From Neopararhizobium haloflavum (GTDB taxonomy: Bacteria; Pseudomonadota; Alphaproteobacteria; Rhizobiales; Rhizobiaceae): a DNA stretch of 64,000 nt. Below the pieces are notes generated by a model. It did no database searches and had not been told where the DNA came from. It saw only the letters and a list, made by a program, of their open reading frames with translations. Of the stretch, positions 1 to 64,000 are shown piece by piece. A program made the translations under genes and the position numbers. The stretch spans positions 620,001 through 684,000 of the forward strand of contig NZ_NWUC01000001.1 of the NCBI RefSeq assembly GCF_002750855.1. The letters run 5' to 3'. The stretch's first letter is position 1. Each line of letters starts with the position of its first letter.

Positions 1-20
1 AACATCACCGGAACCTTATC

Positions 21-401
21 TTGAAGAACAACAAACTCCCCGATTTTTCCGACCGACGCACCGCCGCAGCCGAGGCAAAGGCCGCTCAACTGCAGGCCCA
101 CCGCGCGGCTCAGCAAGCCGCAGAGCCGATGCGGCTTCAGCGACAGGCAGAGCGCCTGGCGGTGGCCGAGGCCCGCGACGCAAGACGGGAAGAGCGCCAG
201 CGCATCAAGCGCGAGGAAGAGGAGCGGATTGCCGCCGAAGCCCTTGCGCAGCAGGCTGCCCTCGAGGCGGCTGCGAAAGCGGAGAGTGACGCACGCGAGA
301 AGGCGGAAGGCGACCGCATTTCACGAGTGGTGGAGGATGAAGTCGCGCGAAAGGCGGCGCGCGATCTGCGCTACGCCAATCGCAAGGCGCGGCAGAGCTG
401 A
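21..401 (+). CDS. DUF6481 family protein (Ala/Arg/Glu-rich)
   Basis: A 126-residue, strongly charged protein starting LPDFSDRR after a short N-terminus, followed by a long Ala/Arg/Glu-rich stretch that should form one continuous helix or coiled coil. The opening motif and composition match the DUF6481 family of small alphaproteobacterial proteins, whose function is unknown. The start shown is a TTG at 21. The frame stays open to the window edge, so the true start could lie upstream of the window. No signal peptide or membrane segment is seen. Confidence 0.7.
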   Translation: MKNNKLPDFSDRRTAAAEAKAAQLQAHRAAQQAAEPMRLQRQAERLAVAEARDARREERQRIKREEEERIAAEALAQQAALEAAAKAESDAREKAEGDRISRVVEDEVARKAARDLRYANRKARQS

Positions 402-437
402 GGCCGAAAGCCCGCTCGCCCATTCGGACAAACCCCG

Positions 438-1202
438 TCACCGCGCAACCCGTGCGCGACGGGGTGATCGTTGCTCACTCATACTAAGGCGAAGATATTC
501 GCCTGAAAATTGGGCGAGCTCCTTAAGCGCTGTCGGGCGGAGGATCTGGATCTCGCGCTGCTGCCAGTCGAGAAGTCCACGCTCGCACAGCAACTTTATC
601 GTTCTGTTCACATGCACCGAGGAGAGACCAAGCATATCGGCAAGGTCGATCTGCGTGGCCGGCAGGGAAAAGCGGTGGTCATCGGCAAGGCCTGCGGCGT
701 TTAATCGCTCATAAAGTTCGCAGACCAAATGCGCCAGATGCTGGTCCGCCGCCAGGCGACCGAGTGCCGAAATCCAGGCGCGGCCGATGGCGGCATCCTT
801 GACCGTGAGACGCCAGAACAGCCACATCAAATGGGGGCTCTCGTCGACGAGATGCTGCAGCTCCTCATGCGGAACGCTCGCCACCTTGCAGGGGCCAAGA
901 GCGGACACCTCGTGATCCATCTCCTCAAGATGCAATGAATGGAGATCGACGAAATCACCGGCAATGTGGATCGCGGAAACCTGCCGGGCGCCATCTTCCA
1001 TGAAGTGCACGCGCGCGGCAAAACCATCGACCACCACACAGCTTTCCGTCGGCTGGCTCCCCTCGGCGACGATTGTTTCGCCCTCGCCGAATGTTCGGGT
1101 GCGGAATGAAAGGGCGCGCAGGCGTGCCTCGTCTTCGGTCGGCAGTGTCCCTTCGATGTGTAGAGCTGTTAAGAGCGGTTGGACCGCATCGTTGCTGTCC
1201 AT
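438..1202 (-). CDS. Crp/Fnr family transcriptional regulator
   Basis: A 254-residue regulator with an N-terminal cyclic-nucleotide-binding-type beta barrel (about residues 25-135) and a C-terminal Crp-type winged helix (about 150-225, with a recognition region around LADMLGLSSVHVNRTIKLL). No Fnr-type N-terminal cysteine cluster is present, so direct oxygen sensing through an iron-sulfur cluster is unlikely. The ATG at 1202 has a good AGGGAG ribosome site six bases upstream. It stands alone, convergent with the DUF6481 gene. Its ligand and targets cannot be read from the sequence; such orphan regulators often sit among stress genes in rhizobia. Confidence 0.88.
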   Translation of the reverse strand: MDSNDAVQPLLTALHIEGTLPTEDEARLRALSFRTRTFGEGETIVAEGSQPTESCVVVDGFAARVHFMEDGARQVSAIHIAGDFVDLHSLHLEEMDHEVSALGPCKVASVPHEELQHLVDESPHLMWLFWRLTVKDAAIGRAWISALGRLAADQHLAHLVCELYERLNAAGLADDHRFSLPATQIDLADMLGLSSVHVNRTIKLLCERGLLDWQQREIQILRPTALKELAQFSGEYLRLSMSEQRSPRRARVAR

Positions 1203-1288
1203 TGCGATCTCCCTGGATTGACGTGTTTGTCGCGCACAACGTCAACGCAGGGCCTCGCTGCGTGCTCCATCCATCGTTCCGAAAGTGA

Positions 1289-1531
1289 TCACGTTCGGTT
1301 AAAGCCAACTCTTGCCGAGGTCAGAACGAAGCGGGCGAGGGGCTCATCCTGTTCATCTCGAATTTCAATCACCAGCGATCCGAGGTGATTGTCGAGCAGC
1401 CGCTCTCTGATCAGATCCGCCAGCGCATGGCGGGCCATTGCCTCCGCCTCGTCAGCGTGCTGGAGTTCTACGCCCTCATCATCGGGGAAAAGCTCCGTGT
1501 CCTCGATCGTGTCGAAATAATAGATCGGCAT
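1289..1531 (-). CDS. DUF6894 family small protein
   Basis: An 80-residue protein beginning MPIYYFDTIED and carrying the family pattern of a YYF start, an acidic 'DDEGVEL' stretch and an Ala-rich helix. It matches DUF6894, a family common in Hyphomicrobiales and without assigned function. The ATG at 1531 has an AGGAG site. A near-perfect EcfG-type promoter lies just upstream (1562-1586), so expression under general stress is the best inference. Confidence 0.72.
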   Translation of the reverse strand: MPIYYFDTIEDTELFPDDEGVELQHADEAEAMARHALADLIRERLLDNHLGSLVIEIRDEQDEPLARFVLTSARVGFNRT

Positions 1532-1561
1532 GAGGACTCCTGCCGCGAATCAAAAAGAGCG

Positions 1562-1586
1562 AACGTGGGCCGCTCCTTAATGTTCC
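1562..1586 (-). promoter_or_regulatory. EcfG-type general stress promoter
   Basis: Read on the minus strand this is GGAAC, a 16-base spacer, then CGTT, matching the alphaproteobacterial EcfG consensus GGAAC-N16/17-CGTT. It ends about 30 bases before the start codon of the DUF6894 gene. The same arrangement occurs before the CsbD gene at 7444. Confidence 0.6.
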
Positions 1587-1605
1587 GGCATATTGGACCG
1601 ACGCC

Positions 1606-1866
1606 TCAGCGTCGATACTGAATCCGCTCGGCGCGCCATATGATTTCATCCTTGCAATAGACGGGGCCGCTGCAGAATTCGGCCGAAGGCCGTTCATTCT
1701 GGCAGACAGAGCAGCGCATCGGCAGGCGGTGGGGCGAGCGGCCCCGGCCAACCGCCATGATCATGTCATCGATGCGAAAGAGAGCGCTGTGCGAACAGCG
1801 GCGGCAGGTCACGCGCAGATGGCTGAAATGGCGCTCGGCATCGCCAAGCGTCCTGAGCGTGCGCAT
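1606..1866 (-). CDS. Small protein with two CxxC motifs (zinc-ribbon-like)
   Basis: An 86-residue protein from the ATG at 1866, which has a GGAG ribosome site; a longer reading frame exists but would overlap the gene upstream. Two CxxC pairs (CRRC and CSVC, about 40 residues apart) suggest one bound zinc. It is the third gene of a tight minus-strand operon (2347 to 1606), five bases after its neighbour. No named family was recognised. Confidence 0.5.
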   Translation of the reverse strand: MRTLRTLGDAERHFSHLRVTCRRCSHSALFRIDDMIMAVGRGRSPHRLPMRCSVCQNERPSAEFCSGPVYCKDEIIWRAERIQYRR

Positions 1867-1871
1867 CGCGA

Positions 1872-2126
1872 TCAGGCTCCGGTGCCATCCATCAACACGC
1901 CGATCGTCCGGCCGGCGCAGCGCTCGGCCTCGGCCCGATCGGCAAATCGATAGACGAGCCATTCGACACCCTCGATCTGCATCCGCTCGGCGAAGCGATA
2001 GACCGTGCGGCAGCCGGCAACGATCGAGACGTCTGTGCCGGCGATCAGCGCTGCCTCAACGCGAACACGATAGGGGTACCGATGACGGATCAGGCTTGTC
2101 GGATCGGCGCCACGTGACCGGCTCAC
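1872..2126 (-). CDS. Hypothetical protein in small-gene operon
   Basis: An 84-residue protein starting at a GTG that overlaps the TGA of the preceding gene (GTGA), so translation is probably coupled. It contains two similar short stretches, CRTVYRFAERMQIEG and WLVYRFADRAEAER, that look like an internal repeat. No family recognised. It sits between a 74-residue protein and the CxxC protein, all on one transcript. Confidence 0.5.
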   Translation of the reverse strand: MSRSRGADPTSLIRHRYPYRVRVEAALIAGTDVSIVAGCRTVYRFAERMQIEGVEWLVYRFADRAEAERCAGRTIGVLMDGTGA

Positions 2127-2347
2127 CTCGCCAGTCGCTCATGTGTCGGCAACCAGCCGCGGACAAAGCCGTAGGACACGGTGAGGCTGGCATAGGCGAG
2201 GCGCTGCTGAAGGTAATCGACATCGGCAAGGAGCCCCGCGATCGCGGCGCGGGTGTCACCCTGGTGGGCTGCCAGTACGCGCTTGATCGGGTCTTTCTCA
2301 GCGCTGCTCTCGAGGGGCTCGTTCGCCATTTCCCTTTCATCGCTCAT
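2123..2347 (-). CDS. Conserved small protein, first gene of operon
   Basis: A 74-residue acidic protein whose core (ADVDYLQQRLAYAS, then FVRGWLP) resembles short rhizobial proteins often labelled 'dehydrogenase' in databases; nothing in it supports an enzyme, because it is far too short and lacks a nucleotide fold. ATG at 2347 with GGAG upstream. First gene of the three-gene operon running to 1606. Confidence 0.5.
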   Translation of the reverse strand: MSDEREMANEPLESSAEKDPIKRVLAAHQGDTRAAIAGLLADVDYLQQRLAYASLTVSYGFVRGWLPTHERLAR

Positions 2348-2594
2348 CGGTGCTTCTCCATAGCTTCGCCGGCGCCGTGGTAGGGGACCCGCGACGCCCG
2401 TCGGTCTTTCGATAGGCTTATGTTCCTATTTTGTTCCCCCATCTGAGCTGAGTCAATCCGCTTTCTGCGCTGTTCAGCCGAGCGGCCTGGCCCGTCGACG
2501 CGCGGTGGCAGTTAACCAGGGTCACAACGATTGATTGAATCATCGATCCCGAACCGTTAAAGCCTCGTCAGGGGCGTCTGGGAGTTGTCTCATC

Positions 2595-2894
2595 ATGAAG
2601 CAGGCGATGGCGCTCCGGGCGCATATCAAATCTCAAACGGATGTTGACGCGGCTGCCGGCATCGACGTTCGCAGAATCGCCGTGGAACAGAGGGGGTCGA
2701 GGACCTGCGGCGCGGAGGCGACGCTGTTCCTGCACGCCTATGAAGACTTTGAACGGGCACTCGTTGCCGGCGTGCCAATGAGGGAACGCGAAGTGAGGCG
2801 CAGGTCAGCCCTTGCAGCCTTCGACGCGCTCTTGCTGGCACTTGGCTATCCGAAGCCATCGCAGCAGCAGCCCCCCTCTATCCCCCGCCAATGA
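2595..2894 (+). CDS. Hypothetical protein, paralogous to the gene at 2901
   Basis: A 99-residue protein from the ATG at 2595, chosen because GGAG lies eleven bases upstream; the frame opens earlier at 2535. Its C-terminal half (FLHAYEDFERALVAG, then R..R.SALAAFDALLLAL) aligns with the same part of the convergent neighbour (FLMMFERFERAIIVG, then R..R.AACLTAFDLMVRA). The two are therefore probably distant paralogues placed tail to tail with six bases between stops. Function unknown. Confidence 0.5.
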   Translation: MKQAMALRAHIKSQTDVDAAAGIDVRRIAVEQRGSRTCGAEATLFLHAYEDFERALVAGVPMREREVRRRSALAAFDALLLALGYPKPSQQQPPSIPRQ

Positions 2895-2900
2895 CGGATT

Positions 2901-3206
2901 TCAGTTGAGCCGGGTCGCGCGCACCATGAGATCGAAGGCGGTGAGGCAGGCGGCACGTCGTTGCTCGCGCGTCTTTGAGCGTGCACCGACAATAATCGCC
3001 CGCTCGAAACGCTCGAACATCATCAAGAAATGCCGCGCGCTTTCGGATCGATCCGGAATGTCGATGAGCGAGAAAGCAAAACGGCGGATCGCCAGGCCGC
3101 AATCGGGTTCGACGTGCAACTGGCTCATAATCCGCGCCCGGATACGATCGCTCTCCGAACCATGATCCAGCTGGTGTGCTTCGCCGGTGGGGTAGTGGCC
3201 AAACAT
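2901..3206 (-). CDS. Hypothetical protein, paralogous to the gene at 2595
   Basis: A 101-residue soluble protein. Its C-terminal helix pair shares the F..FERA...G.....R...R.A....FD pattern with the convergent gene ending at 2894. A purine-rich GGGAGA stretch precedes the ATG at 3206. No family recognised and no signal peptide. Confidence 0.5.
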   Translation of the reverse strand: MFGHYPTGEAHQLDHGSESDRIRARIMSQLHVEPDCGLAIRRFAFSLIDIPDRSESARHFLMMFERFERAIIVGARSKTREQRRAACLTAFDLMVRATRLN

Positions 3207-3274
3207 CGCCTTTTCGCGTCTCCCTTAATAGGGGCACGCTTTAGCGCAACTGGGTGGGGAGGGAAAGCGCGGCT

Positions 3275-3460
3275 TCAGCCGGGCGAAGCAAGCCGCTGAT
3301 AGACGCTGACCCAGAAGGCGGCTCCGGACCGGTCGTCGGTGCGCTCGGCAATCAAGGCACGCAACAGCGCTTCGGCAGGGGCCAGTTCCCCGAAGCTCGA
3401 CGATAAAGTCATCACCGCCTGCTCAACAAGGTTCGAGGATGGTGGAACGTTTGCGTTCAT
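3275..3460 (-). CDS. Small hypothetical protein divergent from luxR
   Basis: A 61-residue protein, MNANVPPSSN to YQRLASPG, starting at the ATG at 3460. The frame remains open far upstream, but that part is antisense to luxR and does not look coding. A GGAG lies close before the ATG. It is divergent from luxR, and the lux-box-like palindrome at 3525-3544 sits between the two starts, so both could respond to the LuxR protein. Family not recognised. Confidence 0.42.
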   Translation of the reverse strand: MNANVPPSSNLVEQAVMTLSSSFGELAPAEALLRALIAERTDDRSGAAFWVSVYQRLASPG

Positions 3461-3524
3461 GGTCTCCGCAATGGTTTCCGCCGGGCCGCTCCTGCGCACA
3501 AAGCATATGTTGCCCTCTTGGCCA

Positions 3525-3544
3525 ATCCCCACAATTGTAGGTAT
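3525..3544. promoter_or_regulatory. Lux-box-like operator upstream of luxR
   Basis: The 20-base element ATCCCCACAATTGTAGGTAT pairs at 8 of 10 symmetrical positions and agrees with the lux box before luxI at 15 of 20 positions. It lies 33 bases before the preferred luxR start at 3578. If luxR were started at the TTG at 3518, this element would fall inside the coding region, which argues for the later start. Confidence 0.6.
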
Positions 3545-3577
3545 CGTAACCTTGGGATTGCAGAGAGGGTTTTCCGT

Positions 3578-4306
3578 TTGGCTGAACGGGACGATCAGCT
3601 GGCCGCCGAATGTGCGGCTACGGTGAGTGCAGCGGACAGCGTCGATCGCGCCGTCCATCTCATCCGCGACATGCTGCGTTTCGACCACTGCACCTATCAT
3701 CTCGCCTGGACGATCGACGCCAAGCTCGACGCGCCCTTCGTCAAGAGCACCTATTCGGAAACCTGGCTCGGCCGCTACATCATGCGGCGCTATGTGAATG
3801 TCGACCCAGTCGTCATCCATGGCTTCCAACGGCAGCTGCCGTTCTTCTGGAGCGACCTGCCGCTCGACCCGAAGGCCGAGGCCTTGATGGTGGATGCCAT
3901 TGCGCATGGCGTCGGCATGCAAGGCTATACGATCCCGATCGTCGACCGCTCGCGCCGGCGCGCCATCCTTTCGGTCACCGGCCACGAGGACGATCCGCAG
4001 GCCTGGCTCTCGTTCATCGACCGGTTCAAGATGGGGCTCAACGAGATCGCCCATTCGCTGCACAAGATGGCGGTGCGCGAGATCTATGGCGAGGACACCG
4101 TGCCGCTCCTCGGGCCGCGCGAGATCGAATGCCTGATCTGGTCGGCGCAGGGCAAGTCGCACAAGGATATCGCGACGATCCTCAGCATCAGCGAGCATAC
4201 GGCGCGCGGTTACCTGACCACGGCGCGGCTCAAGCTCGACAGCGCGACGATCGCCCAGGCCGTCGCAAAGGCGATCAAACTCAACTTGATCGACGAGCCG
4301 GTATAG
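3578..4306 (+). CDS. luxR: LuxR-family quorum-sensing regulator
   Basis: A LuxR-type regulator of 242 residues from the TTG at 3578, which has an AGAGAGGG ribosome site eight bases upstream; an earlier TTG at 3518 would overlap a lux-box-like element and has no such site. The N-terminal two thirds is the autoinducer-binding domain (with YHLAW, WLGRYIMRRY.NVDPV and FFWSDL, typical positions of the acyl-homoserine-lactone pocket). The C-terminus is a GerE helix-turn-helix (LGPREIECLIWSAQGKSHKDIATIL). It precedes the autoinducer synthase gene, separated by a perfect lux box, so it is very likely the cognate receptor. Confidence 0.92.
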   Translation: MAERDDQLAAECAATVSAADSVDRAVHLIRDMLRFDHCTYHLAWTIDAKLDAPFVKSTYSETWLGRYIMRRYVNVDPVVIHGFQRQLPFFWSDLPLDPKAEALMVDAIAHGVGMQGYTIPIVDRSRRRAILSVTGHEDDPQAWLSFIDRFKMGLNEIAHSLHKMAVREIYGEDTVPLLGPREIECLIWSAQGKSHKDIATILSISEHTARGYLTTARLKLDSATIAQAVAKAIKLNLIDEPV

Positions 4307-4309
4307 TCG

Positions 4310-4329
4310 CTCCCTACAAATGTAGGGAG
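4310..4329. promoter_or_regulatory. Lux box upstream of luxI
   Basis: CTCCCTACAAATGTAGGGAG, a perfect inverted repeat with nine-base arms and an AA centre, lies three bases after the luxR stop and 86 bases before the luxI start. It is the expected binding site of the LuxR protein and implies autoinduction of the synthase. Confidence 0.88.
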
Positions 4330-4415
4330 TACAAATCGAGGGGTCGATCTGCGGGAATTTTCCATTACTTCGACCGCTGGCAATCTCTGCTCCATCGAAA
4401 CGAAAGGGGCAGCAG

Positions 4416-5057
4416 ATGTTTCAGATCCTCCAGGCGCCGTACCTTCCCTCGCAGGCCAACCTGCTCGACCGGATGTTTCGCCTCCGCAAGCGGGTCTTCG
4501 TCGACCAGCTGCAGTGGTCGGTCTCGGCAATCAATGGCCGCGAGCGCGATTGCTATGATGATTGCCAGCCCGTCTATATCCTGTGGACCGACGATCTGAC
4601 CGGCGAGCTCCTCGGCTCGACACGGCTGATGCCGACGACCGGCCCGACGCTGATGTACGACGTTTTCCGCGATACGTTTCCGCACGGCGCTGCGCTCGAA
4701 GCACCGGGCATCTGGGAAGCAACGCGGACCTGCGTCGACGCCGAAGCCCTAGCACGCTGCCAGCCTGACCTCTCCGCCTGTGAGGCTTTCGGCCGTCTTT
4801 GCCTCGCCATCGTCGAGTGCGGGCTGCAGCACGGCATTCACACCGTCGTCTCGAACTATGAGCCGCACATGATGCGGATCTACCGCAAGGCGGGCCTCAT
4901 CGTCGATGAGCTCGGCCGCGCCGATGGATATGGCCGCCGCCCGGTGTGCTGCGGGGCCTTCGCCATCACCACCGACGTCGCCGGGACCGTGCGCGCGCAG
5001 CTCGGCGTTTCCGAAACCCTGATCACTCTTCCCGCAATGGATAAAATGGCCGCGTAA
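4416..5057 (+). CDS. luxI: Acyl-homoserine-lactone synthase (LuxI family)
   Basis: A 213-residue LuxI-family enzyme that makes N-acyl-homoserine lactone from S-adenosylmethionine and acyl-ACP. The conserved residues of the family are at or within one position of their usual place: R24, F28, W34, D45, D48, R70, F84, E101 and R104. The length is normal. It follows luxR and a perfect lux box, and a 49-residue protein starts two bases after its stop codon, so the pair is probably co-transcribed. The acyl chain made cannot be predicted from sequence. Confidence 0.95.
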   Translation: MFQILQAPYLPSQANLLDRMFRLRKRVFVDQLQWSVSAINGRERDCYDDCQPVYILWTDDLTGELLGSTRLMPTTGPTLMYDVFRDTFPHGAALEAPGIWEATRTCVDAEALARCQPDLSACEAFGRLCLAIVECGLQHGIHTVVSNYEPHMMRIYRKAGLIVDELGRADGYGRRPVCCGAFAITTDVAGTVRAQLGVSETLITLPAMDKMAA

Positions 5058-5059
5058 CC

Positions 5060-5209
5060 ATGGAAGTCAGAATCCCGAACAAGACCGTCCACCTCATCCA
5101 GGAGGCACTCGCCAACGCCAAGAGAGACGATCCGAAATCCCTGCTGGTCTACCTCCTGGAGATGGCCTTCGCCGAAGCCGCCAGCAAGACGGACGACGAC
5201 GAGAATTAG
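5060..5209 (+). CDS. Small protein co-transcribed with luxI (possible CinS-like regulator)
   Basis: A 49-residue acidic helical protein (MEVRIPNKTVHLIQEALANA at its start) whose ATG is two bases after the luxI stop, which implies translational coupling. A strong terminator follows at 5240. In Rhizobium leguminosarum, cinI is followed in the same way by cinS, a small regulatory protein. Position and size agree with that, but sequence homology cannot be judged here. Confidence 0.6.
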   Translation: MEVRIPNKTVHLIQEALANAKRDDPKSLLVYLLEMAFAEAASKTDDDEN

Positions 5210-5239
5210 CGGCGGACCTCCCAAGGCCGCAGAAGGGGT

Positions 5240-5274
5240 CCGCGCGTCACGCTCCAGGACGCGCGGGTCTTTTC
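5240..5274 (+). terminator. Rho-independent terminator of luxI operon
   Basis: Nine-base perfect stem CCGCGCGTC / GACGCGCGG with a nine-base loop, followed by GTCTTTTC. It ends the luxI and small-gene transcript and lies before the convergent SRAP gene. Confidence 0.75.
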
Positions 5275-5281
5275 GATTGCG

Positions 5282-5941
5282 TCAGCTTGTCACTTCATCC
5301 TTGCGCTCGCCCTTGGCGACGATCTGCAGCGCATCATTGGGGAGGGCGCGCTGAAGGCTTGATGCCTCGGCCCAATCGGCGCGCAGCCAGACATCCATTT
5401 CTTCGGGAGTCGTCAGGATCACGGGCATCGCTTTCGGATGGACCGCACCAACGACGGCGTTGGGCTCACAGGTCAGGAAGCCATAAAGATCGGTGTTTAC
5501 TTCGCCCTCCTTGACCTTCCGTATCGACGTCCAGTTGGTCCAGATCCCGGCGAACATCATCAGCGGGCGGCTCTCGTCGGCCGCGAACCAGACCGGTACC
5601 TTCTTCCCGTCGATCGTGTCGTATTCGGAAAACGACGTGAACGGCACGAGACAACGGCTTTCGACGCCGAGCCAGCGGCGCCAGTGCGGCGACTTGACGT
5701 TGCGGATGTTGGTAACGCCGCTGTCGGTCTTCTTGCCCTCGAGGAACTTCGGCGGCGTCGGCATGCCCCAGCGCGCCATGACGAGCTCGCGGTCGCCGTC
5801 CGAGCCGTTGCGCACGATCGGCGCGGGATAGTCAGGAAAGATGCCGGGCAGGGGCGGTAGATTGCCTGACTGATCCCGCATGGCGCGGGAAAGCGCGATG
5901 ATCGCCGCCTGGCCCTTGGTAAGGGAATAGAGATTGCACAT
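5282..5941 (-). CDS. yedK: SOS response-associated peptidase (SRAP, YedK/HMCES family)
   Basis: A 219-residue SRAP protein. The family forms a thiazolidine DNA-protein crosslink at abasic sites in single-stranded DNA through Cys2 exposed after Met removal. The ATG at 5941 gives MCNLYS, placing the catalytic cysteine correctly; the frame extends further upstream but would bury it. Other family signatures are present: ARWGMPTPP, TNIRNV, RCLVPFTSFSEYD with the active-site Glu, and VHPKAMPVIL with the active-site His. The length is typical. It stands alone, convergent with the quorum-sensing operon. No LexA box was looked for in detail. Confidence 0.9.
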   Translation of the reverse strand: MCNLYSLTKGQAAIIALSRAMRDQSGNLPPLPGIFPDYPAPIVRNGSDGDRELVMARWGMPTPPKFLEGKKTDSGVTNIRNVKSPHWRRWLGVESRCLVPFTSFSEYDTIDGKKVPVWFAADESRPLMMFAGIWTNWTSIRKVKEGEVNTDLYGFLTCEPNAVVGAVHPKAMPVILTTPEEMDVWLRADWAEASSLQRALPNDALQIVAKGERKDEVTS

Positions 5942-6199
5942 GGCGGGAGAATGCCCGAGAGCGGTGCGCTGCGCCAGTCCTCGATGGCTGTGGGGCGCAG
6001 TCTGTCGTGAGCAAGCTCCGGCAACGGTCTTGGCTCGAACGGTCGGACATTTCCCAAGATGATGATTTCGAGGCATTCAAGCCGCCCGTGGCTCAAAATA
6101 ACGTTATTGTTTCAAGCAGGAACATTCCGTGCGCCCTCTGCATTTGGCTGCCAGGTCTCAACGAGGCCGATCCTGAAATCACACAGGGAGATGAAGGAA

Positions 6200-6571
6200 A
6201 TGCACAAGACACTGATCGCAGCCGGAATGGCACTTGCAATGGTGAGCGGCCCTGCACTCGCAAAAAGTTTCAGCGACTACGACGAGAACGGAAACAGCGA
6301 GATCAGCAAGGACGAGTTCTACGGTTCGATCTCCGACGCGGGAACCTTCGCTGACTGGGACACGAGCGGCGACGGGCTGATCGACGAGAATGAGCTCGGC
6401 GAGATCGGCGCAGAGTGGGATTATGACGCCTGGGATGCGAACACCGACGGCTACGTCGACTCAGGCGAGTTCTATGACGGCTACTACACCAGCTACGATT
6501 CCAACGAAGACGGTCATTGGGATGACGGCGAATGGGACGATGCTGGTGAGGCTGGCCTGTTCGACATGTAG
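6200..6571 (+). CDS. Secreted EF-hand calcium-binding protein
   Basis: A 123-residue exported protein. A signal peptide (MHKTLIAAG through GPALA) is followed by four EF-hand-like loops: DYDENGNSEISKDEF, DWDTSGDGLIDENEL, DANTDGYVDSGEF and DSNEDGHWDDGEW. The mature protein is very acidic and should bind calcium in the periplasm or outside. The ATG at 6200 is preferred to that at 6191 because AGGGAG then sits nine bases upstream. A terminator follows at 6602. The biological role is unknown. Confidence 0.85.
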   Translation: MHKTLIAAGMALAMVSGPALAKSFSDYDENGNSEISKDEFYGSISDAGTFADWDTSGDGLIDENELGEIGAEWDYDAWDANTDGYVDSGEFYDGYYTSYDSNEDGHWDDGEWDDAGEAGLFDM

Positions 6572-6601
6572 TTCGATGTGAAACTTACCAACAGACAATA
6601 C

Positions 6602-6637
6602 GGCCCGGTCACCTGCGTGGTGGCCGGGCAATTTTTG
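6602..6637 (+). terminator. Rho-independent terminator after the EF-hand gene
   Basis: GCCCGGTCACC pairs with GGTGGCCGGGC (one mismatch) around a short loop and is followed by CAATTTTTG. Confidence 0.7.
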
Positions 6638-6727
6638 CGGGGTCCATAACCTGTTGTCGCTCCCAGCCACCGTTCTGCTTCCGCGCGAGCGCTCGAGGAA
6701 CTGCCGATACAGGGGTAAGATCGGCCG

Positions 6728-6841
6728 CTAGAAATCGATGCTGGTCGCAACGACGTAAATCAGCAGGCCGAATGGCCCTACCATGACCGCGAGCGCGAAA
6801 AACATGAAGGGGCTGGACAGTATCCGGAGGAAACGTCGCAT
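6728..6841 (-). CDS. 37-residue membrane protein
   Basis: Reads MRRFLRILSSPFMFFALAVM and ends GLLIYVVATSIDF: a basic start, then one hydrophobic segment of about 22 residues. GAGG lies ten bases before the ATG. Size and layout fit a single-pass small membrane protein, but coding is inferred only from these features. Confidence 0.45.
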   Translation of the reverse strand: MRRFLRILSSPFMFFALAVMVGPFGLLIYVVATSIDF

Positions 6842-6948
6842 GGGCTCTGATCCTCGGAAAGGCCGTAAAACGGCGCTGGCACTGTTTCAGTGGTATTGGA
6901 CGGCCGAAGATCGCTTTGGTCCGTGCCGTCCATTGGAAATTGCTGCGG

Positions 6949-7311
6949 CTAACCTTCAGAGGCGTCGAGCAGTTGCTCGGCACACGCTTCGGCAAGTTCG
7001 CCATTGGGTTCTTCGCTGCCAGGCATTGTCGCCCAGCCGTTTTCTTCGATGTAGTCGCCCTGGTTCCAGCTGCTTTCCTCTTCAAGCGCAGCAATGTGCT
7101 GCCCTCTGCGGCTTTCGTCGACGCTCGTGAATTGGGCCACACAGATCGGCGTCAGGGCTGTAATCACTGCTTGGTCTGCCTGGGTCTCGGCCTGTTCCAT
7201 TGCCGATCCGCTTGTAACCAGCCAGCCGGCACTTGTGCTGACGACGATGATAGCGACCGCGCCGGCAGCGGCGCCCCAGGCAGCGGGTTTGATCCATTCC
7301 GGAATATTCAT
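6949..7311 (-). CDS. Conserved membrane-anchored protein of unknown function
   Basis: A 120-residue protein with one N-terminal membrane segment (residues about 10-32), then an outer domain with the signature 'ALTPICVAQF' and 'NGWATMPGSEEPN', ending in an acidic helix. I recall similar proteins as conserved hypotheticals in rhizobia; no function is known. The ATG at 7311 is preceded by GAGGAG. It faces the CsbD gene. Confidence 0.68.
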   Translation of the reverse strand: MNIPEWIKPAAWGAAAGAVAIIVVSTSAGWLVTSGSAMEQAETQADQAVITALTPICVAQFTSVDESRRGQHIAALEEESSWNQGDYIEENGWATMPGSEEPNGELAEACAEQLLDASEG

Positions 7312-7443
7312 AGCGTTGTTATCTCCTCTGGATTGGCCCGAAGGGTAACGCTTCGTAACAGAATGTCAAATTCGGTGAACCTAACGCATACGGCAGAGGG
7401 TTTGAGTTGCTGTGGTTGCATCTTGGTTGGCCTGGATGGCGAT

Positions 7444-7468
7444 GGAACAACCAGCGCTGCGCGCCGTT
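7444..7468 (+). promoter_or_regulatory. EcfG-type general stress promoter of the CsbD gene
   Basis: GGAAC, 16 bases, CGTT: an exact match to the alphaproteobacterial EcfG consensus, ending 33 bases before the CsbD start. CsbD-type genes are typical general-stress targets, which supports the call. Confidence 0.72.
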
Positions 7469-7501
7469 GCTGAGCGTACCCGAATGATAGAGGTGACAAT
7501 C

Positions 7502-7708
7502 ATGAACTGGGACCAGATCAAAGGTCAGTGGACGCAATTCAAAGGCCACGCGAAGCAGAAGTGGGGCGACCTGACCGACGACGATCTCGACAAAGCCGAC
7601 GGCCACAAGGACGTGCTGGCGGGCCGTATCCAGGAACGATACGGCGTCGAGAAAGAAGAGGCGGATCGTCAGATCGATGAATGGTCTGCCGGCCTCAACG
7701 AGCGGTAA
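7502..7708 (+). CDS. CsbD family stress-response protein
   Basis: A 68-residue protein beginning MNWDQIKGQWTQFKGHAKQK and containing the CsbD core WGDLTDDDLDKADGHKDVLAG. The family is small, hydrophilic, strongly stress-induced and of unknown mechanism. The ATG at 7502 was chosen for the conserved N-terminus and the GAGGTG ribosome site; the frame opens earlier at 7412. It has its own EcfG-type promoter and terminator, so it is monocistronic. Confidence 0.92.
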   Translation: MNWDQIKGQWTQFKGHAKQKWGDLTDDDLDKADGHKDVLAGRIQERYGVEKEEADRQIDEWSAGLNER

Positions 7709-7739
7709 CGCTTAAAAACTCCCTTCGAACGATCCCCCT

Positions 7740-7768
7740 GCCGACCACTCATCGTGGTCGGCTTTTTC
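7740..7768 (+). terminator. Rho-independent terminator of the CsbD gene
   Basis: Nine-base perfect stem GCCGACCAC / GTGGTCGGC followed by TTTTT. Confidence 0.85.
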
Positions 7769-7793
7769 GTGTCGGCGCCGCGGTACCCCAGCG

Positions 7794-8861
7794 TTATTCT
7801 GCGGCCTCGCGGCCCTCTTCAATGTGTTCGTTTGCCTCCTGGCGGTCGCCGCCTTCGGGCTGATTGCCTTCCTGCGCGCCGGCGGCCTGTGGCTGGTGGC
7901 ATAGTTCGACGAGGATTGGAAAGTGATCCGAGCCGATGTCGTCGAGACGCCGGAACTCGCCGAGCAGCCAGTCCTGCGAGGCAAAAAGGTGGTCGAGCGG
8001 CCACTTCATCAGCGGCCAATTGGCATTGAAGGTGGCATAGAGACCGCGGCCGATGCGCGGATCCAGCAGGCCGCTGATCTCCTGAAATAGCGTCGTCGTC
8101 GAGGACCAGGCAACGTCGTTGAGGTCGCCGGCGACGATCGCCGGCAAGGAGGCGTCGGAGGCCTCCTTTGCGACGATGAGGAGTTCGGCGTCCCGTTCGT
8201 CGGTATCGTCTTTCGGGCGAGGCGGCGAAGGATGAACGCCCCACAAGGCAAACTCGATCTGATCAGTCAGGGTGACGCGGGTTCGAATGGACGGGATGTC
8301 CTCCTCGAGGATGTGTCGGATTTCACCATCGATCAGCGGCAGGCGCGAGTAAAGACCGATGCCATATGTGTTCGACAGCGGTTCCAGGATCGTATACGGG
8401 TAAGTGCCCGCAAGGGGCTCGATGGCCTCGGTCCATTGATCGTCGATTTCCGTCAGCAAGATTATATCTGCATCGGTCTCCGCGACGAGATCGAGCAACC
8501 GGTCGAACTGGCGGTTCTCCTGCAGCACATTGGCGAGGAGAAAGCGCACGCGCGCGTCGCCGGTGCAGACTTCGGCCGAAAGCAGCTGTTGTGGCCAGGC
8601 GGCCGTATAGGGCACGATCATCCATGCTTGCCAAAGGAGAGCGACGACAGACGCCGCCGTGAGCAGAGCGCCCGCCGTTGCACCGCAAGGACCGGTCCAG
8701 CGATAGATGAGCAGCGCGATGAGCAGGACGGCCGCGATCTGCAGGCGGGGAAAATCCAGAACCCTGATCCACCACTCATCAGTTTCGATGAGAGCAAGCC
8801 CCGTCGCGACGCACATCAAGACGCAGATGACAGCCGCGCTTGTTCCAATCCAACGAACCAT
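7794..8861 (-). CDS. Membrane-anchored endonuclease/exonuclease/phosphatase family protein
   Basis: A 355-residue protein with about three N-terminal membrane helices (residues 1-100) and a C-terminal endonuclease/exonuclease/phosphatase domain. Visible metal and catalytic motifs are LLANVLQENR, LLTEID (metal Glu), WGVHPSPP, VAGDLND (Asp/Asn pair) and the final SDHFPI (catalytic Asp-His). The catalytic domain should face the periplasm, as in other members of this layout; the substrate is unknown. The ATG at 8861 has GGAG eight bases upstream and is preferred over a TTG at 8885. The C-terminal tail is rich in Gln, Glu and Gly. Confidence 0.85.
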   Translation of the reverse strand: MVRWIGTSAAVICVLMCVATGLALIETDEWWIRVLDFPRLQIAAVLLIALLIYRWTGPCGATAGALLTAASVVALLWQAWMIVPYTAAWPQQLLSAEVCTGDARVRFLLANVLQENRQFDRLLDLVAETDADIILLTEIDDQWTEAIEPLAGTYPYTILEPLSNTYGIGLYSRLPLIDGEIRHILEEDIPSIRTRVTLTDQIEFALWGVHPSPPRPKDDTDERDAELLIVAKEASDASLPAIVAGDLNDVAWSSTTTLFQEISGLLDPRIGRGLYATFNANWPLMKWPLDHLFASQDWLLGEFRRLDDIGSDHFPILVELCHQPQAAGAQEGNQPEGGDRQEANEHIEEGREAAE

Positions 8862-9357
8862 CGAGCGCGCTCCAAGTCTCCACAAGTATCACACGTCGCG
8901 GCTCGGGCATCGAGCGACGGACCGGCGACGTTAATTGCTGTCTCGGATTATATCGACGGGCCGACCCCGTCGATTGGCTGGGCCCAATCTTTCTTCGCTG
9001 TCCCGAAGTTTCGTCATCGGGAGAACCCAGGCAAGCGAAGCTCTCGGCAACGCCGGCTCGGCTGGCGAGGAGCATCCCGATGAAATCGGCGATTTACCGT
9101 CGGCCCGTTGACGTTGATCAAGTCAATTTCAAAAACGCTCGTGGTATGTTGCCTGCTTCTTCACGCCCCGTTCGACAAACGCGGCGGTGCGGTTGCGGGG
9201 TCCGCTCGACAAAGATGAATGTGGCACACCCGCGTTGATGCTGAAGTGAGCGATCTCGCGTCAACGCGACATTTCAATAAATGGGCTGGGAACGGTAACG
9301 TCGCGCGCGATCATGCGTGCTGGCGAATGACTTAACCTGCGATGAAGGATTAGGACA
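8862..9357. other. Intergenic region with one doubtful small reading frame
   Basis: About 500 bases between divergent genes. A 52-residue frame at 9080-9238 has a GAGGAG site, but its Arg-rich, low-complexity product resembles no family, so it is not called as a gene. A GGAAC motif precedes the 9358 gene but lacks a matching CGTT at the right distance. Confidence 0.4.
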
Positions 9358-9600
9358 ATGAAGGCCCTGCTGATCGGTGCGGTGTTCTCAATCGTGCCAA
9401 CACTCGCAATCGCGCAGAACACCGCGCCTCCCGAGCTACCGCTATCCGGCGCATTTGAGAACGAGCGTATGCAGATCGACCGGACGGTGACGAGCTCGAT
9501 ATCCCCGGTGAGCCGCATGCCTCAGGAGAGCGACGAATATTCGGCGAGGCGAGGCTTCGGCGATCATCCGTCGCGCTATCCAGTGCGGCGGGAATTCTAG
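9358..9600 (+). CDS. Small exported protein
   Basis: An 80-residue protein with a clear signal peptide (MKALLIGAVFSIVPTLAIAQ, cleavage probably after IAQ) and a short mature part rich in Pro, Ser and Arg. AAGGA lies just upstream of the ATG. No family recognised. It ends before a 12-base inverted repeat. Confidence 0.55.
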   Translation: MKALLIGAVFSIVPTLAIAQNTAPPELPLSGAFENERMQIDRTVTSSISPVSRMPQESDEYSARRGFGDHPSRYPVRREF

Positions 9601-9609
9601 AATGACAGA

Positions 9610-9645
9610 GATGATACGGCCGATCGTTTGGCTGGCCGTATCATC
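9610..9645. repeat. Perfect 12-base inverted repeat, possible terminator
   Basis: GATGATACGGCC at 9610 pairs with GGCCGTATCATC at 9634 around a 12-base loop. There is no T tract on either side, so it is at best a weak terminator. It could protect the 3' end of the upstream transcript. Confidence 0.6.
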
Positions 9646-9689
9646 ACGCGTGCGGACGATGCCGAGCGCGCCTCGGTCATCGCTAGCCC

Positions 9690-9857
9690 TCAATGCATGG
9701 CGGACCAGGCGACAATCGCGATCACCATCGCGCCAATAGCACATAAGGCGGTGATCCGCCGACCTGTGAGCAGCGAACGATTCCAGTCGTTGGCAGGATC
9801 CGGAATAGCCCTCGATTTTCGGTGGTGGTGGCCCTCGTCACGGGTTAAAAGCCGCAA
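9690..9857 (-). CDS. Possible small single-pass membrane protein
   Basis: The last 55 codons of a longer open frame look coding: a His/Arg-rich start, then NDWNRSLLTGRRITALCAIG and a hydrophobic segment ending WSAMH. The only plausible start is the TTG at 9857, without a good ribosome site. It may instead be the remnant of a longer, decayed gene. Confidence 0.3.
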   Translation of the reverse strand: MRLLTRDEGHHHRKSRAIPDPANDWNRSLLTGRRITALCAIGAMVIAIVAWSAMH

Positions 9858-10211
9858 GGCAACATGAGAAACCCGCAGCCTAATGTGGCGTCGCCTCCGT
9901 GCTGCTTTTCCATGGTGCGGTGTGGAGGGGCGGGGAGCGAAATACATCGCCTCACATATCAAATATAGACAGCAAAGAAACAACCTTCTCCGGCGACAGG
10001 GTGCCACACCACTTGTGCCAACGGCCTTCGATCGGTCATTGCAAAGGATGAGCTCGGCTTGCGGCAGCTTGGCTGAGCGGCTTGGAGGGTGCCAAGGCTT
10101 AGGTCTGGGCGAATGGTCGTGGGCCACAAACTGCGGCGTCGTGCGATTTCAAGGTCGGAAGCAGGCGCAGCATAAATGCGGGTAAAATGACCATAAGTTC
10201 GACAGCCAGAT
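9858..10211. other. Gene-free stretch
   Basis: No frame here has family features, a signal peptide or a convincing ribosome site. Several A/T-rich patches occur near 9950-9990, lower in GC than the surrounding DNA, which fits inserted or decaying sequence. Confidence 0.4.
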
Positions 10212-10391
10212 TCATCCGACAGTGACCAGACCCATCAGGATCGTGCAGCCGATCGCATCCCGCCCGCCGCGTCGGCAGGATCGGTGTTTGTCCCAGCCCT
10301 TCGGCCGATCGTCGTCGCTGCCATCATGTTCGATGGTGCGTGGCGGAAATGAATCGAGAGATGCCCGTTCATCAGCCGGCCAATCCTTCAT
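10212..10391 (-). CDS. Hypothetical small protein
   Basis: A 59-residue protein from the ATG at 10391, chosen for its GAGGGAG ribosome site; the frame opens earlier at 10541. The middle is charged (DDDRPKGWDKHRSCRRGGRD) and the end is hydrophobic (AIGCTILMGLVTVG). No family recognised. Confidence 0.38.
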   Translation of the reverse strand: MKDWPADERASLDSFPPRTIEHDGSDDDRPKGWDKHRSCRRGGRDAIGCTILMGLVTVG

Positions 10392-10434
10392 GCGCCGCTC
10401 CCTCGCTGCTAAGCGCGGAATCCGAGCCGGATTT

Positions 10435-10668
10435 TCAATAGGGCTCCACGCCAATCGCAACAGCAGGAATTCTGGCTGCTCGCGAATGGCGTGCCCACGG
10501 ATGTTGCGCCTCAAGGAAGTCGAACGTGCCACTTCCTTCAATCTTCACGACGGAAATCATCTCAAGGAATGTGATGTCGGTAAAGCCGGCCCCAAATCGA
10601 CCAGTCGTCAGGACAGGTGCGTCGTCTGGCAACTGCGACAGGCGTACGATTAATTCTCCGACTGTCAT
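10435..10668 (-). CDS. Conserved small protein (MTVGELI... type)
   Basis: A 77-residue protein starting MTVGELIVRLSQLPDDAPVL followed by a Gly-rich turn and 'FTDITFLEMISV'. This opening recalls small proteins, often on phages or islands, that begin MTV.ELI..L..LP.D..V. The ATG at 10668 fits that pattern; ten extra codons are possible upstream. Function unknown. Its presence beside a tRNA fragment fits acquired DNA. Confidence 0.5.
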   Translation of the reverse strand: MTVGELIVRLSQLPDDAPVLTTGRFGAGFTDITFLEMISVVKIEGSGTFDFLEAQHPWARHSRAARIPAVAIGVEPY

Positions 10669-11301
10669 CTGCTTCAGTGCTCCCGGACATCTCTTCAACT
10701 GTCTTCACAATAACGCAGATGGACAGCCGATCAATTCTCTGCGCCAGTCTTCAGAGGCGAGTACGATGGAAAGACCAGACGAACCTTCGATGCAACTCCG
10801 TCGCTACGATCTCGCGAGCAGCGCGGGCTTTCATTACAACCATGCGTCGACCCGACCTAGCTCCATGACTTTTACAGTCAAATTAATGGGCCTTTGATTT
10901 CATTGATTTTTCGGCTGTTCGCTTTTACCAATTTTCGCCTGACAACACTCTGATTTGGCTAGCCAAGCGTTTGGACTCTTAATCAGCGGGTCGTAGGTTC
11001 GATCCCTACATCACCCACCATTTCTCCTTCCCGCCACACGTTCAGGCTCACCAGGGCGCAGTTGTATTCTCCACCACGGTTTCGCGCGGCGCGGTGGAAT
11101 TCGTCATGTAATGGAAGGCTTTACGCAATAAAGCAGGGGGTTTTAATGTGTCTCGGTCGTGTGAAAATCAAGATAAGATTTTATAGTTTTAGAATTTCCC
11201 GAAAATTTATTTGGCTGGCGCCGAATAATCGTTAGGTCGAAAGGCCGATCTGTGGGATGTTGATCGGGCGGCGCGCTGAGGCGCCGATAAGGACAGTCGA
11301 C
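10669..11301. other. A/T-rich intergenic region around the tRNA fragment
   Basis: Apart from the truncated tRNA-Lys sequence at 10974-11020 no gene is supported. The stretches 10860-10960 and 11140-11240 are noticeably A/T-rich compared with the surrounding high-GC DNA. Confidence 0.5.
10974..11020 (+). pseudogene. 3' half of tRNA-Lys (CTT), probable att-site remnant
   Basis: From GACTCTTAATCAG through the variable region, T arm (GTAGGTTCGATCCCTAC) and acceptor 3' strand to TCACCCACCA, the sequence is that of a tRNA-Lys with anticodon CTT, including an encoded CCA. The 5' half is absent: the bases before 10974 form neither the 5' acceptor strand (GGGTGA expected) nor a D arm. A 3' tRNA piece starting at the anticodon arm is the usual duplication left by tyrosine-recombinase integration. 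No integrase or second copy is seen in the window. Confidence 0.75.
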
Positions 11302-11394
11302 ATGCCGACCCACACCTATGCCCTGCAGCTTTACTGCACTGCGTTCGCAGTTGGGGGCTTCTTCCTGGCGTTGGTCGTCCTGTTCGCCCTTTAG
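11302..11394 (+). CDS. 30-residue membrane micro-protein
   Basis: Reads MPTHTYALQLYCTAFAVGGF and then FLALVVLFAL: a short polar start and one membrane segment. AAGGA lies nine bases before the ATG. Coding is inferred from the ribosome site and hydrophobic pattern only. Confidence 0.4.
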   Translation: MPTHTYALQLYCTAFAVGGFFLALVVLFAL

Positions 11395-11487
11395 CGCGTG
11401 CATCGCGCCGGAAAGCGGGCCAGGCCGCGCGCGTGAGCGGGCGGCTGCGTCCGATCTTTTCCGCCTCGACCCGAAAGGTTGAACCGC

Positions 11488-11640
11488 ATGGCCGCGCCGA
11501 GACGATCCTTCTTGAGCAATCCGTGGACCCTCATGATCACGGGCATCTTCGCCGCGGTCATCGCCCTTGGCGGCTGGCGCTACTACACCTCGCCGACCGA
11601 TGTCGCGCCGCCGGCGGACGAGATCGAGCAGACGCAGTAG
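11488..11640 (+). CDS. 50-residue single-pass membrane protein
   Basis: A basic N-terminus (MAAPRRSFLSNPW) and one membrane segment (TLMITGIFAAVIALGGW) are followed by an acidic, Pro-rich tail. The A/G-rich AAAGG lies about ten bases upstream. A third small frame follows closely, which suggests a short operon 11302-11876 of small proteins. Function unknown. Confidence 0.42.
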   Translation: MAAPRRSFLSNPWTLMITGIFAAVIALGGWRYYTSPTDVAPPADEIEQTQ

Positions 11641-11708
11641 AGGACACGCCCCTGACCTCGGACCGCCCGACCACGCATTGCCAGACCGCCGACCGGCACC
11701 AGTCGCTG

Positions 11709-11876
11709 ATGCGCGTCTTCCGGCGGCTTGAGGACATCGAGCATCTGATCGGCTTCTTCCGGACGGATGGCGATGTCTCCGCGCCATCGGAAATCGCGGC
11801 GCTGACGCGTGAGCGCGCGGCCCTTGCCGACGAGGCGCGCGCGATGGTCGGCAACGACAATGGCGTGCGGCCCTGA
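11709..11876 (+). CDS. Small helical protein, start uncertain
   Basis: The frame encodes FRRLEDIEHLIGFFRTDGD then an Ala/Glu/Arg helix ending GNDNGVRP. The first ATG is at 11709 (55 residues), but AGAGG at 11640 would fit a CTG start at 11652 (74 residues). No family recognised. Confidence 0.38.
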   Translation: MRVFRRLEDIEHLIGFFRTDGDVSAPSEIAALTRERAALADEARAMVGNDNGVRP

Positions 11877-11947
11877 AGCGTGTTTGCCTTTGAAAAGAAG
11901 CGCGATCCGCGCTCAGCCGGCGCAAAGGGCCGGCGCCCGTCGAAATC

Positions 11948-12271
11948 TCAGTTCGAGGCGTTCTGGTCGCGCTCGCCGTCGAACAGCAGTTCGTGCGTGA
12001 CGGGGTCGTAATAGCGCATCAGTTCGCGCACGAAGATCCGCGGGTCGATGCGGAAGGCCTTGGCGAAGGCGGCGTAGCGCTCGGGCGGGATGCGCCCGCG
12101 GCCGGTCTCCAGCTGCGAGATGAACGAATAATATTCGATGCCGACCGCCTTGGCGAGATCGCGCTGCGAGAGGTTCTCGTTCTCGCGCAGGATGCGCAGC
12201 CATCGCCCGCCCAGTTGGCGCAGCCGTGTCACTTCTTCCGGCTTCATGCTGTGTTGCGGATGTCCATACAT
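11948..12271 (-). CDS. XRE-family helix-turn-helix regulator
   Basis: A 107-residue repressor-like protein from the ATG at 12271 (MYGHPQHSMKPEEV). The helix-turn-helix runs over about residues 20-75 (LRILRENENLSQRDLAKAVGIE, then FISQLETGRGRIPPERYAAFAKAF). The C-terminus is acidic. It diverges from the large DUF4214 gene across 430 bases and could control it, although no operator was identified. Confidence 0.8.
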   Translation of the reverse strand: MYGHPQHSMKPEEVTRLRQLGGRWLRILRENENLSQRDLAKAVGIEYYSFISQLETGRGRIPPERYAAFAKAFRIDPRIFVRELMRYYDPVTHELLFDGERDQNASN

Positions 12272-12700
12272 TGCCCAATCACCCAGCCATTCGGAACAAC
12301 GCACGCAGAGGTCCCGTGTTTTTGTCACTATACTCTCTACCCGCGAACGCGCCGTATAGCAACCATATATACGGAATAATCCGCACGGAAATCTCCCGTG
12401 TCCGCATCTGAGCTTCAAAGTGAATGCTAATTCGCGAAGAGTCTCTCATAATACAAGAATCATCGTCTGTTTGCATTTTGATAAGCGCATGAACCCTTGC
12501 AAATCAGCAGCCTGCGGAAATCCAGCAATTGCGGGCTTTCGGCGATTTCCGGCAAAAAATATACAGTAACCTCGACATTCCGCGTTGACACCGGTCAGTG
12601 TGAAGGTTACGCAACCCATGGCCAAGAAATCGAATGGCCGGCTGGCGGCTCCCCGGTCGTCATTCCGCCTCCAGGTCGGAAACTCAAGAGGAAAGACATT
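12272..12700. other. Long divergent promoter region
   Basis: A 429-base gap, fairly A/T-rich at 12310-12480, between the XRE regulator and the secreted protein gene. It contains GTAACC at 12566 and GGTTAC at 12605 as a spaced inverted repeat flanking a candidate promoter. Open frames through it have no coding features. Confidence 0.4.
12585..12613 (+). promoter_or_regulatory. Candidate sigma-70 promoter of the DUF4214 gene
   Basis: TTGACA at 12585, a 17-base spacer and TACGCA at 12608. The -35 box is perfect and the -10 is weak. It lies about 90 bases before the start codon of the secreted protein gene. Confidence 0.35.
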
Positions 12701-14920
12701 ATGGCTACAGTGCAGGGAATTTACATCGCGCTCTTCGGGCGCCCGGCCGATCCGCTCGGTCTCGAATTCTATCAAGAGGCCACCAACAACGGTGAAAACC
12801 TCGACGTCGTGTACAACTCTCTCGCACAGTCGGAAGAGTATCTGAGCCGCTTCGAGGGCCAGAACAGCATTCAGATCGTGAACTCGGTCTACCTTTCACT
12901 TTTCGGCCGCAGCGCTGAAATCGAAGGTCTGACCTATTGGTCGGCTCGTCTTGAGTCGGGCGAACTGTCCATCGAACAGATCGCTATCGCCATCTATGAC
13001 GGCGCGCTCGGCGACGACCTTGCGACGATCCAGAACAAGGAAGCAGCGGCCAACCTGTTCACTGCTTCGATCGACACCGGCGAAGAACTTGTCGCCTATC
13101 AGGGCGAAGACGCTGCGGCTGCCGGCCGTGACTTCCTCGACATGGTCGACGAAAATGAAGACAGCATTCCGACCCAGGCGGAAGTTGACGCTTTCATTGA
13201 TGCTGAAATCGTTGATGGCGGACCCTCCACTGGCGACAGCTTTGTTCTCACCGACGCCGTTGACCAGCTGGTTGGCACAAATGGTGATGACACGTTCGTC
13301 GGCACCGACGACACGTACCAGACTGGCGATTCCATCGACGGTGGTTCGGGCACGGATAGGCTGGAACTGACGGTGACGAACGCTGCCACGGGTGGTCAGA
13401 TCGTTGACACCGACAGCGTTGAGCAGGTTTACGTCCGCAACATCGCTGCGGGCACCAACGTTGATGCCTCGGGCTTCGTTGGTCTTCAGCAGATTTGGTC
13501 GGATCGTTCCAGCCAGTCGCTTACGGCGACAGGACTTGCTGCCGGCACCACGATCGGCTTGATGGGCACGAATTTCGGTTTCTCCGCAGCTTTCGCTGCC
13601 GGTGCAATCGCGTCGGGCGACACCATCAACTTTGCGGTAAACGGCACGAACGGTGGCGCCTATGCTGACCTCAACGCTGACACCGGCCTAGATGCGACTG
13701 ACGAAGTTGCGGCTAATATCTCGGTAACGGGTGACAACCGCATCGATCTCGGTGTTAACAATGGCGATGGTGATGCAACCAACGATGCGACTTTGACGTC
13801 CATCACGCTGTCGGGCACTGGCAACATTGCACTCTCGCCACAGGGTGCGGGCATTGGCGCCGATCAGACCTTCGAAGGCGTAACCGACTTTGATGCTTCG
13901 GGCCTCGAAGGCGGTGTCTCTGTCGATCTGACGCAGAACGACGCGGATATCACGGTGACGGGTTCGGCTGGTGATGACTACGTCAACATCGCCAACCTCG
14001 ACGCTGACGACAGCGTTGATCTCGGCGAAGGCACCGACATCCTTGGTATCGACGAAGCAAATCTTCAGGCTGCCGCTGCTGCCACGGGTGTAGAATATAT
14101 CGCTATCAACTCGTCGGCTGGCGCTGGCCTGGCGATCGACGGTGACGACTTCGATGTAGACGGTTTTGTCCTTAATGCTGATACGACAGACCTTGACCTT
14201 GACGCATTCGATGGCATCTCGGTCAATGTTGCGACAAGTCAGGCGGACATTTCGTTCAACGACACCGAAAGCGTTTCGATTAACGTCGGTTTCCCCGAAA
14301 TCGGCACAGGCGCTGTTGAAGATCTCATCGGACGTCAAGGCGACGACAGCATCACCATCGGTGCACTCGATGTCGATGGATCGACTGACGTCTCGTTCAT
14401 GACCGGTGACGCCGATCAAGATCTGACAATCACCACTCTCAATGCCGATAACGACGTGGAAATGATCACCGTCGCGGGTGCTGGCGACTTCGACGTAACC
14501 GGTACTACGAATGGCTTGGCCACTGCGGCCGATCTGGCCACGTTGGATCTGTCTGGTTTGACTGGTGTATTTGACTCCGATGAAATCGGTGATGGTGATG
14601 GTGGAGTTACCGTACTGGTCGGTAATCTCGCCGACAACTCCGTCATCAATCTGTCGACAGCCGCCTCTGCTCGTGACTTCATTGAGTTTGGTGCAGAACT
14701 CGACAACGAGATCACGATTGCCAACTTCGAAGAAGGCGATAACATCACTTCGGATGTGCTTGACTTCTCCGAACTGGGTGTGACCGCATTGGCAGATCTC
14801 GACTTCGCTGACGCGGGTGCTAATGTCGAGATTACGTCGGATCTCTTCGATGGAACGCTCACTCTGACCGGTGTGAACGAGGCTGCTCTAAACGAGAGCA
14901 ACTTCATTTTCGCTGCCTGA
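12701..14920 (+). CDS. Large secreted DUF4214 domain protein (S-layer or adhesin-like)
   Basis: A 739-residue very acidic protein. The N-terminus carries two DUF4214-type units (IYIALFGRPADPLGLEFY and VYLSLFGRSAEIEGLTYW). The rest is Asp/Thr/Gly/Ala-rich beta repeat sequence with one RTX-like element (DGGSGTDRLEL). It has almost no cysteine and no N-terminal signal peptide, and ends LNESNFIFAA, all as expected for type I secretion. The ATG at 12701 follows an AGAGGA site; longer frames upstream lack one. Codon third positions are less GC-biased than in neighbouring genes. A very strong terminator follows. An S-layer or adhesin role is inferred. Confidence 0.78.
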   Translation: MATVQGIYIALFGRPADPLGLEFYQEATNNGENLDVVYNSLAQSEEYLSRFEGQNSIQIVNSVYLSLFGRSAEIEGLTYWSARLESGELSIEQIAIAIYDGALGDDLATIQNKEAAANLFTASIDTGEELVAYQGEDAAAAGRDFLDMVDENEDSIPTQAEVDAFIDAEIVDGGPSTGDSFVLTDAVDQLVGTNGDDTFVGTDDTYQTGDSIDGGSGTDRLELTVTNAATGGQIVDTDSVEQVYVRNIAAGTNVDASGFVGLQQIWSDRSSQSLTATGLAAGTTIGLMGTNFGFSAAFAAGAIASGDTINFAVNGTNGGAYADLNADTGLDATDEVAANISVTGDNRIDLGVNNGDGDATNDATLTSITLSGTGNIALSPQGAGIGADQTFEGVTDFDASGLEGGVSVDLTQNDADITVTGSAGDDYVNIANLDADDSVDLGEGTDILGIDEANLQAAAAATGVEYIAINSSAGAGLAIDGDDFDVDGFVLNADTTDLDLDAFDGISVNVATSQADISFNDTESVSINVGFPEIGTGAVEDLIGRQGDDSITIGALDVDGSTDVSFMTGDADQDLTITTLNADNDVEMITVAGAGDFDVTGTTNGLATAADLATLDLSGLTGVFDSDEIGDGDGGVTVLVGNLADNSVINLSTAASARDFIEFGAELDNEITIANFEEGDNITSDVLDFSELGVTALADLDFADAGANVEITSDLFDGTLTLTGVNEAALNESNFIFAA

Positions 14921-14940
14921 TCACAGTCGAGTGACTATTG

Positions 14941-14974
14941 AAGACCTCGCCGTCTAGTGACGGCGAGGTCTTTT
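14941..14974 (+). terminator. Strong rho-independent terminator of the DUF4214 gene
   Basis: Perfect 14-base stem AAGACCTCGCCGTC / GACGGCGAGGTCTT with a TAGT loop, followed by TT. Its strength fits a highly expressed gene. Confidence 0.92.
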
Positions 14975-15005
14975 GTACTTGTCATCGGGTGCGCTCCAGT
15001 TCACA

Positions 15006-15039
15006 AAACACAAAAAAGCCGCCGATAGCCATCGGCGGC
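15006..15039 (-). terminator. Rho-independent terminator of the small gene at 15089
   Basis: On the minus strand a nine-base stem (GCCGCCGAT / ATCGGCGGC) is followed by TTTTTTG. Confidence 0.82.
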
Positions 15040-15088
15040 GTTGTCGTCTTTCTCGTCCTCTCGCGCGGGCCCCGCGCGGTGCCTGCCC

Positions 15089-15229
15089 TTAGCGGCGGCG
15101 CAGGTGCGAGAAGCTGTCGGGTGCGATGCCGAGGGTCTTCAGATCGTCGGCGAGCGGCATGCGGTGGTCGCGCACGGCGCGGCTGACGGCGACGGCTGCG
15201 TAGAACTCGCGGACATAACGGAAATTCAT
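15089..15229 (-). CDS. 46-residue DUF1127-like small protein
   Basis: Reads MNFRYVREFYAAVAVSRAVR, then DLKTLGIAPDSFSHLRRR. The C-terminal 'L..LGI....F' recalls DUF1127-type small proteins of alphaproteobacteria, some of which act in RNA or phosphate physiology; membership is not certain. A strong AAGGAGA ribosome site is ten bases before the ATG, and a clear terminator follows, so it is very probably a real single gene. Confidence 0.65.
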   Translation of the reverse strand: MNFRYVREFYAAVAVSRAVRDHRMPLADDLKTLGIAPDSFSHLRRR

Positions 15230-15370
15230 TTCTCAAGGTCTCCTTCGTGCGATCGGCAATTTCATGTTGCACCCAACATAGGCAGCCCGCCCGCCGCGGA
15301 GTACCGGCAGTTTTTGCGGTGCAGCATTGCAAAAATGCATGCGTCGGCGTGCTTTGCCGGGTTTCGTTTT

Positions 15371-15395
15371 GGAACTTCGGCTTTCGCCGCGAGTT
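15371..15395 (+). promoter_or_regulatory. EcfG-like promoter
   Basis: GGAAC, 16 bases, AGTT: one mismatch from the EcfG consensus, about 45 bases before the start codon at 15441. Confidence 0.45.
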
Positions 15396-15440
15396 GTTCG
15401 GCTGGACAGACAACAAACAACCAACAGGGAGAAGACACCC

Positions 15441-15800
15441 ATGACCACCACCAGGATCACAGCCGCCGCCGCAGCCCTTTTCCTCCTCGCCTCGCCGGCG
15501 CTCGCCCAGTCGGGCGGCAGCACCACCGCGCTCGACAACGTGCCGACGCCCGGCAACGCCATCAGCGGCACCAACAGCGAGATGATGATGTCGGAAGGCG
15601 CTTACGGCGTGTTCTACGAGGAAGACGGCACGACGATGCGCAGCGAGGAAGACGCGATGACGGCCTATGAAGGCCTTTCCGCCGAAGACCAGGAAATGGT
15701 CAACATGGCCTGCACCGACTGGGAAGAAGAGCGCGTCGGCTTCCTCGACAGCGTGACGTCGACCTGCAAGGCCGTGACCGGCGCCGGCGTCAACCAGTAA
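15441..15800 (+). CDS. Small exported protein of unknown function
   Basis: A 119-residue protein with a signal peptide (MTTTRITAAAAALFLLASPA, cleavage near LAQ) and an acidic mature part with a Met-rich stretch (SEMMMSEGAYG) and two cysteines (ACTDW and STCKA) that could form one disulfide. AGGGAG precedes the ATG. It has an EcfG-like promoter and a terminator, so it appears monocistronic. No family recognised. Confidence 0.65.
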   Translation: MTTTRITAAAAALFLLASPALAQSGGSTTALDNVPTPGNAISGTNSEMMMSEGAYGVFYEEDGTTMRSEEDAMTAYEGLSAEDQEMVNMACTDWEEERVGFLDSVTSTCKAVTGAGVNQ

Positions 15801-15830
15801 TCGCTTCCATAGCGTTCGCAAGACTTTCAA

Positions 15831-15858
15831 AGGGTCCGCTCCGGCGGGCCCTTTTTTT
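15831..15858 (+). terminator. Rho-independent terminator
   Basis: An eight-pair stem, GGGTCCGC with GCGGGCCC including one T-G pair, followed by seven T. Confidence 0.8.
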
Positions 15859-15925
15859 CGTGCGCTTGCCGGCTCGGCGACGAGACGCTTTGCCGGAGAA
15901 GACCATTCTACTGAACAAGAGCGGC

Positions 15926-17713
15926 CTACTGGACAAGAACGGGCCGGTCGCACCGGGCGTCCGGAACGCGCAGATCGACGACGCCAAGGCCGATGCCGAG
16001 CGTTTCGAGCACACTGGTCAGCGCCGCATCGAGCGGGTCTGCCAGGGGGGCGATGAGGTCGACCAGCGCGGCGAGAAGCGGGTCGAGGATGCCGGAGATC
16101 ACCGGCCCCAGCGGCTCAACGTCAAGGTCGAGCCGGCCGATCAGCGAGATCAGCAGCGATTTCAGGATATCGCGCGTGCCGACGCTCTTCACCGCGCCAT
16201 CGGCAATGTCGCCTGCGCTGAAGGCGACGGTGTGCGGGGCGATCGATGTCGCCTCGACATGGGCCGCCGCCTCAACGCGCGCTGCAAGATCGACCAGCGG
16301 CCAGACGCGCACCCTGACGGCGGTGATCTTGGCCTTCTCGACCCTTGGCGTGCGGCTGAAATCGCGAAAATCGCCGGGCGCGACCTCGCCGATCGCCGCC
16401 TCGACGATGCCGGGCCTTGCCTCAAGCGTCACCGAGGCGTTTGCGGAAGCGTTGCAGGCAAGGTTCGCAAGGCGGGCCTCGCCATGGGCGATCTCGACAT
16501 GGAGCGGCAGGCGGACCGGCTCGACCGTGACGCCGGGCAGGGCGAGTTTCACCCCCGAGAAAAGCTCGGCGGTGATGGCAAGGCGGGTCTGCGCGGTGCG
16601 CACGATGATGCCCCTTTGCCCGACCGCGATGAAGCTGCCGTTTTGCGGCGGCTCGCCGATCGCAAGCGCGATGTCGAGGCGCGCAAGGCCGATGTCGTGC
16701 GTGATCGCGATCGCCGCCTGGTGCCTGCCCGCCGCAAGGCGCGCGGCGGCCGACAGGATGTCCATGGCGCTGGCGGTGACGGCGAGCCCGGTCTTTCCGC
16801 CGAGTGCAAGATGGCCGAGCGGGCCGGGGTCGAAGAGGCCGGCAAGCGGCAGCGCCCGGTCATTGCCGCGCGTTTGCCGCTTCAGCGCCGTGATCGCGTG
16901 TCTGGCCGGCCCGTCGATGTCGAGCCCGCCGAGCGCCGCCGTCAGATCGCCGATCGTCACGCTCTCGGCCAGAAGCGCGTCATAGGTCAGCGCCGTCGCG
17001 TCGATCCGGGTCGCCAGCGCGTTAAAGGTTTCAAGCAGCGACACGTCGAGATCGACGAGATGGCGATAGTCCATCGCGCTCAACGACAGCTCGGTGCCGA
17101 GCATCTGGCCGAGAAGCGCGTTGACGAGCCCGCCGTCGAGCTCGACCAGCCGGCTGGCGATGGAGAACGCCGCCATCTCGGGCGTATGCGCCGTCGCGCT
17201 GGCGGCAAGCGTCGGCGGGGCGGCAAAGAGCGATGCGAAATGCAGCGCGCCCGGCTTTTCAAGGCGCACCCGCGCCGCGTTCGCCCGCGCGCCGCCCGCC
17301 GCAAAGCGCTCGTCGACCGCGATGGCGGGGTCGGCGGCAAAGGTCCCGGCCGTCACGGTCGCGATGCCGGCTTTGGCGGGGGCCGCGGCGATCAGCGTGC
17401 CCGCCGGGGTCAGATAGCCGTCCTCCGTCGCCACGACATAGTCGAGCCCGTTCAGCGCCAGGAAATCGCGCACCGCCTCGTGCGGCGTCGCGATGGCGCC
17501 GGCGGCGGCGATGGCGGCAAGGTCGGCCGTGCCCTGCATGGCGCGCCGCTCCAGCGTCAGCGTGCCGACATCGACGCCGAGCGCCAGGCAACCCGTGACG
17601 ACCGGCAGCGAGGCCGCCGCCGCGACCGCGATGTTGGCGCTGCGCTCGGCGAGAAAGCGCCTCGCCAGCCGCCGGAGCCCTTTGCTCCATGTCCGCGCCG
17701 GGCGCCCTGTCAC
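15926..17713 (-). CDS. tadG: TadG-family pilus-assembly/Flp-locus protein
   Basis: A 595-residue protein with a basic start and one membrane segment (about residues 27-48) directly followed by ALGVDVGTLTLERRAMQGTADLAAIAAAG, the TadG_N signature. The rest is a long Ala/Leu/Ile-rich extracytoplasmic region. It starts at a GTG overlapping the tadE stop (GTGA), so the two are translationally coupled. TadG proteins belong to tight-adherence pilus loci, but no pilin, ATPase or secretin is in the window. The opposite strand also has a 651-codon open frame, which is a GC-skew shadow. Confidence 0.82.
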   Translation of the reverse strand: MTGRPARTWSKGLRRLARRFLAERSANIAVAAAASLPVVTGCLALGVDVGTLTLERRAMQGTADLAAIAAAGAIATPHEAVRDFLALNGLDYVVATEDGYLTPAGTLIAAAPAKAGIATVTAGTFAADPAIAVDERFAAGGARANAARVRLEKPGALHFASLFAAPPTLAASATAHTPEMAAFSIASRLVELDGGLVNALLGQMLGTELSLSAMDYRHLVDLDVSLLETFNALATRIDATALTYDALLAESVTIGDLTAALGGLDIDGPARHAITALKRQTRGNDRALPLAGLFDPGPLGHLALGGKTGLAVTASAMDILSAAARLAAGRHQAAIAITHDIGLARLDIALAIGEPPQNGSFIAVGQRGIIVRTAQTRLAITAELFSGVKLALPGVTVEPVRLPLHVEIAHGEARLANLACNASANASVTLEARPGIVEAAIGEVAPGDFRDFSRTPRVEKAKITAVRVRVWPLVDLAARVEAAAHVEATSIAPHTVAFSAGDIADGAVKSVGTRDILKSLLISLIGRLDLDVEPLGPVISGILDPLLAALVDLIAPLADPLDAALTSVLETLGIGLGVVDLRVPDARCDRPVLVQ

Positions 17714-18138
17714 GGCTCAAGGCCCCCCAGCCGGATGGTCGAGAAGCGCTCGATCGTGCTCGATGGCAGGGGAAAGGCGAAAAGGCCCCAGATCGGCAGG
17801 CTGCGCGCGTCATAGGTCAGGCGCACCGTGAACTGGCGCCCGCCGCTTTCCTCGCCGACCTTGACCGCCAGCGCCTCCGCCGCGATCAGCGGATAGTCGA
17901 GCGTGACGGTGCGGATATAGTCCTGCGCCAGCGTCTCGCGCTCGCTCGCCGTCAGCCCGGCAAGCGCGGTGCGCGCGCTGTCCGCCGCGATCTGCTGTAC
18001 CGCATGGGCCGCGCCGAGATAGATCCCGTAGGCGCACATCGTCAAAAGCACCAGCAGGAAGAGCGGCGCGATGATCGCGAACTCCACCGCCGAGGCGCCG
18101 TCGCGTCGCCTGACAAACCGCCCGATCCTGCCGCCCAT
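17710..18138 (-). CDS. tadE: TadE-family pseudopilin-like protein
   Basis: A 142-residue protein with the TadE signature: basic N-terminus, then DGASAVEFAIIAPLFLLVLL and a Glu in the processing motif, followed by an extracytoplasmic domain. GGAGGCGAGG precedes the ATG at 18138. It overlaps tadG by four bases. In Tad systems such minor pseudopilins are processed by the TadV-type peptidase; none is encoded nearby. Confidence 0.85.
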   Translation of the reverse strand: MGGRIGRFVRRRDGASAVEFAIIAPLFLLVLLTMCAYGIYLGAAHAVQQIAADSARTALAGLTASERETLAQDYIRTVTLDYPLIAAEALAVKVGEESGGRQFTVRLTYDARSLPIWGLFAFPLPSSTIERFSTIRLGGLEP

Positions 18139-18541
18139 CCTCGCCTCCGGCCTTTCGCGTTGCCACCCGATGCTGGGGCAGCGCAGTAAAGCGAAGACTA
18201 GCGCATGAGGCGAAAAATTTCCTCATGCACCTATGGGTTGCTCTGCGGGGAGGTGGCCGGTACGCTCGCGCCCTGGTGGGGCGCTCATTACACATCGGAG
18301 AATGCTGCTTCTGCCGCAAAGCCTCGCCAGACGGCAGATCGCCGCCGCCGCGCCGGCAGTTTGCGCATTGAGGCAAGCGTTCCCTTCTGGAGCACCCGGC
18401 ATGTGCGGCGCCGGTGAATGTTGGGATTTGGTTAATCAACCGTCTCGATGCCGGCGTTCCCATCTTGCCTGTTTAAGTTGTGTTAATGGATATTGCTCGA
18501 AATAAGTGTATCTTGCGAATCGACTGGAGCTGGAGGGCCCT
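18139..18541. other. Intergenic region between tadE and the IclR gene
   Basis: About 400 bases upstream of two divergent genes. Nothing coding is supported. The last 70 bases before the IclR gene are A/T-rich and probably hold its promoter, but no clear box could be assigned. Confidence 0.4.
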
Positions 18542-19297
18542 ATGCTGATCAAATCCGTTGGAGTGACTTTTTCGATCTTGCGCGCATTCGTCGGTCGTCG
18601 CTCGGCGCTGACCCTTAAGGAAATCGGCTATCAGGCCGGCCTGCCGGCCAGCAAGGCGCACCGCTATCTGCAAAGCCTCATCCGGGAAGGCATGATCACG
18701 CAGGATCCCCGCACCCGCCAGTACCGGCTTGGGCCGGCGGCCATCGACCTCGGCCTCGAAGCGCTGGAAAACAACGATCCCGTCGTCAATGCGTGCGAAG
18801 CCGTCCGGCCGCTCGCCGCCGCCCACGACATCGCCATCGGCATCGACGTTCTCGGGCCGAACGGGCCGATCTGCATCTGGTACGAGCAGCCGGCGACGCC
18901 GCTGACGACCGCGGCGCGCCTCGGCGGCACGCAGCCGCTGCTGGAATCGGCCGCCGGCCACGTCTTCCTGGCGTTCGTGCCGCGCCACGTCACCCGCGTC
19001 CAGGTCGTCGCGGAATGTCGGCAGGCGGCCCTGGCCGGCGTCGATCCCGACCGCATCGCCTATCACGTCAAGACCAAGGCGCATGCCGCCCTTCCGGCAG
19101 GCGGGGGCAATGCCGGCGCCACCATCGCCGCGCCGATCCTCGATGCGCGGGGCGAAGCCTGCGCGGCGATCACCTTCTATCTGCGCGACCAAAACGGGGC
19201 AGGGGACGATCTGGTGCTGACGCTGATGCGCGCGGCGGCCGACGCCTCCGCCTTCAAGCTGATGACCACCCAGCCGCGCCTCGCCGAGGCCGTCTGA
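18542..19297 (+). CDS. IclR-family transcriptional regulator
   Basis: A 251-residue IclR regulator: N-terminal winged helix (SVGVTFSILRAFVGRRSALTL, then AGLPASKAHRYLQSLIREGMI) and a C-terminal effector domain (about residues 80-245). The ATG at 18542 follows a GGAGG site; the frame opens at 18506. It lies 80 bases before the TetR gene and the leucine-degradation operon in the same direction, so it may share that regulon, though IclR proteins usually control aromatic or acid catabolism. Confidence 0.87.
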   Translation: MLIKSVGVTFSILRAFVGRRSALTLKEIGYQAGLPASKAHRYLQSLIREGMITQDPRTRQYRLGPAAIDLGLEALENNDPVVNACEAVRPLAAAHDIAIGIDVLGPNGPICIWYEQPATPLTTAARLGGTQPLLESAAGHVFLAFVPRHVTRVQVVAECRQAALAGVDPDRIAYHVKTKAHAALPAGGGNAGATIAAPILDARGEACAAITFYLRDQNGAGDDLVLTLMRAAADASAFKLMTTQPRLAEAV

Positions 19298-19331
19298 GCG
19301 CTCTTGCGTCATTGCAGACTTGACCGCACGC

Positions 19332-19377
19332 CCCAATCGGAATTAATTGAATGAACGTTCATTTAATTCTGATTGGG
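19332..19377. promoter_or_regulatory. Nested palindromes at the TetR gene start (probable operator)
   Basis: A 24-base near-palindrome at 19345-19368 centred on ATGAACGTTCAT (one mismatched pair) lies inside a wider inverted repeat, CCCAATCGGAATTAA against TTAATTCTGATTGGG (14 of 15 paired). The element abuts the start codon of the TetR gene at 19379, the usual place for autoregulation. Confidence 0.68.
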
Positions 19378-19378
19378 C

Positions 19379-19978
19379 ATGGCGAGGACAGCGGGATCGA
19401 GCGGGGCGGAAACGGCAACGCGTCTGCGTGAGGCGGCGCTCGGTCTTTTCGCGCGCTCCGGCTATGCCGCCGTGTCCATGCGCGACATCGCCGAGGCCGT
19501 CGGTCTGCAGCCGGGCGCGCTCTACAATCACGTTCCGACCAAACAGGATCTGCTCGCCGCGCTGATGCGCGAGCATCTTGAAGCGTTGATCGCCGCGTGG
19601 CAAGGCGAGGCCAGCGCCAGCGACGATCCGGCAGCGGCGCTCAAGCGCTTCGTGCGCTTTCACATCCGCTATCACCTTGCCCGGCCCGACGCCGTCTTCA
19701 TTTCCTACATGGAACTGCGCAACCTGGACGAAGCGAACTTCGTGCGGATCGAAGCGCTCAGGCGCCGTTACGAAGCTTATCTGCGGGACATCCTCGACAG
19801 CGGGCGCCACGACGGCGCATTTTCCATCGAGGAATCGCCGATCGCGACCATGGCGATCATCGCGATGCTGAACGGTCTGACGACGTGGTATCGGTCGGGC
19901 GGAAGGCTGGCGCAGGAAACCATCGAGGACATCTACATAGGCATGGTCGCGCGCAGCGTCGGCCTGAAGGAGGAATGA
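19379..19978 (+). CDS. TetR-family regulator of the leucine-catabolism operon
   Basis: A 199-residue TetR protein: N-terminal helix-turn-helix ([33 protein letters not shown]) and a helical ligand domain. The ATG at 19379 or a TTG two codons earlier could start it; neither has a good ribosome site, and the operator palindrome runs up to the start. It is four bases upstream of isovaleryl-CoA dehydrogenase and should be the first gene of that operon. An acyl-CoA intermediate of leucine breakdown is the likely effector, by context only. Confidence 0.85.
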
Positions 19979-19982
19979 ACCC

Positions 19983-21146
19983 ATGTTCGACACCGGCATG
20001 AATTTCGGTCTTGGAGACGACATCGAGGCCCTTCGCGATACGATCCGGCGTTTTGCCCGCGATGAGATCGCCCCGCTAGCCGACGAGACCGATCGCAAGA
20101 ACGAGTTTCCCTCAGCACTCTGGCAGAAGATGGGCGCGCTCGGCCTGCTCGGCATGACGGCCGATCCCGATTTCGGCGGCACCGGCATGAGCTACCTTGC
20201 GCATGTGATCGCGATGGAGGAAATCTCGCGCGCCTCCGCATCCGTGGGCCTGAGCTATGGCGCGCACTCCAATCTCTGCGTCAACCAGATCAATCGCTGG
20301 GGCAATGCCGAGCAGAAGCGCGCCTATCTGCCCAAGCTCTGTTCGGGCGAGCATGTTGGCGCGCTGGCCATGTCCGAGCCGGGCTCGGGCTCCGACGTCG
20401 TCTCGATGAAGCTGAGGGCCGAGAAGAAGAACGACCGGTACGTTCTCAACGGCAACAAGATGTGGATCACCAACGGACCGGATGCCGAGACGCTGGTGGT
20501 CTATGCCAAGAGCGACCCGGACGCCGGGCCGCGCGGCATCACCGCATTCCTGATCGAAAAATCGATGACGGGATTTTCCACGGCGCAGAAGCTCGACAAG
20601 CTCGGCATGCGCGGCTCCAACACCTGCGAGCTGGTTTTCGAGAACTGCGAGGTCCCGTTCGAGAACGTGCTCGGTGAAGAGGGACAGGGGGTGCGGATCC
20701 TTATGTCCGGCCTCGATTATGAGCGCGTGGTGCTGGCGGGCGGCCCCCTCGGCATCATGGCCGCGGCGCTCGACGTGGTCGTGCCCTACAGCCACGAGCG
20801 CAAGCAGTTCGGCACGCCCATCGGCGAATTCCAGCTGATGCAGGGCAAGCTTGCGGACATGTACACGACGACCAATGCATGCCGGGCCTATGTCTATGCG
20901 GTGGCGTCGGCCTGCGACCGCGGCGAGACGACCCGAAAGGACGCCGCCGGCTGCATTCTCTACGCCGCCGAAAAGGCGACCCAGGTGGCGCTCGAATCCA
21001 TTCAGGCGCTCGGCGGAAACGGCTACATCAACGAATATCCCACGGGCCGGCTCCTGCGCGATGCCAAGCTTTACGAGATCGGCGCCGGGACGAGCGAAAT
21101 CCGCCGCATGCTGATCGGCCGGGAAATGTTCGCGGAATCAGCATAA
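19983..21146 (+). CDS. ivd: Isovaleryl-CoA dehydrogenase
   Basis: A 387-residue acyl-CoA dehydrogenase that oxidises isovaleryl-CoA to 3-methylcrotonyl-CoA with FAD. The catalytic Glu is E247 in [15 protein letters not shown], in the helix-G position characteristic of isovaleryl-CoA dehydrogenases rather than the usual C-terminal position. FAD and substrate motifs are present: [12 protein letters not shown] and MWITNG, plus the C-terminal [20 protein letters not shown] site lies just upstream. It precedes both methylcrotonyl-CoA carboxylase subunits, which carry out the next step of leucine degradation. Confidence 0.95.
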
Positions 21147-21196
21147 GTCACCCATGCTGCAGCATCGAACCGACCCGTTGAATTGAGGATATCCAG

Positions 21197-21276
21197 ATGA
21201 ACTGCTTGGAAGGCATGATGGCACGTCGCATCGACAGGCTCGGGATCGCCGTCGAGTTGCGGGAAGGACAGCGTCC

Positions 21277-21280
<4 letters not shown>
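21197..21280 (+). CDS. 27-codon reading frame overlapping the mccB start
   Basis: A short frame, [20 protein letters not shown] to GQRP, with GAGG before its ATG at 21197 and a stop that overlaps the mccB start as ATGA. It could be a leader that couples translation of the carboxylase subunit. Whether it is translated is inferred only from the layout. Confidence 0.35.
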
Positions 21281-22884
<1,604 letters not shown>

Positions 22885-22921
22885 CGATGGGCCGGTTGCT
22901 ATGATCAGGGGTGGAAGCCAG

Positions 22922-24916
22922 ATGTTCTCCAAGATACTCATCGCCAATCGCGGCGAAATCGCATGCCGCGTCATGCGCACGGCGCACCGCATGGGGATTC
23001 GCACCGTCGCGGTCTATTCCGACGCCGACGTCGATGCGCTGCATGTGCGCACGGCGCATGAGGCGGTCCGGATCGGTCCGGCCCAATCGTCGGAAAGCTA
23101 CCTGAAGGGCGAGGCCATCATCGAGGCGGCCAAGCGTTCGGGCGCGGAAGCGATCCACCCCGGCTACGGTTTCTTGTCCGAGAATCCGGATTTCGTCGAG
23201 GCGGTGACGCGCGCCGGCCTCGTCTTCATCGGGCCCTCGGCCGCCGCCATCCGTGCCATGGGCCTCAAGGACGCCGCCAAGCAGTTGATGGAAAAGGCCA
23301 AGGTGCCCGTCGTTCCCGGCTACCACGGCGACGCGCAGGAGGTCGTCGTCCTGTCGGGCAAGGCCAACGAGATCGGCTTTCCCGTGCTCATCAAGGCGCG
23401 CGCCGGCGGCGGCGGCAAGGGCATGCGCCGGGTCGACCGACAGGCCGATTTCGCCGACGCCCTGTCGTCGGCCAAGCGCGAGGCACGCGCCTCCTTCGGC
23501 GATGATCGCGTGCTCGTGGAGAAATACGTCGGGACACCCCGCCATATCGAGATCCAGGTGTTCGGCGACAGCCATGGCGATGCGGTCTACCTTTTCGAGC
23601 GCGACTGTTCGCTTCAGCGCCGGCACCAGAAGGTCATCGAGGAGGCACCGGCACCGGGAATGAGCGAGGAGATGCGCGCTGCCATGGGCGAGGCGGCCGT
23701 CACCGCGGCCAAGGCCATCGGCTATGCCGGCGCCGGCACGGTGGAGTTCATCGTCGACGCCTCCGAGGGCCTTCACCCCGATCGGTTCTGGTTCATGGAA
23801 ATGAACACCCGGCTGCAGGTCGAACATCCCGTCACCGAATTGATCACCGGTCTCGACCTTGTCGAATGGCAGATCCGCGTGGCTGCCGGCGAGCCGCTGC
23901 CGAAGCGCCAGCACGAATTGTCGATCGAGGGATGGGCGTTCGAGGCCCGCCTGTATGCCGAGGACCCGGCAAAGAACTTCCTGCCCGCCACCGGAACCAT
24001 CGCGCATCTGGCCTTTCCCGAGCGCGACGTGCGGATCGACAGCGGCGTCGTCAGCGGCGACGTCATCACCCCGTTCTACGATCCGATGATCGCCAAGCTC
24101 GTCACGCATGGCGAAAGTCGCGAGGTCGCCCTGGCGCGCATGCGGGCGGCGCTGCTCGCCACCGAGGTCGCCGGCACCACGACCAATCTCGATTTCCTCA
24201 CGGCGCTTTGCCACCATGACGGCTTTTCGGCCGGTTCGGTCGATACCGGGCTGATCGACCGGGATCTTGAGGATCTGGTCGAACCCTTTGCGGCCTCGCC
24301 GCTCGCCACCGCTCTTGCCGCCGTCCTCGCGTCGGGCATGATGAGCGAGGGACACGGCAGCGACCCGTTCGACCGGCTGGGCCCGTGGTCGCTCTGGGGC
24401 ACGCCGACCCGCGCCGTCACGCTGAGCGTCGGCGAAGATCCGGCCATCTTCCGTGTTTCCCGCGAGAGGCATCGTGGCTGGCGGGTCGTCGACCCGGACG
24501 GCCATGCCACCCGGCTTTCCATCAATGGCATGAAGGATGGGCGCTACCTTGTCGAGCAGGACGGCTACCGCACGGCGGCCCGCGCCGTGTGCCACGAAAA
24601 GGGCATCACCGTCTTCATCGAGGCGGGCACCTTCATCATCGGCGTGCCGCGAACCGTCTTCGACAGCGATCACGACGCGGGCGCGGGCGACGGCGTCAGC
24701 GCGCCAATGCCCGGTATCGTCAAGCAGGTGCTGCATCAGGCCGGCGGCGATGTCGCCAAAGGCGATCCGCTGATCATCATGGAAGCCATGAAGATGGAGA
24801 TGACGCTCACCGCGCCGCGTGACGGACGCATCGGCGAGGTGCTTGTCGCCGATGGCGAGCAGGTCACCGACGGTGATCTCCTCGTCCGTCTGGAAGCCGA
24901 GGAGGTCGCGGCATGA
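22922..24916 (+). CDS. mccA: Methylcrotonoyl-CoA carboxylase, biotin-containing (alpha) subunit
   Basis: A 664-residue subunit with biotin carboxylase (residues 1-445; FSKILIANRGEIACRV, the ATP loop KARAGGGGKGMR and the catalytic MNTRLQVEHPVTE), a BT-type linker, and a C-terminal biotinyl domain with EAMKM, biotin on K624. The ATG at 22922 matches the conserved N-terminus; the frame itself opens at 22754 inside mccB. It overlaps the next gene by four bases (ATGA). No 3-methylglutaconyl-CoA hydratase or HMG-CoA lyase follows in this window. Confidence 0.95.
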   Translation: MFSKILIANRGEIACRVMRTAHRMGIRTVAVYSDADVDALHVRTAHEAVRIGPAQSSESYLKGEAIIEAAKRSGAEAIHPGYGFLSENPDFVEAVTRAGLVFIGPSAAAIRAMGLKDAAKQLMEKAKVPVVPGYHGDAQEVVVLSGKANEIGFPVLIKARAGGGGKGMRRVDRQADFADALSSAKREARASFGDDRVLVEKYVGTPRHIEIQVFGDSHGDAVYLFERDCSLQRRHQKVIEEAPAPGMSEEMRAAMGEAAVTAAKAIGYAGAGTVEFIVDASEGLHPDRFWFMEMNTRLQVEHPVTELITGLDLVEWQIRVAAGEPLPKRQHELSIEGWAFEARLYAEDPAKNFLPATGTIAHLAFPERDVRIDSGVVSGDVITPFYDPMIAKLVTHGESREVALARMRAALLATEVAGTTTNLDFLTALCHHDGFSAGSVDTGLIDRDLEDLVEPFAASPLATALAAVLASGMMSEGHGSDPFDRLGPWSLWGTPTRAVTLSVGEDPAIFRVSRERHRGWRVVDPDGHATRLSINGMKDGRYLVEQDGYRTAARAVCHEKGITVFIEAGTFIIGVPRTVFDSDHDAGAGDGVSAPMPGIVKQVLHQAGGDVAKGDPLIIMEAMKMEMTLTAPRDGRIGEVLVADGEQVTDGDLLVRLEAEEVAA

Positions 24917-25524
24917 CCATCACCTCCCTTGCCCCCGGTGACAACGGGGACGATGGCGCGCCCGAGCGCGAAACCATCGCGCTGGCAACGCCGCAGGACG
25001 TGCTGGCCTTCTGGTTCGAGGAATTGACGCCGGAAGACTGGTTCATGAAAAAGGATGCGACGGACGAGGCCATCCGTCAGCGCTTCGCCGCCACGCATCT
25101 GCATCTGGCCAAATCGGTGCTTCCGGCCTGGCGCGAAACGGCCGAGGCGCGGCTCGCGCTGATCATCGTCCTCGACCAGTTCCCGCGCAACATCTACCGC
25201 GATACGCCGCTTGCCTTCGCCACCGACGGGCTGGCGCTGCGCGAGGCGCGGGCGGTGGTACGCGAGGGACACGACAAGGCAATCGACGCGGAGCGCCGGG
25301 TCTTCTTCTACATGCCGTTCGAACACGCGGAGAATCTTGCCGACCAGAAGCGGTCCGTGGACCTGATCTCCGCGCTCGGCAACGAGACCTACACCGATTA
25401 CGCCGAGCGCCACCGCGACGTGATCGCCAAATACGGCCGCTTTCCCCACCGCAACGCCATCCTCGGCCGCACCTCGACCCTTGCCGAGGAACGCTATCTG
25501 GCCGAACCCGGCTCTGGTTTTTGA
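24913..25524 (+). CDS. DUF924 family protein
   Basis: A 203-residue TPR-like helical protein with the DUF924 signatures VLAFWFEELTPEDWF, LIIVLDQFPRNIYRDTPLAF and VFFYMPFEHAENL, ending FPHRNAILGR. The family is widespread in proteobacteria and has no established function. The ATGA overlap with mccA shows it is the last gene of the leucine operon. A metabolic link is inferred from position only. Confidence 0.85.
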   Translation: MTITSLAPGDNGDDGAPERETIALATPQDVLAFWFEELTPEDWFMKKDATDEAIRQRFAATHLHLAKSVLPAWRETAEARLALIIVLDQFPRNIYRDTPLAFATDGLALREARAVVREGHDKAIDAERRVFFYMPFEHAENLADQKRSVDLISALGNETYTDYAERHRDVIAKYGRFPHRNAILGRTSTLAEERYLAEPGSGF

Positions 25525-26217
25525 GCGGAACGCCTGGAACTTGAAGCACTTGACGACCCAAACGGCCTGACTGCGTCGGCAACAGCAATCTTGCATTGGG
25601 CCTTCCTTGGCGCTCCCCCTTTTCCCCGCCCCTCGGGCCCGTGGCATACTCACCCCGTCCTTTCCGGCTGGAAGTATTCGCGAGACGTTCGGATGCGGGA
25701 AAGGACCGGCGCTTCCGGTTACAGCTAACGTGGCTGTGGCCCGGAGCCGGGCAAAAAGGGCTCCCGCCGGCACTATGACCGGCTTTGACTGCGTGCTCAT
25801 GCAAGTCGCTCGGGTTTTCGCGGGCCGACACCCGCCATGAACCCGGGTCGACGCAGAGAGCTTCGACCTGCCCGGAGAGGGGGAGACCCCTCGCAGAACG
25901 CTGACGGAGCGCGAAACCCGCGCCATCTCCATCCAATCTGCATCACGGCACGGCTTTTGCGCTCCGTATCCAGATTGCCTGTTGCATCCACCGGGCGGCC
26001 AAGGCCGCGCCGGGATTTGAGCTTGGGCGCGCCAATCCTTTCTCAAGTTGAATTCCGACCCATCAGAGATCCTGCGCCGCACCTTCGTCGCGCGCATTTC
26101 GTGCCATGTCGCAAACAGGCGTGAGCGCCGCGTGGGCGGCTTGCATAGTCGCGGGCACATGGGGATCGGCCGCGTGGGCATCAGTGCGCGCGGGGCGCAG
26201 CAGGCAAAGGCATGGCA
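25525..26217. other. 693-base non-coding region upstream of the flavoprotein gene
   Basis: No supported gene. Open frames here, including very long ones on the minus strand, reflect GC content. A GC-rich block with many adjacent hairpins occupies 25657-25925 and is listed separately. The last 290 bases before the flavoprotein gene hold no recognised promoter. Confidence 0.5.
25657..25925. other. Cluster of adjacent hairpins, possible structured RNA
   Basis: Successive perfect stems: GTCCTTTCC/GGAAAGGAC (25657, 25698), ACAGC/GCTGT (25721, 25733), GGAGCC/GGCTCC (25743, 25759), GCCGG/CCGGC (25766, 25779), CGGGTT/AACCCG enclosing GCGGG/CCCGC (25811-25845), GGTCGA/TCGACC (25846, 25863) and GAGGGG/CCCCTC closed by a GAGA tetraloop (25877-25892). 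It matches no riboswitch or RNA family I could recognise. Confidence 0.4.
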
Positions 26218-28728
26218 ATGAAGGACAGGACGCGCGCGGTGGTGATCGGCGGCGGGGTTGTCGGGGTTTCGACGCTCTACCACCTGGCGAAGAAGGGTTG
26301 GGACGATGTCGTCCTGATCGAGCGCAAGGAACTGACGTCGGGTTCCACCTGGCACGCCGCCGGGCTTCTGCCGCTTTTCAACGTCAGCTATTCCGTCGGG
26401 CAGATCCACAAATATTCGGTGCGGTTCTATCAGGAACTCCAGGAAGAGACCGGCATGAATGTCGGGTTCTCCAAGGTCTCGAATGTGCGTCTTGCCCGCA
26501 CCAAGGATCGCTGGGACGAGTTCATGTATTATGCCGGGATCGCCGAGACGATCGGCGTGCCGGTGAAGATCCTGACGCCGGAGGAGGTGAAAGAGGTCTG
26601 GCCGCTCTGCGAGACGGAGGGGCTTTTCGGCGCGCTCCAGCATCCGGATGACGGCTATATCCAGCCGGCCGACCTGACCCAGGCGCTGGCAAAGGGCGCG
26701 CGCGATCGCGGTGCCACGATCTACCGCTACACCAGCGTCACGGCGATCGAGCAGCAGGGCGACGGCACCTGGCTTGTGAAGACCGACAAGGGCGACATCG
26801 TCGCCGACCACGTCGTATCGGCAACCGGAAATTTCGCGCGCCGGACCGGTGCCATGGTCGGCCTCAACGTGCCGGTGATTCCCGTTGAGCATCAATACAT
26901 CGTGACGGAGCCGCATCCGGCGATCGTTGAACGCAAGAAGCAGGGTCTGCCGGAAATGGGCGTCCTGCGCGAGGCCGATTCCTCCTGGTACATGCGCGAG
27001 GAGAACGGCGGGTTGCTGCTCGGCCCGTATGAAAAAGGCGCGCCGTGCTGCTACATGGACGGACCGACCGACGACAGCGAATACGAGCTCTTCCAGGAGG
27101 ACCTCGACCGGCTGATGCCGCATATCGAGACGGCGATCACGCGCGTTCCCGCCTTCGGCGAGGTCGGTATCAAGAAGGTCTATAACGGAGCCATTGCCTA
27201 TACGCCGGACGGCTCGCCGATTGTCGGTCCGGCGCCGGGACTCAAGAATTTCTGGCTGAACGAGGGGCATTCCTTCGGCGTCACCGCCGCGGGCGGCGCC
27301 GGCTGGCAGCTTGCCGAGTGGATCGTCGACGGCGAACCGACCATCGACATGATGGGCGTCGATCCGCGCCGCTTCGGTCCGTACGCGACGGAAGGCTACC
27401 TCAAGGAGAAGAACGAGGAAGCCTACGCCAACGTCTTCACCATGCACTACCCTGACGAGGAGCGCGCGGCCGCCCGCCCGCTGAAGACCACCCCCGTCTA
27501 CGATCGGTTGAAGAAAATGGGTGCCGTGTTCGGCTCCGTCTATGGCTGGGAGCGGGCCAACTGGTTCGCGCCGGACGGCTATTTTGTGCCGCCAGAACAA
27601 CTCGGCGTCGGTGTCGACGTTCTGACCAACCACAACCACGCTGCGCCACTGGATGATGGGCGCATCGTGGAGCGCTGGTCGTTTCGTCGCTCGAACTATT
27701 TCGAGCATGTCGGCAACGAGGTGAAGAATGTCGCCGACAATGTCGGTGTGCTCGACATGTCAGCCTTCGCCAAGTGCTGGATTTCCGGCCCCGGCGCGGA
27801 AGCCTGGCTCAATTCCATCCTCGCCAACGCGGTGCCCAAGAGGGTCGGCCGCATCGCGCTTTGCCATATGCTGACGAAAAAGGGCGGGGTGCGCTGCGAA
27901 TTCACTGTCTATCGCCAGCCGGCCGGCTTCTATCTGGTGTCCGCCGGGGCGTACGAGGCGCACGACCACGACATTCTGCAAAAGCTGCTTCCGGCCGACG
28001 GCAGTGTCCACATGTTCCCGATCACCACGTTGTGGGGCGTGCTCGTTCTTGCCGGCCCGCGATCTCGAGACGTTCTGCAGAAGCTCACGCGCACAAGTCT
28101 TTCGAACGCCGATTTTCCGTGGCTCTCGGGCAAGGCGATCAATGTCGGCCCGGCCACGGCGCATGCGCTTCGCGTCAACTTCGTTGGCGAGCTTGGATGG
28201 GAGCTGCATCATCCGATCGAGCAGCAGAACGCCATTTTCGACCAGCTGATGGAGGCCGGCGCCGAATACGGGATCAAGCCCTTCGGCATCCGCGCCATGA
28301 CGGCGATGGCGATCGAAAAGTCCTACCGTCTCATCCCGCGTGAACTCTCCATTGAGTACAGCGCCTACGAATCTGGGCTCGACCGGTTCATCAAGCCGGA
28401 CAAGGGGGATTTCATCGGGCGCGACGCGGTGGTCAGGTCTAAGGCAGACGGCCTGCGCTGGCAGTTCGTCACGCTGGAGGTCGACGGTGTCACCGACGCC
28501 GACGCGCGCGGCAATGAGGCGATTTACCGTGATGGCGTGCTCGTCGGTCGTGCGACGCACGGCTCGTTCGGGTTTCGAACCGGCACGTCGCTCGCGCTGG
28601 CCATGGTCAAGCCGGAGCACGCGGGTGAAGGCACGGAACTCGACATCAAGATACTGGGGACGCTTCACAAGGCACGCGTCATCGGCGAAAGCCCTTACGA
28701 CCCGCAGAACGCCCGTCTGCGGGCCTGA
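26218..28728 (+). CDS. Dimethylglycine dehydrogenase-like FAD/GcvT protein
   Basis: An 836-residue two-part enzyme. Residues 1-400 form a DAAO-type FAD domain: dinucleotide motif VVIGGGVVGVS, then GSTWHAAG, whose His (residue 46 from this start) is the covalent FAD site in dimethylglycine and sarcosine dehydrogenases. Residues 430-836 form a GcvT-like tetrahydrofolate domain. It should demethylate dimethylglycine or sarcosine and load the one-carbon unit on THF. The second ATG (26218) has AAAGG seven bases upstream; 26212 is the alternative. It begins the one-carbon cluster. Substrate is inferred from the betaine context. Confidence 0.82.
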   Translation: MKDRTRAVVIGGGVVGVSTLYHLAKKGWDDVVLIERKELTSGSTWHAAGLLPLFNVSYSVGQIHKYSVRFYQELQEETGMNVGFSKVSNVRLARTKDRWDEFMYYAGIAETIGVPVKILTPEEVKEVWPLCETEGLFGALQHPDDGYIQPADLTQALAKGARDRGATIYRYTSVTAIEQQGDGTWLVKTDKGDIVADHVVSATGNFARRTGAMVGLNVPVIPVEHQYIVTEPHPAIVERKKQGLPEMGVLREADSSWYMREENGGLLLGPYEKGAPCCYMDGPTDDSEYELFQEDLDRLMPHIETAITRVPAFGEVGIKKVYNGAIAYTPDGSPIVGPAPGLKNFWLNEGHSFGVTAAGGAGWQLAEWIVDGEPTIDMMGVDPRRFGPYATEGYLKEKNEEAYANVFTMHYPDEERAAARPLKTTPVYDRLKKMGAVFGSVYGWERANWFAPDGYFVPPEQLGVGVDVLTNHNHAAPLDDGRIVERWSFRRSNYFEHVGNEVKNVADNVGVLDMSAFAKCWISGPGAEAWLNSILANAVPKRVGRIALCHMLTKKGGVRCEFTVYRQPAGFYLVSAGAYEAHDHDILQKLLPADGSVHMFPITTLWGVLVLAGPRSRDVLQKLTRTSLSNADFPWLSGKAINVGPATAHALRVNFVGELGWELHHPIEQQNAIFDQLMEAGAEYGIKPFGIRAMTAMAIEKSYRLIPRELSIEYSAYESGLDRFIKPDKGDFIGRDAVVRSKADGLRWQFVTLEVDGVTDADARGNEAIYRDGVLVGRATHGSFGFRTGTSLALAMVKPEHAGEGTELDIKILGTLHKARVIGESPYDPQNARLRA

Positions 28729-28795
28729 CCGTCGACAGGACGGCTCACGCAGATTTGATCTTCACGGATAGGGTGGTTTCGGTCATCCTTTCCGC

Positions 28796-29701
28796 ATGGA
28801 CCGGTTTGCGAGTCTTTGCCGACGCATGCCGCTCGCAGCCGCATCGGGGTTGCGCTCCATCTTTCTCGGCCTTTTTCTTGGGTTTGCCTCGTCCGCCCAT
28901 GCGCAGGAAGTCGTCGACCTGGAACTCGTTCTGGCCATCGATGCGTCCTGGTCGATGGATTTCGAGGAGCAGCTGATCCAGCGCGACGGTTACGCCAGTG
29001 CGTTCCGTTCCGACGAGGTGATCGAGGCCATCGTCTATGGCGGCTATGGCCGGGTTGCGGTGACATTCGTGGAATGGGCCGGCATGGGCTCGCAGCAGGT
29101 CGTGGTGCCATGGACGCTGATCGACAGCCAGGAGGCTTCCTTTGCCTTTGCGGAGGCGCTCGCGGAGGGCGCGCCGCGACACTTTCGCCGGACCTCGATA
29201 TCGGGCGCGATCGATTTCGCCGCCGCGCTCTTCGAAGACAACGGCTTTGAAGGTCTGCGCCGGGTGATCGATATTTCCGGAGACGGGCCGAACAATCAGG
29301 GCATTCCGGTCACCCAGGCGCGTGACGCGGCGGTGGCGCGCGGCATCACGATCAACGGCCTGCCGCTGATGACCAACTCGCCGGGGCAGGGGCTCGGCTA
29401 TGCCATCCCGAATCTCGATACGTATTTCGCCGAATGCGTGATCGGCGGTGGACAGGCCTTCGTCATCCCGGTTCTCAGCTGGGCTGAGTTTCCCGTCGCG
29501 ATCCGGCGCAAGCTGGTGCTTGAACTGGCCGGGGCCATGCCGGGCGATGATGTTGATCCGATCCATGCACTGAGAGCATCTGCTGAGGCGCCCACGCTCC
29601 ATCTGGCCCAGGCCGAAGACGATTTCGACCTCAGCGGGTCGGACTGCATGGTCGGAGAAAAGATATGGGAACGCCGCCGGAACATCTGGAATATTCCGTA
29701 A
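28796..29701 (+). CDS. DUF1194 domain-containing exported protein (VWA-like)
   Basis: A 301-residue protein with a signal peptide ending near SSAHAQ and a domain starting VDLELVLAIDASWSMDFEEQ, which carries a degenerate MIDAS motif (D.SWSMD) of the von Willebrand A fold, then RRVIDISGDGPNNQG. This is the DUF1194 family of periplasmic proteins, function unknown. ATGs at 28796 and 28826 are both possible and neither has a clear ribosome site. The gene lies between the flavoprotein and the convergent regulator. Confidence 0.82.
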   Translation: MDRFASLCRRMPLAAASGLRSIFLGLFLGFASSAHAQEVVDLELVLAIDASWSMDFEEQLIQRDGYASAFRSDEVIEAIVYGGYGRVAVTFVEWAGMGSQQVVVPWTLIDSQEASFAFAEALAEGAPRHFRRTSISGAIDFAAALFEDNGFEGLRRVIDISGDGPNNQGIPVTQARDAAVARGITINGLPLMTNSPGQGLGYAIPNLDTYFAECVIGGGQAFVIPVLSWAEFPVAIRRKLVLELAGAMPGDDVDPIHALRASAEAPTLHLAQAEDDFDLSGSDCMVGEKIWERRRNIWNIP

Positions 29702-29709
29702 GGCCGGGG

Positions 29710-30714
29710 TTACGCAGCGTTGAGCAGCTGCTTTCGGTCGGCCCGCTCCTGCTGCGGTGAGCGCCCGTATAGCTCGCGGTAGCACTTGGAGAAATGCGAG
29801 GCGGAGACAAAGCCGCAGGCTACCGCCACTTCCACCACCGGCATCGTCGACTGCACCAGGAGATGACGGGCACGATCAAGACGGATTTCCAGATAGTAGC
29901 GTGCCGGCGAGCGGCCCATCTCCTGACGGAACAGCCGCTCGATCTGTCGGCGTGACAGCCCCGCATAGCGGGCGATCTCGATCAGGGAAAGCGGTTCGGA
30001 AAGATGCGCCTCCATCAATTCGATGATCGAAAGAATCTTCGAGTTTTGAACGCCCAGACGGGCCCTCAGCGGCAGACGCTGGCGGTCGTGGGGATTGCGG
30101 ACCCGATCGGTCAGCGCCTGTTCGCAGATCCGGTTGACGAGGTTGTCATCATGGTCGTCGCCGATCAGGTTGATCATCATGTCAAGCGCCGCGGTGCCGC
30201 CGGCACAGGTGTAGATATTGGAGTCGACCTCGTAGAGATCGGCGAAGACGTCGACTTTCGGAAATGCCTCGGCAAAGCCCGGCAGGTTTTCCCAGTGAAT
30301 GGCGCAGCGTCTGCCGGAGAGCAGGCCGGCACTGGCGAGAATATGTGCGCCGGTGCAAAGGCCGCCGACGGCGATGCCGCGGTTGTATTCCTCGCGCAGC
30401 CAGGCATTGACCGACTTGTTCTGGAACTTCTCGACGTTGACGCCGGCACAGACGAAGACCATCGAGGGTCTGTTCTCGCCGGTCAGGTGGCGGCGTTCGT
30501 CGGCCAGCGAGGTGTCGACCGCGACCGCGACGCCGTTCGATGCGCGCACAGGTCCCCCGTCGCTCGACGACAGGCGCCAGCGATAGCATTCGTAGCCAAG
30601 CATGCGGTTGGCGATGCGCAGCGGCTCGATGGCGGTGGAAAACGCCAGCATGGAAAAGTCGGGAACGAGGAAGAAGACGACGGATCGCTTGATACGGCTT
30701 TGTGCGCTGGCCAT
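29710..30714 (-). CDS. GlxA-family AraC-type regulator (GbdR-like)
   Basis: A 334-residue regulator: an N-terminal DJ-1/PfpI-like domain (SVVFFLVPDFSMLAFSTAIE, then VGGLCTGAHILASAGLLSG) and a C-terminal AraC double helix-turn-helix (LIEIARYAGLSRRQIERLFRQ and VACGFVSASHFSKCYRELYG). This layout and sequence type is that of GbdR, which senses glycine betaine and dimethylglycine in Pseudomonas. Placed beside a dimethylglycine dehydrogenase-like gene, the same effector is likely here. The ATG at 30714 is chosen; seven more codons are possible. Confidence 0.85.
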   Translation of the reverse strand: MASAQSRIKRSVVFFLVPDFSMLAFSTAIEPLRIANRMLGYECYRWRLSSSDGGPVRASNGVAVAVDTSLADERRHLTGENRPSMVFVCAGVNVEKFQNKSVNAWLREEYNRGIAVGGLCTGAHILASAGLLSGRRCAIHWENLPGFAEAFPKVDVFADLYEVDSNIYTCAGGTAALDMMINLIGDDHDDNLVNRICEQALTDRVRNPHDRQRLPLRARLGVQNSKILSIIELMEAHLSEPLSLIEIARYAGLSRRQIERLFRQEMGRSPARYYLEIRLDRARHLLVQSTMPVVEVAVACGFVSASHFSKCYRELYGRSPQQERADRKQLLNAA

Positions 30715-30892
30715 GGTGGCATCCCGATGACGCATTCGTGGCCGGCGCGCTCATCCAGCGTTCGGCAGTCGCAGAGCGACCGCGCGGGACATTGGCATAG
30801 CGCAAATTGCGTGTGAAGCGGCTTTGCGCACGTCGGCTACGAAAATAACGCGGCGCGCGCAAAGAAGTTGCTCAATGGAAGGCCTGCTGCCC

Positions 30893-31135
30893 TCAATCGT
30901 TTCGGCGCTGCGGCCAGCCGATATCCTTGCGAACCTCGGGCGGAAGCTGTGCGATCTCGCGGTCGGTCGTGTAGCGAAGCCAATCACGCCTGGCTTTTTC
31001 GCGGCGGCGCGCCGAAGCGGTGCGCAAGGCATTGAATGCGGCGATGATCGTCTGGCCGATCGTGTCGCCATAGGTGAGCGCGGTGAGGCTTTCGCCGATC
31101 GAGGGGCGGCGGGCGTCGGTTTCGCAATGTGCCAT
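30893..31135 (-). CDS. Small protein with DUF1127-like C-terminus
   Basis: An 80-residue basic protein. The C-terminus (DREIAQLPPEVRKDIGWP) resembles the 'L....L.DIG' core of DUF1127 proteins, preceded by an Arg/Lys-rich helix. The ATG at 31135 is preferred since AAGAAGG is nine bases upstream; ATG 31144 is too close. It is divergent from the LysR gene, which probably controls it. Confidence 0.6.
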   Translation of the reverse strand: MAHCETDARRPSIGESLTALTYGDTIGQTIIAAFNALRTASARRREKARRDWLRYTTDREIAQLPPEVRKDIGWPQRRND

Positions 31136-31254
31136 GGTCGTCATCCTTCTTTGGTTTGGCAATGAGGAGGTCGCGACCCTCGATGTTGACTATCCGGCCA
31201 AAGCGCGGTTCAATCAAACGAAATGGTTTGATGCTCTGGTTCAAGGAAACTGAA

Positions 31255-32151
31255 ATGAACGCACCGCTCAATCACCCCTTGCCAACGCTTGAACTCGACG
31301 TCTTGCGAACCTTCGTGGCGATCGCGGAAACGAAAAGCTTCTCGGCAGCTGCGAATTCCGTGTTTCGCACGCCGTCCGCCGTTTCGATGCAGATCAAGAA
31401 GCTTGAAGAGACGTTGAATCGTCCGGTTTTCACCCGAGACGCGCGCAATGTGGCGTTGACGGGGGACGGGGAAATCCTGCTGACCTACGCCCGCCAGCTC
31501 CTGGCGATCAATCGCGAGGCCGTCTCGAAGTTCATCGCTCCCGACATCTCAGGTGTGGTAAGGCTCGGCTCGCCGGACGATTATGGGGAGCGGATATTGC
31601 CGCTGGTGCTGAAACGCTTCGCCGAAACGCATCCTTCCATCGCGGTGGATGTCGTCATCGACCAGAGCGTCAACCTGAAGAAGCGTCTGGAAGCGGGGCT
31701 TCTCGACCTGACCTTGATGACCTGCTCCAGCACCATTACGCCGCCTGGATCGGAAATCCTTCTGACGGAGGACATCGTCTGGGGCGGGGCAAAGGGCGGC
31801 TCGGCGCATTTGCGCGAACCGCTGCCGGTCTCACTGTGGGAAGAAGGCTGCGCATGGCGGCTCCGCGCCCTGGAAGGCCTCAGCCGCCAGGGTCGCAACT
31901 ACCGGGTCGCCTATATGAGCGCTCACACCTCAGGCCAGCGCGCCGCAATCCTTGCGGATCTGGCGGTTGCCCCATTGCCGAAGTCCTTTGTCGGCAAGGA
32001 CCTTGCCGTCCTGGGGCCGGCCGACGGACTGCCGGAGCTTGGCACATACAACGTCATCATGGTTGTCGCCCCGGATGCCGGGCAGCCGGTTCTGGCCGCT
32101 GCCGACCATCTGCGCGCGACGTTGGCGACGCTCAACGAACGGCTCCACTGA
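31255..32151 (+). CDS. LysR-family transcriptional regulator
   Basis: A 298-residue LysR protein: winged helix at residues 10-70 (LDVLRTFVAIAETKSFSAAANSV, then SAVSMQIKKLEETL) and a substrate-binding-like effector domain. AAGGA is eight bases before the ATG at 31255. It is divergent from the small DUF1127-like gene at 30893, the usual arrangement for a LysR target. The direct effector cannot be inferred. Confidence 0.88.
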   Translation: MNAPLNHPLPTLELDVLRTFVAIAETKSFSAAANSVFRTPSAVSMQIKKLEETLNRPVFTRDARNVALTGDGEILLTYARQLLAINREAVSKFIAPDISGVVRLGSPDDYGERILPLVLKRFAETHPSIAVDVVIDQSVNLKKRLEAGLLDLTLMTCSSTITPPGSEILLTEDIVWGGAKGGSAHLREPLPVSLWEEGCAWRLRALEGLSRQGRNYRVAYMSAHTSGQRAAILADLAVAPLPKSFVGKDLAVLGPADGLPELGTYNVIMVVAPDAGQPVLAAADHLRATLATLNERLH

Positions 32152-32173
32152 CAGCAAACCGGCGGCCGGCCGG

Positions 32174-32890
32174 TCAGGCCCGCTCGAAAATGAGCGCGGC
32201 AAGCTGCTCGAAATCTGGCGCGACATAGTCCCAGGCGGCTGTCGGCCCGAGATCGGTCGTTTGAAGCGGACCGTGCTCGTGCTTGCGTGCAACGAAGGCG
32301 GTGCGCAGGCCAGCGGCGTGGGCGGCATGAAGATCGTCATTGTGGGCGGCGACCATGACGACCTCAGCCGGCTCCAGCCGAAGGGCAGCGCAGGATGCAA
32401 GGTATACGTTTGGCTTCGGCTTGTAGTCGCGCGCAATCCCGGCGCCGAGGATGCAGTCCCAGGGCAGTCGGCCATAACGGGCAAGCCGTGTCATCAGCGC
32501 GATCGATCCGTTGGAACATGGCGCGATGATCGCGTTCTGCTTCAACGCGCCAAGGCCAGCGATGACATCCGGCCAGGGTGGCAGCTTTTCCCAGGCGTGG
32601 TTGAGGGCATCGACCTCTTCAGGCTCGAAAAGATCGGCGATATCGAGCGCGGCCAGAACCCTTAACAGGTTCTCGCGGTGAAGATCGTCGAGTTCGACAT
32701 AACCGCGGCCCCCGGTACGGATGCGCTCCATCGCGGGTTGGTATTCGCCGCGCCAGCGATCGGCAAACGCATGAACGTCGGTCTCGATCTGCTTTTCCGA
32801 CAGGAACTTTTCGGCTTCCGCGGCGATGCCCGCGCGCCAATCAACGCAGGTGCCGAAGACATCGAAAATCAGCGCCTGCGGCCGGCTCAT
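32174..32890 (-). CDS. Haloacid dehalogenase type II (HAD superfamily)
   Basis: A 238-residue HAD hydrolase: nucleophile motif ALIFDVFGTCVDWR (Asp at residue 10), motif II Ser in PCSNGS, Lys in RDYKPKPNVYL and the acidic motif VVMVAAHNDDL. These fit the type II haloacid dehalogenase subgroup. The ATG at 32890 overlaps the stop of the corrinoid activator gene (ATGA), so it is the last gene of that transcript. A dehalogenase reaction is possible, but a phosphatase or repair role is equally open. Confidence 0.83.
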   Translation of the reverse strand: MSRPQALIFDVFGTCVDWRAGIAAEAEKFLSEKQIETDVHAFADRWRGEYQPAMERIRTGGRGYVELDDLHRENLLRVLAALDIADLFEPEEVDALNHAWEKLPPWPDVIAGLGALKQNAIIAPCSNGSIALMTRLARYGRLPWDCILGAGIARDYKPKPNVYLASCAALRLEPAEVVMVAAHNDDLHAAHAAGLRTAFVARKHEHGPLQTTDLGPTAAWDYVAPDFEQLAALIFERA

Positions 32891-34935
32891 CGCGCTCTCC
32901 GGCTCGCGCGGCCACGGCGTCGTCCCGGGCCGTCCTCGCCGACCGGGGCGGCGCAACCCCGCGCTGGAAGCGCGATCGCAGCGCTCAGGTGGGGAAAAGG
33001 ATCGTGCTTGTTGGGAAAGGCCATGGCGCTGACGAAGTGCTCCTGAAACTTCGGCTCCAGAGCGGTCTCGATCTTCTCGATCTCGGTGACCGTCTGCTCG
33101 ATTTCGCGGCGATGGTCGCGGTTGAGCAGTGCCATTCGTGCACCCGTTCCCGCAGCATTGCCGACTGCCTTGACCTTAGCGAGATCGCAGTCCGGGACAA
33201 GCCCGAGCACCATGGCGTATTTTGGATCGATGAAGGACCCGAACGCGCCGGCAAGTGCTATTCGGTCGACTTCGGCGATGGCGAGCTTGTCCATCAGAAG
33301 CTTGACGCCCGCGTAAAGCGCGGCCTTTGCGAGTTGAATGGCGCGGACATCGTTCTGGGTGATGACCAGCCGCGGGTCGCTCTCCTGAATGACATAGGAG
33401 AACGTTCGGCCATTGGCGACAATGCGGGGATTGCGCTCGGCGAGCGTGCCGTCGATCACGCCGTCCTCCGACACGATCCCCGTCAGATACATCTCGGCAA
33501 CGACCTCGATGATGCCCGAGCCACAGACGCCCGTTACCTTCGTCCTGCTGGCCGCCTCGGCGAATCCTTGTTCATCGGACCATTGCTCGATCCCGATCAC
33601 GCGGTAGCGCGGCTCCAGCGTTTCGGCATCTATGCGCAACCGCTCGATCGCACCGGGCGCTGCGCGCTGGCCGCATGAAATCTCGGCGCCCTCGAAAGCC
33701 GGACCGGTCGGTGATGAAGCGGCGACGACACGGGCGGATGAACCCAGGACGATCTCGGCATTGGTGCCGATGTCGACCAGCAGCATCGTCTCGTCCTGGC
33801 GGTGCGGCCCTTCCGTCAGAACGGCGGCGGCCGCGTCGGCGCCGACATGGCCGGCAATGCAAGGCAGAACATAGAGCCGCGTGCCGGGGTTCATCGTCAG
33901 TTCGACGTCGGATGCCTTGATCTCCACCGCACCCGAAACGGCCAGTGCGAAGGGCGCCCCGCCGAGTTCGGTCGGGTCGATTCCGAGGAACAGGTGATGC
34001 ATGATCGGGTTGCCGACGAAGACGGCGTCGAGAATGTCGTGGCGGTCGATCCCGCCTTCGACGCAGACCTTGTCGATCAGATCGCTCAGGGCCTGACGAA
34101 CCGCGCGGGTCATGGCGCCGCGTCCGTCGGGATTCATCATCACATAGGAAACGCGGCTCATCAGATCCTCGCCGAAGCGAATCTGTGGGTTGGACGTGCC
34201 AGCCGATGCGACGGTACGGCCCGACAGCAGCGAGGACAGATGCATGGCGATGGTGGTCGATCCGATATCGCAAGCAATGCCGTAGGCCTCGTTCTTCAGG
34301 CCGGGGTAAAGCGCGATCAGATGCGGGCGATCGTCCTCCAGATCGTGGTGAATGGCTGCGGTGACCGTCCATCCGCCCTTGCGCAGGATCTGCTGCACGT
34401 CCCTTAGCAGATGGGGATCGACCTCAAGGCGCTCGATCTGCCAGTCGCGGGCCAGCGCGCTCTTGAGACGGTCGAGATCGCCGAGCGGATGATGCATGTC
34501 CGGTTCTTCGACCTCGACATAGCACATGCGGATCGACGGATTTCGCTCGATCACGCGTCCGTCGGAATCCTTGCGGACGACCTGTGCGTTGACCGCGACG
34601 TCCTGGGGGACGTCTATGACGAGATCACCTTCGATCGTTGCCGAACAGGACAGGCGACGGCCCGCTTTCAGCCCGCGTTTGTCGGCATAGCGCTGTTCCT
34701 TGCCACCGAAGCCGGAGATGTGCGCCAGTGTGGAGGTGATGCCATGCTTGGCGAATTGTCCTTCCTGCACCTCGATCTGACAGCGTCCGCAGATGCCGCG
34801 TCCGCCGCAGACGCTTTCGACATAAACGCCGAGATCGCGTGCGGCATCGAGAAGGGGCGTGCCGGCGGGGAACCGGCCGCGCTTGCCAGAAGGCATGAAG
34901 AGAACGAGATGATCCGGCTTGCTGTGGGCGTTCAC
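32887..34935 (-). CDS. Corrinoid activation protein (2Fe-2S ferredoxin plus ASKHA domain, RACo/DUF4445 type)
   Basis: A 682-residue protein in the family of RACo, which use ATP to re-reduce inactive Co(II) corrinoid proteins. The N-terminal ferredoxin binds a [2Fe-2S] cluster with C43, C49, C52 and C97. A linker leads to an ASKHA ATPase part: GIACDIGSTTIAMHL, VDIGTNAEIVLG, VTGVCGSGIIEVVAEM, LAGAFGSFIDPKYAMVLG. The C-terminus is an Arg/Gly tail. It overlaps the next gene upstream and the HAD gene downstream. Partners are the corrinoid protein at 38679 and the methyltransferases of this cluster. Confidence 0.9.
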   Translation of the reverse strand: MNAHSKPDHLVLFMPSGKRGRFPAGTPLLDAARDLGVYVESVCGGRGICGRCQIEVQEGQFAKHGITSTLAHISGFGGKEQRYADKRGLKAGRRLSCSATIEGDLVIDVPQDVAVNAQVVRKDSDGRVIERNPSIRMCYVEVEEPDMHHPLGDLDRLKSALARDWQIERLEVDPHLLRDVQQILRKGGWTVTAAIHHDLEDDRPHLIALYPGLKNEAYGIACDIGSTTIAMHLSSLLSGRTVASAGTSNPQIRFGEDLMSRVSYVMMNPDGRGAMTRAVRQALSDLIDKVCVEGGIDRHDILDAVFVGNPIMHHLFLGIDPTELGGAPFALAVSGAVEIKASDVELTMNPGTRLYVLPCIAGHVGADAAAAVLTEGPHRQDETMLLVDIGTNAEIVLGSSARVVAASSPTGPAFEGAEISCGQRAAPGAIERLRIDAETLEPRYRVIGIEQWSDEQGFAEAASRTKVTGVCGSGIIEVVAEMYLTGIVSEDGVIDGTLAERNPRIVANGRTFSYVIQESDPRLVITQNDVRAIQLAKAALYAGVKLLMDKLAIAEVDRIALAGAFGSFIDPKYAMVLGLVPDCDLAKVKAVGNAAGTGARMALLNRDHRREIEQTVTEIEKIETALEPKFQEHFVSAMAFPNKHDPFPHLSAAIALPARGCAAPVGEDGPGRRRGRASRRAR

Positions 34936-35285
34936 GTCTTTCGGCTCAATCTCCGGGCGTTTGATTTGACGCGCTTTGCGAAGGGGCGGATCGACGCCGC
35001 GACGATGGCGTCGGTGTCGAAAGCCTTCGCGCGTCCACCGCTCCAGGGTGCAAAGGCGGCGTTGACCATCTGCGTGGCGAGCGAGGTATTCACCGCTGCC
35101 AGGCTTTCATATCCGGCGAGCAGCTTCTCGCTGACCATGCGGCTGTTCTCGCGGTCGCCATGGGCGGAGGGGGAAAAGGCGTTGAACCACATCCCCGTCA
35201 TCCGCGTGGCGATGACGAATGGAGCCGTGAAGGCGAGGGTGGCGAAATCTGCATTGGCGGTCAGCGGGGAGCGGCGTCGGGTCAT
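34932..35285 (-). CDS. Conserved protein of the corrinoid cluster, function unknown
   Basis: A 117-residue protein with an Ala/Thr/Phe-rich N-terminal part (FATLAFTAPFVIATRMTGMW, weakly amphipathic), a helical middle and a basic end. It overlaps the corrinoid activator gene by four bases (ATGA), so it is translated with it. No family is recognised with confidence; the helical, Ala-rich pattern and FNAF/AFAPW elements recall phasin-like helical proteins only in general style. Confidence 0.65.
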   Translation of the reverse strand: MTRRRSPLTANADFATLAFTAPFVIATRMTGMWFNAFSPSAHGDRENSRMVSEKLLAGYESLAAVNTSLATQMVNAAFAPWSGGRAKAFDTDAIVAASIRPFAKRVKSNARRLSRKT

Positions 35286-35398
35286 TGTGAGGCGTCCTTT
35301 TTGCGGATGCTGCTACAATGATCGAAACGGCCGAAAGGTCCCGGCCCGCGGCGAACTTGTTGCACTGCCGCAATCATCGAACCCAGCCATTCAACTGC

Positions 35399-36352
35399 CT
35401 AGCCGCCCATGCGGGCTGCACGTCCGCCGCGCCGGCGGCCACCAGCAGATGCGGCCATCGCCGAGGGTGCGGCAGTTTCCGCCGCTGCGGCTGGTGCATG
35501 GTCGCGATAGGTCATGATCCAGTTGGCGCAATTGGCATCGGTGGCGTTCAGCACATTGGCGGCGCGGACCATCTCCATCTCCTGGGGCCTGCAGGGATTC
35601 ATGATGGCCGAGGTCATACCCGAGGCGATCACCATCGGAATGAATGCGGCGTTGATGCCGTGGCGATGAGGCAGGCCGAAGGAGATGTTGGAGAGCCCGC
35701 AGGTGGTGTTGACGCCCAGTTCATCGCGCAGGCGGCGCACCAGGCGGAATACCTGCCTGCCAGCCGTTCCCATCGCACCGATGGGCATTACCAACGGGTC
35801 AACGACGATGTCATGCGGCTTGATGCCAAAATCTGCGGCGCGCTCGACGATCTTCTTCGCCACGGCGAAGCGGACATCCGGGTCCTCGGATATTCCCGTT
35901 TCGTCATTGGATATGGCGACGACCGGAACGTCGTATTTCTTGATCAGCGGCAGCAGCGCCTCGAGCTTTTCTTCCTCTCCGGTAACGGAATTGACCAGCG
36001 GGCGGCCCTTGGCGACCCTGAGGCCGGCCTCGATCGCCGCGGTAACGGAGCTGTCGATCGAAAGCGGCACATCGACCAGGCCCTGCACGATCTCCAAGGT
36101 CTTGACCAGCAGGTCCGGTTCCGTCGCGTTGGGATCAACCGCCGTCACGCCCGCATTGATATCCAGCATGGTCGCGCCGGCGGCCACCTGATCAAGCGCA
36201 TCCTTGCGCACGGTGTCGAAATTGCCGTTCACCATCTCGGCTGCCAGCTTCTTGCGGCCTGTCGGATTGATCCGCTCGCCGATGACGCAAAAGGGCTGGT
36301 CAAAGCCCATGACGATTTCGCGGGTCGCCGAGGCGATAATGGTGCGCGACAT
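35399..36352 (-). CDS. Methyltetrahydrofolate:corrinoid protein methyltransferase (pterin-binding)
   Basis: A 317-residue TIM-barrel enzyme of the AcsE/MtgA/MtvA pterin-binding family. Markers are VIGERINPTGRKKL, MLDINAGVTAVDPN, PLSIDSS and PLVNSVTGEEEKLE, plus VVDPLVMPIG. It should take the methyl group from the methylated corrinoid protein to THF, or the reverse. Unlike the usual 270-residue family it ends in a Gly/Arg-rich tail (SAGGRRRGGRAARMGG). It lies between the MTHFR-like gene and the small unknown protein on one minus-strand transcript. Confidence 0.9.
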   Translation of the reverse strand: MSRTIIASATREIVMGFDQPFCVIGERINPTGRKKLAAEMVNGNFDTVRKDALDQVAAGATMLDINAGVTAVDPNATEPDLLVKTLEIVQGLVDVPLSIDSSVTAAIEAGLRVAKGRPLVNSVTGEEEKLEALLPLIKKYDVPVVAISNDETGISEDPDVRFAVAKKIVERAADFGIKPHDIVVDPLVMPIGAMGTAGRQVFRLVRRLRDELGVNTTCGLSNISFGLPHRHGINAAFIPMVIASGMTSAIMNPCRPQEMEMVRAANVLNATDANCANWIMTYRDHAPAAAAETAAPSAMAASAGGRRRGGRAARMGG

Positions 36353-36403
36353 TGAAGCTCCTCTTGGGAAACGCAGGCGATCCGGATGGGTGGGGGAGGC
36401 CGC

Positions 36404-37312
36404 TCAGCGCTCGGCGAGGCGGCCCTTCGGCAGGGCATCTTCAGCGCAGACGGGCCAGGTGCCCCGCTCGACCAGCCATTCAGCGGATTTCCTGAGGCCG
36501 CCAAAGGGGAAGACGTGGATCTGCTTGATCGCCGAATGCGGGTTTGCGCGGACGTGATTTTCAATCGGGCCGACGACCGTTTCGGGCGAATGGGTCGTGG
36601 CGAGAGCCGTCAACGCCAGGGCGTTCTTCTTCAGGAACGTCACGGAATTTCCGACACCGCACATCGCCGCATATTTGATCAGAGTGGTTATCTTTGCGGG
36701 ACCGGCGACACCGAGATGAACGGGCAGGTCGATGCCATGGTCGCGCAGCCCCTCGGCCCAGCCAATGAACTTGTCGGCGTCGAAACCGAACTGGGTGACG
36801 ATACGCACCCTGGCTCCCGTGCGCTCGGCGAATGCCTTCTTGAGGCGTAGGGCCTGCAGCGCGACTTCCTCGGTGAAGTCCGGGCTGCCCTCCGGGTGGC
36901 CTGCAATTCCCATATGCGTAATGCCGTAGCGGTCGAAATAACCGGTCTCCAGCACTTCCATCGCCGAGGAAAAATCGCCGGCCTGCCGGTCAAGACCCCC
37001 ACCGATGACGAGGACATTGGTGACGCCGGCGTCCTGCGCCATCATTGCCACGCGCTTCTCGAGGCCAGCCCGTGAGGTCAAGCGACGGCTGGCAAAATGC
37101 GGAACCGGCTCATAGCCGAGATCACGCACCCTGCGGGCCGCCTTTACCAGCGTTTCGGACGGATCGGTGCCGATGTCCGTGATGTATACATTTGTGCCGG
37201 GCGGGAACAGGCCAGGCAGATCGTCGGATTCGATCGCCTGCTTTGGCGCGACCTCGATGGAAGCTGAAATTCGATCCGATTTTGCCCGTTTCAGTTCAAG
37301 AATGCTGCTCAT
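36404..37312 (-). CDS. Methylenetetrahydrofolate reductase family protein
   Basis: A 302-residue MetF-like TIM barrel: ISASIEVAPKQ near the start, GTNVYITDIGTDP, NVLVIGGGLDR, GIAGHPEGSPDF and TQFGFDADKFI. It should oxidise methyl-THF to methylene-THF when the pathway runs in the catabolic direction, though family members also run in reduction. The ATG at 37312 is chosen, with purine-rich GAAGAAGG before it. Present in the same operon as the methyl-THF-forming enzyme. Confidence 0.88.
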   Translation of the reverse strand: MSSILELKRAKSDRISASIEVAPKQAIESDDLPGLFPPGTNVYITDIGTDPSETLVKAARRVRDLGYEPVPHFASRRLTSRAGLEKRVAMMAQDAGVTNVLVIGGGLDRQAGDFSSAMEVLETGYFDRYGITHMGIAGHPEGSPDFTEEVALQALRLKKAFAERTGARVRIVTQFGFDADKFIGWAEGLRDHGIDLPVHLGVAGPAKITTLIKYAAMCGVGNSVTFLKKNALALTALATTHSPETVVGPIENHVRANPHSAIKQIHVFPFGGLRKSAEWLVERGTWPVCAEDALPKGRLAER

Positions 37313-37351
37313 GGCGCATAAAGCCTTCTTCAAATTCGGGGTGGCGCCATC

Positions 37352-37663
37352 TCAGGCTGCCGATGTCTCTTCCAGGCCGCCTGACTTCACCAACGCAGAC
37401 AGCCGCTCTTTTGTATACAGCATTTCGATCTCGTTTGCTGCCCCTTCGGCTTCGCTTTCAAGATCGTCCGAAACTTCGACGGGCTGGCCGCGCCGCCATT
37501 CCTCCAGATAGGAGTCGGTTTCATGCGCTCCGGTCCGCATCGCGCACATGTCGATCGCCTCGGTGAAGCGCAACGACAGCTCCCGCTTGGCCGCTGTGCG
37601 TCCCTTCTTCACGATCACCTGGGCGGGGATGTCCCGCCAGTATACGATGATGCGATCGGCCAT
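37352..37663 (-). CDS. 'Virulence factor' family small protein of the corrinoid cluster
   Basis: A 103-residue acidic protein beginning MADRIIVYWRDIPAQVIVKK, then GRTAAKRELSLRFTEAIDMC and EWRRGQPVEV. This matches the short conserved family named virulence factor in databases (Virulence_fact), which regularly accompanies corrinoid methyltransferase clusters; the name reflects history, not function. It lies 39 bases upstream of the MetF-like gene. Confidence 0.78.
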   Translation of the reverse strand: MADRIIVYWRDIPAQVIVKKGRTAAKRELSLRFTEAIDMCAMRTGAHETDSYLEEWRRGQPVEVSDDLESEAEGAANEIEMLYTKERLSALVKSGGLEETSAA

Positions 37664-37764
37664 GTCACAAGTCTCCTTGACTGAGACATTGCTTGCGAAT
37701 CGTCCGGTGCGCTGGCTGGCCGACGACGTCGGATATGATCAAAAGCGACGTCGCATCCGACGGG

Positions 37765-38364
37765 TCATATTTGTGCGGTTGCCAAGAGGCTGCCGGTCAG
37801 ATCGCCATAGCCGGTGAAGCGCCGTTCATAGGCCAGATCGAGGAACGTCGCGGCCTCTCGGGCTGCCTGATCGAGGGTGTCGTCATCGCTCTGCGCCAGA
37901 TAGACGAGCTTTTCATAGTGCTGAAAATAGAGCCCGCGCAGTTCCGGGTGGCGGTCGAGGCCGAGCGGCTTGACGACGAAGGCGTGAAACTGTCGGGCGA
38001 GGAAGTCGGTCAGGAAGAACGCCCGCATATCCTCCTCGGCATTGGCGGCGAAGCGGTCGGTGCCGGCGAAGAAGGCATAGCAGTGCGGGCCGGGCAGACG
38101 ATCGACCTGTTCGTGCTCCAGCAGGCGATCGAGCGCGCCGCCGGTGCCGCAATCGCCATAGGCGACGAATATTTTCGAGAAGCCTTCCCGCCGCGCGGTC
38201 GCGATCGCATTGTCGACGCCCGGAACGATCCGCTCGGGATGATTGTGCCAGATGGCCGGCAGGCAGGTCACGGCAAGATGCAAAAGACCGTTGGCCTCGA
38301 TGACGGAGCGGATCTCGCGCGCGAGCGCGCCGCACGCGATGATTTGAACCTTTTCGGTTTTCAT
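37765..38364 (-). CDS. DUF1638 domain protein
   Basis: A 199-residue protein with the DUF1638 features IIACGALAREI, CLPAIWHNHPERIV, FVAYGDCGTGG and PGPHCYAFFAG. Conserved Cys and His in these motifs suggest metal or corrinoid handling, but no function is established. Members are found beside MttB-type methyltransferases, as here. The ATG at 38364 is preferred; five more codons are possible. Confidence 0.83.
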   Translation of the reverse strand: MKTEKVQIIACGALAREIRSVIEANGLLHLAVTCLPAIWHNHPERIVPGVDNAIATARREGFSKIFVAYGDCGTGGALDRLLEHEQVDRLPGPHCYAFFAGTDRFAANAEEDMRAFFLTDFLARQFHAFVVKPLGLDRHPELRGLYFQHYEKLVYLAQSDDDTLDQAAREAATFLDLAYERRFTGYGDLTGSLLATAQI

Positions 38365-38433
38365 GCGTTTCCGCGTCATTGCTTAACCACGGCGCTCCGC
38401 AAATACCGGGCGCTCCAGACTAGGGACAGTACG

Positions 38434-38592
38434 ATGACCAAGATTATCGGCCGCACCGCCATCCTTTGTGTAGCACTCTTCTCACTGGCCGCATGCGGCA
38501 ATACGATCCGTGGCGTGGGCGCCGACATGGCCAACACCGTCGATGCGACGCAGTCGGCCGGCCAGGACGTCGATGCAGCCGCTTCCTACTAG
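38434..38592 (+). CDS. Entericidin EcnA/B-family lipoprotein
   Basis: A 52-residue lipoprotein: signal peptide with lipobox LAAC (Cys at about 22), then GNTIRGVGADMANTVDATQS, the entericidin pattern of short membrane lipoproteins. It interrupts the otherwise minus-strand corrinoid cluster and has its own terminator. The family is stress-related; toxin or antidote roles are known only in enterobacteria. Confidence 0.85.
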   Translation: MTKIIGRTAILCVALFSLAACGNTIRGVGADMANTVDATQSAGQDVDAAASY

Positions 38593-38648
38593 GCTTCCTG
38601 CCGCGCAGAGCTAACGCACGCGTTGATGTTCAGCAGCGAGTGCATTGA

Positions 38649-38673
38649 GGCCGGGTGACCCCCGGCCTTTTTT
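38649..38673. terminator. Terminator between the entericidin and corrinoid protein genes
   Basis: GGCCGGG / CCCGGCC with a five-base loop, followed by six T on the plus strand. It ends the entericidin transcript and lies just beyond the stop of the convergent corrinoid protein gene. Confidence 0.85.
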
Positions 38674-38678
38674 CGTGC

Positions 38679-39377
38679 TCAGGCCGTCTGGGCCTGATTG
38701 TGCCGGCGCTTCATATAGGCTTTTGCCGTTTCCACCGCGACGGCCGCGTCACGGCAATAGGCATCGGCGCCGACCGCTTTTCCGAACTCCTCGTTCAGCG
38801 GCGCACCGCCCACGAGCACGACGAAATCATCGCGGATGCCCTTTTCCTTCATAGTGTCGATGACGACCTTCATGTAGGGCATCGTGGTCGTCAAAAGCGC
38901 TGACATGCCGACGATATCTGGCTGGTGCTCGTCGATGGCCGCCAGGTAGTTCTCCACCGGATTGTTGATGCCGAGATCGACGACGTCGAAGCCGGCGCCC
39001 TCCATCATCATGCCGACGAGGTTCTTGCCGATGTCGTGGATGTCGCCCTTGACCGTACCGATCACCATCTTGCCAAGCTTGGGAGCGCCGGTTTCGGCCA
39101 GAAGGGGGCGCAGGATGAACATCCCCGCCTTCATGGCATTGGCCGACAGTAGAACCTCCGGCACGAACAGGATGCCGTCGCGAAAATCCTCGCCGACGAT
39201 GCGCATGCCTTCGACCAACGCCTCCGTCAGCACCTCATAAGGCGCCCAGCCGCGGTCGAGCAGGATGTGCGTGGCTTCCTCGATCTCCTCCTTCAGGCCA
39301 TCATAGAGATCGTCGTGCATCTGCTGAACGAGTTCGTCGTCGGAAAGGTCGGCGAGAATGATTTCGTCGTCGGACAT
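38679..39377 (-). CDS. Corrinoid (B12-binding) methyl-carrier protein, MttC/MtgC type
   Basis: A 232-residue protein with a helical cap domain (residues 1-95) and a B12-binding Rossmann domain with the base-off motif GDIHDIGKN (D112, H114, G117), the SxL part (VGMSALLTTTMP) and GGAPL. The cobamide carries the methyl group between the MttB-type enzyme at 39661 and the pterin enzyme at 35399. It is divergent from the methyltransferase across 283 bases. Confidence 0.94.
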   Translation of the reverse strand: MSDDEIILADLSDDELVQQMHDDLYDGLKEEIEEATHILLDRGWAPYEVLTEALVEGMRIVGEDFRDGILFVPEVLLSANAMKAGMFILRPLLAETGAPKLGKMVIGTVKGDIHDIGKNLVGMMMEGAGFDVVDLGINNPVENYLAAIDEHQPDIVGMSALLTTTMPYMKVVIDTMKEKGIRDDFVVLVGGAPLNEEFGKAVGADAYCRDAAVAVETAKAYMKRRHNQAQTA

Positions 39378-39545
39378 CTGCTGTCGAAGCCTTCATCTCG
39401 GGCTGAACGCGGGCGGAATCATCGCGCCGCGCGCAGGGATCAGTTTGTGCTCTATATCGCCGGAAAACAGGCGAATCGGGTTCCTCAAAAACGACGCGCG
39501 GAGCGCTGAATTACGACGTGGAATGCGGTTTGAAATGTCTTGGTA

Positions 39546-39562
39546 GCGCCAGCGGTTGGCGC
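39546..39562. promoter_or_regulatory. Inverted repeat in the divergent control region
   Basis: GCGCCA-GCGGT-TGGCGC lies between the divergent corrinoid protein and methyltransferase genes. It may be an operator; no regulator is assigned. Confidence 0.35.
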
Positions 39563-39660
39563 TGTCGGCATAAGCACGGTACGAGGGAGCGGATAGCATC
39601 GCCTCAAACCTGCCACGGAGCGGGCAATGCGGCATTGGCGGAACAAAGGTCTCGTCACTC

Positions 39661-41262
39661 ATGGATCATTCAAGCGACGCGCCTCTCGGCGATCTCAACG
39701 CGGGCGAAACGACAGCGGCGGCGGGTGGCCGGCGCGGGCGAGGCGAGGGGCGGGGCGCTGCGGCGCGGCGCGCCGCGCGCAGCGGTGGCGGCCCCGGTGT
39801 CGCCAATCCGTTCATCCGGCGACGCATCCGGGAATACGAAGTCCTCGACGAGGAGGGGCTGTCGCTGATCGAGGCGAATGCCGACACGGTGCTGGAAGAG
39901 ATCGGCATCGAGTTCAGGGACGACGCCGAAGCGCTCAGCCTCTGGAAGGATGCAGGCTGCGACGTACGTGGCGAACGGGTGCATTTTCCCAAGGGGCTTT
40001 GCCGCGAACTCCTGAAGACGGCTCCGGCGACGTTTGTCCAGCACGCGCGCAATGCGGAGCGCTCCGTCGAGATCGGCGGCAAGGCGACCGTCTTCGCGCC
40101 CGTCTACGGTCCGCCCTTCGTGCGCGATCTGGAAGGCCAGCGCCGCTATGCAACGATCGAGGATTTTCGCAATTTCGTGAAGCTCGCCTATATGGCGCCG
40201 TCGCTGCACCACTCGGGCGGCACGGTTTGCGAGCCGGTCGACATCCCGGTCAACAAGCGGCACCTGGACATGGTCTACAGCCATATCCGCTATTCGGACA
40301 AACCGTTCATGGGATCGGTGACCGCGCCGGAGCGGGCGCAGGACACGGTCGACATGTGCAAGATCCTGTTCGGCGCTGAATTCGTCGACCAGAACTGCGT
40401 CGTCATCAACCTCATCAACGCCAACTCGCCGATGGTTTTCGACGAGACGATGCTGGGCGCGGCCAAGGTTTATGCCCGCAACAATCAGGCGACGGTGATT
40501 TCGCCCTTCATCCTTGCCGGGGCGATGAGTCCTGTGACAGTCGCCGGAACGCTGACGCAGATTCTCGCCGAAGTGCTGGCCGGCGCCGCCTTCACGCAGT
40601 TGATACGACCGGGAGCGCCGGTGCTGTTCGGTACGTTCGCCGCGTCGATCTCGATGCAATCGGGAGCGCCGACCTTCGGAACGCCCGAGCCCTCGCTCGT
40701 TTCTTACGGCGCGGCGCAACTGGCCAGGCGTCTCGGCCTGCCGTTCCGCACTGGCGGGTCACTCTGCGCCTCGAAGGTGCCCGACGCCCAAGCGGCGCAT
40801 GAAAGCGCGAACACGCTCAACACGACGCTGCTTGCCGGTACGAACTTCGTGCTGCACTCGGCCGGCTGGCTGGAGGGCGGACTGGTCTCGTCCTATGAGA
40901 AATTCATGATCGACGTCGATCAGCTGGGCATGATGCAGAGGATGGCCGAAGGCGTCGATCTTTCAGAGACCGGCCAGGCGATGGACGCCATCCGGGAGGT
41001 CGGGCCGGGAAGCCACTATCTCGGCTGCCAGCATACGCAGGCGCATTTCCAGACGGCGTTCTATCGTTCGAGCCTTGCCGACAACAATTCCTACGAGCAA
41101 TGGGCGGCCGAGGGAGAGAAGCGGATCGAAGCGCGGGCGAACGCGCTCTGCCGATCGTGGCTGGAGCGATACGAGGCTCCGGCAATCGATCCGGGGACCG
41201 ACGAAGCACTGCAGGACTTCGTGCGTCAGCGCAAGGACTCAATGCCCGACGCTTTCACCTGA
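39661..41262 (+). CDS. Trimethylamine methyltransferase (MttB) superfamily protein, non-pyrrolysine
   Basis: A 533-residue MttB-superfamily methyltransferase (PF06253 type). No in-frame amber codon occurs, so it is the non-pyrrolysine group that includes glycine betaine (MtgB), proline betaine and carnitine demethylases. It should transfer one N-methyl to the corrinoid protein encoded divergently at 38679. Residues 20-48 form a Gly/Arg/Ala-rich tail (GGRRGRGEGRG.. and more) before the barrel. Substrate is probably glycine betaine because a dimethylglycine dehydrogenase, betaine-type binding protein and BHMT are all in the cluster, but this is inference. Confidence 0.88.
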   Translation: MDHSSDAPLGDLNAGETTAAAGGRRGRGEGRGAAARRAARSGGGPGVANPFIRRRIREYEVLDEEGLSLIEANADTVLEEIGIEFRDDAEALSLWKDAGCDVRGERVHFPKGLCRELLKTAPATFVQHARNAERSVEIGGKATVFAPVYGPPFVRDLEGQRRYATIEDFRNFVKLAYMAPSLHHSGGTVCEPVDIPVNKRHLDMVYSHIRYSDKPFMGSVTAPERAQDTVDMCKILFGAEFVDQNCVVINLINANSPMVFDETMLGAAKVYARNNQATVISPFILAGAMSPVTVAGTLTQILAEVLAGAAFTQLIRPGAPVLFGTFAASISMQSGAPTFGTPEPSLVSYGAAQLARRLGLPFRTGGSLCASKVPDAQAAHESANTLNTTLLAGTNFVLHSAGWLEGGLVSSYEKFMIDVDQLGMMQRMAEGVDLSETGQAMDAIREVGPGSHYLGCQHTQAHFQTAFYRSSLADNNSYEQWAAEGEKRIEARANALCRSWLERYEAPAIDPGTDEALQDFVRQRKDSMPDAFT

Positions 41263-41309
41263 GAGAGTCCCGCCGCCAGGGAGCAAGGCGCAGCGGAAAA
41301 GGTCAGCCG

Positions 41310-41351
41310 GATCATTCACAGGGCCGTATGGCGCGGCCTTTCGGAATGATC
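41310..41351. terminator. Bidirectional hairpin between convergent genes
   Basis: GATCATTC (41310) pairs with GAATGATC (41344), enclosing a smaller GGCCG/CGGCC stem. It separates the convergent MttB-type and bmt genes and touches the bmt stop codon. Confidence 0.6.
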
Positions 41352-42363
41352 AGGCGCGACGCCGGCCGCGTCGCTCGCGCTGCGGCGCGGTCTTGTCGTC
41401 ACCGGCCGGCTTGTTGCGCAAGGGGCCGATGCGATCGACAATCGTCTCGATCGTCGGCCGTTCGCCCTTTTCGTGTGTGTCTATGGCCTGGCGCATGGCC
41501 TTCAAGTGCTCGCACGCCGTTCCGCAACACCCGCCGATGATCGTCGCACCGGCATCGATGGCGAGCCGGGCGTAATCGGCCATGAGGGGCGGCGTTCCGG
41601 AATAGTGAATCTGCGCGCCGCGAAATTCGGGAATGCCGCAATTGCCCTTGACCACGATCGCGGCACCTTCGCGCGCATCGCTCATGTCGAGCAGCGAGGA
41701 CAGGATGTCCGCGGCGCCGACACCGCAATTGGCCCCCACGGCGACCGGGCCCGGCGCAACATCGCTCGAAAGTTCATGGATATCGCGCGGGTGCACGCCC
41801 ATCATCGTGCGGCCGGCCGTATCGAAGGAGGCGGTGTAGACATAGGGCAGGCCGATGGCAACCGCGGCCGTGCATGCTGCCTTGATCTCGTCGGGCGAGG
41901 ACATGGTCTCGATCCACGCAACATCGATCCCGCCGGCCTTGAGGCCTTCCATCTGCTCTCTGAATGCGTCCACCGTCTCATCAAAAGTGAGCGCTCCAAG
42001 CGGTTCGAGCAATTCACCGGTCGGGCCAACCGAGCCTGCAACGATGACCGTTCGCTCTGCCGCGTCGGCGACCTGCCTTGCGATCTCCGCCGCGCGGTGA
42101 TTGATCTCGAAGACCCGGTCGTCAGCGCCATGCAGCTTGAGGCGATGCCGCGTCCCGCCGAAAGAGTTGGTCAGAATGATATCGCAGCCCGCCGCGACGA
42201 ACTGGCGGTGAAGATCGCTGATGCGATCCGGCGCCGTTTCATTCCACAATTCCGGAGCCTCGCCGGCTTCCAGGCCCATGGCGAAGAGACTTGTGCCCAT
42301 TGCGCCATCGGCAAGGAGGACACCTTTTTGTGCGATGAGTTGGCTGAGGGGATCGACGGACAT
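41350..42363 (-). CDS. bmt: Betaine-homocysteine S-methyltransferase (BHMT family)
   Basis: A 337-residue homocysteine S-methyltransferase with zinc ligands C213 (VGANCGVG), C279 and C280 (GGCCGT). N-terminal VLLADGAMGTSLF and LTNSFGGTR are standard. Long cofactor-independent BHMT-type enzymes use glycine betaine as methyl donor, giving methionine and dimethylglycine. It ends in a basic RERRGRRRA tail. A near-palindromic operator sits 36 bases before the start. It offers a second route from betaine to dimethylglycine beside the corrinoid one. Confidence 0.85.
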   Translation of the reverse strand: MSVDPLSQLIAQKGVLLADGAMGTSLFAMGLEAGEAPELWNETAPDRISDLHRQFVAAGCDIILTNSFGGTRHRLKLHGADDRVFEINHRAAEIARQVADAAERTVIVAGSVGPTGELLEPLGALTFDETVDAFREQMEGLKAGGIDVAWIETMSSPDEIKAACTAAVAIGLPYVYTASFDTAGRTMMGVHPRDIHELSSDVAPGPVAVGANCGVGAADILSSLLDMSDAREGAAIVVKGNCGIPEFRGAQIHYSGTPPLMADYARLAIDAGATIIGGCCGTACEHLKAMRQAIDTHEKGERPTIETIVDRIGPLRNKPAGDDKTAPQRERRGRRRA

Positions 42364-42398
42364 GACGCGGGTTCCTGGCGCGAATGCAGACCAGGTAA

Positions 42399-42422
42399 TG
42401 ATATAAACATATCTTTATATCA
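42399..42422. promoter_or_regulatory. SahR-like palindromic operator upstream of bmt
   Basis: TGATATAAACATATCTTTAT continuing ATCA: a 24-base palindrome with only one mismatched pair (C against C). The A/T-rich form, GATATAAA..TTTATATC, resembles from memory the operator of SahR, the ArsR-family S-adenosylhomocysteine sensor of methionine-cycle genes in alphaproteobacteria. The regulator itself is not in the window. Confidence 0.55.
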
Positions 42423-42436
42423 CTGCAAGATGCCCG

Positions 42437-43492
42437 TTACCGCGACTTGCCTGCAGAACGCTCCAGGTCCGCATTCACCTTGCCGAAGGCTTCCTCACTT
42501 ACCCATTCGCGCCAGGTGTCCGGGTGGGTCCGCAGAAAATGGATCGCCGCTTCCTCCCCGGAAGCCTTGCCGTCCGTCATCCAGGCCAGCAGGCCATTCA
42601 GCACATCGTTGCCCAGCGAACGCTTCTTGAGATAGCCGAGCGCCCCGTTCGCCCGACGCGCGAAGCCGTCCGTCACGACGGTATAGACCTCCGATCGCGG
42701 CCATGCGGTTATCCGCGGCGCGGCGCAATCAGGATCGATGATGCAGCCATGCCAGAGTTCCTCGTCATAGGGTGCATCGAAATTGAGTTTCACCATGTCA
42801 TAGCGCCCGAGCGCGGCCGTTGGCGCCCAATAGTAGCCGAGCCATCCCTTGCGATCGGCGTAGGCCTCGGCCAGCGACTCCTCGAGTGCTTCGCCAGTAG
42901 CGGACGGAAGAAGGTCAAATCCTTTCTCCCATCCCCGATAGGCTTCGAAGAGATTGGTGGTGGAGATCTGGCAGCTCCAGCCTTCCGGGCAGTTGTGCAA
43001 CGCTCCACGCCGGGGATCGCCAGGCGCCGGGAAAAGTTCCGGCGCGGCCAACGCATCGGCGACCGTCTCGATTTCGGGATGAGCCTCGGCGATGTATTGC
43101 GGAATCCACCAGCCTTCCACACCTCCATCGGCGAAGGCCGGCGCCATATAATGCAACTCCCGTGTCGCAACCGCCTGGTCAAGCGTCTCGCGTGCCGAGT
43201 TGATCCAGGTTTCCGGCGATACGTCCGGCTTGCCTTCATCGATCATGGAATTGAGCGTCGACATGGTGTCGCCGGGGATCAGTTCGACGTCGCAGCCGTA
43301 ACCGTGTTCGAGGATGATCGCGTCTATATGGGAGAAGATGGAGGCTGACGCCCAGTTGAGTTCGGCGATCGACACGTCTCCGCAGGAAAGCGGTCGGTCG
43401 CCGGCTTCTCGGGCCGGGTGTTCCTGGGCGAACGCTGAAGGGGCAAGGGTGAAAAGCGCTGCCCAGACAAGGTTTTGTGATATGGACGTCAT
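42437..43492 (-). CDS. Glycine betaine/proline-type ABC transporter substrate-binding protein
   Basis: A 351-residue exported binding protein of the OpuAC/ProX group. After a signal peptide (to about SAFAQ) it has ELNWASASIFSHIDAIILEHGYG, PDVSPETWINSARE, VEGWWIPQYIAE and YYWAPTAALGRYD, with the aromatic residues that cage quaternary ammonium groups. It has two cysteines (CPEGWSC) likely disulfide-bonded. No permease or ATPase is adjacent, so it is an orphan. It is divergent from the formate dehydrogenase operon. The ATG at 43492 is preferred over 43507. Confidence 0.87.
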   Translation of the reverse strand: MTSISQNLVWAALFTLAPSAFAQEHPAREAGDRPLSCGDVSIAELNWASASIFSHIDAIILEHGYGCDVELIPGDTMSTLNSMIDEGKPDVSPETWINSARETLDQAVATRELHYMAPAFADGGVEGWWIPQYIAEAHPEIETVADALAAPELFPAPGDPRRGALHNCPEGWSCQISTTNLFEAYRGWEKGFDLLPSATGEALEESLAEAYADRKGWLGYYWAPTAALGRYDMVKLNFDAPYDEELWHGCIIDPDCAAPRITAWPRSEVYTVVTDGFARRANGALGYLKKRSLGNDVLNGLLAWMTDGKASGEEAAIHFLRTHPDTWREWVSEEAFGKVNADLERSAGKSR

Positions 43493-43716
43493 GTCGGTTC
43501 TACCCATTCGACTGTCTTACGCCGCAAGAACGACAAAGGCAAAGGCGGCAGGCTCGTTCCCCACCGCACAAACCCGATGCGCCGCATCGCCGCATCGCGC
43601 GGTTTGCAAGGCCGTATAATGGTACGGCTCTGCGCCTTTTTGACGACAAGGGTGTTGCACCAGAATTATTGAGCACGCAGGAAGAGGCCACGAAAGAGTG
43701 TGGCAGGCGAGGCAGA

Positions 43717-45390
43717 ATGAAAGCGGGCGAGGGACGACGGAAAAACGCGCCGAAGGGCAGAGCGCTGGACGATGCCGCGCTGATGGATGTCGAGGCGCTG
43801 CTGGGGCAGCGGACGATCCGGCGCGACCATCTGATCGAATATCTGCATCTTGTTCAGGACGCTTTCGGTTGCCTGTCTGCCGACCACCTCAGGGCGCTTG
43901 CCGAGATCATGCGGCTTTCGCAGGCGGAGGTCTACGAAGTCGCATCATTCTACGATCATTTCGATGTCGTGCGCGAGGGCGAGCCGCGACCCGCGCCGCT
44001 GACGATCCGGGTCTGCGACAGCCTTTCGTGCATGATGGCGGGCGCGGAAACGCTGATCAGCGAACTTCAGACTGCCGTCGATCCTCAGTTCGTCCGCGTC
44101 GTTCGCGCGCCCTGCATGGGCCGATGCGCAACGGCGCCGGCTGCGCGGCTTGGCGATCGCGAAGTGGATCATGCCAGCGCCGAAGGGCTGAAGCGGATGG
44201 CGGATGACGGCGCATTCGATCCGGTCATTCCGGATTACGTGCAACTGGCCGCCTATCGTGCGCAGGGCGGCTATGATCTCCTTCAAGCGGTCCGGTCCGG
44301 CGAGCGCAGTGCCGACAACCTGATTTCGAGCCTGTCCGACGCCGGGCTGCGCGGCCTTGGCGGGGCAGGATTTCCAGCCGCCAAGAAGTGGCAGATCGTC
44401 AAGGGGTTTGCCGGCCCGCGGCTGATGTCGATCAACGGCGACGAAGGCGAACCGGGCACATTCAAGGATCGCTACTATCTGGAACGTGATCCGCACCGCA
44501 TGCTGGAGGGTGCGCTGATTGCCGCGCAGGTCGTCGAGGCGGAGCGCATCTACCTCTACATGCGCGACGAGTACCCGGCCGTTCTGGAAATCCTGCGCCG
44601 CGAGATCGCTGCGCTCGAGGAAGCCGAACTCGCCGCGCCGGGCTTCATCGAACTCAGGCGTGGTGCCGGCGCCTATATCTGCGGCGAAGAGAGCGCGATG
44701 CTGGAGTCGATCGAGGGCAAGCGCGGTCTGCCACGCCATCGTCCTCCTTATATCGCCGAGAAAGGGCTCTTCGGCCGACCGACGCTCAACCACAATATCG
44801 AAACGCTGTGGTGGGTGCGCGACATCGCCGAAAACGGCGCCGACTGGTTCGCGGCGATGGGGCGCAAGGACCATCCGGGCATCCGCTCCTGGTCCGTGTC
44901 GGGTCGTGTGAAGGAGCCGGGCGTCAAATTGGCGCCGGCCGGGGTGACGGTGCGCGAACTGATCGACGATTATTGCGGCGGAATGGCCGATGGCCATGCC
45001 TTCAAGGCGTATCTGCCGGGCGGGGCCTCCGGCGGTATCCTGCCGGCCGCGATGGACGACGTTCCGCTCGATTTCGGCGGCAGGCTCGCTGAACTCGGTG
45101 GCTTCGTCGGGAGCCACGCGGTCGTCATCCTTTCCGACAAGGACAGCGTCAAGGACGCTACGCTCAATCTCCTGCGGTTCTTCAAGCATGAGAGTTGCGG
45201 CCAGTGCACGCCCTGCCGATCCGGCACGGAAAAGATGGTGCAACTCCTGGAGCGGCCGGGGGGCTTTGACGAAGAGGCGATGCGTGATCTGGAAGCGGTG
45301 ATGCGGGACGCTTCCATCTGCGGGCTTGGGCAGGCCGCGCCGAACCCCGTGAACCACCTTTTGACCCATTTCAGAGACGACCTCGAATGA
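43717..45390 (+). CDS. NAD-dependent formate dehydrogenase beta subunit (NuoE-NuoF fusion)
   Basis: A 557-residue diaphorase subunit. Residues 25-150 are NuoE-like with a [2Fe-2S] site (C100, C105, C133, C137). Residues 190-557 are NuoF-like: GLRGLGGAGFPAAKKW, the FMN motif NGDEGEPGTFKDR, and a [4Fe-4S] site CGQCTPC plus C535 (C494, C497, C500). Together they pass electrons to NAD. The ATG at 43717 has a close GAGG; upstream extension is not supported. It overlaps the LysE gene (ATGA) and pairs with the alpha subunit at 46321. Confidence 0.9.
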   Translation: MKAGEGRRKNAPKGRALDDAALMDVEALLGQRTIRRDHLIEYLHLVQDAFGCLSADHLRALAEIMRLSQAEVYEVASFYDHFDVVREGEPRPAPLTIRVCDSLSCMMAGAETLISELQTAVDPQFVRVVRAPCMGRCATAPAARLGDREVDHASAEGLKRMADDGAFDPVIPDYVQLAAYRAQGGYDLLQAVRSGERSADNLISSLSDAGLRGLGGAGFPAAKKWQIVKGFAGPRLMSINGDEGEPGTFKDRYYLERDPHRMLEGALIAAQVVEAERIYLYMRDEYPAVLEILRREIAALEEAELAAPGFIELRRGAGAYICGEESAMLESIEGKRGLPRHRPPYIAEKGLFGRPTLNHNIETLWWVRDIAENGADWFAAMGRKDHPGIRSWSVSGRVKEPGVKLAPAGVTVRELIDDYCGGMADGHAFKAYLPGGASGGILPAAMDDVPLDFGGRLAELGGFVGSHAVVILSDKDSVKDATLNLLRFFKHESCGQCTPCRSGTEKMVQLLERPGGFDEEAMRDLEAVMRDASICGLGQAAPNPVNHLLTHFRDDLE

Positions 45391-46016
45391 GCGCGGACTC
45401 CTTTTCGATTCTCTTCACCGCCTGGGTCATGCTGGTGGTCGCAATGGCAGCGCCAGGGCCCAACCTCGTGGCGGCGGCCTCGACCGCGCTCGGCAGCGGT
45501 CGCCGCGCCGGCTTTGCCGTGGTCTGCGGCATCGCGTCAGGGTCGTTTCTGTGGGCGCTGGCCTCCAGCTTCGGCCTCTCGGTGGTCTTCACACTGCATC
45601 CGCCGCTGTTCCTGATCCTCAAGGTCGGCGGCGGGCTCTACCTTTGTTATCTGGGACTGCGGGCCTTGTTGGCCGCGTGGAGGAATGTTCCGGGAGCGAT
45701 CCGCGCCGACGCCGGCGCGCTCTCCATCCGGGCGGGGTACCGGCGCGGGTTGACGATCTGTCTGCTCAATCCGAAATCCGCGCTGTTCTGGGCATCGATA
45801 TCCGCCTTCGTGCTATCCTCAGAAGCGCCGTCCATCGTCATCTTCGAGTTTTGCCTGGTGGCGGGCCTGTCGTCTTGTGCGATCTACGGCACGTATGTTC
45901 TGCTCTTCTCCTCAGAACTGGCTCAACGGATCTACCGGCGTGCGATGCGCTGGTTCGAGGCAGCGTTCGGTCTTTTCTTTGTTCTCGTCGGCGGGCAACT
46001 CCTCGTCAGTCGATGA
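45387..46016 (+). CDS. LysE/RhtB-family exporter
   Basis: A 209-residue six-helix membrane protein with LysE-family marks: MLVVAMAAPGPNLVAAASTAL near the start and ICLLNPKSALFWASI in the middle. It exports amino acids or related small molecules. The ATGA overlap with the FDH beta subunit and proximity to the cupin and alpha subunit place it within the formate dehydrogenase operon, an unusual position. Substrate is unknown; a methylated amino acid would fit the context. Confidence 0.86.
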   Translation: MSADSFSILFTAWVMLVVAMAAPGPNLVAAASTALGSGRRAGFAVVCGIASGSFLWALASSFGLSVVFTLHPPLFLILKVGGGLYLCYLGLRALLAAWRNVPGAIRADAGALSIRAGYRRGLTICLLNPKSALFWASISAFVLSSEAPSIVIFEFCLVAGLSSCAIYGTYVLLFSSELAQRIYRRAMRWFEAAFGLFFVLVGGQLLVSR

Positions 46017-46036
46017 GTGCGCGAATCAAGGGAAAC

Positions 46037-46324
46037 ATGATGACCATCAAGGCAGTCGGAACCGTTCAGATCGACAATGAGCGCACGCGGGTGACCGAGT
46101 GGCGGTTCGCGCCCGGCGCCGAAACCGGCGAACACGTCCATGAACACGACTATGTCGTGGTGCCGGGGCTGAACGGCCAATTGCGGATCGTCGACCCGAA
46201 GGGGTCGGAAAGTATTGTCGATCTTTCCGCAGGCGGCTCCTATTTTCGGGAGAAGGGCGTGCATCACAACGTGATCAACGCCAATGACTACGACTTCTCT
46301 TTCGTGGAAATCGAGTTCAAATGA
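46037..46324 (+). CDS. Cupin domain protein
   Basis: A 95-residue cupin: WRFAPGAETGEHVHEHDYVVV gives the metal-binding H.H.(x)E/D motif, and GVHHNVINAND the second motif. It begins at the ATG at 46037 or 46040 (AAGGGA upstream); a third ATG at 46013 overlaps the LysE stop. Its stop overlaps the FDH alpha subunit start (ATGA). A sensor or small enzyme role is possible. Confidence 0.75.
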   Translation: MMTIKAVGTVQIDNERTRVTEWRFAPGAETGEHVHEHDYVVVPGLNGQLRIVDPKGSESIVDLSAGGSYFREKGVHHNVINANDYDFSFVEIEFK

Positions 46325-49110
46325 CCAAGACGATCAGCTTCACAATCGACGGCAGGACGGTCGAGGCGAGCGCGGGCGAGACGATCTGGGAGGTCGCCAA
46401 ACGCGCTGGAACGCGCATTCCGCATCTGTGCCACCTCGACAAGCCCGGCTACAGGCCGGACGGCAATTGCCGCGCCTGCATGGTCGAAATCGAGGGTGAG
46501 CGCACCCTTGCAGCCTCCTGCATCCGCAAGCCCGCCGCCGACATGGTGGTGAAGACGACGACGGAGCGCGCGGACAAGGCCCGGCGCATGGTGTTCGAGA
46601 TGCTTGCGTCCGACATGCCGGCCCGCGAGGCTTCGCCCGACGAGCAGTCGGCGTTCTGGGACTGGGCCGGTTCGATGGGCATTTCGGGGTCGGCGCGCTA
46701 CCGCTCGAAATTCGAGCATGAAACGCCGCCGCTCGGCCACGACGTCACCAATCCAGCCATCGCCGTCAATCTCGATGCCTGCATCGCCTGCAATGCCTGC
46801 GTGCGCGCTTGCCGGGAGGTCCAGGTGAACGACGTTCTGGGGATGGGCGAACGCGGCAGCCATACCGTGCCGGTTTTCGACATCCACGACCCGATGGGGC
46901 ACTCGACCTGCGTGACCTGCGGGGAGTGCGTGCAGGCCTGCCCGACCGGCGCGCTCTACGAAAAGACGCTGATGGATAACGGCAATCGCACACGCAGCGT
47001 CAAGGATTTCGACAAGGTCGTCGATTCGGTCTGTCCGTTCTGCGGCGTCGGCTGCCAGACAACGGTTGCGGTCAAGGACGACACGATCGTCCAGGTCGAC
47101 GGTCGTGACGGGCCGGCCAACGAGAACCGCCTGTGCGTCAAGGGCCGTTTCGGCTTCGACTATGTCCGATCGCCGGACCGTTTGAGAACGCCGCTGGTGC
47201 GCCGGGACGACGCGCCGAAGCGTGGCGACATCAATCTGAAGGGTGCCGATCCTCTCTCTGTATTCCGCGAAGCCACATGGGACGAGGCGCTGGAACGCGC
47301 CGCCTCGGGTCTGAACCGGATACGGGACGAGAAAGGCGGACAGGCGATTGCCGGATTCGGCTCGGCCAAGGGTTCGAACGAGGAGGCCTATCTTTTCCAG
47401 AAGTTCATCCGGCAGGGTTTCGGCACGAACAACGTCGACCACTGCACGCGGCTTTGCCACGCATCCTCGGTCGCCGCCCTCATGGAGGGGGTTGGCTCCG
47501 GCGCGGTTTCGGCCCCGTTCATGGATGCGCTGAAGGCCGACTGCATCATCGTCATCGGGGCGCGGCCGACCACGAATCACCCGGTTGCTGCAACGTATTT
47601 CAAGCAGGCAGCCAAGCAGGGGCGCAAACTTGTCGTCATCGATCCGCGACGCCAGGATCTGATGCGGCATGCCAGCCACTCGCTGGTTTTCAAGCCAGGC
47701 ACCGACGTGGCGTTGCTGAACGCGATGCTCAATGTGATCATCGCCGAAAGGCTTTACGACGAGCAGTACATCCAGGCCAACGTCTCAGGGTTCGACGCGC
47801 TGCGCGAGAAGGTAAAGGACTTCACGCCGGAAGCGATGGAGGAGGTCTGCGGCATCGCGGCCGACGTCATCCGGGACGTCGCGCGGACGTATGCCAAATC
47901 CGAGCGCTCGATCATCTTCTGGGGCATGGGAATTTCGCAGCACACCCATGGCACCGACAACTCCCGCTGCCTGATCGCGCTTGCACTCATTACCGGCCAC
48001 ATCGGGCGACCGGGCACGGGACTGCACCCGCTGAGGGGACAGAACAACGTTCAGGGCGCTTCGGACGCGGGTCTCATCCCGATGGTCTATCCCGATTACC
48101 GGTCGGTCGAGGACCCCGATATCCGCGCCGAATTCGAAGACCTCTGGGGCCGACCGCTGGATGCCAAGCGCGGACTGACCGTCGTCGAGATCATGGATGC
48201 CGTCCATGATGGCGCGATCACCGGCATGTATGTCATGGGCGAAAATCCGGCGATGTCGGACCCCGACCAGACCCATGCGCGCGCAGCGCTCGCCAAGCTC
48301 GACCATCTGGTGGTTCAGGATATCTTCCTGACCGAGACGGCCTGGCATGCGGACGTCGTGCTGCCTGCATCGGCGCATGCCGAGAAACTGGGCACTTTCA
48401 CCAATACCAACCGCCAGGTGCAGATCGGCCGGCCGGCCATCTCGCTGCCAGGCGAGGCCCGACAGGACTGGGAGATCATCCAGAGCCTTGCCAATCGCTG
48501 CGGCATGTCTTGGGCGTATGAGCACGTATCGCAGGTCTATACGGAAATGGCCTCGACGATGCCGTCGCTGAAGAACATTTCCTGGGCACGGGTGGAAGAC
48601 GAGGAGTCTGTGACTTATCCGGCCGATGCGCCTGACAGGGCCGGCAATGAGATCATCTTCGCGAACGGCTTTCCGACGAAGGACCGACGCGGCAAGATCG
48701 TTCCCGCCGATCTGTTGGCCCCGGATGAGGTCCCCGACGAGGCCTATCCGCTGGTGCTGACGACGGGGCGCCTTCTGGAGCATTGGCACACTGGAGCGAT
48801 GACGCGGCGCGCGGGCGTGCTCGACGCCATCGAGCCAGAGGGCATCGCATCCATGAATCCGCGCGAAATCGAACGGCGCGGCATGCGTCAGGGCATGATG
48901 GTGAAGGTGGAGACGCGGCGCGGCACCGTGGAGGCATTGCTGCGGGCCGACCGGGAGGTCGCCGACGGGATGATCTTCATGCCGTTCTGCTTCAACGAGA
49001 GCCCGGCCAACGTGCTGACCAATCCGCAACTCGATCCGTTCGGAAAAATTCCGGAGTTCAAGTTCTGTGCTGCGCGGATCGCGGTCGCCGAGCCTGTCGA
49101 GCAGGCCTGA
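46321..49110 (+). CDS. fdhF: Formate dehydrogenase alpha subunit (Mo/W-bis-MGD)
   Basis: A 929-residue molybdo-enzyme oxidising formate to CO2. N-terminal [2Fe-2S] domain (C37, C50, C53, C67), two [4Fe-4S] sets (C154-C164 and C197-C207), a further cluster ligand set CPFCGVGC with C272, and the active-site Cys379 in CTRLCHASS; it is a cysteine, not selenocysteine, form. The molybdopterin guanine dinucleotide domain follows with WGMGISQHTHGTDNSR and LVLTTGRLLEHWHTG. It overlaps the cupin gene by four bases. In this context it would oxidise formate from methyl groups. Confidence 0.95.
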   Translation: MTKTISFTIDGRTVEASAGETIWEVAKRAGTRIPHLCHLDKPGYRPDGNCRACMVEIEGERTLAASCIRKPAADMVVKTTTERADKARRMVFEMLASDMPAREASPDEQSAFWDWAGSMGISGSARYRSKFEHETPPLGHDVTNPAIAVNLDACIACNACVRACREVQVNDVLGMGERGSHTVPVFDIHDPMGHSTCVTCGECVQACPTGALYEKTLMDNGNRTRSVKDFDKVVDSVCPFCGVGCQTTVAVKDDTIVQVDGRDGPANENRLCVKGRFGFDYVRSPDRLRTPLVRRDDAPKRGDINLKGADPLSVFREATWDEALERAASGLNRIRDEKGGQAIAGFGSAKGSNEEAYLFQKFIRQGFGTNNVDHCTRLCHASSVAALMEGVGSGAVSAPFMDALKADCIIVIGARPTTNHPVAATYFKQAAKQGRKLVVIDPRRQDLMRHASHSLVFKPGTDVALLNAMLNVIIAERLYDEQYIQANVSGFDALREKVKDFTPEAMEEVCGIAADVIRDVARTYAKSERSIIFWGMGISQHTHGTDNSRCLIALALITGHIGRPGTGLHPLRGQNNVQGASDAGLIPMVYPDYRSVEDPDIRAEFEDLWGRPLDAKRGLTVVEIMDAVHDGAITGMYVMGENPAMSDPDQTHARAALAKLDHLVVQDIFLTETAWHADVVLPASAHAEKLGTFTNTNRQVQIGRPAISLPGEARQDWEIIQSLANRCGMSWAYEHVSQVYTEMASTMPSLKNISWARVEDEESVTYPADAPDRAGNEIIFANGFPTKDRRGKIVPADLLAPDEVPDEAYPLVLTTGRLLEHWHTGAMTRRAGVLDAIEPEGIASMNPREIERRGMRQGMMVKVETRRGTVEALLRADREVADGMIFMPFCFNESPANVLTNPQLDPFGKIPEFKFCAARIAVAEPVEQA

Positions 49111-49376
49111 ACTTACGCATCGGACAACTTTTTGCGCAGGTTAAGAAAGAAAAGCGGGCGATTCATACTCGCTTAAGCTCTCACTAACCCTACGGTAACG
49201 ATATCGGCTTAATTCTGTTGGTGCGGCGGGGGACAAACCGCCTCGCTCCGGAAAAAGGTCACGCGTCCCGGAGCCAGACAAGTTCACGCGATGTCCGCAG
49301 CGTTATTGCGGTGCAGCCAGCGTATTCCGGCAAACCGCGCGAGGTCTCCTCGCGCGGTTTTCGCGTATCGGCCCGA
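49111..49376 (+). other. Intergenic region with possible small RNA
   Basis: After the fdhF stop comes about 190 bases without a gene: hairpin GCTCCGG/CCGGAGC near 49242-49273, then a terminator at 49332-49361. It may be a long fdhF 3' region or an independent RNA of about 150-200 nucleotides. No RNA family is recognised. Confidence 0.4.
49332..49361. terminator. Strong hairpin terminator
   Basis: Perfect 13-base stem AAACCGCGCGAGG / CCTCGCGCGGTTT with a TCT loop, followed by T. It can serve the fdhF or RNA transcript on plus and the 49-residue gene on minus. Confidence 0.85.
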
Positions 49377-49526
49377 TCAGACGTCCTGACCCGACATTGC
49401 CCGCACATAGCCGAACGGGCCGCAATTGATCTGATGACGGATGACGAAATCGTAGGGGTCGCGATTGGCGGCCGGTGCGACGGTGCTGGTGACTGCGCGG
49501 TTCTTGCGACGGAAAAATGCAAACAT
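49377..49526 (-). CDS. 49-residue conserved-looking small protein
   Basis: Reads MFAFFRRKNRAVTSTVAPAA, then NRDPYDFVIRHQINCGPFGY. A basic, hydrophobic start and the PYDFVI core recall short rhizobial proteins I cannot name. AAAGG is eleven bases upstream of the ATG at 49526, and a terminator follows the stop. Confidence 0.5.
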   Translation of the reverse strand: MFAFFRRKNRAVTSTVAPAANRDPYDFVIRHQINCGPFGYVRAMSGQDV

Positions 49527-49714
49527 GTCTTTTGGCCTTTCGACCGACAGGGGTGGAACATCAGACGCATATTTCAGCGTTTGCACGCGATATAGGCACG
49601 CTTGGTGCGCTGCGGTATATCGCTGACGCCGCGCCGTGTCGCATTTGAGACTGGTTCTGAAAAATCATGCGCGGCGCGGTGACGCAGCCCTGGTCTTCGG
49701 CTAATCGATTGGCC

Positions 49715-51175
49715 ATGACACGCGCCATCATGCTGCAGGGGACAGGGTCTGACGTCGGGAAAACGGTGCTGGTCGCCGGGCTCTGCCGGCTCGCGGCCAA
49801 TCGCGGCCTGACCGTTCGGCCGTTCAAGCCGCAGAACATGTCGAACAACGCCGCCGTAGCCGATGACGGCGGGGAAATCGGCCGGGCGCAGTGGCTGCAG
49901 TCGATGGCCTGCAGAACGCCGTCATCCGTTCACATGAACCCGGTCCTTCTGAAGCCGGAAAGCGACACGGGCAGCCAGATCGTCGTTCAGGGCAAGGTGT
50001 TCGGCCGGGCGGCAGGGCGTGACTATCAGAAGCTGAAACCGGAGCTTCTGGACCGGGTCGCCGAAAGCTTCTCATTCATCGAGGACGGCGCCGATCTCGT
50101 TCTCGTCGAGGGGGCGGGATCGCCGGCGGAAATCAATCTGCGGGCGGGCGACATCGCCAATATGGGGTTTGCAGAGCGTGTCGGCGTGCCGGTCGTTCTC
50201 GTCGGCGATATCGACCGTGGCGGCGTCATCGCATCGCTCGTCGGCACACATGCCGTCCTGCCGGAGGCGGACCGGAAAAGAATCTGCGGGTTCTTGATCA
50301 ACAAGTTCCGTGGTGACATCTCGCTTTTTGATACCGGGCTGAGGGCGATCACGGATTTTACCGGATGGCCGTCCTTCGGGGTCGTCCCGTGGCTGGCCGA
50401 GGCCGGCCGGCTGCCACCGGAGGATTCGGTGGTTCTGGAACGCATGGTTCGTCGCGCCGGTGGCGCACTGAAGGTGGCCGTCCCCGTTCTTTCACGCATT
50501 GCGAATTTTGACGACCTCGATCCGCTCGCAGCCGAGCCGGATGTGGAACTGGTCTATGTGCGTCGAGGCGAATCGATCCCGCAGGACGCCGGGCTGGTCG
50601 TGCTTCCGGGCTCAAAATCGACGATCGGCGACCTTGCGGCATTTCGCAGCGAAGGATGGGACGTTCAGCTGAGCCGGCACGTTCGGGCAGGGCGCCATGT
50701 CCTCGGCCTTTGCGGCGGATATCAGATGCTCGGCAGGCTTGTGGCCGACCCCTGCGGTGTCGATGGCGCGCGCTCCGAGGTCAAAGGGCTGGGTCTGCTC
50801 GATATCGAAACCACGATGGCTGCCGAGAAGACCGTTCGTCAGGTAAATGGGCAGGCGGTCGCGTTCGGCGTGGCCGTGGAGGGCTATGAAATTCACATGG
50901 GGCGTACCGGCGGCGCCGACTGCGCGCGACCCCTCACGATGCTGGCCGGGACGGCCGATGGGGCGATGTCCGCCGACGGCAAGGTCTGTGGCACGTACCT
51001 TCACGGCTTGTTTGCCAACGATGCCTTTCGCCGCGCCTATCTCGCATCGTTCGGCATCACCGCAAGCGGTTCGGACTACCGGAAAGGTGTGGAGGACGCG
51101 CTCGACGCCATTGCGGCCACGCTCGAGGCGACGATCGATTTCGATGCGATGTTGCGGCATGCCACGCGGCGCTGA
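49715..51175 (+). CDS. cobQ: Cobyric acid synthase
   Basis: A 486-residue glutamine-dependent amidase that adds four amides to adenosylcobyrinic acid a,c-diamide. N-terminal dethiobiotin-synthetase-like ATP site GTGSDVGKT, FKPQNMSNNA and GDIDRGGVIAS; C-terminal glutamine amidotransferase with nucleophile Cys in GLCGGYQMLG and the His in GTYLHGLF. The ATG at 49715 matches the family start (MTRAIMLQGTGSDVGKT). It precedes a cobalamin riboswitch and the cobU-W-N operon. Confidence 0.96.
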   Translation: MTRAIMLQGTGSDVGKTVLVAGLCRLAANRGLTVRPFKPQNMSNNAAVADDGGEIGRAQWLQSMACRTPSSVHMNPVLLKPESDTGSQIVVQGKVFGRAAGRDYQKLKPELLDRVAESFSFIEDGADLVLVEGAGSPAEINLRAGDIANMGFAERVGVPVVLVGDIDRGGVIASLVGTHAVLPEADRKRICGFLINKFRGDISLFDTGLRAITDFTGWPSFGVVPWLAEAGRLPPEDSVVLERMVRRAGGALKVAVPVLSRIANFDDLDPLAAEPDVELVYVRRGESIPQDAGLVVLPGSKSTIGDLAAFRSEGWDVQLSRHVRAGRHVLGLCGGYQMLGRLVADPCGVDGARSEVKGLGLLDIETTMAAEKTVRQVNGQAVAFGVAVEGYEIHMGRTGGADCARPLTMLAGTADGAMSADGKVCGTYLHGLFANDAFRRAYLASFGITASGSDYRKGVEDALDAIAATLEATIDFDAMLRHATRR

Positions 51176-51215
51176 GGCCGGCGCGATTGACACACATCGA
51201 GCGCCGTGCCTATCA

Positions 51216-51580
51216 ATGTGCATTCGAACGGTTCTTCGATCGTCATCGGCGATCGGGGATGAAAAGGGAATGCGAGGGGTGGACCCAATCCGGGCACCTT
51301 GATCGCAGCCGACCCCGCGACTGTAGAGCGGCAAGGCTGTCCCATCCGTCTTTTGAACGCTTCGGGTCGACAAGCATCGCGTGGTGCGTTGCGGGCCCGG
51401 CGCAGGAAAAGGGCGGAAAAGCCACTGAAGTGGCGATGCGCACAACCGGGCTGGACGCCTCTTTTCTACGAATCGTCCGCCAGCGCACCGCGAAAACACT
51501 TCGGGAAGGCGAGGGTCAGCCGCTGCGCCGGACAACGATGTCCGGCGCGAGAGCCGTGAGCCAGGAGACCTGCCTTTCGA
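51216..51580 (+). promoter_or_regulatory. Cobalamin riboswitch
   Basis: Core elements appear in order: GATGAAAAGGGAATGCGAGG, the CCCCGCGACTGTAGAGCGG segment, GCCACTG (51420 region), GGGAAGGCGAGGGTCAGCC, and the B12 box AGCCAGGAGACCTGCC at 51559-51574. It precedes hupE and the cob operon, and should lower their expression when adenosylcobalamin is abundant. A long open frame crosses it and is not coding. Confidence 0.9.
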
Positions 51581-51723
51581 ACATTCGCCAGAGGGACGGG
51601 GTGTTCCGCTCGTGGCCAGCAGTCTCGGTCCGGGGATACCGGAATATGGGGGAGACTGCCGGTCGGATGGACGCCCTGTCGCATGGCCGCTCAGGCGGCC
51701 TGGACACGGGAGTTGTCTTCATC

Positions 51724-52359
51724 ATGCAGACTGTAAAGCGGGCGGCCGTCGCTGCCGCGACGACACTTTTCGCCACTCAAGCATTTGCCCACCATCCGAT
51801 GGGCGGCGCGACGCCATCCACCTTCGGTCAGGGACTGTTGTCGGGCGTCGGGCATCCGATCATCGGGCTCGACCATCTCGCCTTCATCATCGCGGTCGGG
51901 ATTGCCGCGAGCTTGACGCGTCATCGCTTCACCATGCCGCTCTTCTTCATTGCAGCCACCATCCTCGGCACGCTCGTTCACCTGATGTCGATCGGCTTGC
52001 CGCTGGTCGAATTCATGGTTTCGCTCTCGGTCGCAACGCTGGGCGTCATGCTGCTTTCAGGGCGCAACTGGCCGGCTGGTGCCTATGCCGGCGTCTTCGC
52101 CATTGCCGGGCTATTTCATGGCCATGCCTATGGTGAGGCTGTCTTTGGTGCCGAAACAACTCCGGTGGTTGCCTATCTGCTCGGTTTCGGGGCGACGCAG
52201 TATCTGATCGCTATCGGTGCCGGGCTTGTCGCCACCGCACTTCTGGCATCCGGGCGCACGGGGGAGAATGTCGCCTTGCGAATCTCCGGCGGTGTCGTCG
52301 CGGGGGCGGGTGTGTTGCTCGTCGGCGAGCATGTGCTTGCCATGGTCGGTCTGGCCTGA
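51724..52359 (+). CDS. hupE: HupE/UreJ-family transporter (probable cobalt uptake)
   Basis: A 211-residue membrane protein: signal-like start, then AFAHHPMGGATPSTF and GHPIIGLDHLAFIIAVG, the HupE motif with metal-binding His residues; about six helices follow. HupE/UreJ proteins are nickel or cobalt carriers. Its position behind a cobalamin riboswitch and before cobU, cobW and cobN makes cobalt the likely substrate. The ATG at 51724 is chosen. Confidence 0.87.
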   Translation: MQTVKRAAVAAATTLFATQAFAHHPMGGATPSTFGQGLLSGVGHPIIGLDHLAFIIAVGIAASLTRHRFTMPLFFIAATILGTLVHLMSIGLPLVEFMVSLSVATLGVMLLSGRNWPAGAYAGVFAIAGLFHGHAYGEAVFGAETTPVVAYLLGFGATQYLIAIGAGLVATALLASGRTGENVALRISGGVVAGAGVLLVGEHVLAMVGLA

Positions 52360-52362
52360 CCG

Positions 52363-52899
52363 GTGAGCCAAGCCCCACCGATAAGGACCGTCTTCGTCCT
52401 CGGCGGCGCCCGTTCGGGCAAGACGGCCTTTTCGGAGGCGCTGGCCGGTGAGAGCGGCCTCGACCGCCATTATGTGGCGACGGGGCGTGCCTGGGACGAC
52501 GAAATGCGCGCGCGTATCGACCGGCACAGGGCAATGCGCGGTCGCACATGGATGACGCACGAAACGCCGCTGGGGCTCACGCAGACATTGCGCAGCGAAC
52601 TGTCACCCGCGCGCGTCGTACTGGTCGACTGCCTGACGCTCTGGGTGACGAACCTGATGATGGAAGAGCAGGGCGATGCCGCCATCGACGCCGCATTCGA
52701 CGACCTGGTCGCCGTTATCCAAGATCCGGCCGGTCCGCTGATCCTCGTGTCCAACGAGGTTGGTCTCGGCATCGTGCCGGAAAATTCCATGGCCCGCGCG
52801 TTCCGCGATCATGCGGGCCGCCTCCATCAAAAGATCGCGGCCGCGGCGGATGAGGTCTATTTCATTGCCGCCGGCCTGCCCCTGAAAATGAAGGGATGA
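52363..52899 (+). CDS. cobU: Bifunctional adenosylcobinamide kinase / guanylyltransferase
   Basis: A 178-residue enzyme (cobP in the aerobic nomenclature) that phosphorylates adenosylcobinamide and adds GMP. Walker A GGARSGKT (G14-T21), [28 protein letters not shown] and [16 protein letters not shown] are conserved. It starts at a GTG three bases after the hupE stop and lies four bases before cobW, in the riboswitch operon. Confidence 0.95.
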
Positions 52900-52903
52900 C
52901 CCC

Positions 52904-53956
52904 ATGCAAACGAAGATCCCGGCGACGGTGATCACCGGCTTTCTCGGTGCCGGCAAGACAACGATGATCCGCAATCTCCTGACCCGCGCGGATGGAAGGC
53001 GGATCGCGCTGATCATCAACGAATTCGGCGACCTCGGGGTCGATGGCGAGGTCCTGAAGGGGTGCGGCGCCGAGGCGTGTTCGGAAGAGGATATCGTCGA
53101 ACTGACCAATGGCTGCATCTGCTGCACCGTCGCGGACGATTTCATACCGACGATGGAGACGCTTCTGGCGCGCGAGAACCGCCCCGATCACATCGTGATC
53201 GAGACTTCGGGACTTGCCTTGCCGCAGCCGCTTGTCGCGGCGTTCAACTGGCCCGGCATCAAGGAGCGCGTGACCGTTGACGGCGTCGTCACCGTGGTCG
53301 ATAGCCCGGCCGTCGCCGCCGGTCGGTTCGCCGATGACGAGGGCCGCATCGATGCGATGCGCACCGCCGACGAGACGCTCGACCACGAAAGCCCGCTGGA
53401 GGAATTGTTCGAGGACCAACTGACGTCGGCGGACCTGATCATCCTGAACAAGGCCGACCTCATCGACAGCGCCGGCATGGATGCTGTGCGTGCGTTCGTT
53501 GCCGGTCGGTCAAACCGCAAACCCCAGATGATCGAGGCATCCGGCGGCAAGGTGCCCGCTTCCGTGCTGCTGGGGCTGGGCGTGGGTACGGAAAACGACA
53601 TCGCCAACCGGCCTTCGCAGCATGAGCGAGACCATGCAGACGGCAGCGACCACGATCATGACGAGTTCGAAAGCTTCGTCGTCGATCTGGGATCCGTCAG
53701 CGCGCCGGAAAGCTTTACCGACGGGCTGAAGCGCGTGATCGACGCGCACGACATCCTGCGCCTGAAAGGCTTCGTCGACGTACCCGGAAAAGCCATGCGG
53801 CTGGTCGTCCAGGCAGTCGGCAGCCGCATCGATACCTATTTCGATCGTCCCTGGAGACCGGGAGAGCCGCGTGCGACACGGCTTGTCGTGATCGGCCTGC
53901 ACGATCAGCTGGATCCTGCCGCGATCCGCGACGGGATCGCGGCGGCGGCGGCCTGA
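52904..53956 (+). CDS. cobW: CobW, metal-insertion GTPase of cobalamin synthesis
   Basis: A 350-residue G3E GTPase: Walker A GFLGAGKTT (12-20), INEFGDLGVDG, the metal-binding CxCC as CICC (C71, C73, C74) and NKADLI for GTP. A His/Asp-rich stretch near residue 240 (HERDHADGSDHDHDE) is typical. It is thought to deliver cobalt to the CobNST chelatase. It lies between cobU and cobN. Confidence 0.95.
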   Translation: MQTKIPATVITGFLGAGKTTMIRNLLTRADGRRIALIINEFGDLGVDGEVLKGCGAEACSEEDIVELTNGCICCTVADDFIPTMETLLARENRPDHIVIETSGLALPQPLVAAFNWPGIKERVTVDGVVTVVDSPAVAAGRFADDEGRIDAMRTADETLDHESPLEELFEDQLTSADLIILNKADLIDSAGMDAVRAFVAGRSNRKPQMIEASGGKVPASVLLGLGVGTENDIANRPSQHERDHADGSDHDHDEFESFVVDLGSVSAPESFTDGLKRVIDAHDILRLKGFVDVPGKAMRLVVQAVGSRIDTYFDRPWRPGEPRATRLVVIGLHDQLDPAAIRDGIAAAAA

Positions 53957-53960
53957 AGCC

Positions 53961-56900
53961 ATGCATCTCCTGCTCGCGCAGAAGGGTTCGATCGCCGATG
54001 GCGAGGAGGCGATCGATCTTGGCCAGTCGCCGGGCGATATCGTTTTCCTGTCTGCGGCCGATACGGAGCTCGCTGCCGTCGCGGCGGCAACGGCCGATGG
54101 TGCGGCCGGCGCCAGGTCCGTTCGCGTCGCCAGCCTGATGGCGCTGAAGCACCCGATGTCCGTCGACACCTATATCGAGCGCACGGCGCGCCACGCTCGC
54201 ATGATCGTGGTGCGGGCGTTGGGGGGCGCCGGATATTTCGGCTATTGCCTCGATGCGCTTCTGGCCGTGGCGGCCCGCCATGGCATCGGCTTCATCGCTC
54301 TGCCGGGCGATGACAAGCCGGATGAGGGACTGTCCCGCTATTCGACGATCGAAGCGAGCGACCGCGACGCGCTCTGGGCCTTTCTCAATGAGGGTGGAGC
54401 GGAGAACACGCGCGGCTTTCTCAGCCATCTCGCGGCGATGGCGGGAGACGGTGAGCGACCTCCAGGTGCCGTACCCTTGATGAAGGCGGGCCGGTGGGAT
54501 GGCCCCCGCTCGAAGGACGGCGGCCACTTCCACGCAACGGCCGCCATCGTCTTCTATCGCGCGCTCGTCCAAAGCGGCCAGACGGGGCCGATCGCCGAAC
54601 TCGTTGCGGCGCTCGAGCGCCAAGCGGTCCGGGTCGTCCCCATCTACGTCTCAAGCTTGAGGGACCCGGTTTCGATCGGCGTGGTGGAGCGGGTGTTCGC
54701 CGAGACGCCGCCGGACGTGGTGCTGAACGCGACCGGGTTCGCCGTATCGGCGCCAGGCCGCGAGAGTGGAGGCACGGTGCTGGAATCCACCGGTGCCCCG
54801 GTGCTTCAAGTGGTGCTCTCCTCGTCTGACCGCGCAGCCTGGGAGGCATCGCCGCAAGGGCTTTCGTCGCGTGACCTGGCCATGAACGTCGCCTTGCCGG
54901 AAGTGGATGGCCGCGTCATGACCCGCGCCGTTTCGTTCAAGTCGGCCGACCGCTTCGACCAGCGGGTCGAAGCTCCGATCGTCGCGCATGAGCCAGTGGC
55001 CGATCGTGTTCGGTTCGTGGCGCAGCTGGCGGCAAACTGGGCGCGGCTCAAGCGGACGCCGGCGGCAGAGCGACGCGTTGCCATCATCCTTGCCAATTAC
55101 CCCAACCGCGATGGGCGGCTCGGCAACGGCGTCGGACTCGATACTCCCGCCGGCACCGTGGAAGTTTTGCGGGCCATGGAACGCGCGGGTTATCAGGTCG
55201 GCGACCTGCCGGTGAGCGGGGATGATCTGATCGATCGCCTGATGGCTGGGCCGACCAATGCGGCGGTCGATGCGCGCATCGTTCGCGAGACGCTTTCGCT
55301 CAAGCAATACAACGCGTTCCTCCAATCGCTTCCGATATCGATTCAGGAGAGCATTGAAAGTCGATGGGGTGCGCCGGAAGACGATCCGTTCTTTCTGGGC
55401 GAGGCATTCGCGCTCCCGCTCATGCGGTTCGGCAATACGGTGCTCGGCATTCAGCCAGCCCGTGGCTACAACATCGATCCGAAGGAAACCTACCACTCGC
55501 CCGACCTCGTGCCGCCGCACGGCTATCTGGCGTTCTATGCCTATCTGCGAGCGGTGCGCGACGTGCATGCGGTGGTCCATATGGGCAAGCACGGCAATCT
55601 GGAATGGTTGCCGGGAAAAGCGCTGGCGCTGGCGGAGCGCTGCTGGCCGGAGGCCGTCTTCGGGCCGACGCCGCATCTTTATCCGTTCATCGTCAACGAT
55701 CCCGGCGAAGGAACGCAGGCCAAGCGCCGTAGCGCGGCCGTGATAATCGACCACCTGACGCCGCCCCTGACGCGGGCCGAAAGCTACGGCCCGCTCAAGG
55801 CGCTCGAAGCGCTGGTCGACGAATATTACGACGCGGCGGGCAACGACCCCCGCCGGCTGTCGCTGCTCAAGCGCCAGATTCTCGACCTCGTCCGGGACAT
55901 CGGGCTGGACAAGGACGCAGGCATTGATGCGGAGGCGGGCGATGACCGGGCGCTGGAGGTGCTGGATGCCTATCTCTGCGATCTGAAGGAAATGCAGATT
56001 CGCGACGGGTTGCATGTCTTTGGCGTCTCTCCTGAAGGCCGGTTGCTGACCGACCTGACGGTCGCGCTGGCGCGGGTGCCGCGCGGCGAGGGCGAGGGTG
56101 GTGATGCGAGCCTGCAGCGCGCCATCGCCTCGGACCTTCGGCTGGGTATCGATCCGCTCGACTGCGACATGGCCGTCCCCTATGACGGCGCGCGACCTCG
56201 TGTTCTCGAAAGCGTGTCTGGCGATCCCTGGCGCACATATGGCGACACGGTAGAGCGGATCGAACTGCTGGCAGCGCGCCTCGTCGGAGATACGGGCGGC
56301 TGTGATGGGCAGTGGAAAGCCACGCTCGGCGTTCTTCAGGAAATCGAGACAAGATTGAAGCCGGCGATTGCCCGTTCTGGTCCGGCGGAGATCGCGGGGC
56401 TTCTGAGGGGCCTTGCCGGGCAGTTCGTCGCGCCGGGGCCATCCGGGGCGCCAAGCCGCGGGCTACCGGATGTCCTGCCGACCGGCCGCAATTTCTATTC
56501 CGTCGACAGCCGTGCAGTGCCCACGCCGGCGGCATGGGAACTCGGCCGCAAGTCGGCGGAGCTGCTCGTGACCCGCTACGCGCAGGATCATGGCGACTGG
56601 CCCACTTCGCTGGGACTGACCGCCTGGGGGACCTCCAACATGCGGACCGGAGGCGACGACATCGCCCAGGCAATGGCCTTGATCGGAGCAAAGCCCATCT
56701 GGGATCATGCCTCGCGCCGTGTCACGGGCTACGAGATCGTGCCGCTCGCCCTTCTCGGACGGCCGCGGGTCGACGTGACGCTGAGGATTTCGGGCTTCTT
56801 TCGCGACGCCTTCCCTGAGCAGATCGCGCTTTACGACAAGGCGGTGCGGGCGATCGGCGCGCTGGATGAGGAGGAGGCGGACAATCCCATCGGCGCGCGT

Positions 56901-57668
56901 ATGCGCCGCGAAACCACAGTTCTCGTCGCGCAGGGCGCCGGCGAAGAGGAAGCGCGTCGCCGTGCGGGCTATCGCGTTTTCGGGTCCAAGCCGGGTGCCT
57001 ACGGTGCGGGCTTGCAGGCACTGATCGACGAAAAAGGCTGGGAAAGGCGCGGTGACCTTGCCGAGGCCTACATGGTGTGGGGCGCCTATGCCTATGGCGC
57101 ACAGATCGAAGGGGCGGCCGAGCGAGGCCTGTTCGAGGCGCGCCTGTCGAGCGTCGACGCGGTGGTCCAGAACCAGGACAACCGTGAGCACGATCTGCTC
57201 GACTCGGACGATTACTACCAGTTCGAAGGCGGCATGAGCGCGGCCGTCGAGACATTGAAGGGCGCGCGTCCGGCTATCTATCACAACGACCACTCGCGGC
57301 CGGAACGGCCAGTCGTCCGGTCGCTGGAAAACGAGATCGGCCGCGTGATGCGCGCGCGGGTCGTCAATCCCAAGTGGATCGAAGGCGTGATGCGCCATGG
57401 CTACAAGGGTGCCTTCGAGATCGCCGCAACGGTGGACTACATGTTCGCGTTCGCGGCTACGACAGGCGCCGTGCGCGATCATCATTTCGAACTGGCCTAT
57501 CAGGCGTTCATCGCAGACGAGACGGTTCGCGCCTTCATCGGCGACAAGAACGCGCCGGCGTTGAAGGAACTCGCGCAACGGTTCATTGAGGCGATGGAGC
57601 GAGAGATGTGGACGCCGAAAAGCAATTCGGCCAAGTTCACCCTTTGCGAGATCGTCGGAGAGGGATGA
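53961..57668 (+). CDS. cobN: Aerobic cobaltochelatase subunit CobN
   Basis: A 1235-residue CobN/BchH-type subunit, normal in length, that binds hydrogenobyrinic acid a,c-diamide and cobalt and works with CobS and CobT (not in the window). Landmarks: YPNRDGRLGNGVGLDTP, RGYNIDPKETYHSPDLVPPHG and VVHMGKHGNLEWLPGKA, and C-terminal HGYKGAFEIAATVDYMF. The last gene's start overlaps its stop by three bases. It shares the riboswitch transcript. Confidence 0.97.
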   Translation: MHLLLAQKGSIADGEEAIDLGQSPGDIVFLSAADTELAAVAAATADGAAGARSVRVASLMALKHPMSVDTYIERTARHARMIVVRALGGAGYFGYCLDALLAVAARHGIGFIALPGDDKPDEGLSRYSTIEASDRDALWAFLNEGGAENTRGFLSHLAAMAGDGERPPGAVPLMKAGRWDGPRSKDGGHFHATAAIVFYRALVQSGQTGPIAELVAALERQAVRVVPIYVSSLRDPVSIGVVERVFAETPPDVVLNATGFAVSAPGRESGGTVLESTGAPVLQVVLSSSDRAAWEASPQGLSSRDLAMNVALPEVDGRVMTRAVSFKSADRFDQRVEAPIVAHEPVADRVRFVAQLAANWARLKRTPAAERRVAIILANYPNRDGRLGNGVGLDTPAGTVEVLRAMERAGYQVGDLPVSGDDLIDRLMAGPTNAAVDARIVRETLSLKQYNAFLQSLPISIQESIESRWGAPEDDPFFLGEAFALPLMRFGNTVLGIQPARGYNIDPKETYHSPDLVPPHGYLAFYAYLRAVRDVHAVVHMGKHGNLEWLPGKALALAERCWPEAVFGPTPHLYPFIVNDPGEGTQAKRRSAAVIIDHLTPPLTRAESYGPLKALEALVDEYYDAAGNDPRRLSLLKRQILDLVRDIGLDKDAGIDAEAGDDRALEVLDAYLCDLKEMQIRDGLHVFGVSPEGRLLTDLTVALARVPRGEGEGGDASLQRAIASDLRLGIDPLDCDMAVPYDGARPRVLESVSGDPWRTYGDTVERIELLAARLVGDTGGCDGQWKATLGVLQEIETRLKPAIARSGPAEIAGLLRGLAGQFVAPGPSGAPSRGLPDVLPTGRNFYSVDSRAVPTPAAWELGRKSAELLVTRYAQDHGDWPTSLGLTAWGTSNMRTGGDDIAQAMALIGAKPIWDHASRRVTGYEIVPLALLGRPRVDVTLRISGFFRDAFPEQIALYDKAVRAIGALDEEEADNPIGARMRRETTVLVAQGAGEEEARRRAGYRVFGSKPGAYGAGLQALIDEKGWERRGDLAEAYMVWGAYAYGAQIEGAAERGLFEARLSSVDAVVQNQDNREHDLLDSDDYYQFEGGMSAAVETLKGARPAIYHNDHSRPERPVVRSLENEIGRVMRARVVNPKWIEGVMRHGYKGAFEIAATVDYMFAFAATTGAVRDHHFELAYQAFIADETVRAFIGDKNAPALKELAQRFIEAMEREMWTPKSNSAKFTLCEIVGEG

Positions 57669-58054
57669 TGGAAATAAGAAGCGGACATTGCCTTTGCCGG
57701 GCAGTGCGTTTCGAAACGCGCGGCGCGCCGAAATGGGTGGCGTTCTGCCACTGCGAATCATGCCGCCGCGCCCTTTCCGCACCGGTGGCGGCGTTTGCAT
57801 CGTTCCGCGACGAGAATGTCGCGTTTTCAGGCGAGGCACCGCGCACATACCGATCCTCGCCGGCCGTCGAGCGGGCGTTTTGCGGAAGGTGCGGATCGCC
57901 GATCTGGTACCGCAATGACGATCTGCCCGAGGAGGTCCATCTCCTGCTCGCCTCGTTTGAAGACGACCGGAACTGGCGGCCGGAAAAGCACGATTTCTAC
58001 AGTGAACATCTGCCGTGGCTCGTCTGCGGCGACGGCCTGCCGGCAAAGGACTGA
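57665..58054 (+). CDS. GFA / CENP-V-like zinc protein in the cob operon
   Basis: A 129-residue protein of the glutathione-dependent formaldehyde-activating-like (GFA, Mss4-fold) family: zinc cysteines in GHCLCRAVRF, CHCESCRR and FCGRCGSP. The start, ATG at 57665, overlaps the cobN stop. It lies four bases before cobO. Its role here is not known. A formaldehyde-related function would fit the neighbouring demethylation pathway, but family members are often not such enzymes. Confidence 0.87.
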   Translation: MMEIRSGHCLCRAVRFETRGAPKWVAFCHCESCRRALSAPVAAFASFRDENVAFSGEAPRTYRSSPAVERAFCGRCGSPIWYRNDDLPEEVHLLLASFEDDRNWRPEKHDFYSEHLPWLVCGDGLPAKD

Positions 58055-58058
58055 GACC

Positions 58059-58697
58059 ATGGCGGAAAAGTCGGAAAAGACCCTCAACATGAGCGAGGAC
58101 GCCCTGAACGCGCGTCATGCGGAGAAGATGCGCAAGAAGAAGGCGGCTCGCGACAAGATCATCGCGACCAAGACGATCGAGAAAGGTCTGACGATCGTCC
58201 ATACCGGCAAGGGCAAGGGGAAGTCGACCGCAGCATTCGGCATGGTTTTCCGGGCGCTCGGCAATGGAATGAAGGTCGGTGTCGTTCAGTTCGTGAAGGG
58301 CAAATGGGGGACCGGCGAGCGCAATGTGCTCGACAGGTTCGCCGACCAGGTGACGCTGGCGACGATGGGCGAGGGCTTCACCTGGGAAACGCAGGACCGC
58401 TCGCGCGATATCGCCGCGGCAAGGGCCGCCTGGGAGAAGGCGAAAGCCATGATACTCGACGAGGAGCACCATATGGTGCTCTGCGACGAACTCAACATCG
58501 TGCTCAGATACGACTATCTGCCGATCGGGGAAATCCTGGACGTGCTGCAGGCAAAGCCGGCCATGAAGCATGTCATCATCACCGGTCGGAACGCCAAGGA
58601 CGAACTCATCGAACTGGCCGATCTCGTGACGGAAATGGAAATGATCAAGCATCCGTTCAGGGCGGGTATCAAAGCCCAGATCGGCATCGAATATTGA
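58059..58697 (+). CDS. cobO: Cob(I)yrinic acid a,c-diamide adenosyltransferase
   Basis: A 212-residue CobA/CobO-type adenosyltransferase. It has the long basic N-terminal helix (NARHAEKMRKKKAARDK), the modified P-loop GKGKGKST (50-57), FVKGKWGTGE and LCDELNIVLRYDYLP. It adds the adenosyl ligand to cobalt. Last gene of the riboswitch-controlled operon. Confidence 0.96.
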   Translation: MAEKSEKTLNMSEDALNARHAEKMRKKKAARDKIIATKTIEKGLTIVHTGKGKGKSTAAFGMVFRALGNGMKVGVVQFVKGKWGTGERNVLDRFADQVTLATMGEGFTWETQDRSRDIAAARAAWEKAKAMILDEEHHMVLCDELNIVLRYDYLPIGEILDVLQAKPAMKHVIITGRNAKDELIELADLVTEMEMIKHPFRAGIKAQIGIEY

Positions 58698-58763
58698 AAG
58701 TGTCGCCGAGGGGCCGGAAGACCTTCGGCCCGAGCCGCTGCGACGGCGGCAGATCGTGCAGTC

Positions 58764-59114
58764 CTACAGATGCACCAGCACGTTCACGAGTTTTCCGAAG
58801 GGATCGCGCACGAAGAAGCGCCGGACGCCCCACGGCTCCCGCGCCGGTCCGTACTCGATCGGATGACCGGCAGCCTGAAGCTTGTCCAAGATCGCGTCCA
58901 GGTCGTCAACCTCGATCGAGAGGTCGGGCACAGGCGCTCCCGAGCCGCCCTCGCGCATCACGCTGAGCTGCAGGGTCATTCGATCGGCGTTTCCGAGGGT
59001 GATGATCCAGCCGAGATCCATCAGGACATCGAGACCGAAAACAGTCCCATAGAATTCGCGGCCGGCCGCAAGGTCATCGGCCGCGATATTGGCAACGATA
59101 CGGCGGACCCCCAA
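58764..59114 (-). CDS. VOC (glyoxalase/bleomycin-resistance) family protein
   Basis: A 116-residue VOC protein: VANIAADDLAAGREFYGTVFG, LSIEVDDLDAILDKL and FFVRDPFGKLVNVL. It stops close to the end of cobO and is three bases after the second VOC gene, so the two form an operon. The substrate is unknown. Confidence 0.88.
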   Translation of the reverse strand: MGVRRIVANIAADDLAAGREFYGTVFGLDVLMDLGWIITLGNADRMTLQLSVMREGGSGAPVPDLSIEVDDLDAILDKLQAAGHPIEYGPAREPWGVRRFFVRDPFGKLVNVLVHL

Positions 59115-59117
59115 TCG

Positions 59118-59558
59118 TCAGCCCCCTATCGGCTTTTCCCCGACCTTCGGCCAGTAGGTGCCGAACGCCCACAGATTGCCGTCCGGGTCCCTGCAGGAAA
59201 AGTCGCGGCTGCCATAGTTGGTGTCGTACGGCTCGGCCTCGATCGTGACGCCGGACGCCTTGATCCTGGCAAAAAGGGCGTCGGCATCGTCGACGGCAAT
59301 GTAGATTGCGTCTGTGCGTCTGCCGGCAGGGTCGCCCACGAGTTGGCCGTAACCGTCCTCGCGATGGCGGCCCAGCATGATGATCGACGACCCGTACGCC
59401 AGTTCGGCATGAACGACATGTCCGCCGCTGCGGTAGACAACACGTTCTGCAAAGCCGACGACGTCGCATAGCCATGCGATGACCGTGTCCGGATCGTTGC
59501 AGCGAAAGGTGGGAAAGATTCGGGGCGACTGCATCGCATCGGGCTTCGTCATCAGCAT
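59118..59558 (-). CDS. VOC family protein
   Basis: A 146-residue VOC protein (AIYIAVDDADALFARI, DFSCRDPDGNLWAFGTYW), close to the PhnB/glyoxalase-like bleomycin-resistance group. It is the first gene of the pair ending at 58764. The internal similarity to its neighbour is limited to the fold. Confidence 0.86.
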   Translation of the reverse strand: MLMTKPDAMQSPRIFPTFRCNDPDTVIAWLCDVVGFAERVVYRSGGHVVHAELAYGSSIIMLGRHREDGYGQLVGDPAGRRTDAIYIAVDDADALFARIKASGVTIEAEPYDTNYGSRDFSCRDPDGNLWAFGTYWPKVGEKPIGG

Positions 59559-59678
59559 TGTCCTTCTTCGGCCAGCTGTCTCACGCGCTTGTTATCCCAC
59601 CAGCGGATTTGTCATGGAACCCCTCTCGCGACGGGCGTGTTCCAGCGTTTGACGGAGTCCACTTCAATGGAGAATTTC

Positions 59679-60836
59679 ATGACCATGACCGCTTTCAGGA
59701 AACTCGCAATCGCTTCGACCGCGATGCTGATCGTTTCTCCGGCTCTTGCCGAACCGATCAATGAAACCTTCGAGACGGAGAGCGGGTCCATACAGGTGGA
59801 AACGGTGACGGAGGGGATTGCCGAGCCCTGGGGGCTGGCACTGCTTCCCGACGAGAGCTGGCTGGTGACGGAGAAGGAAGGCAATCTGCGCATGATCTCT
59901 TCGGACGGCGCGCTTTCGGATCCGATCAGCGGCACGCCGGAGGTGGATGCGCGCGATCAAGGTGGGCTCCTGGATGTCACCATCGATCCCGATTTCGAAG
60001 AGAACCGGATGGTCTATCTCAGCTTTTCGGAGCCGGGCGAGAACGACACGAACTCTACCGCCGTCTACAAGGCCCGGCTTTCCGACGACGGCACCGCGCT
60101 CGAAGATGGCGAAGTGATCTTTTCGCAGCAGCCCAAAGAAGTTAGCACCAAGCACTATGGCTCGCGCATCGTTTTCGACGGTGATGGACATCTGTTCGTG
60201 ACGCTTGGCGAGCGCTCCGACGCCGAATTCCGCGGCCAGGCACAGGATCTGGATAGTCACCTGGGCAAGATCGTGCGGATCAATCCGGATGGCTCGGTCC
60301 CCGAAGACAATCCTTTCGTCGACGATGCCGAAGCGCTTCCGGAGATATGGTCCTACGGCAACCGGAACGTCCAGGCGGCGGCGATGAATCCCGAAACCGG
60401 CGATCTCTGGGAAATCGAGCACGGGCCGATGGGCGGCGATGAGCTGAACATCATTCAGCCCGGCAACAATTACGGATGGCCGCTCGTTTCACATGGCGTC
60501 GAATATTCCGGCGATCCGATCAACGAGGGAGAAGCGGCGATGGAGGGCGGCACGGACGCCATTCTCACATGGACGCCGGTGATCGCGCCTTCAGGCATGA
60601 TATTCTATGACGGCGAGGCATTCCCTGAATGGCAGGGTGATATCTTTGTCGGCGGCCTGGCATCGGCGGCTCTGGTTCATGTCGACGTCGAGGGTGAAAG
60701 CGCGGAGGAAAAGGCGCGGTATCTCGAAGACCTCGGCATGCGCATACAGGACGTCGCGCAAGGACCGGAGGGCGCCATCTACGTTGTGACCGACGACACC
60801 AACGGTCATCTCTTGCGCATCATGCCGGCCGACTGA
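59679..60836 (+). CDS. PQQ-dependent sugar dehydrogenase-like protein (soluble beta propeller)
   Basis: A 385-residue exported protein: signal peptide to about SPALA, then IAEPWGLALLPDESWLVTEK, DQGGLLDVTIDPDF, ITLG-type 'VTLGERSD', and GNRNVQAAAMNPETG with the catalytic 'EIEHGPMGGDELNII'. These are features of the soluble glucose/aldose sugar dehydrogenase (YliI-like) group. The ATG at 59679 (GGAGA upstream) is preferred to 59667. A strong terminator follows. Confidence 0.88.
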   Translation: MTMTAFRKLAIASTAMLIVSPALAEPINETFETESGSIQVETVTEGIAEPWGLALLPDESWLVTEKEGNLRMISSDGALSDPISGTPEVDARDQGGLLDVTIDPDFEENRMVYLSFSEPGENDTNSTAVYKARLSDDGTALEDGEVIFSQQPKEVSTKHYGSRIVFDGDGHLFVTLGERSDAEFRGQAQDLDSHLGKIVRINPDGSVPEDNPFVDDAEALPEIWSYGNRNVQAAAMNPETGDLWEIEHGPMGGDELNIIQPGNNYGWPLVSHGVEYSGDPINEGEAAMEGGTDAILTWTPVIAPSGMIFYDGEAFPEWQGDIFVGGLASAALVHVDVEGESAEEKARYLEDLGMRIQDVAQGPEGAIYVVTDDTNGHLLRIMPAD

Positions 60837-60863
60837 TCGTCAGATAGACCGTTTCACACAGTC

Positions 60864-60894
60864 GCGCCCGCCGCATGTCCGGCGGGCGCTTCTT
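60864..60894. terminator. Terminator between the sugar dehydrogenase and TSUP genes
   Basis: Perfect nine-base stem GCGCCCGCC / GGCGGGCGC followed by TTCTTC on plus. It lies between convergent genes. Confidence 0.75.
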
Positions 60895-61679
60895 CATGCG
60901 GCGAAAAAGATGCGGATCGGATGTTCGGGGTCGAGCAGCAACCGCGCGGCGAGCAGGATGCAGACGATGACCAAAAGCGGCTTGATGATGCGCGCACCAT
61001 TGCGCATCGCGAGCGCTGCACCGAGCCGGGCGCCGAAGATCTGCGCCGCGCCCATGGCCAAGCCGATCTTCCAATAGACGACGCCGACTGCAGCGAAGAC
61101 GAGGAATGCCCCGAGATTGGAGGCCAGGTTGAGGAATTTCGTGTGCGCGGTCGCCTTGAGAACGCCGAATCCGGCCAGCGCGACGAAGGCGATCATGAAG
61201 AACGAGCCTGTTCCGGGACCGAACAAGCCATCATAGAAGCCGATGAGCGGAACGAGCGTCAGCCCGAAGACGAAGGGGGTCATTCGGCGCGCGCGGTCGA
61301 TATCGTCCATGTTCGGCTTGAGGGCGAAATAGACCGCGATCGCAATCAGCAGGACTGGGAGGAGGGCGGCGAGAAAATCTCCCGGGACGACGGCGGCCAG
61401 CACCGCGCCTAACGCGCCCCCGAGACCGGCAAGGAGAGCAGCCGGCAACTGGCTGTTGATGTCGACATGCCCCTTGCGCGCGTAAGCGAGCGTCGAGGAC
61501 GTCGCTCCGAACAGGGCCTGAAGCTTGTTGGTCGCCAGCGATTCGACAGGCGAGAGACCGGCCAGCATCAGAGCCGGAACCGTCACCAGTCCTCCGCCGC
61601 CGGCGATCGCATCGACGAATCCACCCAGAAAGGCGGCTGCCAGCAGGAACAGCGTTGCTGTGGATAAGAGTTCTTCCAA
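60894..61679 (-). CDS. TSUP/TauE family membrane transporter
   Basis: A 261-residue eight-helix membrane protein: AAAFLGGFVDAIAGGGGLVTVPALML near the start and DGLFGPGTGSFFMIAFV in the second half, the two family repeats. TauE/SafE proteins export sulfite or sulfoacetate and related anions; the substrate here is unknown. Single gene on the minus strand. Confidence 0.9.
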   Translation of the reverse strand: MEELLSTATLFLLAAAFLGGFVDAIAGGGGLVTVPALMLAGLSPVESLATNKLQALFGATSSTLAYARKGHVDINSQLPAALLAGLGGALGAVLAAVVPGDFLAALLPVLLIAIAVYFALKPNMDDIDRARRMTPFVFGLTLVPLIGFYDGLFGPGTGSFFMIAFVALAGFGVLKATAHTKFLNLASNLGAFLVFAAVGVVYWKIGLAMGAAQIFGARLGAALAMRNGARIIKPLLVIVCILLAARLLLDPEHPIRIFFAA

Positions 61680-61858
61680 TGGTGAGCGCCCGAGAAGTGT
61701 GATTTGATCGGGCTATGGCAGAGCGCGACCGTTTCCACAATGGCGCGCTCTCGGCGTATTTTACGATCTGCCTTCGTCGCATCGACGAAGGCCGCGACGG
61801 CGCTTTTGCGCGCCGATGATTGCCGCCCGCGGAGGCAACATGTCGGGCGAGATGAACG

Positions 61859-62293
61859 ATGGGGCTGGCGAGGAACCTGTGGACGACGTGGCAGACGCGG
61901 CGCATGCGCCGGGCCATTGCGCGGCGTCTCGACCGCGAGCCGGTCGCAGTGGCGCAGATATTGCTGCTTTTTCGCATGATGCTGGCCGATGGTGTCGTGC
62001 GTGACCCGGAAATGCAGGTCTTCCAATCGATCTGCAGCGAACATTTCGGCATCCGTCCGGCAGAGATGATGGCGCTCCACGCCTATCTGGAAAAGCGGCA
62101 AGGCAAAGCGGACTCGGAGGTGAGGGATCGGCTGCTGAAGTCCATGAGCATGGAAGAGCGGCTGCGGCTGATCGGACTGATGGGACGGATCGCCGGCTCG
62201 TGTACCTCGCCGCACGAGACCTCGGCCAGCGACGAACGCTTCATCCGCGAGACCGCGGTGGCGCTCGGCGTCAGTCGGATGGATGCGTCCTGA
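61859..62293 (+). CDS. TerB-like family protein
   Basis: A 144-residue helical protein with the TerB core VAQILLLFRMMLADGVVRDPEM, then a cluster of helices and FIRETAVALGVS. TerB proteins bind metal through acidic residues and are linked to tellurite resistance, but stand-alone members have no proven role. The GGAGG ribosome site at 61834 fits an ATG in another frame at 61840, so the start of this gene is uncertain. Confidence 0.72.
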   Translation: MGLARNLWTTWQTRRMRRAIARRLDREPVAVAQILLLFRMMLADGVVRDPEMQVFQSICSEHFGIRPAEMMALHAYLEKRQGKADSEVRDRLLKSMSMEERLRLIGLMGRIAGSCTSPHETSASDERFIRETAVALGVSRMDAS

Positions 62294-62360
62294 TCTGCGA
62301 TGCGTCGGATTCGGGCGCAGGGATGTCGCTTGTCCGTTTGACCGCTTCGGCGGGCTGCTT

Positions 62361-62475
62361 TAGGTTCGATCACGACAAGCACGATGGCGCCCGCGATGAA
62401 GCGGGCTGAGAGAAATTCCGGTGAGGCCGACCCAATCGTGGGGCCGATTCCGGAGCTATCCGGCAAGCGAAAGGC
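62361..62475 (+). promoter_or_regulatory. Partial cobalamin-riboswitch-like leader before cbiX
   Basis: The first half of a cobalamin riboswitch seems present: AGGTTCGA, AGAAATTCCGGTGAGGCCGA and the partner GGGGCCGATTCCGGAGCTAT, which pair in the expected way. CCGCAACTGT, GCCACTG and the B12 box (AGCCAGGAGACCTGCC) are not found in the following 70 bases. It may be decayed or a variant type. Confidence 0.45.
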
Positions 62476-62544
62476 CTTGACCGCGCAGCGGCTGGGGCGG
62501 CGCCCGCGTGCAGCATGAGGCTCCGCCGCGAAAGGCCCGACGCT

Positions 62545-63708
62545 ATGACATCGCTTCCATCGGAAACCGTCGGCATCATGGTGTGCGGCCATGGTAGCCG
62601 CAACCAGAACGCGGCGCGCGAATTCGCTTCGGTCGCGGAAGGGCTGCGGACGCGATATCCCGACACGCCCGTCGAATACGGCTATCTCGAATTTTGCGAT
62701 CCGGTGATTTCGGACGGGCTCGACCGCCTGTGCGAAAAGGGCGTGACGAAGGTGCTGGCCGTGCCGGGCATGCTCTTCGCCGCCGGCCACGCCAAGAACG
62801 ACATTCCCTCGGTGCTCAACACCTATGGCGCGCAGAATCGCGACATGGTCATCCATTATGGCCGTGAGCTCGGCGTCGACCTGAAGATGATCCGCGCGGC
62901 AGGCGCGCGCATCGGCGAAGCGATCGACGCGGCAGATCAGGAACACGGAAGGGTCTCGCGCCACGAGACGCTGCTGATGGTCGTTGGCCGCGGGGCGTCC
63001 GACCCCGACGCCAACTCGAATGTCGCCAAGGTCATGCGGATGCTATGGGAGGGCATGGGCTTCGGTTGGGGCGAGACCTGCTATTCGGGCGTCACCTTTC
63101 CGCTCGTCGAGCCGGGGCTCGAACATGCGGCAAAGCTCGGCTACCGGCGCATCGTCGTCTTTCCCTATTTCCTCTTCACCGGCGTGCTGGTGAAGCGCAT
63201 CTACAGCTATGCCGATCAGGTGGCCGCGCGTCATCCAGGCATCCAGTTCGTCAAGGCGCCTTATCTCAACGACCATCCGCTGGTCCTCGACACGTTCCAG
63301 GATCGCGTCCAGGAAATCCTTGACGGCCAGGCGGTGATGAACTGCCAGATGTGCAAGTATCGCGAACAGGTGCTTGGGTTCGAGGCGGAAGTGGGATTGC
63401 CGCAGGAGAGCCACCATCACCATGTGGAGGGTATTGGCGGCGGGCTGGAGAATTGTCCTTGCCAGGGCGATTGCGACGCCTCCTGCCGGGACGAGGACTT
63501 CTGCCGCGCCCATGGCCTGCCGTTTACGCCGGTGCACAGCCACGCCAGTGCCGGATCGCTGGAGCCGGTGCACGGCCATCACCACCATGGACACGATCAT
63601 CACGATCATGATCATGACCACCACCATGATCACGACCATCATCACCATCCCTATCCCCATGCGGATCATCCGCTCGGGCCGCGCTCCATGGAGAAGGGCC
63701 GGCGGTGA
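62545..63708 (+). CDS. cbiX: Sirohydrochlorin cobaltochelatase-type CbiX (long, His-rich)
   Basis: A 387-residue CbiX: two halves of chelatase fold (VGIMVCGHGSRN with the metal His, MLFAAGHAKNDI; and YRRIVVFPYFLFTGVL), a cysteine motif MNCQMCKYR, further Cys in CPCQGDCDASC, and a very His/Asp-rich end (many HHDHD repeats over 35 residues) for cobalt storage. The start is the ATG at 62545; the open frame begins at 62515. It inserts cobalt at an early tetrapyrrole stage. It overlaps the next gene (GTGA). Both an early (CbiX) and a late (CobN) chelatase are present. Confidence 0.9.
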   Translation: MTSLPSETVGIMVCGHGSRNQNAAREFASVAEGLRTRYPDTPVEYGYLEFCDPVISDGLDRLCEKGVTKVLAVPGMLFAAGHAKNDIPSVLNTYGAQNRDMVIHYGRELGVDLKMIRAAGARIGEAIDAADQEHGRVSRHETLLMVVGRGASDPDANSNVAKVMRMLWEGMGFGWGETCYSGVTFPLVEPGLEHAAKLGYRRIVVFPYFLFTGVLVKRIYSYADQVAARHPGIQFVKAPYLNDHPLVLDTFQDRVQEILDGQAVMNCQMCKYREQVLGFEAEVGLPQESHHHHVEGIGGGLENCPCQGDCDASCRDEDFCRAHGLPFTPVHSHASAGSLEPVHGHHHHGHDHHDHDHDHHHDHDHHHHPYPHADHPLGPRSMEKGRR

Positions 63709-64000
63709 AACCGCTATTCGACGCCTATCTGATGGTCGACTGGTCGGCTGCCAACGCTCCCACCAAGGGGCGCGATTCGATCTGGATCGCGCTCGCGGCA
63801 AGGGGAAGGGAGCAGGCTGGTCTGCGCCTTGTCGAAAACATTCCGACTCGAAACGCGGCGATGGACCGGGTCGCCGGGCTGATCGCCAACCTGCTCGACG
63901 AGGGCAAGAGGCTTCTTGCGGGTTTCGATTTCGGGTTCGGCTATCCGGCGGGCGCTGCGCGGTCGATCGGCGGTGCCGCCGACTGGCGCGCGGTCTGGTC
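63705..64000 (+). CDS. 5' end of an unidentified gene coupled to cbiX
   Basis: The first 98 codons of a gene starting at a GTG that overlaps the cbiX stop (GTGA). Reads LMVDWSAANAPTKGRDSIWI, then FDFGFGYPAGA. The two acidic strands (MVDWS and GFDFG) look like an RNase-H-like fold, but I cannot name the family. Coupled to cbiX, it is probably a cobalamin-related gene. The rest lies beyond the window. Confidence 0.55.
   Translation, partial: MKPLFDAYLMVDWSAANAPTKGRDSIWIALAARGREQAGLRLVENIPTRNAAMDRVAGLIANLLDEGKRLLAGFDFGFGYPAGAARSIGGAADWRAVW

Follow-up and report, generated by a model that had tools for sequence, protein, structure and literature searches.

A probable MtgBCDE-type corrinoid methyl-transfer locus in Neopararhizobium haloflavum and its candidate accessory protein PF13769

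Gene content and conservation of the locus

We analyzed a window of 64,000 nt from Neopararhizobium haloflavum (contig NZ_NWUC01000001.1 of assembly GCF_002750855.1, positions 620,001–684,000 of the forward strand), for which an initial annotation had proposed aerobic, corrinoid-dependent demethylation of quaternary amines. Profile searches of the window recovered every gene named in that annotation (MttB-type methyltransferase, corrinoid carrier, methyl-H4F:corrinoid methyltransferase, reactivator, MetF-like reductase, formate dehydrogenase, DMGDH-like enzyme, BHMT-labelled protein, binding protein, and regulator) as a complete open reading frame (ORF) with profile matches. The features, in window coordinates, are as follows.

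26212..28728, +, DMGDH-like protein (DAO-FAO_M-GCV_T), 838 aa; domain matches, 603 bits to 5l46
29710..30735, −, GbdR-like AraC regulator; NF052371, 370 bits (cut-off 480)
31129..32151, +, LysR regulator; PF00126, PF03466
32887..34935, −, ramA-like corrinoid reductive activator (2Fe-2S + RACo), 682 aa; PF14574 (301 bits), PF17651, PF17650, PF00111
34932..35285, −, small hypothetical protein between ramA and mtgD, 117 aa, without a Pfam match
35399..36352, −, mtgD, methyl-H4F:corrinoid methyltransferase, 317 aa; PF00809 (Pterin_bind), 103 bits
36404..37333, −, MetF2, short MTHFR-like protein, 309 aa; PF02219, 33 bits
37352..37663, −, PF13769 protein (Pfam name 'Virulence factor'), 103 aa; 83 bits
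37765..38379, −, DUF1638 protein, a published accessory, 204 aa; PF07796, 95 bits
38679..39377, −, mtgC, corrinoid carrier, 232 aa; PF02607 and PF02310
39661..41262, +, mtgB, MttB-superfamily methyltransferase without pyrrolysine, 533 aa; MTTB PF06253, 781 bits
41350..42363, −, mtgE ('bmt'), homocysteine methyltransferase module, 337 aa; PF02574, 224 bits
42437..43507, −, OpuAC-type betaine/choline substrate-binding protein; PF04069, 170 bits
43477..45390, +, formate dehydrogenase beta (NuoE-NuoF fusion), whose true start is probably further inside the ORF; PF01257, PF01512, PF10589
46321..49110, +, formate dehydrogenase alpha; TIGR01591, 751 bits (cut-off 666)
49667..51175, +, cobQ, cobyric acid synthase; NF001989, 627 bits (cut-off 273)
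51212..51591, +, cobalamin riboswitch; RF00174, 53.5 bits (gathering 31.5)

The gene list of the initial annotation did not contain the DUF1638 gene (37765–38379, −), the PF13769 gene (37352–37663, −), or the cobalamin riboswitch (51212–51591, +).

The window has its orthologue in the Sinorhizobium meliloti cluster that comprises mtgBCDE together with ramA, DUF1638, and cob genes. As annotated in CP090106.1, that cluster runs ASKHA, hypothetical, methyl-H4F methyltransferase, MetF, MetF C-terminal partner, 'virulence factor', DUF1638, cobalamin-binding, MttB, and bmt; gene content and order in the window are the same apart from a few extra genes interspersed, which counts in favor of an aerobic MtgBCDE system. 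Such a system has been described by Mausz et al. (PNAS 2025, PMC12478193), who name the S. meliloti locus and list that species as combining MtgBCDE with the two reductive modules and the cobalamin operon. With the systems of Ruegeria pomeroyi and S. meliloti the window shares MtgB, MtgC, MtgD, MtgE, RamA, DUF1638, a metF paralogue beside mtgD, and nearby cob genes. It differs from S. meliloti in having MetF2 instead of MetF with its C-terminal partner, and from both in its inserted formate dehydrogenase and its close DMGDH-like and GbdR-like genes. The aerobic life of the strain is inferred from its family.

Conservation was measured at 83 loci, each retrieved by its MtgB match and examined with 10 kb of flanking sequence (less on some contigs). 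MtgB, by construction, is present at 83, MtgC at 82, DUF1638 at 79, PF13769 at 73, MtgE at 68, and RamA at 67 of them, and mtgD, at 81–93 per cent identity, at 73.

Methyl transfer, its substrate, and methionine synthesis

The mtgB ORF contains no internal stop codon and hence no in-frame amber codon, in agreement with the initial annotation. Its product scores 280 bits against the profile of pyrrolysine trimethylamine methyltransferases (TIGR02369; cut-off 525), 1010 bits against PDB 4yyc ('putative trimethylamine methyltransferase'), 413 bits against Desulfitobacterium hafniense MtgB (2qne), 412 bits against 9yce ('glycine betaine methyltransferase'), and 146 bits against the trimethylamine methyltransferase 7xcl. 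We infer that the substrate is a quaternary amine, most likely glycine betaine; the sequence alone does not establish it. Glycine betaine specificity is not proved, because MtgC falls below the cut-offs of the NCBIfam glycine-betaine MtgC profiles (210 bits against 370 for NF047996; 179 against 310 for NF047995) and the regulator, present as proposed, falls below that of GbdR. The MtgC shortfall also sets the window apart from MtgABC of the anaerobe D. hafniense, which it resembles in combining a pyrrolysine-free MttB homologue with a corrinoid partner (a comparison that covers MtgB and MtgC). A search of the genome with the profile of GbcB (glycine betaine monooxygenase) alone gave no match over the cut-off (best 37 bits; cut-off 500).

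MtgC consists of a cap and a B12 domain with the DxHxxG motif (DIHDIG at residue 112); the genome encodes two PF02607 proteins, MtgC and MetH, and hence one MtgC. MtgB would transfer a methyl group from the quaternary amine to cob(I)alamin held by MtgC, and MtgD would pass it on to H4F. In the reverse direction, MtgD would load MtgC from methyl-H4F, and MtgE would hand the methyl group to homocysteine, yielding methionine.

The module is thus dual, comprising quaternary-amine demethylation and a split methionine synthase (carrier, pterin methyltransferase, 'BHMT', and reactivator). Demethylation in an aerobe, as initially proposed, is the best reading of the MttB homologue, carrier, methyltransferase, and reactivator and is published for the orthologues, but the proposal missed the methionine synthase half. 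The dual role of MtgC and MtgD is established in orthologues: in R. pomeroyi, mutation of mtgC or mtgD abolishes both growth on glycine betaine and methionine synthesis (PMC12478193), and the Phaeobacter inhibens orthologues are required for methionine (Price 2018, PMC5764234). These genetic data support our explanation of the locus, which we consider highly probable as a whole: an MtgBCDE system at work in an aerobic member of the Rhizobiaceae, with methyl routes in both directions. The same two papers make the view that non-pyrrolysine MttB enzymes are known mostly from anaerobes out of date, so MttB chemistry without pyrrolysine in an aerobe has a precedent. The main module adds one more case to an established and widespread aerobic route that applies oxygen-sensitive Co(I) chemistry to a common osmolyte and is tied to methionine.

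MtgE exceeds the cut-off of the betaine-homocysteine S-methyltransferase profile NF005718 (547 bits; cut-off 338), a name that is an annotation and not the result of an assay, but in overall similarity it scores higher against MetH homocysteine domains (155 bits) than against human BHMT (59 bits), and we read it as an MtgE module and not clearly a stand-alone betaine enzyme. It carries NCG at 212 and GGCC at 277, which we take to be the zinc ligands. That betaine is demethylated mainly by MtgE/Bmt acting as a true betaine- (and DMSP-) homocysteine methyltransferase, and not through MtgB and MtgC, seems unlikely to us. Purified P. inhibens Bmt is reported to use betaine and DMSP as direct methyl donors for methionine in vitro, which speaks against a purely MtgE-type function; the assay ran for 2 h with enzyme and donor at equal concentration (apparently 200 micromolar) (FEBS J 2025, PMC12366255). 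The S. meliloti homologue, however, lacks the betaine-binding residues of BHMT, and a bmt mutant still grows on betaine if methionine is given (PMC12478193).

A different doubt concerns which MttB homologue acts on glycine betaine, since the genome has two MttB genes for its one MtgC, the second scores about equally against D. hafniense MtgB (421 bits), and substrates differ among MttB homologues (PMC12478193). The window enzyme might then act mainly on proline betaine, carnitine, choline, or trimethylamine, leaving glycine betaine to the other; we regard this division as possible but somewhat doubtful. The second gene has an old-yellow-enzyme/TMADH-type oxidoreductase as its partner, an arrangement that recurs in the annotation of Roseinatronobacter and suggests another substrate for it, whereas the window gene sits with mtgC and the DMGDH-like and GbdR-like genes. 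It is more improbable still that the cluster serves mainly as a split methionine synthase with a reactivation set, kept for methionine, and that demethylation is minor. The P. inhibens requirement would fit, as would the 33 of 58 relatives with DUF1638 and MttB that lack a match to the MetH activation domain (PF02965), 31 of which also lack full-length MetE; such absences are expected if the module makes methionine, as our dual reading also holds. Against the methionine-only view, mtgB adjoins mtgC, the R. pomeroyi mtgC mutant cannot use betaine even with methionine supplied (PMC12478193), and our genome also encodes a full MetH (a 1270-aa open frame).

With MetH present, the strain could make methionine independently of the module, a point that weighs against our explanation, and MetH may mask a loss of methionine prototrophy in module mutants. 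In this the genome differs from that of P. inhibens with its split methionine synthase, where MetH is absent; the two systems share PF02574, PF00809, and B12 proteins with a RamA-like and a DUF1638 protein, and in the window the module genes lie together (PMC5764234). The MetH activation domain had no match in any of the three genus mates examined, so that a genus with MetH beside the module in one of four examined species offers a natural setting in which to separate both functions.

Proposed oxidation of methyl-H4F and neighboring genes

The 73 mtgD-bearing loci carry two mutually exclusive types of methyl-H4F oxidase, MetF with MetV at 52 and MetF2 at 20, with neither at one; this clean swap at one locus is a further point of interest. 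We propose from sequence that MetF2 is the methyl-H4F oxidase of the window, although its weak similarity to MTHFR counts against this part of our explanation. MetF2 would oxidize methyl-H4F to methylene-H4F, and folate enzymes and the adjoining formate dehydrogenase could carry the carbon to CO2 with NADH. The chloromethane pathway of CmuA and CmuB likewise couples aerobic corrinoid methyl transfer to H4F with MetF2-type oxidation, but uses another first methyltransferase and another substrate.

The MetF-like and formate dehydrogenase genes, initially presented as module parts, are present as claimed but are lineage-specific neighbors: MetF2 occurs at 20 of the 83 loci and formate dehydrogenase, a local addition, at five. 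FdhA matches the tungsten-containing enzyme 7vw6 (presumably M. extorquens FDH1) with 1376 bits and has a NuoE-NuoF fusion partner in the window; its metal may be W or Mo. Here, the genes sit inside the mtg locus.

The DMGDH-like protein is closer to mitochondrial DMGDH (5l46, 603 bits) than to N,N-dimethylglycine oxidase (1pj5, 315 bits), and the genome encodes the alpha subunit of heterotetrameric sarcosine oxidase (1535 bits; cut-off 1164). Dimethylglycine would pass to the former enzyme and then to sarcosine oxidase. The OpuAC binding protein occurs at 25 of the 83 loci, the GbdR-like regulator at seven, and a LysR match at 32, some of these only 31–34 per cent identical and elsewhere in the locus.

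Corrinoid reactivation and a possible role of the PF13769 protein

The RamA-like protein combines a ferredoxin domain (CX5CX2C at 43) with RACo linker, middle, and C-terminal domains; it matches the RACo Pfam domains and scores 388 bits against the corrinoid activator AcsV (NF040756; cut-off 800). In DUF1638, residues C16, C39, H45, C77, H99, and C100 are invariant in 33 of 33 aligned sequences. These two proteins, probably with the PF13769 protein, would restore cob(I)alamin by reducing the cob(II)alamin that forms when air oxidizes it.

While the system itself was described in 2018–2025, the small, usually adjoining PF13769 protein seems to have been overlooked: the module literature that we searched assigns it no role, and within that search the link is new. 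We give about even chances to the proposal that it is the third accessory of corrinoid reactivation after RamA and DUF1638, and likewise to the view that it serves Alphaproteobacteria as an unrecognized accessory in aerobic corrinoid methyl transfer, acting with those two to keep the MtgC corrinoid usable in air. The proposal is drawn from co-occurrence with RACo and adjacency to DUF1638. Among 190 Alphaproteobacteria drawn for the comparison, PF13769 occurs in 34 genomes, every one of which also has a RACo/RamA reactivator (both matches being fragments in one of the 34), and in 23 of the 30 with both PF13769 and DUF1638 the former lies directly downstream of the latter on the same strand, as judged from domain matches rather than gene models.

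The association has exceptions. In the same draw, PF13769 is missing from seven of 41 RACo genomes (G171, G177, G181, G225, G273, G278, G287), DUF1638 occurs without it in four (G225, G227, G273, G278), and it occurs without DUF1638 in four others (G107, G174, G209, G276), the first two with partial matches of 34 and 39 bits. Among 101 relatives, five DUF1638-positive genomes have no PF13769 match above 70 bits (G045, G076, G080, G082, G098); G080 and G082 are rated 100 per cent complete, and in G098 a match of 56 bits lies on a different contig. Four relatives without DUF1638 have matches of 46–60 bits. At the Paracoccus aminovorans mtg locus, 185 bases separate the MetF C-terminal partner from DUF1638, and no gene is annotated there. 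In the Bacillus subtilis control, PF13769 is present without a RACo match, so the family has another use there. If the proposal is true, a conserved small protein that tracks the RamA-type reactivator through the class would allow a direct test of how these carriers stay reduced in air. An ORF similar to that of the 117-aa hypothetical protein next to ramA is found at 17 of the 83 loci.

Gene content of the locus and its published counterparts

From the sequence alone, the initial annotation had described a module for aerobic, corrinoid-dependent demethylation of quaternary amines. Every gene that it listed was found and is complete (family profile matches are listed below), and the open reading frame (ORF) of the MttB-superfamily methyltransferase, said to lack an amber codon, is free of internal stops.

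Features of the locus (window positions unless another locus is named)
mtgB, MttB (PF06253 MTTB, 781 bits)
mtgC, corrinoid protein (PF02607 and PF02310; DIHDIG motif)
mtgD, methyl-H4F:corrinoid methyltransferase (Pterin_bind family match)
mtgE, homocysteine methyltransferase (PF02574; NCG and GGCC motifs)
ramA-like gene, RACo activator (RACo family match; CX5CX2C ferredoxin motif)
NuoE-NuoF fusion and Fdh-alpha, formate dehydrogenase (family matches)
DMGDH-like, LysR and GbdR-like genes (family matches)
36404-37333 (-), MTHFR-like gene, MetF2 (family match), a proposed methyl-H4F oxidase; at locus L039, 4249-6245 (-)
37352-37663 (-), PF13769 protein (family match)
37765-38379 (-), DUF1638 protein (family match)
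42437-43507 (-), OpuAC binding protein (family match)
51212-51591, cobalamin riboswitch, 3' of cobQ and 5' of a HupE/UreJ-like ORF and CobN
53961-57668, CobN, beyond the HupE/UreJ-like ORF
269442-270257 of L117 (G000 C10, own genome), MetH activation domain

The window order, ramA, small ORF, mtgD, metF, PF13769, DUF1638 and mtgC (-), mtgB (+) and mtgE (-), matches that of S. meliloti (annotated record CP090106.1). That record begins with an ASKHA protein, a hypothetical protein, a methyltetrahydrofolate cobalamin methyltransferase, a methylenetetrahydrofolate reductase with its C-terminal-domain partner and a 'virulence factor'. DUF1638 comes after an interval of four genes, three of them small and one for a formyl transferase; next are a cobalamin-binding protein and a member of the trimethylamine methyltransferase family, with bmt at some distance beyond them. 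An Entericidin domain (NF052367; ~38494-38592 (+)) lies in the window's gap between DUF1638 and mtgC, and an entericidin gene occupies the equivalent position in the S. meliloti locus, where an ABC ATPase gene is also located beyond bmt. No ABC ATPase or permease was found beside the window's OpuAC gene. The HupE/UreJ-like ORF (51187-52359 (+)) overlaps the riboswitch, so its true start is probably further downstream; at a guess, it is perhaps a riboswitch-controlled cobalt transporter.

PMC12478193 (PNAS 2025) states that MtgBCDE, the two reductive modules and the cobalamin operon are located together in S. meliloti, and shows that loss of mtgC or mtgD in R. pomeroyi causes methionine auxotrophy and abolishes use of glycine betaine, even when methionine is supplied. 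According to Price 2018 (PMC5764234), methionine in P. inhibens needs PF02574, PF00809, B12 proteins, RamA-like and DUF1638 proteins, as seen by transposon fitness. Because the S. meliloti order matches and the two papers describe the system, it was already known: the annotation's observation was right and its interpretation half right. For specialists, what the window may add is an overlooked PF13769 partner, an oxidase swap and a MetH contrast inside one genus.

Conservation of the neighbourhood and two kinds of putative oxidase

We searched the 83 loci closest by MtgB (80 kept from 580 relatives in a named genome collection, plus three genus-mate loci; L025 and L119 are probably one and the same locus) with the window proteins (tblastn; more than half of the query, >60 bits, or >45 bits for PF13769). 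MtgB was detected in 83/83 loci, MtgC in 82, DUF1638 in 79, and MtgD and PF13769 in 73 each. The remaining values were MtgE 68/83, RamA 67, LysR 32, OpuAC 25, MetF2 20, CobQ 12 and GbdR-like 7. Outer genes are undercounted, as the flanking sequence taken was limited to 10 kb and was shorter still at the edge of some contigs. FdhA and FdhB were found in five loci (L025, L069 and those of the genus mates); therefore, the formate dehydrogenase that the annotation had placed in the module is present and complete but a local addition. For its alpha subunit, 7vw6 and 7e5z are the best matches at 1376 bits, and the entry ranked after them scores 602.

Between mtgD and the PF13769 gene, S. medicae encodes a full MTHFR (PF02219, 114 bits) and a protein of PF12225, the MTHFR C-terminal family, which we take to be MetV. 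With these two proteins as queries, MetF+MetV was recovered in 52 of the 73 loci with mtgD, and MetF2, the window's type, in 20. No locus had both, and one (L083), whose MetV match is slightly under threshold, was counted as having neither.

PF13769 and DUF1638

In 20 aligned sequences, the 103-aa PF13769 protein has 31 invariant columns, including WRDIPAQ at residues 9-15. Four Cys and two His are invariant in 33/33 aligned DUF1638 homologues and could, as a guess, coordinate a metal or cluster. In a set of 101 genomes, made up of the own genome and 100 relatives, PF13769 matches occur in 60: in 56/60 DUF1638-positive and 4/41 DUF1638-negative genomes, or 55/60 and 0/41 at >70 bits. DUF1638 lies within 5 kb in 43 of these 60 genomes, at 5-20 kb in four, far away in one and on another contig in eight; it is absent from four.

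In a class-wide draw of 190 Alphaproteobacteria (own included; among the genomes listed, families are represented once or twice), DUF1638, PF13769 and the RACo C-terminal domain were found in 34, 34 and 41 genomes, respectively. All 34 PF13769 genomes have RACo (in one, G107, both matches are fragments), and 7/41 RACo genomes are without PF13769 (Fisher p 5e-31, relatedness ignored). PF13769 and DUF1638 share 30 genomes: in 23, the PF13769 match is ≤150 bases downstream of the DUF1638 match on the same strand; in two, it is on that strand, but 3.7 and 80 kb off; in five, its contig and strand carry no DUF1638 match. Among 14 control genomes, PF13769 occurs only in Bacillus subtilis, and Methanosarcina acetivorans is the one control with RACo and DUF1638 matches, so the link does not extend to these two organisms outside the class.

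'Virulence factor', the Pfam name of PF13769, has 0 occurrences in the main texts of PMC12478193 and PMC5764234, and no role for PF13769 in a corrinoid system was found among the papers listed in the literature searches. From the company that it keeps, in co-occurrence and adjacency, we infer a role in corrinoid reactivation.

Methionine synthesis and amine substrates

A full-length MetH, with an open frame of 1270 aa and a PF02965 match of 428 bits, is present in the own genome, so the module need not make methionine here, and MetH may mask its methionine phenotype. No full-length MetE was found in this genome. By contrast, three of three genus mates examined, each with DUF1638 and one MttB, gave no PF02965 match. 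In the 101 genomes, PF02965, DUF1638 and MttB occur in 61, 60 and 62, respectively; PF02965 represents the activation domain, so this count would miss any MetH that lacks the domain. DUF1638 and MttB co-occur in 58 genomes, 25 with PF02965 and 33 without, and 31 of these 33 also lack full-length MetE. PF02965 is absent from 35/60 DUF1638-positive versus 5/41 DUF1638-negative genomes.

On sequence similarity, MtgE resembles MetH (1q7m, 155 bits) more closely than mammalian BHMT (1lt7, 59 bits). Two papers conflict on its activity: PMC12478193 holds that betaine-binding residues are absent from such proteins, whereas PMC12366255 (FEBS J 2025) reports methionine formation by purified Bmt of P. 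inhibens with either betaine or DMSP as donor.

The window's MtgB matches 4yyc best (1010 bits), stands at equal distance from 2qne (413) and 9yce (412), and is remote from the trimethylamine methyltransferase 7xcl (146). By analogy with the published orthologue, and given its DMGDH-like (nearer to mitochondrial DMGDH), GbdR-like and OpuAC neighbours, its substrate would be glycine betaine. A second MttB (L116:9531-11087, same genome; 4yyc 621 bits, 2qne 421) has behind it, in the same orientation, the gene for a flavin oxidoreductase of 789 aa of the TMADH/old-yellow-enzyme type, related to 2,4-dienoyl-CoA reductase and to histamine and trimethylamine dehydrogenases; the pair (L116:7454-11087 (-)), annotated likewise in Roseinatronobacter sp. 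S2, perhaps demethylates another amine, proline betaine being one guess. Since the genome has two MttB genes and one MtgC (its two PF02607 carriers are MetH and MtgC), a single MtgC probably serves both enzymes. A divergent LysR gene accompanies the MttB-oxidoreductase pair.
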